NCBI RefSeq assembly: GCF_030052815.1
Contig: NW_026614707.1
Span: forward strand, 206,098-270,097
Direction: 5' to 3'
Length of the DNA stretch: 64,000 nt
DNA from: Hevea brasiliensis
Taxonomy: Eukaryota; Streptophyta; Magnoliopsida; Malpighiales; Euphorbiaceae
The notes under the pieces were generated by a model. That model was not told the origin of the DNA. It ran no database searches and saw only the letters and a program-made list of their open reading frames with translations. Each line of letters begins with the position of its first letter. Position 1 is the stretch's first letter. This document shows, in pieces, positions 1 to 64,000 of the stretch. Both the position numbers and the translations under genes were made by a program.

Positions 1-3000
1 ATATTTTAATTCTTAAAATTTAGTTTTTATTAACCTAACAAAATTGAAAAATTAGTTGCCCATATTTTTAAATTTTCCTTTGGGTAATAAAAAATATTTA
101 AAAAACACACAAATTGTGAATTAAATAAATAAAACACCTAGGTCTAAAAGTTGCATCCGTTTAACATTGAACTTAATGACTGAAAAAAAGTCGAAACTCC
201 TCAACAATTTTATTTTTAATTTAGAGTACTTTGAATGTGGGTATGCTATTAATTGTCTCTTATGTCTAGCTAAAAAAAAAAACCTTAACAAAATTTAAAA
301 AGGTTATTTTTTTATTATTCCAATTAAATAAAAATTTAATGAGACATTATTCTTATAATTTGAAAATTAACCCACTTAAAAAAAAATTTAATGAGCCTAT
401 ATTCTAATAAAATGAAACTTTTTTATTAGCTCAACTTAGATTAAAAATTGGTTGTCGAATTTTTTTTTAATTTAAGAATTTAAAAAAATTAAATTGTGAG
501 CGAGGTACATAAAATACCTAAGTCTAGTTGTTATATCCATCATTCACCTCATATATCTAAATGTTATAATCGTCATTGATTAATATTTTTTTCCATGGCC
601 CATAAAAGCAAAAAAATTAATGGACCAATATTCTAGTAATTTCAAAGTTTTTTATCGACTCAATTAAACAAAAAATTAATGAATTCATATTTTAATTCTT
701 AAAATTTAGTTTTTATTAACCTAACAAAATTGAAAAATTAGTTGCCCAAATTTTTAAATTTTCCTTTGGGTAATAAAAAATATTTAAAAAACACACAAAT
801 TGTGAGTTAAATAAATAAAACACCTAGGTCTAAAAGTTGCATCCGTTTAACATTGAACTTAATGACTGAAAAAAAGTCGAAACTCCTCAACAATTTTATT
901 TTTAATTTAGAGTACTTTAAATGTGGGTATGCTCTTAATTGTCTCTTATGTCTAGCTAAAAAAAACAACCTTAACAAAATTTAAAAAGGTTATTTTTTTA
1001 TTATTCCAATTAAATAAAAATTTAATGAGCCATTATTCTTATAATTTGAAACTTAACCTACTTTAAAAAAAAAAATTTAATGAGCCTATATTCTAATAAA
1101 ATGAAACTTTTTTATTAGCTTAACTTAGATTAAAAATTCGTTGGTGAATTTTTTTTTAATTTAGGAATTTAAAAAATTTAAATTGTGAGCGAGGTACATA
1201 AAATACCTAAGTCTAGTTGTTATATCTGTCATTCGCCTCATATATCTAAATGTTATAATCGTCATTTATTAATATTTTTTTCCATGGCCCAAAAAAGCAA
1301 AAAAATTAATGGACCAATATTCTAGTAATTTCAAAGTTTTTTATAGACTCAATTAAACAAAAAATTAATGAATTCATTTTTTTAATTCTTAAAAATTAGC
1401 TTTTATTAACCAAACAAAATTGAAAAATTAGTTGCCCATATTTTTAAATTTTCCTTCGGTTAATAAAAAATATTTAAAAAACACACAAATTGTGAGTTAA
1501 ATAAATAAAACACTAAGGTCTAAAAGTCGCGTTCGTTTAACATTGAACTCGAAGATTGAAACAAAGTAGAAACTCCTCAACAATTTTATTTTTAATTTAG
1601 AGTACTTTAAATGTGGGTATGCTCTTATTCTTATTTGTCTCTTATGTCTAGCTAAAAAGAAAACCTTAACAAAATTTAAAAATGTTATTTTTTTATTATT
1701 CCAATTAAATAAAAAATTTAATGAGCCATTATTCTTATAATTTGAAACTTAACCCACATAAAAAAAAAATTGTTGAGCCTATATTTTAATAAAATGAAAC
1801 TTTTTTATTAGCTCAACTTAGCTTAAAAATTGGTTGCTGAATTTTTTTTTTAATTTAAGAATTTAAAAAAAAATTAAATTGTGAGTGAGGTACATAAAAT
1901 AACTAAGTCTAGTTGTTATATCCATCATTCGTCTCATATATCTAAATGTTATAATCGTCATTGATTAATAATTAATGGACATTGCCCAAAAGAGCAAAAA
2001 ATTAATGGACTAATATTCTAGTAATTTCAAAGTTTTTTATCGGATCAATTGCACAAAAAATTAATGAATTCATTTTTTAATTCTTAAAAATTAGTTTTTA
2101 TTAACCAAACAAAATTGAAAAATTAGTTGCCCAAATTTTTAAAATTTCCTTTGGGTAATAAAAGAAATATTTAAAAACACACAAATTGTGAGTTAAATAA
2201 ATAAAACACCTAAGTCTAAAAGTTGCATCCGTGTAATATTGAACTTAAAGATTGAAACAAAGCTAAAACTCCTCAACAATTGTATTTTTAATTTAGAGTA
2301 CTTTAAATATGGGTATGCTCTTAATTGTCTCTTATGTCAGGCAAGAAAAAAACATAATAAATTTTTAAAATGTTATTTTTTTATTATTCCAATTAAATAA
2401 AAAATTTAATGAGCCATTATTCTTATAATTTGAAACTTAACCCACTTAAAAAAAAAATTAATGAGCCTATATTCTAATAAAATGAAACTTTTTTATTAGC
2501 TCAACTTAGATTAAAAATTGGTTGCTGAATTTTTTTTTTTAATTTCAGAATTTAAAAAAAATTAAATTTTGAGCGAGGTGCATAAAATACCTAAGTCTAG
2601 TTGTTATATCTGTCATTCGCCTCATATATCTAAATGTTATAATCGTCATTTATTAATATTTTTTTCCATGGCCCAAAAAAGCAAAAAAATTAATGGACAG
2701 ATATTCTAGTAGTTTCAAAGTTTTTTATAGACTCAATTAATCAAAAAATTAATGAATTCATTTTTTTAATTCTTAAAAATTAGTTTTTATTAACCTAACA
2801 AAATTGAAAAATTAGTTGCCCATATTTTTAAGTTTTCCTTTGGATAATAAAAAAATATTTAAAATTAAATAAATAAAACACCTAGGTCTAAAAGTTGCAT
2901 CCGTTTAACATTGAACTCAAAGACTGAAAAAAAGTCGAAACTCCTCAACAATTTTATTTTTAATTTAGAGTACTTTAAATGTGAGTATGCTCTTAATTCT

Positions 3001-6000
3001 CTCTTATGTCTAGCTAAAAAAAAAAAACCTTAACAAAATTTAAAAATGTTATTTTTTTATTATTCCAATAAAATAAAAATTTAATGAGACATTATTCTTA
3101 TAATTTGAAACTTAACCCACTTAAAAAAAAGAATTTATTGAGCCTATATTCTAATAAAATGAAACTTTTTTATTAGCTCAACTTAGATTAAAAATTGGTT
3201 GTCGAATTTTTTTTTAATTTAAGAATTTAAAAAAATTAAATTGTGAGCGAGGTACATAAAATACCTAATTCTAGTTGTTATATCCATCATTCACCTCATA
3301 TATCTAAATGTTATAATCATCATTGATTAATATTTTTTTCCATGGCCCATAAAAGCAAAAAAATTAATGGACCAATATTCTAGTAATTTCAAAGTTTTTT
3401 ATCGACTCAATTAATCATAAAAATAATGAATTCATATTTTAATTCTTAAAATTTAGTTTTTATTTACCTAACAAAATTGAAAAATTAGTTGCCCATATTT
3501 TTAAATTTTCCTTTGGGTAACAAAAAATATTTAAAAAACACACAAATTGTGAGTTAAATAAATAAAACACCTAGGTCTAAAAGTTGCATCCGTTTAATAT
3601 TGAACTTAATGACTGAAAAAAAGTCGAAACTCCTTAACAATTTTATTTTTAATTTCGAGTACTTTGAATGTGGGTATGCTATTAATTGTCTCTTATGTCT
3701 AGCTAAAAAAAAAACCTTAACAAAATTTAAAAAGGTTATTTTTTTTTTATTATTCTAATTAAATAAAAATTTAATGAGACATTATTCTTATAATTTGAAA
3801 ATTAACCCACTTAAAAAAAAATTAATGAGCCTATATTCTAATAAAATGAAACTTTTTTATTAGCTCAACTTAGATTAAAAATTGGTTGTCGAATTTTTTT
3901 TTAATTTAAGAATTTAAAAAAATTAAATTGTGAGCGAGGTACATAAAATACCTAAGTCTAGTTGTTATATCCATCATTCACCTCATATATCTAAATGTTA
4001 TAATCGTCATTGATTAATATTTTTTTCCATGGCCCATAAAAGCAAAAAAATTAATGGACCAATATTCTAGTAATTTCAAAGTTTTTTATCTACTCAATTA
4101 AACAAAAAATTAATGAATTCATATTTTAATTCTTAAAATTTAGTTTTTATTAACCTAACAAAATTGAAAATTAGTTGCCCAGTTTTTTAAATTTTCCTTT
4201 GGGTAACAAAAAATATTTAAAAAACACACAAATTGTGAGTTAAATAAATAAAACACCTAGGTCTAAAAGTTGCATCCGTTTAACATTGAACTTAATGACT
4301 GAAAAAAAGTCGAAACTCCTCAATAATTTTATTTTTATTTTAGAGTACTTTAAATGTGGGTATGCTCTTAATTGTCTCTTATGTCAAGCTAAAAAAAACA
4401 ACCTTAACAAAATTTAAAAAGGTTATTTTTTTATTATTCCAATTAAATGAAAATTTAATGAGCCATTATTCTTATAATTTGAAACTTAACCCACTTTAAA
4501 AAAAAAAATTAATGAGCCTATATTCTAATAAAATGAAACTTTTTTATTAGCTCAACTTAGATTAAAAATTCGTTGGTGAATTTTTTTTTTAATTTAGGAA
4601 TTTAAAAAAATTAAATTGTGAGCGAGGTACATAAAATACCTAAGTCTAGTTGTTATATCTGTCATTCGCCTCATATATCTAAATGTTATAATCGTCATTT
4701 ATTAATATTTTTTTCCATGGCCCAAAAAAGCAAAAAAATTAATGGACCAATATTCTAGTAATTTCAAAGTTTTTTATAGACTCAATTAAACAAAAAATTA
4801 ATGAATTCATTTTTTTAATTCTTAAAAATTAGCTTTTATTAACCAAACAAAATTGAAAAATTAGTTGCCCATATTTTTAAATTTTCCTTCGGGTAATAAA
4901 AAAATATTTAAAAAACACACAAATTGTGAGTTAAATAAATAAAACACTAATGTCTAAAAGTCGCGTCCGTTTAACATTGAACTCGAAGATTGAAACAAAG
5001 TAGAAACTTCTCAACAATTTTATTTTTAATTTAGAGTACTTTAAATGTGGGTATGCTCTTAATTGTCTCTTATGTCTAGCTAAAAAAAAAACCTTAACAA
5101 AATTTAAAAATGTTATTTTTTTATTATTCCAATTAAATAAAAAATTTAATGAGCCATTATTCTTTTAATTTAAAACTTAACCCACATAAAAAAAAATTAA
5201 TGAGCCTATATTTTAATAAAATTAAACTTTTTTATTAGCTACTCTTAGATTAAAAATTGGTTGCTGAATTTTTTTTTTAATTTAAGAATTTAAAAAAAAA
5301 TTAAATTATGAGTGAGATACATAAAATAAGTAAGTCTAGTTGTTATATCCATCATTCTTCTCATATATCTAAATGTTATAATCGTCATTGATTAATAATT
5401 TTTTCCATGGCCCAAAAGAGCAAAAAATTAATGGACTAATATTCTAGTAATTTCAAAGTTTTTTATCGGATCAATTGCACAAAAAATTAATGAATTCATT
5501 TTTTAATTCTTAAAAATTAGTTTTTATTAACCTAACAAAATTAAAAAATTAGTTGCCCATATTTTTAAAATTTCCTTTGGGTAATAAACGAAATATTTAA
5601 AAAACACACAAATTGTGAGTTAAATAAATAAAACACCTAGGTCTAAAAGTTGCATCCGTGTAATATTTAACTTAAAGATTGAAATAAAGCCAAAACTCCT
5701 CAACAATTGTATTTTTAATTTAGAATACTTTAAATATGGGTATGCTCTTAATTGTCTCTTATGTCAGGCAAGAAAAAAACATAATAAATTTTTAAAATGT
5801 TATTTTTTTATTATTCCAATTAAATAAAAAATTTAATGAGCCATTATTCTTATAATTTGAAACTTAACCCACTTAAAAAAAAATTAATGAGCCTATATTC
5901 TAATAAAATGAAACTTTTTTATTAGCTCAACTTAGATTAAAAATTGGTTGCTGAATTTTTTTTTAATTTCAGAATTTAAAAAAAATTAAATTTTGAGCGA

Positions 6001-6900
6001 GGTGCATAAAATACCTAAGTCTAGTTGTTATATCCGTCATTCGTCCCATATATCTAAATATTATAATCGTCATTGATTAATATTTTTTTCCATGGCCCAA
6101 AAAAGCAAAAAAAATTAATGGATCAATACTCTAGTAATTTCAATATTTTTTATAGGTTCAATTAAACAAAAAATTAATGAATTCATATTTTAATTCTTAA
6201 AAATTAGTTTTTATTAACCTAACAAAATTGAAAAATTAGTTGCCCATATTTTTAAGTTTTCCTTTGGATAATAAAAATATATTTAAAATTAAGTAAATAA
6301 AACACCTAGGTCTAAAAGTTGCATCCCTTTAACATTGAACTCAAAGACTGAAAAAAAGTCGAAACTCCTCAACAATTTTATTTTTAATTTAGAGTACTTT
6401 AAATGTGGATATACTCTTAATTGTCTCTTATGTCTAGCAAAAAAAAAAACCTTAACAAAATTTAAAAAGGTTATTTTTTCATTATTCCAATTAAATAAAA
6501 ATTTAATGAGCCATTATTCTAATAATTTGAAACTTAACCCACTTCAAAAAAAAAATTAATGAGCTTACATTCTAATAAAATGAAACTTTTTTATTAGCTC
6601 AACTTAGATTAAAATTTGGTAGCTAATTTTTTTTTTAATTTAAGAATTTAAAAAAAATTAAATTGCGCGCGAGGTACATAAAATATCTAAGTCTAGTTGT
6701 TATATCCGTCATTCGTCTCATATATCTAAATGTTATAATCGTCATTGATTAATATTTTTTTTCCATGGCCCAAAAAAGCAAAAAAATTAATGGACTAATA
6801 TTCTAGTAATTTCAAAGTTTTTTATCGGCTCAATTAAACAAAAAATTAATGAATTCATTTTTTAATCCTTAAAAATTAGTTTTTATTAACCTAGCAAAAT
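1..6900. repeat. Five-monomer higher-order satellite repeat, about 3.43 kb
   Basis: Monomer variants recur every fifth copy. The monomer with GTCGCG at 1526 returns at 4960. The GTGTAATATT variant at 2222 returns at 5649. The short monomer at 2894 returns at 6318. The pairs 150/3583 and 836/4269 share local changes. All shifts are 3424-3434 bp, so two higher-order copies are present. This is read by eye from diagnostic variants, not from an alignment. Confidence 0.75.
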
Positions 6901-7999
6901 TGAAAAATTAGTTGCCCATATTTTTAAAGTTTCCTTTGGGTAATAAAAGAAATATTTAAAAAACACACAAATTATAGGTTAAATAAATAAAACACCTAGG
7001 TCTAAAAGTTGCATCCGTGTAACATCGAACTCAAAGATTGAAACAAAGCCGAAACTCCTCAACAATTATATTTTTAATTTAGAGTCCTTTAAATGTAGGT
7101 ATGCTCTTAATTGTTTCTTATGTCTAGCAAAAAAAAAACTTAACGAATTTTTAAAAGGTTATTTTTCTATTATTCCAATTAAATAAAAAATTTAATGAGC
7201 CATTATTCTTATAATTTGAATTTAACCCGCTTAAAAAAAAATTAATGAGCCTATATTCTAATAAAATGAAACTTTTTTATTAGCTCAACTAAGATTAAAA
7301 ATTGGTTGCTGAATTTTTTTTTTAATTTAAGAATTTAAAAAAAAATTAAATTGTGAGCGAGGTACATAAAATACCTAAGTCTAGTTGTTATATTTGTCAT
7401 TCGCCTCATATATCTAAATGTTATAATCGTCATTTATTAATATTTTTTTCCCTGGCCCAAAAAAGCAAAAAAATTAATGGACAAATATTCTAGTAGTTTC
7501 AAAGTTTTTTATAGACTCAATTAAACAAAAAATTAATGAATTCATTTTTTTAATTCTTAAAAATTAGTTTTTATTAACCTAACAAAATTGAAAAATTAGT
7601 TGCCCATATTTTTAAGTTTTCCTTTGGATAATAAAAAAATATTTAAAATTAAATAAATAAAACACTTAGGTCTAAAAGTTGCATCCGTTTAACATTGAAC
7701 TCAAAGACTGAAAAAAAGTCGAAACTCCTCAACAATTTTATTTTTAATTTAGATTACTTTAAATGTGAGTATGCTCTTAATTCTCTCTTATGTCCAGCTA
7801 AAAAAAAAACCTTAACAAAATTTAAAAAGGTTATTTTTTTATTATTCCAATAAAATAAAAATTTAATGAGACATTATTCTTATAATTTGAAACTTAACCC
7901 ACTTAAAAAAAATTTATTGAGCCTATATAATAAAATGAAACTTTTTTATTAGCTCAACTTAGATTAAAAAATGGTTGCTGAATTTTTTATTTAATTTAA

Positions 8000-10900
8000 G
8001 AATTTAAAAAAAATTAAATTATGAGCGAGGAACATAAAATACCTAAGTCTAGTTGTTAAATCCTTCATTCGTCCCATATATCTAAATGTTATAATCGTCA
8101 TTGATTAATATATTTTTCCATGGCCCAAAAAAGAAAAAAAAATTGCTGAACCAATACTCTAGTAATTTCAAACTTTTTTTACAGGCTCAATTAAACAAAA
8201 AATTAATAAATTCATTTTTTAATTCTTAAAAATTAGTTTTTGTTAATCTAACAAAATTTTAAAATTAGTTGCCCATATTTTTAAATTTTCCTTTGGGTAA
8301 TAAAAAAATATTTGAAAAATACAGAAATTGCGAGTTAAATAAGTAGAACACCTAGGTCTAAAAGTTGCTTCCGTTTAACATTGAACTCAAAAATTGAAAC
8401 AAAGCCAAAACTCCTCAACAATTGTATTTTTAATTTAGAGTACTTTAAAAGTGGGTATGCTCTTAATTGTCTCTTATGTCTAATAAAAAAAAAACTTAAC
8501 AAATTTTTAAAAGTTTATTTTTTTATTATTCCAATTAAATAAAAAATTTAATGAGCCATTATTCTTGTAATTTCAAACTTAACCCACCTAAAAAAAATTA
8601 ATGAGCCTATATTCTAATAAAATGAAACTTTTTTATTAGCTCAACTTAGATTAAAAATTAGTTGCTAAATTTATTTTTTTAATTGAAGAATTTAAAAAAA
8701 AATAAATTGTGAGGGAGGTACATAAAATACCTAAGTCTTTTTTTATATCCATCATTCATCTCATATATCTAAATGTTATAATTGTCATTGATTAATATTT
8801 TTTTCCATGGCCCAAAAAAGCAAAAAAAATTGCTGGACCAATACTCTAGTAATTTCAAATTTTTTTACAGGCTCAATTAAACAAAAAATTAATGAATTCA
8901 TTTTTTAATTCTTAAAAATTTGTTTTTATTAACCTAAAAAAATTGAAAAATTAGTTGCCCATATTTTTAAAATTTCCTTTGGGTAATAAAAGAAATATTT
9001 AAAAAATACACAAATTATGAGTTAAATAAATAAAACACCTAGGTCTAAAAGTTGCATCCGTGTAACATTGAACTCAAAGATTGAAACAAAGCCGAAACTC
9101 CTCAACAATTGTATTTTTAATTTAGAGTACTTTAAATGTGGGTATGCTCTTAATTGTCTCTTATGTCTAGCAAAAAAAAAAAAAAAAAAACTTAACAAAT
9201 TTTTAAAATTTTATTTTTTTTATTATTCCAATTAAATAAAAAAATTAATGAGGCATTATTCTTATAATTTTAAACTTAACCCACTAAAAAAAATTTAATG
9301 AGCCTATATTCTAATAAAATGAAACTTTTTTATTAGCTCAACTTAGATTAAAAATTTGTTGCTAATTTTTTTTTTTTAATTTAAGAATTTATAAAAATTA
9401 AATTGTAAGCGAGGTACATAAAATACCTAAGTCTAGTTGTTATATCCGTCATTCGTCTCATATATCTAAATATTATAATCGTCATTGATTAATATTTTTT
9501 TCCTTGGCCCAAAAAGCAAAAACAATTAATGGACCAATACGCTAGTAATTTCAATGTTTTTTACAGGCTCAATTAAACAAAAAATTAATGAATTCATATT
9601 TTAATTCTTAAAAATTAGTTTTTATTAACCTAACAAAATTGAAAAATTAGTTGCCCATATTTTTAAATTTTCCTTTGGGTAATAAAAAAATATTTAAAAT
9701 TAAATAAATAAAACACCTAGGTCTAAAAGTTGCATCCATTTAACATTGAACTCAAAGACAGAAAAAAAGCTGAAACTCCTCAACAATTTTATTTTTAATT
9801 TAGAGTACTTTAAATGTGGGTATGTTCTTAATTGTCTCTTATGTCTAGCTAAAAAAAAAAACCTTAACAAAATTTAAAAAGGTTATTTTTTTTATTATTC
9901 CAATTAAATAAAAATTTAATGAGACATTATTCTAATAAAATGAAACTTTTTTATTAGCTCAACTTAGATTAAAAATTGGTTGCAGATTTTTTTTTTAATT
10001 TAAGAATTTAAAAAAATTAAATTGTGAGCGAGGTACATAAAATACCTAAGTCTAGTTGTTATATCTGTCATTCGCCTCATATATCTAAATGTTGTAATCG
10101 TCATTAATTAATATTTTTTTCCATGGCCCAAAAAAGCAAAAAATTAATGGACCAATATTCTAGTAATTTCAAATTTTTTTATCAACTCAATTAAACAAAA
10201 AATTAATGAATTCATATTTTAATTCTTAAAAATTAGTTTTTATTAACCTAACAAAATTGAAAAATTAGTTGCCCATATTTTTGAATTTTCCTTTGGGTAA
10301 TAAAAAAATATTTAAAGCACATAGAAATTGTGAGTTAAATAAATAAAACACATAGGTCTAAATGTTGCATCTGTTTAACTTCGAACTCAAAAATTGTAAC
10401 AAAGTCGAAACTCCTCAACAATTTTATTTTTAATTTAGAGTACTTTAAATGTGGGTATGCTCTTAATTGTCTCTTATGTCTAGCTAAAAAAAAACCCTTA
10501 ACAAAATTTAAAAGGTTTATTTTTTTTATTATTCCAATTAAATAAAAAATTTAATGAGCCATTATTCTTATAATTTGAAACTTAGCCCACATAAAAAAAA
10601 AATAATGAGCCTATATTTTAATAAAATGAAACTTTTTTATTAGCACAACTTAGATTAAAAATTTGTTGCTGAATTTCTTTTTTAATTTAAGAACTAAAAA
10701 AAAATTAAATTATGAGTGAGGTACATAAAATAACTAAATCTAGTTGTTGTATCTATCATTTGTCTCATATATCTAAATGTTATAATCGCCATTGATTAAT
10801 ATTTTTTTCCATGGCCCAAAAGAGCAAAAAATTAATGGGCCAATAATCTAATAATTTCAATGTTTTTTATCGGTTCAATTGCACAAAAAATTAATGAATT

Positions 10901-13900
10901 CATTTTTTAATTCTTAAAAATTATTTTTTTAATTAACCTAATAAAATTGAAAAATTAGTTGCCCATATTTTAAAATTTTCCTTTGGGTAATAAAAAAATA
11001 TTTAAAATTAAATAAATAAAACATCTAGGTCTAAAAGTTGCATCCGTTTAACATTGAACTCAAAGGCCGAAAAAAAGCTGAAACTCCTCAACAATTTTAT
11101 TTTTAATTTAGAGTACTTTAAATTTGGGTATGCTCTTAATTGTCTCTTATGTCTAGCTAAAAAAAAAACCTTAACAAAATTTAAAAGGTTTACTTTTTTA
11201 TTATTCCAATTAAATAAAAATTTAATGAGACATTATTCTTATAATTTGAAAATTAACCCACTTAAAAAAAAATTTAATGAGCCTATATTCTAATAAAATG
11301 AAACTTTTTTATTAGCTCAACTTAGATTAAAAATTGGTTGCTGAATTTTTTTTTTTTAATTTAAGAATTTAAAAAAACTAAATTGTGAGTGAGATACATA
11401 AAATACTTAAGTCTAGTTGTTATATTTATCATTCGCCTCATATACCTAAATGTTGTAATCGTCATTAATTAATATTTTTTTCCATGGCCCAAAAAAGCAA
11501 AAAATTAATGGGCCAATATTCTAGAAATTTCAAATTTTATTATCAACTCAATTAAACAAAAAATTAATGAATTCATATTTTAATTCTTAAAAATTAGTTT
11601 TTATTAACCTAACAAAATTGAAAAATTAGTTGCCCATATTTTTGAATTTTCCTTTTGGTAATAAAAAAATATTTAAAACACACAGAAACTGTGAGTTAAA
11701 TAAATAAAACACCTAGGTCTAAAAGTTGCATCTATTTAACTTTGAACTCAAAAATTGAAACAAAGTCGAAACTCCTCAACAATTTTATTTTTAATTTAGA
11801 GTACTTTAAATGTGGGTATCTCTTAATTGTCTCTTATGTCTAGCTAAAAAAAAACCCTTAACAAAATTTAAAAAGTTTATTTTTTTCTTATTCCAATTAA
11901 ATAAAAAATTTAATGAGCCATTATTCTTATAATTTGAAACTTAACCCACATAAAAAAAAATTAATGAGCCTATATTTTAATAAAATGAAACTTTTTTATT
12001 AGCTCAACTTAGATTAAAAATTGGTTGCTGAATTTTTTTTTAATTTAAGAATTTAAAAAAAATTAAATTGTGAGTGAGGTACATAAAATAACTAAGTCTA
12101 GTTGTTATATCCTTCATTCGTCCCATATATCTAAATGTTATAATCGTCATTGATTAATATATTTTTCCATGGCCCAAAAAAGCAAAAAAAATTGCTGGAC
12201 CAATACTCTAGTAATTTCAAAATTTTTTTACAGGCTCAATTAAACAAAAAATTAATAAAATCATTTTTTAATTCTTAAAAAATAGTTTTTATTAATCTAA
12301 CAAAATTGAAAAATTAGTTGCCCATATTTTTAAATTTTCCTTTGGGTAATAAAAAAATATTTAAGAAATATAGAAATTGGGAGTTAAATAAGTAAAACAC
12401 CTAGGTCTAAAAGTTGCATCCGTTTAACATTGAACTCAAAAATTGAAACAAAGCGAAAACTCCTCAACAATTTAATTTTTAATTTAGAGTACTTTAAATG
12501 TGGGTATGCTCTTAATTGTCTCTTATGTCTAGCAAAAAAAAAAAAACTGAATAAATTTTTGAAAGGTTATTTTTCTATTATTCCAATTAAATAAAATATT
12601 TAATGAGCCATTATTATTGTAATTTGAAACTTAACCCACTTAAAAAAAAATTAATGAGCCTATATTCTAATAAAATGAAACTTTTTTATTAGCTTAACTT
12701 AGATTTAAAATTGGTTGCTGAATTTTTTTTTTAATTTAAGAATTTAAAAAAAATTAAATTGTGAGGGAGGTACATAAAATACCTAAGTCTTGTTGTTATA
12801 TCCGTCATTCGTCTCATATATCTAAATGTTACAATTGTCATTGATTAATATTTTTTTCCATGGCCCAAAAAAGCAAAAAAAATTGCTGGACCAATACTCT
12901 AGTAATTTCAAATTTTTTTACAGGCTCAATTAAACAAAAAATTAATGAATTCATTTTTTAATTCTTAAAAATAAGTTTTTATTAACCTAACAAAATTGAA
13001 AAATTAGTTGCCCATGTTTTTAAAATTTCCTTTGGGTAATAAAAGAAATATTTAAAAAAAACACAAATTATGAGTTAAATAAATAAAACACCTAGGTCTA
13101 AAATTTGCATCCGTGTAACATTGAACTCAAAGATTGAAACAAAGCCGAAACTCCTCAACAATTGTATTTTTAATTTAGAGTACTTTAAAAGTGGGTATGC
13201 TCTTAATTGTCTCTTATGTCTAGCAAAAAAAAAAAAACTTAACAAATTTTTAAAAGTTTATTTTTTTATTATTCCAATTAAATAAAAAATTTAATGAGCC
13301 ATTATTCTTGTAATATCAAACTTAACCCACCTAAAAAAAATTAATGAGCCTATATTCTAATAAAATGAAACTTTTTTATTAGCTCAACTTAGATTAAAAA
13401 TTAGTTGCTAAATTTTTTTTTAATTGAAGAATTTAAAAAAAAGTTAAATTGTGAGGGAGGTACATAAAATACCTAAGTCTTTTTTTATATCCATCATTCA
13501 TCTCATATATCTAAATGTTATAATTGTCATTGATTAATATTTTTTTCCATGGCCCAAAAAAGCAAAAAAAATTGCTAGACCAATACTCTAGTAATTTCAA
13601 ATTTTTTTACAGGCTCAATTAAACAAAAAATTAATGAATTCATTTTTTAATTCTTAAAAATAAGTTTTTATTAACCTAACAAAATTGAAAAATTAGTTGC
13701 CCATATTTTTGAATTTTCCTTTGGGTAATAAAAAAATATTTAAAATTAAATAAATAAAACACCTAGGTCTAAAAGTTGCATCCGTTTAACATTGAACTCA
13801 AAGACTGAAAAAAAGCTAAAACTCCTCAACAATTTTATTTTTAATTTAGAGTACTTTAAATGTGGGTATGCTCTTAATTGTCCCTTATGTCTAGCTAAAA

Positions 13901-16500
13901 AAAAAAGCTTAACAAAATTTAAAAGGTTTATTTTTTTATTATTCCAATTAAATAAAAATTTAATGAGACATTATTCTTATAATTTGAAAATTAACGCACT
14001 TAAAAAAAATTTAATGAGCCTATATTCTAATAAAATGAAACTTTTTTATTAGCTCAACTTAGATTAAAAATTGGTTGCTGAATTTTTTTTTAATTTAAGA
14101 ATTTAAAAAAATTAAATTGTGAGTGAGATACATAAAATACTTAAGTCTAGTTGTTATATCTGTCATTCGCCTCATATATCTAAATGTTGTAATCGTCATT
14201 AATTAATATTTTTATCCATGGCCCAAAAAAGCAAAAAATTAATTTACCAATATTCTAGTAATTTCAAATTTTTTTATCAACTCAATTAAACAAAAAATTA
14301 ATGAATTCATATTTTAATTCTTAAAAATTAGTTTTTATTAACCAAACAAAATTGAAAAATTAGTTGCCCATATTTTTGAATTTTCCTTTGGGTAATAAAA
14401 AAATGTTTAAAGCACACAGAAATTATGAGTTAAATAAATAAAACACATAGGTCTAAAAGTTGCATCTGTTTAACTTTGAACTCAAAAATTGAAACAAAGT
14501 CGAAACTCCTCAACAATTTTATTTTTAATTTAGAGTACTTTAAATGTGGGTATGCTCTTAATTGTCTCTTATGTCTAGCTAAAAAAAAAACCCCTAACAA
14601 AATTTAAAAAGTTTATTTTTTTTCTTATTCCAATTAAATAAAAAATTTAATGAGCCATTATTCTTATAATTTGAAACTTAACCCACATAAAAAAAAAATT
14701 TAATGAGCCTATATTTTAATAAAATGAAACTTTTTTATTAGCTCAATTAAGATTAAAAATTGGTTGCTGAATTTTTTTTTTAATTTAAGAATTTAAAAAA
14801 AATTAAATTGTGAGTGAGGTACATAAAATAACTAAGTCTAGTTGTTATATCCATCATTCGTCTCATACATCTAAATGTTATAATCGTCATTGATTAATAT
14901 TTTTTTCCATGGCCCAGAAGAGCAAAAAATTAATGGGCCAATATTCTAGTAATTTCAAAGTTTTTTATCGAATCAATTGCACAAAAAATTAATGAATTCA
15001 TTTTTTAATTCATAAAAATTAGTTTTTATTAACCTAACAAAATTAAAAAATTAGTTGCCCATATATTTAATATTTCCTTTGGGTAATAAAAGAAGTATTT
15101 AAAAAACACACAAATTGTGAGTTAAATAAGTAAAACACCTAGGTCTAAAGGTTGCATCCGTGTAACATTTAACTCAAAGATTGAAACAAAGCCAAAACTC
15201 CTCAACAATTGTATTTTTAATTTAGAGTACTTTAAATGTGGGTATGCTCTTAATTGTCTCTTATGTCAAGCAAAAAAAAAACTTAATAAATTTTTAAAAT
15301 GTTATTTTTTTATTATTCCAATTAAATGAAAAATTTAATGAGCCATTATTCTCATAATTTGAACCTTAACCCACTTAAAAAAAATTTAATGAGCCTATAT
15401 TCTAATAAAATGAAACTTTTTTATTAGCTCAAGTTAGATTAAAAATTGATTGCTTAATTTTTTTTTAATTTAAGAATTAAAAAAAAATTAAATTGTGAGC
15501 GAGGTGCGTAAAATACCTAAGTCTAGTTGTTATATCCGTCATTCGTCTCATATATCTAAGTATTATAATCGTCATTGATTAATATTTTTTTCCATGGCTC
15601 AAAAAAGCAAAAAAAATTAATTGACCAATACTCTAGTAATTTGAATATTTTTTACAGGTTCAATTAAACAAAAAATTAATGAATTCATAATTTAATTCTT
15701 AAAAATTAGTTTTTATTAACCTAACAAAATTGAAAAATTAGTTGCCCATATTTTTAAGTTTTCCTTTGGATAACAAAAAAATATTGAAAATCAAATAAAT
15801 AAAACACCTAGGCCTAAAAGTTGCATCCATTTAACATTGAACACAAAGACTGAAAAAAAGTCGAAACTCCTCAACAATTTTATTTTTAATTTAGAGTACT
15901 TTAAATGTGAGTATGCTCTTAATTGTCTCTTATGTCTAGCTAAAAAAAAAAAACCTGAACAAAATTTAAAAATGTTATTTTTTTATTATTCCAATTAAAT
16001 AAAAATTTAATGAGACATTGTTCTTATAATTTGAAACTTAAACCACTTAAAAAAAAATTAATGAGCCTATATAATAAAATGAAACTTTTTTATTAGCTCA
16101 ACTTAGATTAAAAATTGGTTGCTGAATTTTTTATTTTAATTTAAGAATTTAAAAAAAAATTAAATTGTGAGCGAGGAACATAAAATACCTAAGTCTAGTT
16201 GTTATATCCTTCATTCGTCCCATATATCTAAATGTTATAATTGTCATTGATTAATATATTTTTCCATAGCCCAAAAAAGCAAAAAAAATTGCTGGACCAA
16301 TACTCTAGTAATTTCAAAATTTTTTTACAAGCTCAATTAAACAAAAAATTAATAAATTCATTTTTTAATTCTTAAAAAATATTTTTTATTAAGCCAACAA
16401 AATTTAAAAATTAGTTGCCCATAACTTTAAATTTTCCTTTGGGTAATAAAAAAATATTTAAAAAATACAAAAATTGTGAGTTAAATAAGTAAAACACCTA
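8000..16500. repeat. Six-monomer higher-order satellite repeat, about 4.05 kb
   Basis: In this part variants recur every sixth monomer: 8364/12413, 9051/13104, 9729/13775 and 10364/14459 pair at shifts of 4046-4095 bp. The unusual tract TCCTTCATTCGTCCC followed by TTAATATATTTTTCC occurs near 8060, 12110 and 16210. The periodicity therefore differs from the five-monomer block to the left, and it breaks inside the monomer at about 16500. Confidence 0.65.
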
Positions 16501-17082
16501 GGTCTAAAAGTTGCATCCGTTTAAAATTGAACTCAAAGACTGAAAAAAAGCTGAAACTCCTCAACAATTTTATTTTTAATTTAGAGTACTTTAAATATGA
16601 GTATGCTCTTAATTGTCTCTTATGTCTAGCTAAAAAAAAAAACCTTAACAAAATTTAAAAAGGTTATTTTTTTGTTATTCCAATTAAATAAAAATTTAAT
16701 GAGACATTATTCTTATAATTTAAAAATTAACCCACTTAAAAAAAAATTTAATGAGCCTATATTCTAATAAAATGAAACTTTTTTATTAGCTCAACTTAGA
16801 TTAAAAATTGGTTGCTGAATTTTTTTTTAATTTAAGAATTTAAAAAAAATTAAATTGTGAGTGAGGCACATAAAATACCTAAGTCTAGTTGTTATATCCA
16901 TCATTAATCTCATATATCTAAATATTATAATCGTCATTGATTAATATTTTTTTCCATGGCCCAAAAAGCAAAAAAAATTAATGGACCAATACGCTAGTAA
17001 TTTCAATGTTTTTTACAGGCTCAATTAAACAAAAATTTAATGAATTCATTTTTTAATTCTTAAAAATTAGTTTCTATTAACC

Positions 17083-17345
17083 GCATTCATTCAACCATTG
17101 CAATTTATAGGGTCTAGGGTGTTTCAAAGTCCTCAACCCTAATCTCTGCAGCAAAATAGTACTAGCAACATTGGCACAACTTCCCCCATCAATGATGACA
17201 CTACAAGCTTTGTCTTGGATAAAACACCTTGTATGGAAAATTGTTTCTCTTTGCAATTCATCACCAATATACTCCTTTACTTGAGTATTTAATGCTCTCA
17301 TAATCACTAGAGCACTTCCTTCAGCAGCATATTCTACCTCTGTAT
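17083..17345 (-). pseudogene. Truncated gypsy protease region of left element
   Basis: Minus-strand reading from about 17345 to 17083 encodes the region just after the gag zinc knuckle and the start of the aspartic protease. The motif IIDGGSCANVAS carries the catalytic Asp in a D-G-G-S context, which I recognise as a plant gypsy variant of the usual D-S/T-G site. The reading stops at LQWLNECG, where the sequence changes abruptly to satellite at 17080-17082. It lies in a different frame from gag because about 76 bp between the knuckle and this segment are missing. The rest of protease, RT, RNase H and integrase are absent. The coding potential is dead; identification as protease is firm by comparison with the longer copy at 26862-28217. 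Confidence 0.88.
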
Positions 17346-18440
17346 TCTCCTCTTGTTAGGGCATTGAGAAGCTATGTGTCCACTGCCCAAACACCTAAAA
17401 CACTTCACATCTCTATTTCGGGTAATAGTTGCAACCTCCTTTCCTTTACTTTCTACAAATTTCTTCTCCACCTTCTTTCCCTTTTCCTCAATTTTCTTAT
17501 ATTTGCTAACAACATTTTCCCTATCCTCCTTCTTCCAGTTAGACTTCCAAGATGAAGAAGTACCTGTATTTCCTCCAAATTTTGACTTGCTTTTAAGTTG
17601 CCTTTCTACCTTCATAGCCATGTGGACCATATCCTCCAACTCAACATAGTGATGTAACTCAACAATATGAGCAATCTCCTTGTTTAGCCCATTCAAGAAT
17701 CTAGCCATGGTGGCTTCTCTATCCTCCTCCACATTTGCTCTAATCATAGCAATTTCCATTTCTTTATGATAATCTTCAACACTTTTAGAACCTTGAGTCA
17801 ATCTTTGTAACCTCTGATGTAGCTCTCTATAGTAATGACTAGGAACAAATCTCTTCCTCATTATAGTTTTCATCTCACCCCAGGTTGCAATTGATTGCTC
17901 ATAATTTCTCCTTCTACTAATCAACACTTGATCCCACCATACCAAAGCATAATCAGTAAATTCTACTGCTGCTAACTTTACTTTCTTCTCCTCTGAATAG
18001 TGATGACAATCAAAGACAGCTTCTACCTTCCTTTCCCATTCTAGATACACATCCGGATCATTTTTCCCTTGGAAAGAAGGGATGCTCATTTTAATACTTT
18101 TGATATTGTCATCTACCCTATTCCTCTCTCTTTCCTCTCTTCTTATCCTCCTATCCCCATTCCTCCTATCTTCAGCTCTTCTCTCATACCTACCCCTCCT
18201 AGGTCTTTCAACCTCAAAATCATAGTTATCAACCTCATCTTCATCAGATTCAACTACGGGAGGTACAAGATCCCTCCTATTTGGCCTTCTCTCATTTTGC
18301 CTACCTCTTTGCTCCAATCTTTCCAACCTATCTATGATTCCATTGCACACAACATTCATTCTTTCAAATTGTTGTCTGAAAGCCTGCATGTAGAATGGAT
18401 TTTCACCTTCCCCCTCACTACCATCACCCCTTCTAGACAT
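17334..18440 (-). pseudogene. gag: Ty3/gypsy gag (capsid-nucleocapsid), longest open copy
   Basis: A 368-codon open frame starts with [16 protein letters not shown]. After a short N-terminus comes a charged Arg/Asp/Glu-rich stretch (about residues 45-115). A retrotransposon gag domain of mostly helical type follows (about 120-290, with tracts such as [12 protein letters not shown] and WWDQVL), then a Lys-rich linker and a CCHC zinc knuckle at residues 347-360 (CFRCLGSGHIASQC). In a functional element this protein packages the RNA into cytoplasmic virus-like particles. Here the frame runs into a 76-bp deletion after the knuckle and ends in a few unrelated residues, so it is uncoupled from protease. 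It is the only copy in the window whose gag runs from start to zinc knuckle without an internal stop. The start is chosen at MSRRG because all intact copies share it. Confidence 0.93.
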
Positions 18441-19178
18441 GTTTTCAGACCTGCAAGAAAATGGTTAGTGTAAAGAAAACACCTCACTCACTCCCTTACG
18501 TGTTTACACTCAACAGGGGACACTCCACTCGTGTTTAACTCAACAAGGCTTTTTCCCTCTTATGAACTCACCACTCTGTGCCTTTTACCTCTCTTGGCTA
18601 TGTCCACAAGTTCTTATCAAACTCAAGTAACTCAAACCAAGACTGTACTCACAAAAAATTTAACACACAATAAAATTCTTGAACGAGACGGATCAAAACG
18701 AGTAATCAAGAAAGCAATAATGTGACTCAAGAAGTCAAGAAAAGAAAAGCTCAAGCATGGAAATGTAATACAATAAGGAATCAAGAAAGAAGACACCAAA
18801 ATAAAAGAGTAATAAGCTGAAAAAGTGACAAACCTAAAGAAGTGATATCAAGCTTAAATATCCAAGTTTGCCACCAACTTATCACAATTACCAGCAGTTC
18901 ACACAATACACCAAGAATTGCATAAATTTAGGATCACCAAGCAAACGAGTGTATTTTGATCTGAAATTGAGTAGGCAAATGCAAACCAATACTGACTAAT
19001 TGCTGCTAGAATTTCAGGCTTTTCTTGACAGGATTACAACGTAAACCAAATTTAATCGTGTCTGCCTCAAAATTTTGGTTCCCCACACAAACGGTTAAAT
19101 TTTGAGCTGAGATTTAATTTGAGAACAGCTCAAATGTGGCACAAACAACCTGTAAATTTTCAGGAATTTCTGGGCTGA

Positions 19179-20013
19179 TGATGAGCACTCCTAGGATGCC
19201 AAGAAACACAACATCTAAATATTGGAACCAAGATCTTTAATCATCCAAACAAGGCAGAATTTCAGATTGAAAACCCAAGTATCAATACACAAATAGTAAC
19301 AAGCTAAAGCATATTGATCATCAAAATAAGACTAGCAAGGGGTTCATGCTGCTAGAATCCAAGTTCTTTCAAGAAACATGGAAGAAACATAGAACTAACT
19401 CAAGCTCCAGCAATGGAGTTCTCTCCCTAATGCTCACACTTAAACTAGAAAAAATGAAGGCTGCCCATACAATCTGAATATTTTGGGTTATATATAGCAT
19501 CGCTAAAACCCTAAAAGTGTGCCAACATGGCTAAAAAGACAAAAATAAAAGGCTCCTCAATCAGATGGGGCGTTTCCATAGGGGGGGGGGGGACCATTTG
19601 GGACCACTTGCTTTATGGCAGCCCTTTATGTAGTGGGGACCATAAGTTGGCAGCAACACTTTAGGTGGTAGCAGCCTTTTTTTAATGTAGTGGGGACCAA
19701 CAAAAGGTATCAGCACATGGCAAATCCAAATAAGCATAAGAAGCTCCTCCAATCCACTTGGCCAATGGTCTTGTGCCAAGTCATGCTGATGTGGCGAAGT
19801 CACGCTGATGTGGCGCCACTTGTCAAGTCTCCCATGCCAACTTGTGTGAGAATGATCCATTTAGATTCCAACAATATGCAAGAAAGTCCAACATGGCAAT
19901 TTTGATCCCCCTTGTGCTCACAATGCTCCAACACCAATGCTTGCAGCTCTCTAGCTCTGGCTCTGGTGATGGGTCCTCTAAATAATGGCATAGGCACTGG
20001 TGCTTCTTCATCA
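19179..20013 (-). mobile_element. Solo LTR, gypsy family 2, target duplication GCTGA
   Basis: An 835-bp segment interrupts the leader. It starts TGATGAGCAC and ends CTTCTTCATCA on the plus strand (TG...CA), and is flanked by GCTGA at 19174-19178 and 20014-20018. Removing it and one duplicate restores the leader seen in other copies. Read on the minus strand it begins with a frame encoding DEEAPVPMPLF then GPITRARARELQ, a gypsy polyprotein tail, so the element is minus-oriented. It contains a 12-G run at 19581-19592. No internal region remains, which fits LTR-LTR recombination after insertion. Confidence 0.92.
19810..20012 (-). pseudogene. Polyprotein C-terminal tail encoded in family 2 LTR
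   Basis: From the second base of the minus-strand LTR, codons read DEEAPVPMPLF, GPITRARARELQ and on to a stop beyond about 60 residues. The GPITRA motif is a recognisable end of plant gypsy polyproteins. In a full element this would be the end of integrase/pol running into the 3' LTR. The upstream pol is absent here, so it is a remnant. The end coordinate is approximate. Confidence 0.65.
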
Positions 20014-20826
20014 GCTGATTTGTAATGTGAACTTAATTTGATCGAGTCTGCCTCAAAATTTTAGTTCCCCACACAAACGGAAGAATTTTAAGCTGAAATT
20101 TAATTTGGGAACCACTGAAATGGGGTATAAGCACCTGGTAAATTTTTAGAAATTTCTGGGTATATTTGCTACGTGAACTTAATTTGATTGATTCTACCGC
20201 AAAATTTTGGTTCCCCGCACAAATGGTTGAATTTTAAGCTGAAATTTAATTTGGCAACTACTGAAGTGGGGTATAAACACCCTGAAAATTTTCAGGAATT
20301 TGTGGGTCTATTTGCTTTGTGAACTTAATTTGATCGGGTCTGCCGCAAAATTTTGGTTCAGTAAGCAAACAATATCAAACAACCCCCAAAATTTACACCC
20401 AACGTCTTAAACACACCCAAATAATGCTGGTAAAGTTTCAGGCCTAATAGGTAAGTCAAACTCAATGACCCAAATAATCTCTCATCCTTGATATCAAAAT
20501 AAATGAAGCAAGACGGATAGCTAGAATAATGGCTTTGGCTTGATTAACCCAAAACCCTAAGACAAACTCAACAAAACAAATTTTTAAACAAACAAGTCAT
20601 ACTAAACCCCAAGAGCCAATTTCGGTCAAGCATACAATGAACAAAAAATGTGAATAACAGAAACATAATAAGAAGCAAAACAAGGTTTAGCAAGAAAGAA
20701 CCAGATGCAAGATGAAGAAGAAGAAACAAATATGGAACTAGAGCCAAACAAAAAATTTGAAAAAGGTAACAAACACGCAAAGAATAAGAAGCAAATAAAG
20801 AATCTACCTTGTTTGGACGTCCCTTT

Positions 20827-20838
20827 GCTCTGATACCA
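20827..20838 (-). promoter_or_regulatory. Primer-binding site, initiator-Met tRNA type
   Basis: The minus strand reads TGGTATCAGAGC, complementary to the 3' end of plant initiator methionine tRNA. It lies four bases inside the LTR end at 20843, the expected place to prime minus-strand DNA synthesis. Confidence 0.93.
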
Positions 20839-20842
20839 AAAC

Positions 20843-21664
20843 TGATGTGAACCTTCAAGTAATTGGTAACTTGAAAACCCACATTCAAGGATTAAAGGAA
20901 CAATATGGAAAGCACCAAATCAAGATGTATGAATTTGATTCTTTGAACCAACACAATCAGATTGCTGTGTAATTCAAAGAAAATATCAAAAATGGGATTC
21001 TTGACCTAATTCATATGGAGAATGAATAAACTAAGAATATTATGCACATTAAACCTTGCAAAATAGAAATCTCAGCAAGTTAATGAGCTTCACAATAACA
21101 AAGGCAACAACCAATTTACTCACTAAAAGAGCAGAAACAATCTTTCATTAATATTCAAAGTGTGTCCTCCACTCTCTCATTACACTTGTATTTATAGTCT
21201 CTTGGCTCCAAAGCTAAAGACAAAAATATCCCTACTTTAATAACAGCTGCAAGGAGCTTTAAGTCCAAACAAAAATTATTCTATCAAAAGTCTAAAAGCT
21301 CCTTACAAAAAGTAAATTTAATACAGCAGCAAATAAGGGCATTTGAGTCCAAAAGAGAGGTGGTTATAACAGCAAGGAATATTCTTTCAAAAAGGTGCCA
21401 GCAGATGCATGTACATGGGTTGGATCTGGTACATGCATGTCCACAGTTTATTCCACATAACCTAATGCTGCACATGACACCTGGTCACTTCCAAGCTTAA
21501 TTTTCACCAAACTTAATCCTTTATAATTTTCTTCATGCCATTCCAGCTTATAATCCTTGCTCTTTAAGATTTCAAAAACTAAATTCTGAAGTGATTTAGC
21601 TCTTGCTCTAGTAATTGGACCTTGGATGAAATCCTTTGGCATGGATGTAGCTTGATTCTCATCC
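20843..21664 (-). mobile_element. 5' LTR of left gypsy element (family 1), about 822 bp
   Basis: On the minus strand this runs from GGATGAGAATCAAG (the expected initial T is a G) to GGTTCACATCA just before the primer site. It matches the LTR at 23100-23920 in inverted orientation and the solo LTR at 28517-29328. No matching 3' LTR exists for this copy because gag-pro is cut at the satellite boundary. The outer flank is LINE sequence. Confidence 0.92.
21448..21663 (-). pseudogene. Polyprotein tail (71 codons) encoded in family 1 LTR
   Basis: Starting at the second LTR base the minus strand reads DENQATSMPKDF, then GPITRARAKSLQ, and ends GYVE-stop. The frame is fully open. The same frame is open in the LTRs at 23100 and 28517. 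By analogy this is the C-terminal end of integrase/pol contained in the 3' LTR. In a 5' LTR, as here, it has no start of its own and is not expected to be translated. Confidence 0.72.
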
Positions 21665-21699
21665 CCCAAAAAATAGGCATAGACACCTGAATAAACAAA

Positions 21700-23045
21700 G
21701 GCTTGACACAGGCCCAAGCGGACTCAGCTAAAATGTCAAACGAAAAGTCATAACTAACTAACAGAATAGGAGTACTCATGAAACCTTGGATGGTCGTTAG
21801 GTATAAAAATCCGGAATCATTAGAACCGCAGGCCCGGCCTGCTGACTCTAAAGATACGAGCTCCAGCTTTGCTTGGATTTCCCAAAGAGGAGTCATCTGT
21901 ATTAAGCTTCAACCACTCTGAACTAGGAGGCTTCCAACTGATCAGTCTTTCCACTATAGGCTTTTTCTCTCCCAAGACATTTAGTTGCTCATTTAGAGAA
22001 TCTGAAAAGATCTCAACCTGCCGAAAAAGAAAATTCATAGGATCATGAAGTAGGTTCCAGCCTTCTTCAAAGAAAGACTTCTTCCTCCACACAAGTACCC
22101 CACTGTTACTGCAAATAATCTTTAAGGTTATAAGCCAAATCCCTACTAAGCTGAGCCTTTAGATTAAAAGCAATCCCATTTAGTGGGTTCAAAGAGAAGA
22201 ACTTCCCATGGCAGTCCCTATCAACAATTTTCTCCGATATCCATTGACTATAAAGCCAATCTCTAATTGCATGACAAGTAGACTCAGCTTCCCTCCCACA
22301 TCTTTCAGACTCCGCTCTATGACGTCTCGCTCTTTTAAAATTGGAAGCGGTCCTTGGCCCCAATCCAAACCAGGTTACACACTCTTTATGGAGTTTGCAA
22401 AGACCAAACAAGCTATTTGCTTTTTTCCCACTCTTGACCTGCGAGATGACTTCACCGAAAAGGATCCATTAGAGGTAGCAGGCCAGTCAATCTCATCCTT
22501 CCCAGATTTTGGAGGATTCACAGTGATAGCTGCAATCTGCAAACAAGAGGAGGAGATAGGTAAGAAATGCTGGAATAATTTCCAGTGCCCCCAGCATCTC
22601 TGCCACAGTGGTTTACCTAGCATCCAAAGAAAGAGACTTAAGACTTTTTTCCATCTCCCCCACCCATTTATATTTATATTTATATTTATCAGTCCAGAAC
22701 TGAACTTTTTTGCCATTTACAGGAAGGCAATTCAGACCTGCTATAACAGTTTCCATGTGATTCTTAATATCTCTCCAAGTAGAAGATTTTCTTTTCACCT
22801 GACAGCTAGTATCTAGAATATTACCACCCTTTAAATGCTTAAATCTCAAAGTTTTCACCCTCTTTTTCTTTTATCATTCATTCTCCAGCAAAGCTTGGCA
22901 AGTAAAGCTCCATTGATATCCTTAGCTTTTCTCAAGCCAAGACCCCCCACACGCTATAGGTTGGCAAATTGGATCCCAATTCACCAAGTGAATTCGCCCT
23001 TTGTTCTCCGAGTCTCCCCACACAAAACCTCTATTTAAATTTAAA
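21700..23045 (-). pseudogene. LINE (non-LTR retrotransposon) RT C-terminus, zinc domain and RNase H remnant
   Basis: Several minus-strand fragments, in different frames but in the right order, match the end of plant LINE polyproteins. At about 23036-22840: GFVWGDSENKGRIHLVNW, then (after a one-base shift) LGLRKAKDINGALLAKLCWR, the RT C-terminal part. At about 22780-22640: STWRDIKNHM and NGKKVQFWTDK. At about 22460: NGSFSVKS. At about 22340-22260: a zinc-binding-like RCGREAESTCHAIRDW. At about 21960-21880: an RNase H start, SEWLKLNTDDSSLGNPSKAGA. Frameshifts and stops separate these pieces, so it is inactive. The 5' part of the LINE is missing, and both ends abut gypsy LTRs. A plant reverse-transcriptase-like host gene is less likely, because such genes are themselves LINE relics and this one is broken. 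Confidence 0.85.
22668..22690. repeat. Short ATTTAT microsatellite
   Basis: About four copies of a TTTATA/ATTTAT hexamer lie inside the LINE remnant, giving an Ile-Asn alternation in one reading frame. It probably expanded after the element died. Confidence 0.7.
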
Positions 23046-23100
23046 GGATCCAGGCAATCAGTTACTATTCCTGGAAATCAGTCACAGATTTAGCTAAAGT

Positions 23101-23316
23101 GATGAGAATCAAGCGACATCCACGCCAAAGGATTTCATCCAAGGTCCAATTACTAGAGCTAGAGCTAAATCACTTCAGAATTTAATTTGTGAAATCATAA
23201 GGAGCAAGGATTATAAGCTGGAATGGCATGAAGAAAATTATAAAGGATTAAATTTGGTGAAAATTAAGCTTGGAAGTGACCAGGTGTCATGTGGAGCATT
23301 AGGTTACATGGAATAA
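23101..23316 (+). pseudogene. Polyprotein tail encoded in plus-strand family 1 LTR
   Basis: The 71-codon frame DENQATSTPKDF, GPITRARAKSLQ ... GYME-stop is open without interruption, as in the other full-length family 1 LTRs. No pol gene leads into it here. Confidence 0.7.
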
Positions 23317-23576
23317 CCTGTGGACATGCATGCACCAGATCCAACCCATGTACATGCATCTGCTGGCACCTTTTTCATGGAATATTCCTTGCTGTTATAA
23401 CCACCTCTCTTTTGGACTTAAATGCCCTTACTTGCTGCTGTATTAAATTTACTTTTTGTAAGGAGTTTTTAGTCTTTTGATAGATTAATTTTTGTTTGGA
23501 CTTAAAGCTCCTTACAGCTGTTACTAAAGTAGGGATATTTTTGTCTTTAGCTTTGAAGCCAAGAGGCTATAAATAC

Positions 23577-23586
23577 AAGTGTAATG
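23577..23586 (+). promoter_or_regulatory. LTR TATA-like box
   Basis: GGCTATAAATACAAG lies about 345 bp upstream of the LTR end, as expected for the U3/R promoter of an LTR element. The same site occurs at 28980-28990 and, on the minus strand, in each array unit; several units (near 37900 to 54450) carry three extra bases (ATTTATTATAG on the plus strand). Confidence 0.6.
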
Positions 23587-23920
23587 AGAGAGTGGAGGAC
23601 ACACTTTGAATATTAATGAAAGATTGTTTCTGCTCCATTAGTGAGTGAATTGGCTGTTGCCTTTGTTCTTGTGAAGCTCATTAACTTGCTGAGATTTCTA
23701 TCTTGCAAGGTTTAATGTGCATAATATTCTTGGTTTATTCATTCTCCATATGAATTAGGTCAAGAATCCCATTTCTGATATTTTCTTTGAATTACACAGT
23801 AATCTGATTGTGCTGGTTCAAAGAATCAAATTCATACATCTTGATTTGGTGCTTTCCATATTGTTCCTTAATTCATGAATGTGGGTTTTCAAGTTACCAA
23901 TTACTTGAAGGTTCATATCA

Positions 23921-24059
23921 TTTGGTATCAGAGCCTCACTCTGCAGGAGTCGGTGGGCCATGTACAAAAGGTTCCCTGACGTTATTCGGGAGAGGTCGGG
24001 GTGAACGAGTCATGACCCAGGTTACTTCACGAGGACGTTCAGTCTAAAGGGGTCGGGAA
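23921..24059 (+). mobile_element. TRIM-like internal region with primer site
   Basis: Immediately after the gypsy LTR comes TTTGGTATCAGAGCC (initiator-Met primer site at 23923-23935). A GC-richer 125-bp segment follows, containing GGTTCCCTGACGTT and ATGACCCAGG. The same segment occurs inverted at 25449-25586 between TRIM LTRs. It has no reading frame of note. It belongs to a miniature LTR element of about 360 bp, not to the gypsy leader. Confidence 0.8.
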
Positions 24060-24170
24060 TGATGCATCCCACATCGGTTCTGCAGGGAGGTCTTGGGTGT
24101 TATATATATGAGTTTGCAAACCTCCCATTGTGAGCTAGTTTTTGAGGCGGAGTTAGGCAGGTTCGCATCA
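24060..24170 (+). mobile_element. TRIM-like short LTR (111 bp)
   Basis: It begins TGATGCATCCCACATCGG and ends GGTTCGCATCA, with TTATATATATG in the middle. The CCCACATCGG start resembles miniature plant LTR elements I know as TRIMs. Copies of exactly 111 bp occur at 25338-25448 (minus), 25623-25733 (plus) and 34316-34426 (minus). Confidence 0.85.
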
Positions 24171-24174
24171 GTTT

Positions 24175-24186
24175 TGGTATCAGAGC
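24175..24186 (+). promoter_or_regulatory. Gypsy primer-binding site after TRIM LTR
   Basis: TGGTATCAGAGC is followed by AAAGGGACGTCC, which is the gypsy family 1 context. The TRIM LTR therefore sits exactly where the gypsy LTR should be. Confidence 0.88.
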
Positions 24187-25337
24187 AAAGGGACGTCCAA
24201 ACAAGGTAGATTCTCTATTTGCTTCTTATTCTTTTTGTTTGTTACCTTTTTTCATATTTGCTGTTTGGCTCTAGTTCCATATTTGTTTCTTCTTCTTATT
24301 CTTTCTTGCTAAACCTTGTTTTGCTTCTTATTGTGTTTCTGTTATTCACATTTTTGTTCGTTGTATGCTTGACCGAAATTGGCTCTTGGGGTTTAGTATG
24401 ACTTGTTTGTTTAAAAATTTAATTTGTTGAGTTTGTCTTAGGGTTTTGGGTTAATCAAGCCAAAGCCATTATTCTAGCTATCCATCTTGCTTCCTTCATT
24501 TTGATATCAAGCATGAGAGATTATTTTGGTTATTGAGTTCGACTTACCTATTAGGCCTGAAACCTTACCAGCATTATTTGGGTGTGTTTAAGACGTTGGG
24601 TGTAAATTTTGGGGGTTGTTTGATATTATTTGCCTACTGAACCAAAATTTTGAGGCAGATCCGATCAAATTAAGTTCACATAGCAAATAGAACAAGAAAT
24701 TCCTGAAAATTTACAGAGTGTTTATACCCCACTTCGGTAGTTCCCAAATTAAATTTTAGCTTAAAATTCAACCATTTGTGTGGGGAACCAAAATTTTGTT
24801 GCAGAATCGATCAAAATAAGTTCACATAGCAAATATACCCAGAAATTTCTGAAAAGTTACCGGTTGTTTATACCCCATATCAGTAGTTCCCAAATTAAAT
24901 TTCAGCTTAAAATTCATCCGTTTGTGTGGGGAACCAAAATTTTGCAGCAGACACGATCAAATTAAGTTCACATAGCAAATCAGCCCAGAAATTCCTGAAA
25001 ATTTACAGGTTATTTTTGCCACATTTGATCTATTCTTAAATTAAATCTCAGCTCAAAATTTAACTGTTTGTGTGGGGAACAAAATTTTGCGGCTGACACG
25101 ATTGAATTTGGTTTACATAGTAAACCTATCAAGAAAAGCCTGAAATTCTAGCAGCAATTAGTTAGTATTGGATTGTATTTGCCTACTCAATTTCAGATCA
25201 AAATACACTCGTTTGCTTGGTGATCCTAAATTTATGCAATTCTTGGTGTATTGTGTGAACTGCTGGTAATTGTGATAAGTTGGTGGCAAACTTGGATATT
25301 TAAGCTTGATATCACTTCTTTAGGTTGTCACTTTTCC
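24187..25337 (+). other. Gypsy family 1 leader, plus strand, truncated
   Basis: This is the inverted counterpart of the leader at 18821-20826, including four copies of the 146-bp repeat. It stops at GTCACTTTTCC, about 380 bp short of where gag would start, at the border with an inverted TRIM. No coding sequence is seen. Confidence 0.85.
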
Positions 25338-25448
25338 TGATATGAATCTGCCTAACTCCACCTCAAAAGCTAGCTCACAAGGGGAGGTTTGCAAACTCAT
25401 ATATATAACACCCAAGACCTCCCTACAGAACCGATGTGGGACTCATCA
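25338..25448 (-). mobile_element. TRIM-like LTR, minus orientation
   Basis: This 111-bp copy on the minus strand starts TGATGAGTCCCACATCGG and ends TTCATATCA. It is followed on its other side by the TRIM interior in the same orientation. It interrupts the gypsy leader. Confidence 0.88.
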
Positions 25449-25586
25449 TTCCCGACCCCTTTAGACTGAACGTCCTCGTGAAGCAACCGGGGTCATGACT
25501 CACTCACCCCGACTTCTCCCGAAGAACGTCAGGGAACCTTTGTACATAGCCCCCCAACCCATACAGAGTGAGGCTCTGATACCAAA
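25449..25586 (-). mobile_element. TRIM-like interior with minus-strand primer site
   Basis: The same 138-bp interior as 23921-24059 appears in reverse, with the initiator-Met primer site complement at 25572-25584. A second, broken minus LTR start of only about 22 bp follows at 25587-25608, then about 14 unassigned bases before a TRIM LTR of opposite orientation. Confidence 0.82.
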
Positions 25587-25622
25587 TGATATGAATCTGC
25601 CTAACTCCCCTTTATAATTTAA

Positions 25623-25796
25623 TGATGAGTCCCACATCGGTTCTGCAGGGAGGTCTTGGGTGTTATATATATGGGTTTGCAAACCTCCCCTTGTGAGCTA
25701 GCTTTTGAGGTGGAGTTAGGCAGATTCATATCATTTGGTATCAGAGCCTCACTCTGTATGGGTTGGTGGTCTATGTACAAAGGTTCCCTGACGTTC
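25623..25796 (+). mobile_element. TRIM-like LTR plus partial interior, plus orientation
   Basis: A 111-bp LTR (25623-25733) is followed by the primer site (25736-25748) and about 48 bp of the interior, ending at CCCTGACGTTC. There a gypsy LTR begins. With 25338-25608 this forms an inverted TRIM pair, so a transcript of the region could fold on itself. Confidence 0.85.
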
Positions 25797-26099
25797 TGAT
25801 GAGAATCAAGCTACATCCACAACAAAGGATTTCATCCAAGGTCCAATTACTAGAGCTAGAGCTAAATCACTTCAGAATTTAATTTGTGAAATCATAAGGA
25901 GCAAGGATTATAAGCTGGAATGGCATGAAGAAAAATGTAAAGGATTAAATTTGGTGAAAATTATGCTTAGAAGTGACTAGGTGTCACGTGGAGCATTAGA
26001 TTACATGGAATAACCTGTGGACATGCATGCACCAGATCCAACCCATGTACATGTATCTGTTGGCACCTTTTTCAAGGAATATTCCATCTGTTATAACCA
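25797..26099 (+). mobile_element. 5' third of a gypsy family 1 LTR
   Basis: It starts TGATGAGAATCAAG and keeps the coding tail, broken by a stop at 25978-25980. It stops at TTATAACCA, where gag codons begin without any primer site or leader. About 510 bp of LTR, the whole leader and the start of gag are missing at this joint. Confidence 0.88.
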
Positions 26100-26860
26100 G
26101 ATAGGAGGGATCTTGTACCTCCCGTAGTTGAATCTGATGAAGATGAGGTTGATAACTATGATTTTGAGGTTGAAAGACCTAGGAGGGGTAGGTATGAGTG
26201 AAGAGCTGAAGATAGGAGGAATGGGGATAGGAGGATAAGAAGAGAGGAAAGAGAGAGGGATAGGGTAGATGACAATATCAAAAGTATTAAAATGAGCATC
26301 CCTTCTTTCCAAGGGAAAAATGATCCGGATATGTATCTTGAATGGGAAAGGAAGGTAGAAGCTGTGTTTGATTGTCATCACTATTCAGAGTAAAAGAAAG
26401 TAAAGTGTTGATTAGTAGAAGGAGAAATTATGAGCAATCAATTGCAACCTAAGGTGAGATGAAAACTATAATGAGGAAGAGATTTGTTCCTAGTCATTAC
26501 TATAGAGAGCTACATCAGAGGTTACAAAGATGGACTCAAGGTTCTAAAAGTGTTGAAGATTATCATAAAGAAATGGAAATTGCTATGATTAGAGCAAATG
26601 TGGAGGCGGATAGAGAAGCCACCATGGCCAGATTCTTGAATGGGCTTAAACAAGGAGATTGCTCAAATTGTTGAGTTACATCACTATGTTGAGTTGGAGG
26701 ATATGGTCCACATGGCTATGAAGGTAGAAAGGCAACTTAAAAGCAAGTCAAAATTTGGAGGAAATGCAGGTGCTTCTTCATCTTGGAAGTCTAACTGGAA
26801 GAAGTAGGATAGGGAAAATGCTGTTAGCAAATATAAGAAAAATGAGGAAAAGGGAAAGAA
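26100..26860 (+). pseudogene. gag: Decayed gypsy gag, N-terminus missing
   Basis: The reading corresponds to the gag from the Arg-rich region ([16 protein letters not shown]) to the Lys-rich linker. It lacks roughly the first 50 residues. Interruptions are an in-frame TGA at 26199, a TAA near 26390, a deletion that removes the WWDQ part (AAAGTAAAG joined to TGTTGATTAG near 26403), a TAA near 26451 replacing a Trp codon, an extra base near 26650, and a TAG near 26807. It is clearly inactive and older than the gag in the 3.3-kb array, where most of these lesions are absent. Confidence 0.9.
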
Positions 26861-26861
26861 G

Positions 26862-28217
26862 TTGGAGAAGAAATTTGTAGAAAGTAAAGGAAAGGAGGTT
26901 GCAACTACTACCCGAAATAGAGATGTGAAGTGTTTTAGGTGTTTGGGCAGTGGACACATAGCTTTTCAATGCCCTAACAGGAGAGTCATGGTCATGAGAG
27001 AAAATGGTGAGATAAAAACGGAGGAGGAAATTGTGGGTGATTCCACATCTTCAGGGGAGGAGGATGCAGAGGTAGAATATGCTGCTGAAGGAAGTGCTCT
27101 AGTGATTATGAGAGTATTAAATACTCAAGTAAAGGAGGATGTTGGTGATGAATTGCAAAGAGAAACAATTTTCCATACAAGGTGTGTTATCCAAGACAAA
27201 GCTTGTAGTGTCATCATTGATGGGGGAAGTTGTGCCAATGTTGCTAGCACTATTTTGGTGCAGAGATTAGGGTTGAGGACTTTGAAACACCCTAGACCCT
27301 ATAAATTGCAGTGGTTGAATGAATGCGGTGAGGTGAAAGTAACAAAACAAGTGCTGATTTCCTTTGTAATAGGAACGTATCATGATGAGGTTATGTGTGA
27401 TATGGTTCCAATGCAAGCTGGCCATTTATTGCTTGGCCGACTATGGCAATTTGATAGAAAGGTGATCCACGATGGGTATAAAAATTGGTATTCTTTTGAA
27501 ATGAATGGAAGGAAAACCATTTTGGCACCTATGGCACCAAAACAGATTTATGAAGACCAAACAAGGCTTAAGCAAGCAATGGGTGAGGTAAAATCCAGAG
27601 TGGCCGAAAAGAGAGCAGAGAAGAAAAGAAGGAGTGAAAAGAAATTGACTGAAAATGTTGTGAGTGAGCAAGACAAGGGTGGTTGTGAGGAAAGAAAAGA
27701 GAGTAAGGAAAACATTCCAAGAGTGCTTGAAAAAGGTGAAACTTCGGCGCAAAAGGAGAGCTGTGTGGAAAGAGGAGAGAGAAAATTAAGCTTGTATGCT
27801 AAAGGAAGAGATGTGAGGAATGCCATGTTTGCCAACAAGCAAATGTTATTAATTGTGTTTAAGGACTCTTGTTTATCCACATATGACCTTGACCCCAATT
27901 TGCTTAGTGTTGTTGTCTCCCTTTTGCAGGAATATGAGGATGTGCTACCTGAGGAGATGCCAGCTGGACTACCACCTATTCGAGGGATTGAGCACCAGAT
28001 TGATTTTGTACCTGGAGCAGTTATTTCCAACCGTCCACCCTATAGAACTAATCCTGAAGAAACCAAAGAATTACAAAGGCAAGTTGAGGAATTGCTAGCT
28101 AAGGGTTACGTGAGAGAAAGTATGAGCCCTTGTGCTGTACCCATCCTTTTGGTACCAAAGAAAGATGGCAGATGGCCATGTGTGTGGATTGTAGGGCGGT
28201 CAACAAAATCACTGTAA
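26862..28217 (+). pseudogene. pol: Gypsy gag zinc knuckle, protease and start of RT
   Basis: The 451-codon frame carries a CCHC knuckle at residues 24-37, an acidic linker, the protease site IIDGGS with catalytic Asp at residue 120 (codon at 27219), and the protease core to HLLLGRLWQFDR. A long Lys/Glu-rich spacer follows (about residues 240-330), then the RT N-terminal region with [14 protein letters not shown]. It ends through a frameshift near 28180: the next RT motifs continue in another frame from about 28179. The stated start is only the first ATG after the last gag stop and is not a natural start, since gag and pol are read as one polyprotein. This is the longest protease in the window. 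Confidence 0.92.
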
Positions 28218-28516
28218 AGTATCGCCACCCTATACGTAGATTGGATGACATGTTGGATGAACTTTGTGGTTCTTGTGGTTTTACCAAAATTGACTTGAAA
28301 AGCGGATATCATCAAATTCGCATGAAAGTAGGTGATGAATGGAAGACTGCATTTAAAACAAAGCATGGACTATATGAGGGGTTAGTGATGCCTTTTGGGC
28401 TAACTAATGCTCCTAGCACTTTTATGAGATTGATGAATCATGTGTTGCATGCTTTTATTGGAAAATTTGTTGTTGTTTATTTTGATGATATATTGGTTTA
28501 CAATAGAGACATGAAT
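28130..28516 (+). pseudogene. pol: Gypsy reverse transcriptase palm, split by solo LTR
   Basis: The reading has the expected RT order: [46 protein letters not shown], and the catalytic [10 protein letters not shown] with its Asp pair. It is interrupted by an 812-bp LTR right after the catalytic site; the thumb region resumes at 29329 in a frame compatible with removal of the insert. In function it copies element RNA into DNA; here it is dead because of the insertion and the upstream frameshift. Confidence 0.94.
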
Positions 28517-29328
28517 TGATGAGAATCAAGCTACATCCACACCAAAGGATTTCATCCAAGGTCCAATTACTCGAGCTAGAGCTAAATCACTTCAGAATTT
28601 AATTTGTGAAATCATAAGGAGCAAGGATTATAAGCCGGAATGGCATGAAGAAAATTACAAAGAATTAAATTTGGTGAAAATTAAGCTTAGAAGTGACCAG
28701 GTGTCATGTGGAGCATTAGGTTACATGGAATAACCTGTGGACATGCATGCACCAGATCCAACCCATGTACATGCATCTGCTGGCACATTTTTCAAGGAAT
28801 ATTCCATCTGTTATAACCACCTCTCTTTTGCACTTAAATGCCCTTATTTGCTGCTGTATTAAATTTACTTTTTGTGAGGAGTTTTTAGTCTTTTGATAGA
28901 TTAATTTTTGTTTGGACTAAGCTCCTTACAGTTGTTATTAAAGTAGGGATATTTTTGTCTTTAGCTTTGAAGCCAAGAGGCTATAAATACAAGTGTGATG
29001 AGAGAGTGGAGGACACACTTTGAATATTAATGAGAGATTGTTTCTAAAGTGAGTAAATTGGCTGTTGCCTTTGTTCTTGTGAAGCTCATTAACTTGCTGA
29101 GATTCTATCTTGCAAGGTTTAATGTGCATAATATTCTTGGTTTATTCATTCTCCATATGAATTAGGTCAAGAATCTCATTTCTGATATTTTCTTTGAATT
29201 ACACAACAATCTGATTGTGCTGGTTCAAAGATTCAAATTCATACATTTTGATTTGGTGCTTTCCATATTGTTCATTTAATTCTTGAATGTGGGTTTTCAA
29301 GTTACCAATTGCTTGAATGTTCACATCA
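28517..29328 (+). mobile_element. Solo LTR of gypsy family 1 inside RT, target duplication TGAAT
   Basis: A full 812-bp LTR (TGATGAGAATC ... GTTCACATCA) is flanked by perfect TGAAT copies at 28512-28516 and 29329-29333. Its coding tail (28518-28733) is open, and a TATA-like CTATAAATAC lies at 28981. No primer site or interior follows, so this is a solo LTR left by recombination. It inserted into an element of its own kind. Confidence 0.96.
28518..28733 (+). pseudogene. Polyprotein tail encoded in the solo LTR
   Basis: The 71-codon frame DENQATSTPKDF, GPITRARAKSLQ ... GYME-stop is open. It agrees with the tails at 21448-21663 and 23101-23316 except for scattered substitutions. It is disconnected from any pol gene. 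Confidence 0.7.
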
Positions 29329-29879
29329 TGAATGAACATATGCATCATTTAAGAGTTGTATTCGATGTGTTAAGAAAGGAAAAATTATATGCTAACTTGA
29401 AGAAATGTTCATTTTGCATGGAAAAGGTTGTCTTTTTAGGATTTGTCATTAGTGCTAATGGTGTTGAAGTTGATGATGAAAAAATTAGAGTTATTAAAGA
29501 CTGGCCCATTTCAAAGACTGTATCTGAAGTACGTAGTTTTCATGGACTAACTAATTTCTATAGAAGATTTATTAAGAATTTCAGTACCATTGTAGCACCA
29601 TTGAATGATCTTGTCAAAAAGAATGTCAATTTTGTTTGGGAACAGAAACAAGATGATGCTTTTCACAAAATTAAAGAGATGTTATGTTCTGCTCCTGTGT
29701 TGGCTTTACCTGATTTTTCTAAGACTTTTGAGATTGAGTGTGACGCATCAGGAATAGGTATTGCAACCGTTTTAATGCAGGATAAGAAACCAATAGCATA
29801 CTTTAGTGAGAAGCTTAATGGAGCAGCTTTGAACTATTCTACATATGACAAAGAGTTGCATGCATTGGTACGTGCCTAG
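29329..29879 (+). pseudogene. pol: Gypsy RT thumb and RNase H first half
   Basis: Downstream of the solo LTR the frame reads the RT tail ([31 protein letters not shown]). It then runs into the RNase H domain ([38 protein letters not shown]) and ends at an in-frame TAG at 29877, probably a former Trp codon. RNase H would remove the RNA strand during reverse transcription. The first 15 codons of the open stretch before 29329 belong to the LTR, so that apparent ATG is not a real start. Confidence 0.93.
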
Positions 29880-30362
29880 GAAACGTGGCAACATTACCTT
29901 TGGCCAAAGCAATTTGTCATCCACACAGATCATGAGTCATTGAAGCATATCAAGGGGCAAAATAAGTTGAGTAGGCGTCATGCAAAATGGGTTGAGTTCC
30001 TTGAGACCTTCCCATATGTGATTCAATACAAACATAGGAAAGAAAATGTGGTTGCTGATGCCTTATCTCGAAGGTATAACCTTCTTGCCCTTCTTGATGC
30101 AAAGTTATTGGGATTCGAATATGTGAAAGAATTATATGCTGAAGATAATGACTTTGCTAGCGTGTATGCAGCTTGTGAAAAGAATGCTGTTGAGAAGCTT
30201 TATGGGCATGATGGATATTTGTTTAGAGAAAATAGATAGTGTGTGCCTAAGAGTTCCATGCATGAATTACTTGTGAATGAGTCTCATGTTGGTGGATTAA
30301 TGGGTCATTTTGGTGTTGCCAAAACTTTATATGTGTTGAAGGAACATTTTTATTAGTCGAAT
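29880..30362 (+). pseudogene. pol: RNase H end and integrase zinc-binding domain
   Basis: After the TAG the same frame continues with [10 protein letters not shown] and VVADALSRR, the end of RNase H. A connection follows, then the start of an integrase H2C2 domain (HELLVNESHVGG). Further stops lie at 30237-30239 and at about 30355, the latter replacing an expected Trp. The CC half of the zinc-binding domain follows in 30363 onward. Confidence 0.88.
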
Positions 30363-30888
30363 ATGAAAAGAGATGTTGAAGGAGTATGTGTTAGGTGCGT
30401 TGTGTGTGCTAAGGCTAAATCTAGAGTTTTGCCACAAGGTTTGTATACACCTTTGCCTACCCCTAGTGATCCTTGGGTTCATTTGTCTATGGATTTTGTG
30501 TTGGGATTAGCTAGGTCTAAACAAGGCCATGATTCAATTTTTGTTGTTGTTGATAGGTTTTCAAAAATGGCACATTTTATTCCATGCCATAAAACTGATG
30601 ATGCTACAAATGTTGCAAATTTATTATTTAGAGATATTGTTAGGTTGCATGGCATACCTAAGAGTTTAGTTAGTGATAGGGATGTTAAATTCCTCAGTCA
30701 CTTTTGGAAGGTTTTGTGGGGAAAATTGGGCACCAAGTTGTTATTTTCTACAACTTGTCACCCACAAACCGATGGTCAAACTGAAGTAGTAAATAGGACA
30801 CTAACTACTCTTTTGCGTGCTGTGGTTAAGCAAAATTTGAAGTCATGGGAAGATTGCATTCCACTTATTAAATTTGCATGCAATTGGG
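30363..30888 (+). pseudogene. pol: Gypsy integrase catalytic core, truncated by inversion
   Basis: The frame contains CVRCVVC (end of the zinc-binding domain), then the catalytic core with SMDFV (first Asp), [10 protein letters not shown] (second Asp) and [13 protein letters not shown] (Glu), the D,D-35-E type. The motifs [14 protein letters not shown] and [11 protein letters not shown] are, to my memory, closest to the centromeric (CRM) chromovirus clade. The protein stops at EFACN-like residues, where the DNA turns back on itself at 30884-30892. The C-terminal integrase and 3' LTR are missing. Confidence 0.93.
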
Positions 30889-31107
30889 AAGATTGCATGC
30901 AAATTCAATAAGTGGAATGCAATCTTCCCATGACTTCAAATTTTCCTTAACCACAGCACGCAAAAGAGTGGCTAGTGTCCTATTTACTACTTCAGTTTGA
31001 CCATCGGTTTGTGGGTGACAAGTGGTGGAAAATAACAACTTAGTGCCCAATTTTCCCCATAAAACCTTCCAAAAGTGACTGAGGAATTTAACATCCCTAT
31101 CACTAAC
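30669..31107. repeat. Near-perfect inverted repeat in integrase, 215-bp arms, 9-bp loop
   Basis: Left arm 30669-30883 and right arm 30893-31107 are reverse complements with only a few mismatches and no net length difference. The loop is TTGGGAAGA. The left arm is plus-strand integrase; the right arm is the same integrase segment on the minus strand. Orientation of the whole retroelement region flips here. Confidence 0.96.
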
Positions 31108-31209
31108 TCCATTGCACAAAACATTCATTCTTTCAAATTGTTGTCTGACAGCCTGCATGTAGAATGGATTTTCACTTTCCCCCTCACTACCATCACCCCT
31201 TCTAGACAT
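30868..31209 (-). pseudogene. Chimeric open frame: gag N-terminus fused to integrase core
   Basis: A 113-codon minus-strand frame starts [16 protein letters not shown], the family 1 gag start. After about 35 residues (CNGV) it continues in frame as integrase [12 protein letters not shown] ... [13 protein letters not shown] ... EFACN, ending in a few residues from the palindrome loop. The join at about 31108 occurs where both partners have a short GTTAGTGAT-like stretch, or by simple end joining. It lacks the first catalytic Asp and most of both proteins, so I infer no function. It lies directly downstream of a leader copy and thus could be transcribed from it. Confidence 0.88.
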
Positions 31210-32754
31210 TTTTTCAGATCTGCAAGAAAATGGTTAGTGTAAAGAAAACACCTCACTCACTCCCTTACGTGATTACACTCAACAGGGGACACTCCACTCG
31301 TGTTTAACTCAACAAGGCTTTTCCCCTCTTATGAACTCACCACTCTGTGCCTTTTACCTCTCTTGGCTATGTCCACAAGTTCTTATCAAACTCAAGTAAC
31401 TCAAACCAGGACTGTACTCACAAAAATTTAACATACAATAAAATTCTTGAACGAGACGGATCAAAACGAGTAATCAAGAAAGCAATAATGTGACACAAGA
31501 AGTCAAGAAAAGAAAAGCTCAAGCATGGAAATGTAATGCAATAAGCAATCAAGAAAGAAGACACCAAAATAAAAGAGTAATAAGCTGGAAAAGTGACAAC
31601 CTAAAGAAGTGATATCAAGCTTAAATATCCAAGTTTGCCACCAACTTATCGCAATTACCAGCAGTTCACACAACACACCAAGAATTGCATAAATTTAGGA
31701 TCACCAAGCAAACGAGTGTATTTTGATATGAAATTGAGTAGGCAAATGCAACCCAATACTGACTAATTGCAGCTAGAATTTTAGGCTTTTCTTGACAGAC
31801 TTACTATGTAAATCAAATGTAATCATGTCTGCCACAAAATTTTGGTTCCCCACACAAACGATTAAATTTTGAGGTGAAATTTAATTTGAGAATAGCTCAA
31901 ATGTGGCACAAACAACTTGTAAATTTTCAGGAATTTCTGGGCTGATTTACTATGTGAACTTAATTTGATTGTGTCTACCACAAAATTTTGGTTTCCCACA
32001 CAAACGGATGAATTTTAAGCTGAAATTTAATTTGGGAACTACTGATATGGGGTATAAACACGCGTAAATTTTCAGAAATTTCTGGGTATATTTGCTATGT
32101 GAACTTATTTTGATCGATTCTGCCGCAAAAATTTTGGTTCCCCACACAAACGGTTGAATTTTAAGCTGAAATTTAATTTGGGAACTACCGAAGTGGGGTA
32201 TAAACACCCTGTAAATTTTCAGGCATTTCTGGATCTATTTGCTATGTGAACTTAATTTGATCGGATCTACCGCAAAATTTTGGTTCAGTGGGCAAACAGT
32301 ATCGAACAACCCCCAAAATTTATACCCAACGTCTTAAACACACCCAAATAATGCTGGTAAATTTTCAGGCCTAATAGGTAAGTCGAACTCAATGACCCAA
32401 ATAATCTCTCATGCTTGATATCAAAATGAAGGAAGCAAGATGGATAGCTAGAATAATGGCTTTGGCTTGATTAACCTAAAACCTTAAGACAAACTCAACA
32501 AAACAAATTTTTAAACAAACAAGTCATACTAAACCCCAAGAGCCAATTTCGGTCAAGCATACAATGAACAAAAATGTGAATAACAGAAACACAATAAGAA
32601 GCAAAATAAGGTTTAGCAAGAAAGAACCAGATGCAAGATGAAGAAGAAGAAACAAATATGGAACTAGAGCCAAATAGCAAATATGAAAAAGGTAAAAAAA
32701 AAGAAAAAAGAATAAGAAGCAAATAGAGAATCTACCTTGTTTGGACGTCCCTTT
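31210..32754 (-). other. Gypsy leader of unit 0 (before the array)
   Basis: A complete leader of about 1.55 kb, the same as in the array units, includes the 146-bp repeats (about 31840-32290). It links the chimeric gag-integrase frame to the primer site at 32755. No protein is evident. Confidence 0.85.
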
Positions 32755-32766
32755 GCTCTGATACCA
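32755..32766 (-). promoter_or_regulatory. Primer-binding site of unit 0
   Basis: The minus strand reads TGGTATCAGAGC, five bases inside the LTR end at 32772. Confidence 0.9.
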
Positions 32767-32771
32767 AAAAC

Positions 32772-34127
32772 TGATGTGAACCTTCAAGTAATTGGTAAGT
32801 TGAAAACCCACATTCAAGAATTAAATGAACAATATGGAAAGCACCAAATCAAGATGTATGAATTTGAATCTTTGAACCAGCACAATCAGATTGTTGTGTA
32901 ATTCAAAGAAAATATCAAAAATGGGATTCTTGACCTAATTCATATGGAGAATGAATAAACCAAGAATATTATGCACATTAAACCTTGCAAGATAGAATCT
33001 CAGCAAGTTAATGAGCTTCACAAGAACAAAGTGATGAGGAACCGGTTGCACCAATTGCACATCAAGGGCCAATAACTAGAGCAATGGCTAAGAAGCTTCA
33101 AGGCTTGGTGCATAAGCACATCACCAAGTCCAACCTCTAGCAAGTATTCGGTTGGGACATGGAAGAGAGAAGCCAACCTTGCTGTACATTTCTTTGCATA
33201 TTTGAGGAGCCAAGAGACCAAGTGGCATCCGTCCAAGTTGGCATACATGTGGCAGCCACGTCAACAAGTCCATCCTAGTTGGCATCCAATGTGGCGTCCA
33301 AGTGGAGTGCCTGGGTGGCAGCACAATTGGCAGCCCATCTCCACCTACCTTTTGAGGATGCTTTTGTCCATTTTGCAAAGATTGGAAGCCATAACTTTGT
33401 CCAAGAGCTCCAACCATGCTTCAACCTTTTATAGGAAAAGCAAAGTTACTACTTTCAGCTTCAAGACAAAACATCTCTTTTCAGATTGTCTTTCAATTAA
33501 TGTTTGAACTTTGTATCTATTTTTAGGAGAGATTGGTCTATTAACCAAGACTTGCACATGTCCCATGGTTGTTGAAATGTCTTGACAACACTAACCCATA
33601 TTTCTGCCTTCTTTTGTTTCATTTTGGTATCAGAATTCATATGGTAATTTTTTGAGCAAAATTGCTGGAGCTTTGCTTCAAAGTTCTTCTTCGAACTCTC
33701 TCTATTTTTCTTAGCAATTTCTTGGCTTGATTTGTTAAGTTTTATTATATGTTCAAGGTTGTTCATCAGCATAGGTGAATTGGTCTTGTTCTTGGCTGTC
33801 TTACTTGGGAGTTATATTTTCAGTTCTCCATCTTCAAGGTGAAGGGTTGAAGGTTCAAGGGAGTTTCTTGGCTTGTTTTGAAGACGGTCCTTTGGTCTTT
33901 CTTCTTAGTGGAATCAGTTACTAAGGGTAAAAACCGTATCACAAAGGCAACAGCCAATTTACTCACAAAAGGAGCAGAAACAATCTCTCATTAATATTCA
34001 AAGTGTGTTCTCCACTCTCTCATCACACTTGTATTTATAGCCTCTTGGCTTCAAAGCTAAAGACAAAAATATCCCTACTTTAGTAACAGCTGGTTATAAT
34101 AGCAAAAAGTAAATTTAATACAGCAGC
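32772..34127 (-). mobile_element. Partial gypsy family 1 LTR of unit 0, split by a solo LTR
   Basis: Pieces 32772-33031 and 33947-34127 form the same truncated and rearranged LTR of about 440 bp that every array unit carries. Near its outer end a TTATAAC piece is placed next to AGCTGTTA, and the fragment ends in GCAGC joined to protease codons at about 34127. The coding tail at the LTR start is missing. Confidence 0.85.
33032..33941 (+). mobile_element. Solo LTR, gypsy family 3, target duplication CAAAG
   Basis: A 910-bp insertion begins TGATGAGGAACCGG, ends AACCGTATCA and is flanked by CAAAG at 33027-33031 and 33942-33946. On the plus strand its start encodes DEEPVAPIAHQ then GPITRAMAKKLQ and stops at about codon 36. 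It is unlike the family 1 LTR apart from that coding start. It shares the layout, and some GTGGC-rich stretches, with the family 2 solo LTR at 19179. Confidence 0.93.
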
Positions 34128-34315
34128 ATCAATGATGACGCTACAAGCTTTGTCTTGGATAAGACATCTTGTATGGAAAATTATTTCTTTGTGCAATTCA
34201 TCACCAACGTCCTCCTTTAATTGAGTATTTAATGCTCTCATAATCAGTAGAGCACTTCCTTCAGCAGCATATTCCACCTCTGCGTCCTCCTCCCCTGAAG
34301 ATGTGGAATCACTAA
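34128..34315 (-). pseudogene. Duplicated gag-protease joint fragment
   Basis: Minus-strand codons GEEDAEVEYAAEGSALLIMRAL ... FHTRCLIQDKACSVIID repeat the segment at about 34668-34855. Both share a rare variant (TCAGTAGAGC instead of TCACTAGAGC). This marks a local duplication of about 360 bp with an offset of 540 bp. Confidence 0.88.
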
Positions 34316-34426
34316 TGATATGAACCTGCCTAACTCCGCCTCAAAAGCTAGCTCACAAGGGGAGGTTTGCAAACTCATATATATAACACCCAAGACCTCC
34401 CTGCAGAATCGATGTGGGACGCATCA
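34316..34426 (-). mobile_element. TRIM-like LTR in scrambled segment
   Basis: A fourth 111-bp TRIM LTR reads TGATGCGTCCCACATCG to GTTCATATCA on the minus strand. No target duplication is visible (ACTAA before, TATAC after). Next to it lie 11 bp resembling a gypsy primer-site junction (TATACCAAAAC). Confidence 0.87.
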
Positions 34427-34437
34427 TATACCAAAAC

Positions 34438-34487
34438 TGATGCGTCACACTCAATCTCAAAAGTTTTAGAAAAATCAGGTAAAGCCA
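34438..34487 (-). pseudogene. 50-bp RNase H scrap
   Basis: The minus strand encodes [16 protein letters not shown], the same residues as 29701-29751. It is joined on one side to the TRIM/primer-site piece through a shared GCATCAG, and on the other to gypsy LTR. It is the only pol sequence beyond protease in the right-hand half, so the array's ancestor or its surroundings once contained pol. Confidence 0.85.
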
Positions 34488-34488
34488 A

Positions 34489-34666
34489 ACAGCCAATTTA
34501 CTCACTAAAGGAGCAGAAACAATCTCTCATTAATATTCAAAGTGTGTCCTCCACTCTCTCATCACACTTGTATTTATAGCCTCTTGGCTTCAAAGTTAAA
34601 GACAAAAATATCCCTACTTTAGTAACAGCTGGTTATAACAGCAAAAAGTAAATTTAATACAGCAGC
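34489..34666 (-). mobile_element. Gypsy LTR scrap before array unit A
   Basis: It duplicates 33960-34127 and contains the LTR TATA region (GTATTTATAGCC on plus) and the rearranged outer end, then the GCAGC/protease joint at 34666. Confidence 0.85.
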
Positions 34667-35995
34667 ATCAATGATGACGCTACAAGCTTTGTCTTGGATA
34701 AGACACCTTGTATGGAAAATTGTTTCTCTGTGCAATTCATCACCAACGTCCTCCTTTAATTGAGTATTTAATGCTCTCATAATCAGTAGAGCACTTCCTT
34801 CAGCAGCATATTCCACCTCTGCATCCTCCTCCCCTGAAGATGTGGAATCACTAACAATTTCCTCCCCCGTTTCTATCTCACCATTTTCTCTCATGACCAT
34901 GACTCTCTTGTTAGGGCATTGAGAAGCTATGTGTCCACTGCCCAAACACCTAAAACACTTCACATCTCTATTTCGGGTAGTAGTTGCAACCTCCTTTCCC
35001 TTACTTCCTACAAATTTCTTCTCCACCTTTTATTCCTTTTCCTCATTTCTCTTATATTTGCTAACAGCATTTTCCCTATCCTCCTTCTTCCAATTAGACT
35101 TCCAAGATTAAGAAGTACCTGCATTTCCTCCAAATTTTGACTTGCTTTTAAGTTGCCTTTCTACCTTCATAGCCATGTGGACCATGTCCTCCAACTCAAC
35201 ATAGTGATGTAACTCAACAATATGAGCAATCTCCTTGTTTAGCCCATTCAAGAATCTAGCCATGGTGGCTTCTCTATCCTCCTCCACATTTGCTCTAATC
35301 ATAGCAATTTCCATTTCTTTATGATAATCTTCGACACATTTAGAACCTTGAGTCAATCTTTGTAACCTCTGATGTAGCTCTCTATAGTAATGGCTAGGAA
35401 CAAATCTCCTTCTCATCATAGACTTCATCTCACCCCAGGTTGCAATTGATTGCTCATAATTTCTCCTTCTACTAATCAACACTTGATCCCACCATACCAA
35501 AGCATAATCAGTAAATTCTACTACTGCTAACTTTACTTTCTTCTCCTCTGAATAGTGATGACAATCAAACACAGCTTCTACCTTCCTTTCCCATTCTAGA
35601 TACACATCCGGATCATTTTTCCCTTGGAAAGAAGGGATGCTCATTTTAATACTTTTGACATTGCCATCTACCCTATTCCTCTCTCTTTCCTCTCTTCTTA
35701 TCCTCCTATCCCTATTCCTCCTATCTTCAGCTCTTCTCTCATACCTACCCCTCCTAGGTCTTTCAACCTCAAAATCATAGTTATCAACCTCATCTTCATC
35801 AGATTCAACTACGGGAGGTACAAGATCCCTCCTATTTGGCCTTCTCTCATTTTGCCTATCTCTTTGCTCCAATCTTTCCAACCTATCTATGATTCCATTG
35901 CACACAACATTCATTCTTTCAAATTGTTGTCTGACAGCCTGCATGTAGAATGGATTTTCACTTTCCCCCTCACTACCATCACCCCTTCTAGACAT
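34667..35995 (-). pseudogene. gag: Gag of unit A
   Basis: The start MSRRG is at 35995; an upstream ATG at 36043 is in frame through one extra T and is probably irrelevant. The N-terminal and capsid parts are open to a TAA at about 35108 (a Ser codon TCA in the left element). A second TAA lies near 35030, and then the knuckle and protease stub are open to the joint at 34667. The residue before the joint is the catalytic Asp. One private change gives Gly in VDGNVKS. Confidence 0.9.
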
Positions 35996-37539
35996 GTTTT
36001 TCAGATCTGCAAGAAAATGGTTAGTGTAAAGAAAACACCTCACTCACTCCCTTACGTGTTTACACTCAACAGGGGACACTCCACTCGTGTTTAACTCAAC
36101 AAGGCTTTTCCCCTCTTATGAACTCACCACTCTGTGCCTTTTACCTCTCTTGGCTATGTCCACAAGTTCTTATCAAACTCAAGTAACTCAAACCAGGACT
36201 GTACTCACAAAAATTTAACATACAATAAAATTCTTGAACGAGATGGATCAAAACGAGTAATCAAGAAAGCAATAATGTGACACAAGAAGTCAAGAAAAGA
36301 AAAGCTCAAGCATGGAAATGTAATGCAATAAGCAATCAAGAAAGAAGACACCAAAATAAAAGAGTAATAAGCTGGAAAAGTGACAACCTAAAGAAGTGAT
36401 ATCAAGCTTAAATATCCAAGTTTGCCACCAACTTATCGCAATTACCAGCAGTTCACACAATACACCAAGAATTGCATAAATTTAGGATCACCAAGCAAAC
36501 GAGTGCATTTTGATCTGAAATTGAGTAGGCAAATGCCAACCCAATACTGACTAATTGCAGCTAGAATTTTAGGCTTTTCTTGAAAGACTTACTATGTAAA
36601 TCAAATGTAATCGTGTCTGCCGCGAAATTTTGGTTCCCCGCACAAACGATTAAATTTTCAGCTGAAATTTAATTTGAGAATAGCTCAAATGTGGCACAAA
36701 CAACCTGTAAATTTTCAGGTTCTGGGCTGATTTACTATGTGAACTTAATTTGATCGTGTCCGCCGCAAAATTTTGGTTCCCCGCACAAACGGATGAATTT
36801 TAAGCTGAAATTTAATTTGGGAACTACTGATATGGGGTATAAACACCCGGTAAATTTTCAGAAATTTCTGGGTATATTTGCTATGTGAACTTATTTTGAT
36901 CGATTCTGCCGCAAAAATTTTGGTTCCCCGCACAAACGGTTGAATTTTAAGCTGAAATTTAATTTGGGAACTACCGAGGTGGGGTATAAACACCCTGTAA
37001 ATTTTCAGGCATTTCTGGATCTATTTGCTATGTGAACTTAATTTGATCGCATCTGCCGCAAAATTTTGGTTCAGTGGGCAAACAGTATCGAACAACCCCC
37101 AAAATTTATACCCAACGTCTTAAACACACCCAAATAATGCTGGTAAATTTTCAGGCCTAATAGGTAAGTCGAACTCAATGACCCAAATAATCTCTCATGC
37201 TTGATATCAAAATGAAGGAAGCAAGATGGATAGCTAGAATAATGGCTTTGGCTTGATTAACCTAAAACCTTAAGACAAACTCAACAAAACAAATTTTTAA
37301 ACAAACAAGTCATACTAAACCCCAAGAGCCAATTTCGGTCAAGCATACAATGAACAAAAATGTGAATAACAGAAACACAATAAGAAGCAAAATAAGGTTT
37401 AGCAAGAAAGAACCAGATGCAAGATGAAGAAGAAGAAACAAATATGGAACTAAAGCCAAATAGCAAATATGAAAAAGGTAACAAAAAAAAAAAAGAATAA
37501 GAAGCAAATAGAGAATCTACCTTGTTTGGACGTCCCTTT

Positions 37540-37551
37540 GCTCTGATACCA
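37540..37551 (-). promoter_or_regulatory. Primer-binding site, unit A
   Basis: TGGTATCAGAGC on the minus strand, followed by AAAGGGACGTCC. The matching sites in the other units are at 40852-40863, 44163-44174, 47469-47480, 50780-50791, 54096-54107, 57427-57438 and 60720-60731, all unchanged. Confidence 0.92.
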
Positions 37552-37894
37552 AAAACTGATGTGAACCTTCAAGTAATTGGTAACTTGAAAACCCACATTC
37601 AAGAATTAAATGAACAATATGGAAAGCACCAAATCAAGATGTATGAATTTGAATCTTTGAACCAGCACAATCAGATTGTTGTGTAATTCAAAGAAAATAT
37701 CAGAAATGGGATTCTTGACCTAATTCATATGGAGAATGAATAAACTAAGAATATTATGCACATTAAACCTTGCAAGATAGAATCTCAGCAAGTTAATGAG
37801 CTTCACAAGAACAAAGGCAACAGCCAATTTACTCACTTTAGAAACAATCTCTCATTAATATTCAAAGTGTGTCCTCCACTCTCTCATCACACTT

Positions 37895-37907
37895 GTATTT
37901 ATTATAG
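37895..37907 (-). promoter_or_regulatory. TATA-like box in array LTR, unit A
   Basis: The minus strand reads CTATAATAAATAC, the LTR TATA site with three extra bases. The same altered form is in the LTRs near 41213, 44525, 47830, 51140 and 54455. The unaltered form is near 57783 and 61078. It would direct transcription toward the leader and gag of the same unit. Confidence 0.5.
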
Positions 37908-37993
37908 CCTCTTGGCTTCAAAGCTAAAGACAAAAATATCCCTACTTTAGTAACAGCTGGTTATAACAGCAAAAGTAAATTTAATACAGCAGC

Positions 37994-39318
37994 ATCAATG
38001 ATGACGCTACAAGCTTTGTCTTGGATAAGACACCTTGTATGGAAAATTGTTTCTCTGTGCAATTCATCACCAACGTCCTCCTTTAATTGAGTATTTAATG
38101 CTCTCATAATCACTAGAGCACTTCCTTCAGCAGCATATTCCACCTCTGCGTCCTCCTCCCCTGAAGATGTGGAATCACTAACAATTTCCTCCCCCGTTTC
38201 TATCTCACCATTTTCTCTCATGACCATGACTCTCTTGTTAGGGCATTGAGAAGCTAGCTATGTGTCCACTGCCCAAACACCTAAAACACTTCACATCTCT
38301 ATTTGGGTAGTAGTTGCAACCTCCTTTCCTTTACTTCCTACAAATTTCTTCTCCACCTTTTATTCCTTTTCCTCATTTCTCTTATATTTGCTAACAGCAT
38401 TTTCCTATCCTCCTTCTTCCAATTAGACTTCCAAGATTAAGAAGTACCTGCATTTCCTCCAAATTTTGACTTGCTTTTAAGTTGCCTTTCTACCTTCATA
38501 GCCATGTGGACCATATCCTCCAACTCAACATAGTGATGTAACTCAACAATATGAGCAATCTCCTTGTTTAGCCCATTCAAGAATCTAGCCATGGTGGCTT
38601 CTCTATCCTCCTCCACATTTGCTCTAATCATAGCAATTTCCATTTCTTTATGATAATCTTCAACACTTTTAGAACCTTGAGTCAATCTTTGTAACCTCTG
38701 ATGTAGCTCTCTATAGTAATGGCTAGGAACAAATCTCCTTCTCATCATAGACTTCATCTCACCCCAGGTTGCAATTGATTGCTCATAATTTCTCCTTCTA
38801 CTAATCAACACTTGATCCCACCATACCAAAGCATAATCAGTAAATTCTACTACTGCTAACTTTACTTTCTTCTCCTCTGAATAGTGATGACAATCAAACA
38901 CAGCTTCTACCTTCCTTTCCCATTCTAGATACACATCCGGATCATTTTCCCTTGGAAAGAAGGGATGCTCATTTTAATACTCTTGACATTGTCATCTACC
39001 CTATTCCTCTCTCTTTCCTCTCTTCTCATCCACCTATCCCTATTCCACCTATCTTCAGCTCTTCTCTCATACCTCACACTCCAAGGACTTTCAACCTCAA
39101 AATCATAGTTATCAACCTCATCTTCATCAGATTCAACTACGGGAGGTACAAGATCCCTCCTATTTGGCCTTCTCTCATTTTGCCTATCTCTTTGCTCCAA
39201 TCTTTCCAACCTATCTATGATTCCATTGCACACAACATTCATTCTTTCAAATTGTTGTCACAGCCTGCATCTAGAATTGATTTTCACTTTCCCCTCACTA
39301 CCATCACCCCTTCTAGAC
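37994..39318 (-). pseudogene. gag: Gag of unit B, additional frameshifts
   Basis: Besides the shared TAA codons it has a one-base loss near 38945 that splits the capsid part into two frames (38437-38934 and 38925-39242). It also has a one-base loss in the zinc-knuckle region (ATTTGGGTAG), the AGCT insertion next to it, and a damaged N-terminal segment around 39255. Several Arg codons became Trp in the charged region (DRWNRDRWMRREE). Confidence 0.88.
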
Positions 39319-41312
39319 ATGTTTTTCAGATCTGCAAGAAAATGGTTAGTGTAAAGAAAACACCTCACTCACACTCAACAGGGGACACTCCACTCGTGTT
39401 TAACTCAACAAGGCTTTTCCCTCTTATGAACTCACCACTCTGTGCCTTTTACCTCTCTTGGCTATGTCCACAAGTTCTTATCAAACTCAAGTAACTCAAA
39501 CCGGGACTGTACTCACAAAAATTTAACATACAATAAAATTCTTGAACGAGATGGATCAAAACGAGTAATCAAGAAAGCAATAATGTGACTCAAGAAATCA
39601 AGAAAAGAAAAGCTCAAGTATGGAAATGTAATGCAATAAGGAATCAAGAAAGAAGGCACCAAAATAAAAGAGTAATAAGCTGGAAAAGTGACAACCTAAA
39701 GAAGTGATATCAAGCGTAAATATCCAAGTTTGCCACCAACTTATCACAAATACCAGCAGTTCACACAATACACCAAGAATTGCATAAATTTAGGATCACC
39801 AAGCAAACGAGTGCATTTTGATCTGAAATTGAGTAGGCAAATGCAACCCAATACTGACCAATTGCTGCTAGAATTTTAGGCTATTCTTGACAGAATTACT
39901 ATGTAAATCAAATGTAATTGTGTCTGCCGCAAAATTGTGGTTCCCCACACAAACGATTAAATTTTGAGCTGAAATTTAATTTGAGAATAGCTCAAATGTG
40001 GCACAAAGAACCCGTAAATTTTTAGGAATTTCTGGGCTGATTTACTATGTGAACTTAATTTGATCGTGTCTGCCGCAAAATTTTGATTTCCCACACAAAC
40101 GATTAAATTTTGAGCTGAAATTTAATTTGAGAACTACTGATATGGGGTATAAACACTCGGTAAATTTTCAGAAATTTCTGAGTATATTTGCTATGTGAAC
40201 TTATTTTGATCGATTCTGCCGCAAAATTTTGGTTCCCCACACAAACGGTTGAATTTTTAGCTGAAATTTAATTTGGGAACTACCGAAGTGGGGTATAAAC
40301 ACCCTGTAAATTTTCAGGCATTTATGGGTCTATTTGCTATGTGAACTTAATTTGATCGGATCTGCCGCAAAATTTTCGTTCAGTGGGCAAACAGTATCGA
40401 ACAACCCCCAAAATTTATACCCAACGTCTTAAACACACCCAAATAATGCTGGTAAAGTTTCAGGCCTAATAGGTAAGTCGAACTCAATGACCCAAATAAT
40501 CTCTCATGCTTGATATCAAAATGAAGGAAGCAAGATGGATAGCTAGAATAATGGCTTTGGCTTGATTAACCTAAAACCTTAAGACAAACTCAACAAAACA
40601 AATTTTTAAACAAACAAGTCATACTAAACCCCAAGAGCCAATTTCGGTCAAGCATACAATGAACAAAAATGTGAATAACAGAAACACAATAAGAAGCAAA
40701 ATAAGGTTTAGCAAGAAAGAACCAGATGCAAGATGAAGAAGAAGAAACAAATATGGAACTAAAGCCAAATAGCAAATATGAAAAAGGTAACAAAAAAAAA
40801 AAAAAAGAATAAGAAGCAAATAGAGAATCTACCTTGTTTGGACGTCCCTTTGCTCTGATACCAAAAACTGATGTGAACCTTCAAGTAATTGGTAACTTGA
40901 AAACCCACATTCAAGAATTAAATGAACAATATGGAAAGCACCAAATCAAGATGTATGAATTTGAATCTTTGAACCAGCACAATCAGATTGTTGTGTAATT
41001 CAAAGAAAATATCAGAAATGGGATTCTTGACCTAATTCATATGGAGAATGAATAAACCAAGAATATTATGCACATTAAACCTTGCAAGATAGAATCTCAG
41101 CAAGTTAATGAGCTTCACAAGAACAAAGGCAACAGCCAATTTACTCACTAAAGGAGCAGAAACAATCTCTCATTAATATTCAAAGTGTGTCCTCCACTCT
41201 CTCATCACACTTGTATTTATTATAGCCTCTTGGCTTCAAAGCTAAAGACAAAAATATCCCTACTTTAGTAACAGCTGGTTATAACAGCAAAAAGTAAATT
41301 TAATACAGCAGC
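37994..41312 (-). repeat. Array unit B
   Basis: Leader about 39325-40851, primer site 40852-40863, LTR 40869-41312. The leader has the shortened CACTCACACTCAACAGG form shared with C, and several private changes (for example GATTTCCCACACAAACG near 40085). It is the most divergent unit. Confidence 0.9.
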
Positions 41313-42634
41313 ATCAATGATGACGCTACAAGCTTTGTCTTGGATAAGACACCTTGTATGGAAAATTGTTTCTCTGTGCAATTCATCACCAACGTCCTCC
41401 TTTAATTGAGTATTTAATGCTCTCATAATCACTAGAGCACTTCCTTCAGCAGCATATTCCACCTCTGCGTCCTCCTCCTGAAGATGTGGAATCACTAACA
41501 ATTTCCTCCCCCGTTTCTATCTCACCATTTTCTCTCATGACCATGACTCTCTTGTTAGGGCATTGAGAAGCTAGCTATGTGTCCACTGCCCAAACACCTA
41601 AAACACTTCACATCTCTATTTCGGGTAGTAGTTGCAACCTCCTTTCCTTTACTTCCTACAAATTTCTTCTCCACCTTTTATTCCTTTTCCTCATTTCTCT
41701 TATATTTGCTAACAGCATTTTCCCTATCCTCCTTCTTCCAATTAGACTTCCAAGATTAAGAAGTACCTGCATTTCCTCCAAATTTTGACTTGCTTTTAAG
41801 TTGCCTTTCTACCTTCATAGCCATGTGGACCATATCCTCCAACTCAACATAGTGATGTAACTCAACAATATGAGCAATCTCCTTGTTTAGCCCATTCAAG
41901 AATCTAGCCATGGTGGCTTCTCTATCCTCCTCCACATTTGCTCTAATCATAGCAATTTCCATTTCTTTATGATAATCTTCAACACTTTTAGAACCTTGAG
42001 TCAATCTTTGTAACCTCTGATGTAGCTCTCTATAGTAATGGCTAGGAACAAATCTCCTTCTCATCATAGACTTCATCTCACCCCAGGTTGCAATTGATTG
42101 CTCATAATTTCTCCTTCTACTAATCAACACTTGATCCCACCATACCAAAGCATAATCAGTAAATTCTACTACTGCTAACTTTACTTTCTTCTCCTCTGAA
42201 TAGTGATGACAATCAAACACAGCTTCTACCTTCCTTTCCCATTCTAGATACACATCCGGATCAATATTCCCTTGGAAAGAAGGGATGCTCATTTTAATAC
42301 TCTTGACATTGTCATCTACCCTATTCCTCTCTCTTTCCTCTCTTCTCATCCTCCTATCCCTATTCCTCCTATCTTCAGCTCTTCTCTCATACCTACCCCT
42401 CCTAGGTCTTTCAACCTCAAAATCATAGTTATCAACCTCATCTTCATCAGATTCAACTACGGGAGGTACAAGATCCCTCCTATTTGGCCTTCTCTCATTT
42501 TGCCTATCTCTTTGCTCCAATCTTTCCAACCTATCTATGATTCCATTGCACACAACATTCATTCTTGCACACAACCTATCTCTTTACTTGATTTTCACTT
42601 TCCCCCTCACTACCATCACCCCTTCTAGACATGT
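41313..42634 (-). pseudogene. gag: Gag of unit C, altered N-terminus
   Basis: The first gag codons are replaced by a stretch reading TTGCACACAACCTATC near 42565, so the frame begins at an internal [11 protein letters not shown] (42574). This stretch looks copied from the neighbouring CACACAAC and CCTATCTCTTTG tracts of gag itself. It has a two-base loss near 41475 and a private Ile (GNIDPD). Shared TAA at 41756. Confidence 0.88.
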
Positions 42635-44622
42635 TTTTCAGATCTGCAAGAAAATGGTTAGTGTAAAGAAAACACCTCACTCACACTCAACAGGGGACAC
42701 TCCACTCGTGTTTAACTCAACAAGGCTTTTCCCCTCTTATGAACTCACCACTCTGTGCCTTTTACCTCTCTTGGCTATGTCCACAAGTTCTTATCAAACT
42801 CAAGTAACTCAAACCGGGACTGTACTCACAAAAATTTAACATACAATAAAATTCTTGAACGAGATGGATCAAAACGAGTAATCAAGAAAGCAATAATGTG
42901 ACACAAGAAGTCAAGAAAAGAAAAGCTCAAGCATGGAAATGTAATGCAATAAGCAATCAAGAAAGAAGACACCAAAATAAAAGAGTAATAAGCTGGAAAA
43001 GTGACAACCTAAAGAAGTGATATCAAGCTTAAATATCCAAGTTTGCCACCAACTTATCGCAATTACCAGCAGTTCACACAATACACCAAGAATTGCACAA
43101 ATTTAGGATCGCCAAGCAAACGAGTGCATTTTGATCTGAAATTGAGTAGGCAAATGCAACCCAATACTGACTAATTGCAGCTAGAATTTTAGGCTTTTCC
43201 TGACAGACTTACTATGTAAATCAAATGTAATCGTGTCTGCCGTAAAATTTTGGTTTCCCACACAAACGATTAAATTTTGAGCTGAAATTTAATTTGAGAA
43301 TAGCTCAAATGTGGCACAAACAACCTGTAAATTTTCAGGATTTTCTGGGCTGATTTACTATGTGAACTTAATTTGATCGTGTCCGCCGAAAAATTTTGGT
43401 TCCCCACACAAACGGATGAATTTTAAACTGAAATTTAATTTGGAAACTACTGATATGGGGTATAAACACCCGGTAAATTTTCAGAAATTTCTGGGTATAT
43501 TTGCTATGTGAACTTATTTTGATCGATTCTGCCACAAAAATTTTGGTTCCCCGCACAAACGGTTGAATTTTAAGCTGAAATTTAATTTGGGAACTACCGA
43601 AGTGGGGTATAAACACCCTGTAAATTTTCAGGCATTTATGGGTCTATTTGCTATGTGAACTTAATTTGATCGGATCTGCCGCAAAATTTTGGTTCAGTAG
43701 GCAAACAATATTAAACAAACCCAAAATTTACACCCAATGTCTTAAACACACCCAAATAATGCTGGTAAAGTTTCAGGCCTAATAGGTAAGTCGAACTCAA
43801 TGACCCAAATAATCTCTCATGCTTGATATCAAAATGAAGGAAGCAAGATGGATAGCTAGAATAATGGCTTTGGCTTGATTAACCTAAAACCTTAAGACAA
43901 ACTCAACAAAACAAATTTTTAAACAAACAAGTCATACTAAACCCCAAGAGCCAATTTCGGTCAAGCATACAATGAACAAAAATGTGAATAACAGAAACAC
44001 AATAAGAAGCAAAATAAGGTTTAGCAAGAAAGAACCAGATGCAAGATGAAGAAGAAGAAACAAATATGGAACTAAAGCCAAATAGCAAATATGAAAAAGG
44101 TAACAAAAAAAAAAAAAGAATAAGAAGCAAATAGAGAATCTACCTTGTTTGGACGTCCCTTTGCTCTGATACCAAAAACTGATGTGAACCTTCAAGTAAT
44201 TGGTAACTTGAAAACCCACATTCAAGAATTAAATGAACAATATGGAAAGCACCAAATCAAGATGTATGAATTTGAATCTTTGAACCAGCACAATCAGATT
44301 GTTGTGTAATTCAAAGAAAATATCAGAAATGGGATTCTTGACCTAATTCATATGGAGAATGAATAAACCAAGAATATTATGCACATTAAACCTTGCAAGA
44401 TAGAATCTCAGCAAGTTAATGAGCTTCACAAGAACAAAGGCAACAGCCAATTTACTCACTAAAGGAGCAGAAACAATCTCTCATTAATATTCAAAGTGTG
44501 TCCTCCACTCTCTCATCACACTTGTATTTATTATAGCCTCTTGGCTTCAAAGCTAAAGACAAAAATATCCCTACTTTAGTAACAGCTGGTTATAACAGCA
44601 AAAGTAAATTTAATACAGCAGC
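41313..44622 (-). repeat. Array unit C
   Basis: Leader about 42636-44162, primer site 44163-44174, LTR 44180-44622. It has the CACTCACACTCAACAGG leader form like B, but the altered gag start like D and E. Confidence 0.92.
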
Positions 44623-45945
44623 ATCAATGATGACGCTACAAGCTTTGTCTTGGATAAGACACCTTGTATGGAAAATTGTTTCTCTGTGCAATTCATCACC
44701 AACGTCCTCCTTTAATTGAGTATTTAATGCTCTCATAATCACTAGAGCACTTCCTTCAGCAGCATATTCCACCTCTGCGTCCTCCTCCCCTGAAGATGTG
44801 GAATCACTAACAATTTCCTCCCCCGTTTCTATCTCACCATTTTCTCTCATGACCATGACTCTCTTGTTAGGGCATTGAGAAGCTAGCTATGTGTCCACTG
44901 CCCAAACACCTAAAACACTTCACATCTCTATTTCGGTAGTAGTTGCAACCTCCTTTCCTTTACTTCCTACAAATTTCTTCTCCACCTTTTATTCCTTTTC
45001 CTCATTTCTCTTATATTTGCTAACAGCATTTTCCCTATCCTCCTTCTTCCAATTAGACTTCCAAGATTAAGAAGTACCTGCATTTCCTCCAAATTTTGAC
45101 TTGCTTTTAAGTTGCCTTTCTACCTTCATAGCCATGTGGACCATATCCTCCAACTCAACATAGTGATGTAACTCAACAATATGAGCAATCTCCTTGTTTA
45201 GCCCATTCAAGAATCTAGCCATGGTGGCTTCTCTATCCTCCTCCACATTTGCTCTAATCATAGCAATTTCCATTTCTTTATGATAATCTTCAACACTTTT
45301 AGAACCTTGAGTCAATCTTTGTAACCTCTGATGTAGCTCTCTATAGTAATGGCTAGGAACAAATCTCCTTCTCATCATAGACTTCATCTCACCCCAGGTT
45401 GCAATTGATTGCTCATAATTTCTCCTTCTACTAATCAACACTTGATCCCACCATACCAAAGCATAATCAGTAAATTCTACTACTGCTAACTTTACTTTCT
45501 TCTCCTCTGAATAGTGATGACAATCAAACACAGCTTCTACCTTCCTTTCCCATTCTAGATACACATCCGGATCATTTTTCCCTTGGAAAGAAGGGATGCT
45601 CATTTTAATACTCTTGACATTGTCATCTACCCTATTCCTCTCTCTTTCCTCTCTTCTCATCCTCCTATCCCTATTCCTCCTATCTTCAGCTCTTCTCTCA
45701 TACCTACCCCTCCTAGGTCTTTCAACCTCAAAATCATAGTTATCAACCTCATCTTCATCAGATTCAACTACTGGAGGTACAAGATCCCTCCTATTTGGCC
45801 TTCTCTCATTTTGCCTATCTCTTTGCTCCAATCTTTCCAACCTATCTATGATTCCATTGCACACAACATTCATTCTTGCACACAACCTATCTCTTTACTT
45901 GATTTTCACTTTCCCCCTCACTACCATCACCCCTTCTAGACATGT
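44623..45945 (-). pseudogene. gag: Gag of unit D
   Basis: It has the same altered N-terminus as C and E (open from 45885), the shared stop at 45067, and a one-base loss near 44934 (ATTTCGGTAG) in the zinc-knuckle region. The capsid part is otherwise open. Confidence 0.88.
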
Positions 45946-47929
45946 TTTTCAGATCTGCAAGAAAATGGTTAGTGTAAAGAAAACACCTCACTCAACAGGG
46001 GACACTCCACTCGTGTTTAACTCAACAATGATTTTAAAATCTTATGAACTCACCACTCTGTGCCTTTTACCTCTCTTGGCTATGTCCACAAGTTCTTATC
46101 AAACTCAAGTAACTCAAACCGGGACTGTACTCACAAAAATTTAACATACAATAAAATTCTTGAACGAGATGGATCAAAACGAGTAATCAAGAAAGCAATA
46201 ATGTGACACAAGAAGTCAAGAAAAGAAAAGCTCAAGCATGGAAATGTAATGCAATAAGCAATCAAGAAAGAAGACACCAAAATAAAAGAGTAATAAGCTG
46301 GAAAAGTGACAACCTAAAGAAGTGATATCAAGCTTAAATATCCAAGTTTGCCACCAACTTATCGCAATTACCAGCAGTTCACACAATACACCAAGAATTG
46401 CACAAATTTAGGATCGCCAAGCAAACGAGTGCATTTTGATCTGAAATTGAGTAGGCAAATGCAACCCAATACTGACTAATTGCAGCTAGAATTTTAGGCT
46501 TTTCCTGACAGACTTACTATGTAAATCAAATGTAATCGTGTCTGCCGCAAAATTTTGGTTCCCCACACAAACGATTAAATTTTGAGCTGAAATTTAATTT
46601 GAGAATAGCTCAAATGTGGCACAAACAACCTGTAAATTTTCAGGATTTTCTGGGCTGATTTACTATGTGAACTTAATTTGATCGTGTCCATGAAAAATTT
46701 TGGTTCCCCACACAAACGGATGAATTTTAAACTGAAATTTAATTTGGAAACTACTGATATGGGGTATAAACACCCGGTAAATTTTCAGAAATTTCTGGGT
46801 ATATTTGCTATGTGAACTTATTTTGATCGATTCTGCCACAAAAATTTTGGTTCCCCGCACAAACGGTTGAATTTTAAGCTGAAATTTAATTTGGGAACTA
46901 CCGAAGTGGGGTATAAACACCCTGTAAATTTTCAGGCATTTATGGGTCTATTTGCTATGTGAACTTAATTTGATCGGATCTGCCGCAAAATTTTGGTTCA
47001 GTGGGCAAACAGTATCGAACAACCCCCAAAATTTATACCCAACGTCTTAAACACACCCAAATAATGCTGGTAAAGTTTCAGGCCTAATAGGTAAGTCGAA
47101 CTCAATGACCCAAATAATCTCTCATGCTTGATATCAAAATGAAGGAAGCAAGATGGATAGCTAGAATAATGGCTTTGGCTTGATTAACCTAAAACCTTAA
47201 GACAAACTCAACAAAACAAATTTTTAAACAAACAAGTCATACTAAACCCCAAGAGCCAATTTCGGTCAAGCATACAATGAACAAAAATGTGAATAACAGA
47301 AACACAATAAGAAGCAAAATAAGGTTTAGCAAGAAAGAACCAGATGCAAGATGAAGAAGAAGAAACAAATATGGAACTAAAGCCAAATAGCAAATATGAA
47401 AAAGGTAACAAAAAAAAAAAAAAGAATAAGAAGCAAATAGAGAATCTACCTTGTTTGGACGTCCCTTTGCTCTGATACCAAAAACTGATGTGAACCTTCA
47501 AGTAATTGGTAACTTGAAAACCCACATTCAAGAATTAAATGAACAATATGGAAAGCACCAAATCAAGATGTATGAATTTGAATCTTTGAACCAGCACAAT
47601 CAGATTGTTGTGTAATTCAAAGAAAATATCAGAAATGGGATTCTTGACCTAATTCATATGGAGAATGAATAAACCAAGAATATTATGCACATTAAACCTT
47701 GCAAGATAGAATCTCAGCAAGTTAATGAGCTTCACAAGAACAAAGGCAACAGCCAATTTACTCACTAAAGGAGCAGAAACAATCTCTCATTAATATTCAA
47801 AGTGTGTCCTCCACTCTCTCATCACACTTGTATTTATTATAGCCTCTTGGCTTCAAAGCTAAAGACAAAAATATCCCTACTTTAGTAACAGCTGGTTATA
47901 ACAGCAAAAAGTAAATTTAATACAGCAGC
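44623..47929 (-). repeat. Array unit D
   Basis: Primer site 47469-47480, LTR 47486-47929. The leader is further shortened (CTCACTCAACAGG) as in E and F. A private patch AATGATTTTAAAAT near 46026 replaces the usual AAGGCTTTTCCCCT. Confidence 0.92.
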
Positions 47930-49253
47930 ATCAATGATGACGCTACAAGCTTTGTCTTGGATAAGACACCTTGTATGGAAAATTGTTTCTCTGTGCAATT
48001 CATCACCAACGTCCTCCTTTAATTGAGTATTTAATGCTCTCATAATCACTAGAGCACTTCCTTCAGCAGCATATTCCACCTCTGCGTCCTCCTCCCCTGA
48101 AGATGTGGAATCACTAACAATTTCCTCCCCCGTTTCTATCTCACCATTTTCTCTCATGACCATGACTCTCTTGTTAGGGCATTGAGAAGCTAGCTATGTG
48201 TCCACTGCCCAAACACCTAAAACACTTCACATCTCTATTTCGGGTAGTAGTTGCAACCTCCTTTCCTTTACTTCCTACAAATTTCTTCTCCACCTTTTAT
48301 TCCTTTTCCTCATTTCTCTTATATTTGCTAACAGCATTTTCCCTATCCTCCTTCTTCCAATTAGACTTCCAAGATTAAGAAGTACCTGCATTTCCTCCAA
48401 ATTTTGACTTGCTTTTAAGTTGCCTTTCTACCTTCATAGCCATGTGGACCATATCCTCCAACTCAACATAGTGATGTAACTCAACAATATGAGCAATCTC
48501 CTTGTTTAGCCCATTCAAGAATCTAGCCATGGTGGCTTCTCTATCCTCCTCCACATTTGCTCTAATCATAGCAATTTCCATTTCTTTATGATAATCTTCA
48601 ACACTTTTAGAACCTTGAGTCAATCTTTGTAACCTCTGATGTAGCTCTCTATAGTAATGGCTAGGAACAAATCTCCTTCTCATCATAGACTTCATCTCAC
48701 CCCAGGTTGCAATTGATTGCTCATAATTTCTCCTTCTACTAATCAACACTTGATCCCACCATACCAAAGCATAATCAGTAAATTCTACTACTGCTAACTT
48801 TACTTTCTTCTCCTCTGAATAGTGATGACAATCAAACACAGCTTCTACCTTCCTTTCCCATTCTAGATACACATCCGGATCATTTTTCCCTTGGAAAGAA
48901 GGGATGCTCATTTTAATACTCTTGACATTGTCATCTACCCTATTCCTCTCTCTTTCCTCTCTTCTCATCCTCCTATCCCTATTCCTCCTATCTTCAGCTC
49001 TTCTCTCATACCTACCCCTCCTAGGTCTTTCAACCTCAAAATCATAGTTATCAACCTCATCTTCATCAGATTCAACTACGGGAGGTACAAGATCCCTCCT
49101 ATTTGGCCTTCTCTCATTTTGCCTATCTCTTTGCTCCAATCTTTCCAACCTATCTATGATTCCATTGCACACAACATTCATTCTTGCACACAACCTATCT
49201 CTTTACTTGATTTTCACTTTCCCCCTCACTACCATCACCCCTTCTAGACATGT
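47930..49253 (-). pseudogene. gag: Gag of unit E
   Basis: Altered N-terminus (open from 49193), shared stop at 48375, AGCT insertion by the knuckle near 48190, and a protease stub open from 48163 to the joint. Confidence 0.88.
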
Positions 49254-51239
49254 TTTTCAGATCTGCAAGAAAATGGTTAGTGTAAAGAAAACACCTCACT
49301 CAACAGGGGACACTCCACTCGTGTTTAACTCAACAAGGCTTTTCCCCTCTTATGAACTCACCACTCTGTGCCTTTTACCTCTCTTGGCTATGTCCACAAG
49401 TTCTTATCAAACTCAAGTAACTCAAACCGGGACTGTACTCACAAAAATTTAACATACAATAAAATTCTTGAACGAGATGGATCAAAACGAGTAATCAAGA
49501 AAGCAATAATGTGACACAAGAAGTCAAGAAAAGAAAAGCTCAAGCATGGAAATGTAATGCAATAAGCAATCAAGAAAGAAGACACCAAAATAAAAGAGTA
49601 ATAAGCTGGAAAAGTGACAACCTAAAGAAGTGATATCAAGCTTAAATATCCAAGTTTGCCACCAACTTATCGCAATTACCAGCAGTTCACACAATACACC
49701 AAGAATTGCACAAATTTAGGATCGCCAAGCAAACGAGTGCATTTTGATCTGAAATTGAGTAGGCAAATGCAACCCAATACTGACTAATTGCAGCTAGAAT
49801 TTTAGGCTTTTCCTGACAGACTTACTATGTAAATCAAATGTAATCGTGTCTGCCGCAAAATTTTGGTTCCCCACACAAACGATTAAATTTTGAGCTGAAA
49901 TTTAATTTGAGAATAGCTCAAATGTGGCACAAACAACCTGTAAATTTTCAGGATTTTCTGGGCTGATTTACTATGTGAACTTAATTTGATCGTGTCCGCC
50001 GAAAAATTTTGGTTCCCCACACAAACGGATGAATTTTAAACTGAAATTTAATTTGGAAACTACTGATATGGGGTATAAACACCCGGTAAATTTTCAGAAA
50101 TTTCTGGGTATATTTGCTATGTGAACTTATTTTGATCGATTCTGCCACAAAAATTTTGGTTCCCCGCACAAACGGTTGAATTTTAAGCTGAAATTTAATT
50201 TGGGAACTACCGAAGTGGGGTATAAACACCCTGTAAATTTTCAGGCATTTATGGGTCTATTTGCTATGTGAACTTAATTTGATCGGATCTGCCGCAAAAT
50301 TTTCGTTCAGTGGGCAAACAGTATCGAACAACCCCCAAAATTTATACCCAACGTCTTAAACACACCCAAATAATGCTGGTAAAGTTTCAGGCCTAATAGG
50401 TAAGTCGAACTCAATGACCAAAATAATCTCTCATGCTTGATATCAAAATGAAGGAAGCAAGATGGATAGCTAGAATAATGGCTTTGGCTTGATTAACCTA
50501 AAACCTTAAGACAAACTCAACAAAACAAATTTTTAAACAAACAAGTCATACTAAACCCCAAGAGCCAATTTCGGTCAAGCATACAATGAACAAAAATGTG
50601 AATAACAGAAACACAATAAGAAGCAAAATAAGGTTTAGCAAGAAAGAACCAGATGCAAGATGAAGAAGAAGAAACAAATATGGAACTAAAGCCAAATAGC
50701 AAATATGAAAAAGGTAACAAAAAAAAAAAAAAAAGAATAAGAAGCAAATAGAGAATCTACCTTGTTTGGACGTCCCTTTGCTCTGATACCAAAAACTGAT
50801 GTGAACCTTCAAGTAATTGGTAACTTGAAAACCCACATTCAAGAATTAAATGAACAATATGGAAAGCACCAAATCAAGATGTATGAATTTGAATCTTTGA
50901 ACCAGCACAATCAGATTGTTGTGTAATTCAAAGAAAATATCAGAAATGGGATTCTTGACCTAATTCATATGGAGAATGAATAAACCAAGAATATTATGCA
51001 CATTAAACCTTGCAAGATAGAATCTCAGCAAGTTAATGAGCTTCACAAGAACAAAGGCAACAGCCAATTTACTCACTAAAGGAGCAGAAACAATCTCTCA
51101 TTAATATTCAAAGTGTGTCCTCCACTCTCTCATCACACTTGTATTTATTATAGCCTCTTGGCTTCAAAGCTAAAGACAAAAATATCCCTACTTTAGTAAC
51201 AGCTGGTTATAACAGCAAAAAGTAAATTTAATACAGCAG
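47930..51239 (-). repeat. Array unit E
   Basis: Primer site 50780-50791, LTR 50797-51239. It is nearly identical to D and F, without D's private patch. Confidence 0.92.
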
Positions 51240-52572
51240 CATCAATGATGACGCTACAAGCTTTGTCTTGGATAAGACACCTTGTATGGAAAATTGTTTC
51301 TCTGTGCAATTCATCACCAACGTCCTCCTTTAATTGAGTATTTAATGCTCTCATAATCACTAGAGCACTTCCTTCAGCAGCATATTCCACCTCTGCGTCC
51401 TCCTCCCCTGAAGATGTGGAATCACTAACAATTTCCTCCCCCGTTTCTATCTCACCATTTTCTCTCATGACCATGACTCTCTTGTTAGGGCATTGAGAAG
51501 CTAGCTATGTGTCCACTGCCCAAACACCTAAAACACTTCACATCTCTATTTCGGGTAGTAGTTGCAACCTCCTTTCCTTTACTTCCTACAAATTTCTTCT
51601 CCACCTTTTATTCCTTTTCCTCATTTCTCTTATATTTGCTAACAGCATTTTCCCTATCCTCCTTCTTCCAATTAGACTTCCAAGATTAAGAAGTACCTGC
51701 ATTTCCTCCAAATTTTGACTTGCTTTTAAGTTGCCTTTCTACCTTCATAGCCATGTGGACCATATCCTCCAACTCAACATAGTGATGTAACTCAACAATA
51801 TGAGCAATCTCCTTGTTTAGCCCATTCAAGAATCTAGCCATGGTGGCTTCTCTATCCTCCTCCACATTTGCTCTAATCATAGCAATTTCCATTTCTTTAT
51901 GATAATCTTCAACACTTTTAGAACCTTGAGTCAATCTTTGTAACCTCTGATGTAGCTCTCTATAGTAATGGCTAGGAACAAATCTCCTTCTCATCATAGA
52001 CTTCATCTCACCCCAGGTTGCAATTGATTGCTCATAATTTCTCCTTCTACTAATCAACACTTGATCCCACCATACCAAAGCATAATCAGTAAATTCTACT
52101 ACTGCTAACTTTACTTTCTTCTCCTCTGAATAGTGATGACAATCAAACACAGCTTCTACCTTCCTTTCCCATTCTAGATACACATCCGGATCATTTTTCC
52201 CTTGGAAAGAAGGGATGCTCATTTTAATACTCTTGACATTGTCATCTACCCTATTCCTCTCTCTTTCCTCTCTTCTCATCCTCCTATCCCTATTCCTCCT
52301 ATCTTCAGCTCTTCTCTCATACCTACCCCTCCTAGGTCTTTCAACCTCAAAATCATAGTTATCAACCTCATCTTCATCAGATTCAACTACGGGAGGTACA
52401 AGATCCCTCCTATTTGGCCTTCTCTCATTTTGCCTATCTCTTTGCTCCAATCTTTCCAACCTATCTATGATTCCATTGCACACAACATTCATTCTTTCAA
52501 ATTGTTGCACACAACCTATCTCTTTACTTGATTTTCACTTTCCCCCTCACTACCATCACCCCTTCTAGACAT
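51240..52572 (-). pseudogene. gag: Gag of unit F, intermediate N-terminus
   Basis: It retains CTTTCAAATTGTTG of the original N-terminus before the same CACACAACC patch as C-E, so it marks an intermediate or recombinant. The frame is open 51686-52510 and the shared stop follows. Confidence 0.87.
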
Positions 52573-54549
52573 GTTTTTCAGATCTGCAAGAAAATGGTTA
52601 GTGTAAAGAAAACACCTCACTCAACAGGGGACACTCCACTCGTGTTTAACTCAACAAGGCTTTTCCCCTCTTATGAACTCACCACTCTGTGCCTTTTACC
52701 TCTCTTGGCTATGTCCACAAGTTCTTATCAAACTCAAGTAACTCAAACCGGGACTGTACTCACAAAAATTTAACATACAATAAAATTCTTGAACGAGATG
52801 GATCAAAACGAGTAATCAAGAAAGCAATAATGTGACACAAGAAGTCAAGAAAAGAAAAGCTCAAGCATGGAAATGTAATGCAATAAGCAATCAAGAAAGA
52901 AGACACCAAAATAAAAGAGTAATAAGCTGGAAAAGTGACAACCTAAAGAAGTGATATCAAGCTTAAATATCCAAGTTTGCCACCAACTTATCGCAATTAC
53001 CAGCAGTTCACACAATACACCAAGAATTGCACAAATTTAGGATCGCCAAGCAAACGAGTGCATTTTGATCTGAAATTGAGTAGGCAAATGCAACCCAATA
53101 CTGACTAATTGCAGCTAGAATTTTAGGCTTTTCCTGACAGACTTACTATGTAAATCAAATGTAATCGTGTCTGCCGCGAAATTTTGGTTCCCACACAAAC
53201 GATTAAATTTTGAGCTGAAATTTAATTTGAGAAGAGCTCAAATGTGGCACAAACAACCTGTAAAATTTCAGGAGTGTCTGGGCTGATTTACGATGTGAAC
53301 TTAATTTGATCGTGTCCGCCGAAAATTTTGGTTCCCAAAAAATACGGATGAATTTTAAACTGAAATTTAATTTGGAAACTACTGATATGGGGTATAAACA
53401 CCCGGTAAATTTTCAGAAATTTCTGGGTATATTTGCTATGTGAACTTATTTTGATCGATTCTGCCACAAAAATTTTGGTTCCCCGCACAAACGGTTGAAT
53501 TTTAAGCTGAAATTTAATTTGGGAACTACCGAAGTGGGGTATAAACACCCTGTAAATTTTCAGGCATTTATGGGTCTATTTGCTATGTGAACTTAATTTG
53601 ATCGGATCTGCCGCAAAATTTTCGTTCAGTGGGCAAACAGTATCGAACAACCCCCAAAATTTATACCCAACGTCTTAAACACACCCAAATAATGCTGGTA
53701 AAGTTTCAGGCCTAATAGGTAAGTCGAACTCAATGACCCAAATAATCTCTCATGCTTGATATCAAAATGAAGGAAGCAAGATGGATAGCTAGAATAATGG
53801 CTTTGGCTTGATTAACCTAAAACCTTAAGACAAACTCAACAAAACAAATTTTTAAACAAACAAGTCATACTAAACCCCAAGAGCCAATTTCGGTCAAGCA
53901 TACAATGAACAAAAATGTGAATAACAGAAACACAATAAGAAGCAAAATAAGGTTTAGCAAGAAAGAACCAGATGCAAGATGAAGAAGAAGAAACAAATAT
54001 GGAACTAAAGCCAAATAGCAAATATGAAAAAGGTAACAAAAAAAAAAAAAGAATAAGAAGCAAATAGAGAATCTACCTTGTTTGGACGTCCCTTTGCTCT
54101 GATACCAAAAACTGATGTGAACCTTCAAGTAATTGGTAACTTGAAAACCCACATTCAAGAATTAAATGAACAATATGGAAAGCACCAAATCAAGATGTAT
54201 GAATTTGAATCTTTGAACCAGCACAATCAGATTGTTGTGTAATTCAAAGAAAATATCAGAAATGGGATTCTTGACCTAATTCATATGGAGAATGAATAAA
54301 CCAAGAATATTATGCACATTAAACCTTGCAAGATAGAATCTCAGCAAGTTAATGAGCTTCACAAGAACAAAGGCAACAGCCAATTTACTCACTTTAGAAA
54401 CAATCTCTCATTAATATTCAAAGTGTGTCCTCCACTCTCTCATCACACTTGTATTTATTATAGCCTCTTGGCTTCAAAGCTAAAGACAAAAATATCCCTA
54501 CTTTAGTAACAGCTGGTTATAACAGCAAAAAGTAAATTTAATACAGCAG
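51240..54549 (-). repeat. Array unit F
   Basis: Primer site 54096-54107, LTR 54113-54549. The leader is of D/E type with private changes near 53270-53345. The LTR lacks AGGAGCAG (ACTTTAGAAAC), like A, G and H, but keeps the three-base TATA insertion. Confidence 0.92.
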
Positions 54550-55883
54550 CATCAATGATGACGCTACAAGCTTTGTCTTGGATAAGACACCTTGTATGGA
54601 AAATTGTTTCTCTGTGCAATTCATCACCAACGTCCTCCTTTAATTGAGTATTTAATGCTCTCATAATCACTAGAGCACTTCCTTCAGCAGCATATTCCAC
54701 CTCTGCGTCCTCCTCCCCTGAAGATGTGGAATCACTAACAATTTCCTCCCCCGTTTCTATCTCACCATTTTCTCTCATGACCATGACTCTCTTGTTAGGG
54801 CATTGAGAAGCTAGCTATGTGTCCACTGCCCAAACACCTAAAACACTTCACATCTCTATTTCGGGTAGTAGTTGCAACCTCCTTTCCTTTACTTCCTACA
54901 AATTTCTTCTCCACCTTTTATTCCTTTTCCTCATTTCTCTTATATTTGCTAACAGCATTTTCCCTATCCTCCTTCTTCCAATTAGACTTCCAAGATTAAG
55001 AAGTACCTGCATTTCCTCCAAATTTTGACTTGCTTTTAAGTTGCCTTTCTACCTTCATAGCCATGTGGACCATATCCTCCAACTCAACATAGTGATGTAA
55101 CTCAACAATATGAGCAATCTCCTTGTTTAGCCCATTCAAGAATCTAGCCATGGTGGCTTCTCTATCCTCCTCCACATTTGCTCTAATCATAGCAATTTCC
55201 ATTTCTTTATGATAATCTTCAACACATTTAGAACCTTGAGTCAATCTTTGTAACCTCTGATGTAGCTCTCTATAGTAATGGCTAGGAACAAATCTCCTTC
55301 TCATCATAGACTTCATCTCACCCCAGGTTGCAATTGATTGCTCATAATTTCTCCTTCTACTAATCAACACTTGATCCCACCATACCAAAGCATAATCAGT
55401 AAATTCTACTACTGCTAACTTTACTTTCTTCTCCTCTGAATAGTGATGACAATCAAACACAGCTTCTACCTTCCTTTCCCATTCTAGATACACATCCGGA
55501 TCATTTTTCCCTTGGAAAGAAGGGATGCTCATTTTAATACTTTTGACATTGTCATCTACCCTATTCCTCTCTCTTTCCTCTCTTCTTATCCTCCTATCCC
55601 TATTCCTCCTATCTTCAGCTCTTCTCTCATACCTACCCCTCCTAGGTCTTTCAACCTCAAAATCATAGTTATCAACCTCATCTTCATCAGATTCAACTAC
55701 GGGAGGTACAAGATCCCTCCTATTTGGCCTTCTCTCATTTTGCCTATCTCTTTGCTCCAATCTTTCCAACCTATCTATGATTCCATTGCACACAACATTC
55801 ATTCTTTCAAATTGTTGTCTGACAGCCTGCATGTAGAATGGATTTTCACTTTCCCCCTCACTACCATCACCCCTTCTAGACAT
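54550..55883 (-). pseudogene. gag: Gag of unit G
   Basis: The full MSRRG start is open to the shared TAA at 54996. The capsid carries GSKCVEDYH (Cys instead of Ser), a variant shared with A, H and I but not B-F. Confidence 0.89.
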
Positions 55884-57877
55884 GTTTTTCAGATCTGCAA
55901 GAAAATGGTTAGTGTAAAGAAAACACCTCACTCACTACCTTACGTGTTTACACTCAACAGGGACACTCCACTCGTGTTTAACTCAACAAGGCTTTTCCCC
56001 TCTTATGAACTCACCACTCTGTGCCTTTTACCTCTCTTGGCTATGTCCACAAGTTCTTATCAAACTCAAGTAACTCAAACCAGGACTGTACTCACAAAAA
56101 TTTAACATACAATAAAATTCTTGAACGAGATGGATCAAAACGAGTAATCAAGAAAGCAATAATGTGACACAAGAAGTCAAGAAAAGAAAAGCTCAAGCAT
56201 GGAAATGTAATGCAATAAGCAATCAAGAAAGAAGACACCAAAATAAAAGAGTAATAAGCTGGAAAAGTGACAACCTAAAGAAGTGATATCAAGCTTAAAT
56301 ATCCAAGTTTGCCACCAACTTATCGCAATTACCAGCAGTTCACACAATACACCAAGAATTGCATAAATTTAGGATCACCAAGCAAACGAGTGCATTTTGA
56401 TCTGAAATTGAGTAGGCAAATGCCAACCCAATACTGACTAATTGCAGCTAGAATTTTAGGCTTTTCTTGAAAGACTATACTATGTAAATCAAATGTAATC
56501 GTGTCTGCATGAAATTTTGGTTCCCGCACAAACGATTAAATTTTCAGCTGAAATTTAATTTGAGAATAGCTCAAATGTGGCACAAACAACCTGTAAATTT
56601 TCAGGATTTTCTGGGCTGATTTACTATGTGAACTTAATTTGATCGTGTCCGCCGAAAATTTTGGTTCCCCACAAACGGATGAATTTTAAGCTGAAATTTA
56701 ATTTGGGAACTACTGATATGGGGTATAAACACCCGGTAAATTTTCAGAAATTTCTGGGTATATTTGCTATGTGAACTTATTTTGATCGATTCTGCCGCAA
56801 AAATTTTGGTTCCCCGCACAAACGGTTGAATTTTAAGCTGAAATTTAATTTGGGAACTACCGAGGTGGGGTATAAACACCCTGTAAATTTTCAGGCATTT
56901 CTGGATCTATTTGCTATGTGAACTTAATTTGATCGGATCTGCCGCAAAATTTTGGTTCAGTGGGCAAACAGTATCGAACAACCCACAAAATTTATACCCA
57001 ACGTCTTAAACACACCCAAATAATGCTGGTAAATTTTCAGGCCTAATAGGTAAGTCGAACTCAATGACCCAAATAATCTCTCATGCTTGATATCAAAATG
57101 AAGGAAGCAAGATGGATAGCTAGAATAATGGCTTTGGCTTGATTAACCTAAAACCTTAAGACAAACTCAACAAAACAAATTTTTAAACAAACAAGTCATA
57201 CTAAACCCCAAGAGCCAATTTCGGTCAAGCATACAATGAACAAAAATGTGAATAACAGAAACACAATAAGAAGCAAAATAAGGTTTAGCAAGAAAGAACC
57301 AGATGCAAGATGAAGAAGAAGAAACAAATATGGAACTAAAGCCAAATAGCAAATATGAAAAAGGTAACAAAAAAAAAAAAAGAATAAGAAGCAAATAGAG
57401 AATCTACCTTGTTTGGACGTCCCTTTGCTCTGATACCAAAAACTGATGTGAACCTTCAAGTAATTGGTAACTTGAAAACCCACATTCAAGAATTAAATGA
57501 ACAATATGGAAAGCACCAAATCAAGATGTATGAATTTGAATCTTTGAACCAGCACAATCAGATTGTTGTGTAATTCAAAGAAAATATCAGAAATGGGATT
57601 CTTGACCTAATTCATATGGAGAATGAATAAACCAAGAATATTATGCACATTAAACCTTGCAAGATAGAATCTCAGCAAGTTAATGAGCTTCACAAGAACA
57701 AAGGCAACAGCCAATTTACTCACTTTAGAAACAATCTCTCATTAATATTCAAAGTGTGTCCTCCACTCTCTCATCACACTTGTATTTATAGCCTCTTGGC
57801 TTCAAAGCTAAAGACAAAAATATCCCTACTTTAGTAACAGCTGGTTATAACAGCAAAAAGTAAATTTAATACAGCAG
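54550..57877 (-). repeat. Array unit G (hybrid)
   Basis: The gag/protease end is of B-F type (AGCT insertion near 54812). The gag start and leader are of A/H/I type (full tract, AATGCCAACCC). Primer site 57427-57438, LTR 57444-57877 with the unaltered TATA spacing. It fits a crossover within gag. Confidence 0.92.
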
Positions 57878-59207
57878 CATCAATGATGACGCTACAAGCT
57901 TTGTCTTGGATAAGACACCTTGTATGGAAAATTGTTTCTCTGTGCAATTCATCACCAACGTCCTCCTTTAATTGAGTATTTAATGCTCTCATAATCACTA
58001 GAGCACTTCCTTCAGCAGCATATTCCACCTCTGCGTCCTCCTCCCCTGAAGATGTGGAATCACTAACAATTTCCTCCCCCGTTTCTATCTCACCATTTTC
58101 TCTCATGACCATGACTCTCTTGTTAGGGCATTGAGAAGCTATGTGTCCACTGCCCAAACACCTAAAACACTTCACATCTCTATTTCGGGTAGTAGTTGCA
58201 ACCTCCTTTCCTTTACTTCCTACAAATTTCTTCTCCACCTTTTATTCCTTTTCCTCATTTCTCTTATATTTGCTAACAGCATTTTCCCTATCCTCCTTCT
58301 TCCAATTAGACTTCCAAGATTAAGAAGTACCTGCATTTCCTCCAAATTTTGACTTGCTTTTAAGTTGCCTTTCTACCTTCATAGCCATGTGGACCATGTC
58401 CTCCAACTCAACATAGTGATGTAACTCAACAATATGAGCAATCTCCTTGTTTAGCCCATTCAAGAATCTAGCCATGGTGGCTTCTCTATCCTCCTCCACA
58501 TTTGCTCTAATCATAGCAATTTCCATTTCTTTATGATAATCTTCAACACATTTAGAACCTTGAGTCAATCTTTGTAACCTCTGATGTAGCTCTCTATAGT
58601 AATGGCTAGGAACAAATCTCCTTCTCATCATAGACTTCATCTCACCCCAGGTTGCAATTGATTGCTCATAATTTCTCCTTCTACTAATCAACACTTGATC
58701 CCACCATACCAAAGCATAATCAGTAAATTCTACTACTGCTAACTTTACTTTCTTCTCCTCTGAATAGTGATGACAATCAAACACAGCTTCTACCTTCCTT
58801 TCCCATTCTAGATACACATCCGGATCATTTTTCCCTTGGAAAGAAGGGATGCTCATTTTAATACTTTTGACATTGTCATCTACCCTATTCCTCTCTCTTT
58901 CCTCTCTTCTTATCCTCCTATCCCTATTCCTCCTATCTTCAGCTCTTCTCTCATACCTACCCCTCCTAGGTCTTTCAACCTCAAAATCATAGTTATCAAC
59001 CTCATCTTCATCAGATTCAACTACGGGAGGTACAAGATCCCTCCTATTTGGCCTTCTCTCATTTTGCCTATCTCTTTGCTCCAATCTTTCCAACCTATCT
59101 ATGATTCCATTGCACACAACATTCATTCTTTCAAATTGTTGTCTGACAGCCTGCATGTAGAATGGATTTTCACTTTCCCCCTCACTACCATCACCCCTTC
59201 TAGACAT
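57878..59207 (-). pseudogene. gag: Gag of unit H
   Basis: Full MSRRG start, shared stops at 58320 and about 58240. Knuckle and protease stub are open 57831-58238 with no AGCT insertion, as in A and I. Confidence 0.89.
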
Positions 59208-61170
59208 GTTTTTCAGATCTGCAAGAAAATGGTTAGTGTAAAGAAAACACCTCACTCACTCCCTTACGTGTTTACACTCAACAGGGGACACTCCACTCGT
59301 GTTTAACTCAACAAGGCTTTTCCCCTCTTATGAACTCACCACTCTGTGCCTTTTACCTCTCTTGGCTATGTCCACAAGTTCTTATCAAACTCAAGTAACT
59401 CAATACAATAAAATTTTTGAACGAGATGGATCAAAACGAGTAATCAAGAAAGCAATAATGTGACACAAGAAGTCAAGAAAAGAAAAGCTCAAGCATGGAA
59501 ATGTAATGCAATAAGCAATCAAGAAAGAAGACACCAAAATAAAAGAGTAATAAGCTGGAAAAGTGACAACCTAAAGAAGTGATATCAAGCTTAAATATCC
59601 AAGTTTGCCACCAACTTATCGCAATTACCAGCAGTTCACACAATACACCAAGAATTGCATAAATTTAGGATCACCAAGCAAACGAGTGCATTTTGATCTG
59701 AAATTGAGTAGGCAAATGCCAACCCAATACTGACTAATTGCAGCTAGAATTTTAGGCTTTTCTTGAAAGACTATACTATGTAAATCAAATGTAATCGTGT
59801 CTGCCGCGAAATTTTGGTTCCCCGCACAAACGATTAAATTTTCAGCTGAAATTTAATTTGAGAATAGCTCAAATGTGGCACAAACAACCTGTAAATTTTC
59901 AGGTTCTGGGCTGATTTACTATGTGAACTTAATTTGATCGTGTCCGCCGCAAAATTTTGGTTCCCGCACAAACGGATGAATTTTAAGCTGAAATTTAATT
60001 TGGGAACTACTGATATGGGGTATAAACACCCGGTAAATTTTCAGAAATTTCTGGGTATATTTGCTATGTGAACTTATTTTGATCGATTCTGCCGCAAAAA
60101 TTTTGGTTCCCCGCACAAACGGTTGAATTTTAAGCTGAAATTTAATTTGGGAACTACCGAGGTGGGGTATAAACACCCTGTAAATTTTCAGGCATTTCTG
60201 GATCTATTTGCTATGTGAACTTAATTTGATCGGATCTGCCGCAAAATTTTGGTTCAGTGGGCAAACAGTATCGAACAACCCACAAAATTTATACCCAACG
60301 TCTTAAACACACCCAAATAATGCTGGTAAATTTTCAGGCCTAATAGGTAAGTCGAACTCAATGACCCAAATAATCTCTCATGCTTGATATCAAAATGAAG
60401 GAAGCAAGATGGATAGCTAGAATAATGGCTTTGGCTTGATTAACCTAAAACCTTAAGACAAACTCAACAAAACAAATTTTTAAACAAACAAGTCATACTA
60501 AACCCCAAGAGCCAATTTCGGTCAAGCATACAATGAACAAAAATGTGAATAACAGAAACACAATAAGAAGCAAAATAAGGTTTAGCAAGAAAGAACCAGA
60601 TGCAAGATGAAGAAGAAGAAACAAATATGGAACTAGAGCCAAACAGCAAATATGAAAAAGGTAACAAACAAAAAGAATAAGAAGCAAATAGAGAATCTAC
60701 CTTGTTTGGACGTCCCTTTGCTCTGATACCAAAAACTGATGTGAACCTTCAAGTAATTGGTAACTTGAAAACCCACATTCAAGAATTAAATGAACAATAT
60801 GGAAAGCACCAAATCAAGATGTATGAATTTGAATCTTTGAACCAGCACAATCAGATTGTTGTGTAATTCAAAGAAAATATCAGAAATGGGATTCTTGACC
60901 TAATTCATATGGAGAATGAATAAACCAAGAATATTATGCACATTAAACCTTGCAAGATAGAATCTCAGCAAGTTAATGAGCTTCACAAGAACAAAGGCAA
61001 CAGCCAATTTACTCACTTTAGAAACAATCTCTCATTAATATTCAAAGTGTGTCCTCCACTCTCTCATCACACTTGTATTTATAGCCTCTTGGCTTCAAAG
61101 CTAAAGACAAAAATATCCCTACTTTAGTAACAGCTGGTTATAACAGCAAAAAGTAAATTTAATACAGCAG
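57878..61170 (-). repeat. Array unit H
   Basis: Primer site 60720-60731, LTR 60737-61170. It is the shortest unit (about 3293 bp) because about 30 bp of leader near 59402 are missing (AACTCAATACAAT). Confidence 0.92.
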
Positions 61171-62500
61171 CATCAATGATGACGCTACAAGCTTTGTCTT
61201 GGATAAGACACCTTGTATGGAAAATTGTTTCTCTGTGCAATTCATCACCAACGTCCTCCTTTAATTGAGTATTTAATGCTCTCATAATCACTAGAGCACT
61301 TCCTTCAGCAGCATATTCCACCTCTGCGTCCTCCTCCCCTGAAGATGTGGAATCACTAACAATTTCCTCCCCCGTTTCTATCTCACCATTTTCTCTCATG
61401 ACCATGACTCTCTTGTTAGGGCATTGAGAAGCTATGTGTCCACTGCCCAAACACCTAAAACACTTCACATCTCTATTTCGGGTAGTAGTTGCAACCTCCT
61501 TTCCTTTACTTCCTACAAATTTCTTCTCCACCTTTTATTCCTTTTCCTCATTTCTCTTATATTTGCTAACAGCATTTTCCCTATCCTCCTTCTTCCAATT
61601 AGACTTCCAAGATTAAGAAGTACCTGCATTTCCTCCAAATTTTGACTTGCTTTTAAGTTGCCTTTCTACCTTCATAGCCATGTGGACCATGTCCTCCAAC
61701 TCAACATAGTGATGTAACTCAACAATATGAGCAATCTCCTTGTTTAGCCCATTCAAGAATCTAGCCATGGTGGCTTCTCTATCCTCCTCCACATTTGCTC
61801 TAATCATAGCAATTTCCATTTCTTTATGATAATCTTCAACACATTTAGAACCTTGAGTCAATCTTTGTAACCTCTGATGTAGCTCTCTATAGTAATGGCT
61901 AGGAACAAATCTCCTTCTCATCATAGACTTCATCTCACCCCAGGTTGCAATTGATTGCTCATAATTTCTCCTTCTACTAATCAACACTTGATCCCACCAT
62001 ACCAAAGCATAATCAGTAAATTCTACTACTGCTAACTTTACTTTCTTCTCCTCTGAATAGTGATGACAATCAAACACAGCTTCTACCTTCCTTTCCCATT
62101 CTAGATACACATCCGGATCATTTTTCCCTTGGAAAGAAGGGATGCTCATTTTAATACTTTTGACATTGTCATCTACCCTATTCCTCTCTCTTTCCTCTCT
62201 TCTTATCCTCCTATCCCCATTCCTCCTATCTTCAGCTCTTCTCTCATACCTACCCCTCCTAGGTCTTTCAACCTCAAAATCATAGTTATCAACCTCATCT
62301 TCATCAGATTCAACTACGGGAGGTACAAGATCCCTCCTATTTGGCCTTCTCTCATTTTGCCTATCTCTTTGCTCCAATCTTTCCAACCTATCTATGATTC
62401 CATTGCACACAACATTCATTCTTTCAAATTGTTGTCTGACAGCCTGCATGTAGAATGGATTTTCACCTTCCCCCTCACTACCATCACCCCTTCTAGACAT
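61171..62500 (-). pseudogene. gag: Gag of unit I, most like the left element
   Basis: It shares with the left element (17334-18440) the GEGENP start, NGDRRI in the charged region and the shorter TTTTCAGACCTGC before the ATG, yet has both array-specific TAA codons. Open 61613-62500 and 61124-61531. Confidence 0.9.
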
Positions 62501-64000
62501 GTTTTCAGACCTGCAAGAAAATGGTTAGTGTAAAGAAAACACCTCACTCACTCCCTTACGTGTTTACACTCAACAGGGGACACTCCACTCGTGTTTAACT
62601 CAACAAGGCTTTTCCCCTCTTATGAACTCACCACTCTGTGCCTTTTACCTCTCTTGGCTATGTCCACAAGTTCTTATCAAACTCAAGTAACTCAAACCAG
62701 GACTGTACTCACAAAAATTTAACATACAATAAAATTCTTGAACGAGATGGATCAAAACGAGTAATCAAGAAAGCAATAATGTGACACAAGAAGTCAAGAA
62801 AAGAAAAGCTCAAGCATGGAAATGTAATGCAATAAGCAATCAAGAAAGAAGACACCAAAATAAAAGAGTAATAAGCTGGAAAAGTGACAACCTAAAGAAG
62901 TGATATCAAGCTTAAATATCCAAGTTTGCCACCAACTTATCGCAATTACCAGCAGTTCACACAATACACCAAGAATTGCATAAATTTAGGATCACCAAGC
63001 AAACGAGTGCATTTTGATCTGAAATTGAGTAGGCAAATGCCAACCCAATACTGACTAATTGCAGCTAGAATTTTAGGCTTTTCTTGAAAGACTATACTAT
63101 GTAAATCAAATGTAATCGTGTCTGCCGCGAAATTTTGGTTCCCCGCACAAACGATTAAATTTTCAGCTGAAATTTAATTTGAGAATAGCTCAAATGTGGC
63201 ACAAACAACCTGTAAATTTTCAGGTTCTGGGCTGATTTACTATGTGAACTTAATTTGATCGTGTCCGCCGCAAAATTTTGGTTCCCCGCACAAACGGATG
63301 AATTTTAAGCTGAAATTTAATTTGGGAACTACTGATATGGGGTATAAACACCCGGTAAATTTTCAGAAATTTCTGGGTATATTTGCTATGTGAACTTATT
63401 TTGATCGATTCTGCCGCAAAAATTTTGGTTCCCCGCACAAACGGTTGAATTTTAAGCTGAAATTTAATTTGGGAACTACCGAGGTGGGGTATAAACACCC
63501 TGTAAATTTTCAGGCATTTCTGGATCTATTTGCTATGTGAACTTAATTTGATCGGATCTGCCGCAAAATTTTGGTTCAGTGGGCAAACAGTATCGAACAA
63601 CCCACAAAATTTATACCCAACGTCTTAAACACACCCAAATAATGCTGGTAAATTTTCAGGCCTAATAGGTAAGTCGAACTCAATGACCCAAATAATCTCT
63701 CATGCTTGATATCAAAATGAAGGAAGCAAGATGGATAGCTAGAATAATGGCTTTGGCTTGATTAACCTAAAACCTTAAGACAAACTCAACAAAACAAATT
63801 TTTAAACAAACAAGTCATACTAAACCCCAAGAGCCAATTTCGGTCAAGCATACAATGAACAAAAATGTGAATAACAGAAACACAATAAGAAGCAAAATAA
63901 GGTTTAGCAAGAAAGAACCAGATGCAAGATGAAGAAGAAGAAACAAATATGGAACGAGAGCCAAATAGCAAATATGAAAAAGGTAACAAAAAAAAAAAAA
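61171..64000 (-). repeat. Array unit I, cut by window end
   Basis: Gag/protease stub 61171-62500, then leader to the window end inside its poly-A tract (about 63987-64000); primer site and LTR lie beyond. The array therefore continues to the right. Confidence 0.92.

What the first reader, a model, noticed from the sequence alone, without database searches (positions are those of the whole stretch)
34667..64000. Retrotransposon fragment turned into a 3.3-kb tandem satellite
At least nine consecutive head-to-tail copies of partial LTR - primer site - leader - dead gag - protease stub, with an identical LTR/protease joint in every copy. Ordinary LTR-LTR recombination gives arrays with full LTRs and full interiors; here both are cut. 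The array therefore grew from one aberrant joint by DNA-level duplication.
Basis: seen in the sequence. Interest (0 to 1): 0.82.

Follow-up and report, generated by a model that had tools for sequence, protein, structure and literature searches.

The report
Retrotransposon-derived 3.3-kb satellite array
A broken piece of a jumping gene in a plant genome was copied head to tail at one place, giving a young satellite array; the process is already known from maize and potato, but here its starting accident can still be read in the DNA.

Summary
The window has 10 copies of one LTR/protease joint: 8 complete units of 3,293-3,328 bp, a ninth cut by the window end, and truncated copies to the left. 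The window lies in a 480-kb contig of an unnamed 1.88-Gb assembly, probably Hevea or a relative. There the array spans about 71 kb with 16 joints. The joint (up to 2 mismatches) and a nearby 11-bp LTR patch (24-mer, up to 1 mismatch) were each found 16 times genome-wide, all in this array; withheld stretches cannot be seen. All 14 units keeping the site share one gag stop. This means one founder, DNA-level amplification and later exchange between units. One premise is too strong: an internal deletion followed by ordinary LTR-LTR exchange would also give cut LTRs and cut interiors. The array lies among copies of its own Ty3/gypsy family, between stretches of a 688-bp AT-rich satellite. It works like maize CRM1TR/CRM4TR but includes gag and a protease stub. 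It is a new member of a known kind, moderately interesting.

The parts
34662..37988 (-). unit 1, variant A (3,327 bp)
   Evidence: joint to joint
37989..41307 (-). unit 2, variant C, mosaic (3,319 bp)
41308..44617 (-). unit 3, variant B (3,310 bp)
44618..47924 (-). unit 4, variant B (3,307 bp)
47925..51235 (-). unit 5, variant B (3,311 bp), used as reference
51236..54545 (-). unit 6, variant B with A-like tracts
54546..57873 (-). unit 7, B-like to about unit position 529, then mostly A-like (B-like again at 2029-2031 and 2811): recombinant
57874..61166 (-). unit 8, variant A (3,293 bp)
61167..64000 (-). unit 9, variant A, cut by the window end
   Evidence: continues in contig C141
34123..34661 (-). 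539-bp array remnant with its own joint: unit positions 1-193 and 3135-3311 round a 172-bp stretch that holds a 112-bp repeat also seen at 25338-25449
31096..34122 (-). copy 0: edge copy from unit position 1225 to the joint, with a 910-bp insertion at 33032-33941
47907..47968 (-). joint, identical in 10 of 10 window copies over 62 bp; LTR ..AATACAGCAGC meets protease ATCAATGATG.. at 47929/47930
47927..48193 (-). end of gag and protease stub in unit 5, ending at the Asp of the presumed protease active site (IIDGG in uncut copies; motif reading recalled)
48378..49202 (-). gag remnant in unit 5, ending at the shared stop
49822..50308 (-). leader repeats of 146-147 bp in unit 5
50780..50791 (-). 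primer binding site TGGTATCAGAGC in unit 5 (motif recalled as a tRNA-Met primer site)
50797..51240 (-). cut LTR of unit 5 (about 444 bp; the full LTR is about 812 bp), TATA-like box at 51142-51153
17067..21663 (-). E1: non-array copy of the same family with full LTR and uncut protease start, used as outgroup; holds an 835-bp insertion at 19179-20013
26097..30888 (+). X: second non-array copy in opposite orientation, gag to integrase

Best explanation
A single copy of a Ty3/gypsy retrotransposon, probably in a satellite-rich region, underwent one error-prone DNA repair event that joined its U3 (about 330 bp inside the LTR) to its protease gene. The event used 2 bp of microhomology and left an 11-bp patch copied from nearby LTR sequence. 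This created a 3.3-kb direct repeat. Unequal exchange and gene conversion between the repeats then expanded it to at least 14 units (12 uninterrupted, 2 carrying insertions) and partly homogenised them, while the edges stayed more diverged. The founding joint was most likely a tandem duplication of the U3-to-protease segment, or else an internal protease-to-U3 deletion of one element followed by LTR-LTR exchange (the first rival below is that sub-case, with its own odds). Shown: one joint, one patch, one gag stop, one locus, mosaic units. Inferred: the repair pathway, the order of steps and the amplification process.
For: Joint 32-mer with up to 2 mismatches: 16 hits in 1.88 Gb, all exact, all in this array, 0 for the reversed control. 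LTR patch 24-mer with up to 1 mismatch: 16 hits (14 exact, 2 with one mismatch), one beside each of the 16 joints, control 0 (letters). Patch plus flanks is a 14-mer found in U3, 54 bp beyond the point where the LTR resumes, in 2 of the 3 full LTRs compared, and 10 bases of it in the third; the 14-mer arose in 0 of 20,000 simulated LTRs and the bare 11-mer in 0.04%. Gag stop in 14 of 14 units that keep the site; four non-array copies looked at lack it at that codon (X has a different stop nearby). Recombinant units; 163 of 780 site pairs show all four combinations among 12 complete units. A units differ by 0.2-0.8% from each other; the edge copies differ from them by about 2-2.5%. No purine tract at the joint in 3 of 3 units checked.
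Against: Neither array edge shows the founder's intact end: the left edge is fused to integrase and a palindrome, and the right edge stops at unit position 2555 against the AT-rich satellite, so duplication and deletion cannot be told apart. E324, a full-LTR copy about 16 kb beyond the array's right edge, without patch or gag stop and with no joint hit, groups with the A units (98.4-98.9%) rather than outside the whole array, which a clean single-founder tree does not predict; gene conversion could explain it. In one search, with E1 and E2 as the only non-array rows, the 10 array rows were split off with 100/99 support, but E324 was not in that tree. Two lesions 24 bp apart could be two events. 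The genome counts leave out withheld stretches (10 kb next to the window reads N), and the tool calls its counts lower bounds.
Confidence: 0.85

Rival explanations
1. Deletion first (a sub-case of the best explanation): one element lost protease-to-U3 internally (LTR-leader-gag-protease~cut LTR) and ordinary unequal LTR-LTR exchange then multiplied the cut unit, as proposed for CRM1TR/CRM4TR.
For: It gives exactly these units with one end-joining event; it follows the published model for the nearest known case (PMC3648361 Discussion). Deletion derivatives of the same family lie next door (LTR-gag and gag-integrase joins).
Against: After the last cut LTR one would expect the element's end and target site; instead copy 0 goes on into primer site, leader, gag and then integrase. 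The left edge is rearranged, so this is weak.
Confidence: 0.35
2. Circle: a 3.3-kb extrachromosomal circle closed by the same joint was amplified by rolling circle and reinserted.
For: The same joint is predicted; circles were found for all satellites examined in ten plant species (abstract of PMC2543021).
Against: Nothing in the sequence needs it. The units fall into diverged A, B and C groups rather than one flush of identical copies; later exchange could have made these.
Confidence: 0.12
3. Units are serial insertions of a non-autonomous retroelement.
For: Primer site, leader and a TATA-like box are kept: the box in 16 of 16 cut LTRs.
Against: Units abut at one fixed joint, there is no purine tract at the joint in 3 of 3 units checked, and the joint was found at one locus only.
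Confidence: 0.02
4. Assembly artefact that expanded a single copy or a short array.
For: No reads were available, and the array lies in a 480-kb contig, not in one of the long ones.
Against: Units differ by substitutions and indels; two units hold different insertions; the flanks are joined in the contig.
Confidence: 0.04

Closest known systems
CRM1TR and CRM4TR of maize (PMC3648361; read: abstract, Results part 1 of 2, section on transcription, Discussion)
   Same: Tandem arrays wholly derived from one Ty3/gypsy element, monomer crossing the LTR-leader junction and starting inside the LTR, internal leader repeats (CRM1TR), few loci, exchange between units and local homogenisation, later retroelement insertions.
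   Different: CRM1TR monomers average 696 and 819 nt and both repeats stop in the UTR; these are 3.3 kb and run through gag into protease. Here 2 bp of microhomology and a templated patch can be read, whereas the authors report no short direct repeats that would explain the maize joint in one step.
Sobo (4.7 kb) and the retrotransposon-related centromeric repeats of potato (seen only as cited in PMC3648361 Discussion and in passages of PMC9659126; the two primary papers are not held)
   Same: Long monomers related to LTR retrotransposons.
   Different: Described in those passages as related to LTRs; not compared in sequence here.
Lathyrus satellites from Ogre 3' UTR repeats (PMC7004042; abstract and passages)
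   Same: Satellite born from a retrotransposon; expansion mostly in primary constrictions.
   Different: There short repeats already inside the element expand; here the 146-bp leader repeats stay at about three copies and the whole LTR-to-protease block is the unit.
Rye E3900 and the wheat gag/CAA repeat (only as cited in PMC3648361 and PMC9659126)
   Same: gag-derived sequence inside a tandem repeat.
   Different: Those passages do not mention LTR, primer site, leader and protease together.

Membership tests
Retrotransposon-derived satellite of the CRM1TR/CRM4TR kind | head-to-tail monomers wholly derived from one LTR element | tested here: met
Retrotransposon-derived satellite of the CRM1TR/CRM4TR kind | monomer spans the LTR-leader junction with the LTR's 5' side cut | tested here: met
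Retrotransposon-derived satellite of the CRM1TR/CRM4TR kind | monomer ends in the untranslated leader | tested here: not met
   it ends in protease; so it works like these but is not the same repeat type
Retrotransposon-derived satellite of the CRM1TR/CRM4TR kind | confined to one or few loci, exchange between monomers | tested here: met
Retrotransposon-derived satellite of the CRM1TR/CRM4TR kind | centromeric or pericentromeric site | tested here: inconclusive
   lies between stretches of a 688-bp AT-rich satellite; no CENH3 data
Retrotransposon-derived satellite of the CRM1TR/CRM4TR kind | transcribed from a TATA box in the monomer (CRM4TR only) | not testable with these tools
   TATA-like box in 16 of 16 cut LTRs; no RNA data
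Ty3/gypsy LTR retrotransposon (parent) | order gag-protease-RT-RNase H-integrase, TG..CA LTRs, 5-bp target duplication | tested here: met
   Pfam gag in E1 and, in copy X, RT, RNase H and integrase in this order; protease had no Pfam hit and is placed by position and an IIDGG motif; solo LTR with TGAAT duplication
CRM clade (centromeric retrotransposon) | CR-type chromodomain at the integrase end; clade position | not tested
   copy X stops inside integrase at the palindrome; clade resemblance is only recalled

The most novel reading that the evidence does not exclude
A satellite caught near birth: a one-locus, one-founder array growing inside an older AT-rich (possibly centromeric) satellite, each monomer still carrying a core promoter, primer site and leader, so that the array makes its own polyadenylated RNA and takes part in setting the chromatin of the locus.
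Probability: 0.15. Interest if true: 0.6.

Novelty: new member of a known kind. Interest (0 to 1): 0.42.

Why it matters
How satellites begin is usually erased by homogenisation. Here the founding joint, its microhomology, a templated patch, outgroup element copies and variant groups all survive at one locus, so the birth of a retrotransposon satellite can be dated and its steps compared. The kind of event is known, so the gain is a clear case rather than a new principle.

Tried and rejected
Considered and rejected: serial insertion of a non-autonomous element (one fixed joint, one locus); chance (32-mer in 16 copies, reversed control 0); expansion of the 146-bp leader repeats (2.0-3.3 copies in every array found by TRF). 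ARAGORN found nothing in the window, nor did Rfam at its gathering scores. The joint-spanning reading frame found 28 proteins; none of the 147 proteins held carries four joint-spanning or neighbouring words looked for. Clade assignment to CRM was not attempted in sequence. Genome-wide searches for the gag stop and for the 688-bp satellite were sent several times and never answered, so whether they occur elsewhere in the genome is not known from a search. Papers: no title in the listings names this array, nor do the passages of the Hevea genome paper PMC12512020 seen; one search found no paper holding all its terms. Most subscription papers are not held.
Full report
Observation. Distances between successive joints are 539 bp and then 3,293-3,328 bp. 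Mapping one unit back on the window shows 8 complete head-to-tail copies (34662-61166), a ninth cut by the window end, a 539-bp remnant, and an edge copy reaching down to 31096. Substitution identity between the nine units is 97.7-99.7%, with indels.

Anatomy. Read on the minus strand, a unit is: the 3' part of an LTR (about 444 of about 812 bp, with a CTATAAATA or CTATAATAAATA box), a 12-bp primer site TGGTATCAGAGC after a 5-bp spacer in the reference unit, a leader with about three 146-147-bp repeats, a gag remnant and a protease stub that ends at the Asp of the presumed active site. The LTR length comes from a solo LTR of the same family at 28517-29328 with TGAAT target duplications, inside the reverse-transcriptase region of another copy. 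Pfam supports Retrotrans_gag in E1, and RVT_1, RNase H and integrase core in copy X; the protease had no Pfam hit. Among the 120 gag relatives listed, the closest by identity is from Hevea brasiliensis, 95% over 61% of the query; the best E-value belongs to a Melia azedarach protein at 62%. That the genome is Hevea or a near relative is inferred from this.

The joint. Uncut copies show LTR ..AATACAGCAGCAAATAAGG.. (or CAAGTAAGG) and protease ..CTTCCCCCATCAATGATG... The array has ..AATACAGCAGCATCAATGATG.., which leaves CA as shared bases at the break. Starting 24 bp from the joint, an LTR segment with inverted-repeat ends (57 bp in the 2 of 3 full LTRs where both flanks match exactly) is replaced by GTTATAACAGC. 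With its flanks this makes a 14-mer that occurs in U3 54 bp beyond the point where the LTR resumes, in 2 of 3 full LTRs compared, and 10 bases of it in the third; it arose in 0 of 20,000 Markov-simulated LTRs, and the bare 11-mer in 0.04%. A patch copied from nearby next to a microhomology joint is what end joining by polymerase theta or template switching is known to leave (recalled knowledge; the pathway itself is inferred).

One founder. In the 1.88-Gb assembly that holds the window (contig C141:206098-270097), the joint 32-mer with up to 2 mismatches has 16 hits, all exact, all between C141:240206 and 296905, with 0 for the reversed control. The patch with up to 1 mismatch has 16 hits, one beside each joint, control 0. 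In the stretch read (window plus C141:270098-380097), 14 of 14 units that keep the site carry the same gag stop, while E1, X, E324 and the copy at C141:317-320 kb do not have it at that codon (X has a different stop nearby). Joint, patch and stop thus mark one founder. The genome-wide count for the stop could not be obtained, and withheld stretches are not covered by any of these counts.

Extent and age. From copy 0 (C141:237193) to the right edge (C141:307954) the array covers about 71 kb: 12 uninterrupted complete units, two units broken by insertions (one of them also missing unit positions 133-1965), one remnant and two edge pieces. The right edge piece is itself split by an insertion of about 8.5 kb. 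One insertion (C141:280466-287927) has repeated ends that differ at 3 of 432 bases; in the right one, two pairs of repeats differ at 1 of 151 and 5 of 399. With a rate of 1.3e-8 per site per year (recalled, for grasses) the first would be about 0.3 million years old, so the array is at least roughly that old; this is rough, and the left repeat may be truncated.

Growth. Units fall into A (unit 1, and units 7-9 and onward outside the window), B (units 3-6) and C (unit 2). Unit 7 is B-like up to about position 529 and mostly A-like after it; units 2 and 6 are mosaics. Among 12 complete units 163 of 780 pairs of informative sites show all four combinations, and mean divergence rises from 0.79% between neighbours in the list to about 1.4-1.5% at separations of five to nine. 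The single pair eleven apart differs by only 0.51%, because both are A. Edge copies differ from the A units by about 2-2.5%. This is the pattern of unequal exchange and conversion with less homogenised edges. Against a simple tree, E324, a full-LTR copy about 16 kb beyond the right edge without patch or stop and with no joint hit, groups with the A units at 98.4-98.9%. I read this as conversion or as A being closest to the ancestral state, but it is not resolved.

Setting. The window's first 17,066 bases are 25 monomers of about 688 bp; the reference monomer has 22% GC and the others are 84-94% like it. The same satellite lies to the right in the opposite orientation at C141:307953-309232 and again from 355,670 on (read: 330098-380097 and three further 10-kb samples, each 98-100% satellite by summed alignment length). 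Between lie the array, many copies of the same retrotransposon family and some other elements. An island rich in one family within a long satellite looks like a centromere or its flank, but no CENH3 data exist here, so that is inference. The 10 kb left of the window reads N and was left alone.

Which first step. A tandem duplication of the U3-to-protease block, an internal deletion followed by LTR-LTR exchange, and a circle all give this joint. Copy 0 goes on from its cut LTR into primer site, leader, gag and, in frame, integrase, which leans slightly to a duplication inside an element, but the edge is rearranged by a palindrome. The right edge is cut at unit position 2555 by satellite.

Known or new. 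Maize CRM1TR and CRM4TR are the closest I found (PMC3648361; abstract, Results part 1, transcription section and Discussion read). Three CRM4TR cDNAs start 18, 40 and 43 nt below a TATA box in the monomer, a precedent for transcription here, where 16 of 16 cut LTRs keep such a box. Differences are the length, the coding part and the legible joint. The kind is known, so this is a new member.

Noticed in passing
1-17066 (and C141:355670-480097 in the samples read): AT-rich satellite of about 688-bp monomers, 22% GC, 25 monomers in the window; to the right of the retrotransposon island it runs in the opposite orientation.
   Followed up: partly
30668-31108: Palindrome with integrase arms of about 221 bp, 94.8% alike; on the minus strand the gag start is fused in frame to integrase (ORF 31233-30868).
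   Followed up: partly
28517-29328: Solo LTR of the array's own family (812 bp, TGAAT target duplications) inside the reverse-transcriptase region of copy X.
   Followed up: yes
33032-33941 and 19179-20013: Two solo-LTR-like insertions (910 and 835 bp, both starting TGATGAG and ending in CA) with CAAAG and GCTGA target duplications; the second shares its end sequence with the element inserted at C141:280466-287927.
   Followed up: partly
25338-25449, 25621-25733, 34316-34427: A repeat of about 112 bp; the copies near 25.3-25.7 kb lie beside TGGTATCAGAGC primer sites (25584, 25736), like a small non-autonomous LTR element (TRIM-like, name recalled).
   Followed up: no
L009:3947-7984 (C141:274044-278081): Insertion in an array unit with a long open frame that has pararetrovirus-like pieces (CCHC knuckle, Peptidase_A3 below its cut-off, RVT_1). 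Described only.
   Followed up: partly
C141:323423-328378 (L014): E324, a full-LTR family copy close to the array's A units yet without patch or gag stop and with no joint hit; its place in the tree is unexplained.
   Followed up: partly
C141:309692-355670 (L012-L018): Many further copies and fragments of the same family, in both orientations.
   Followed up: no
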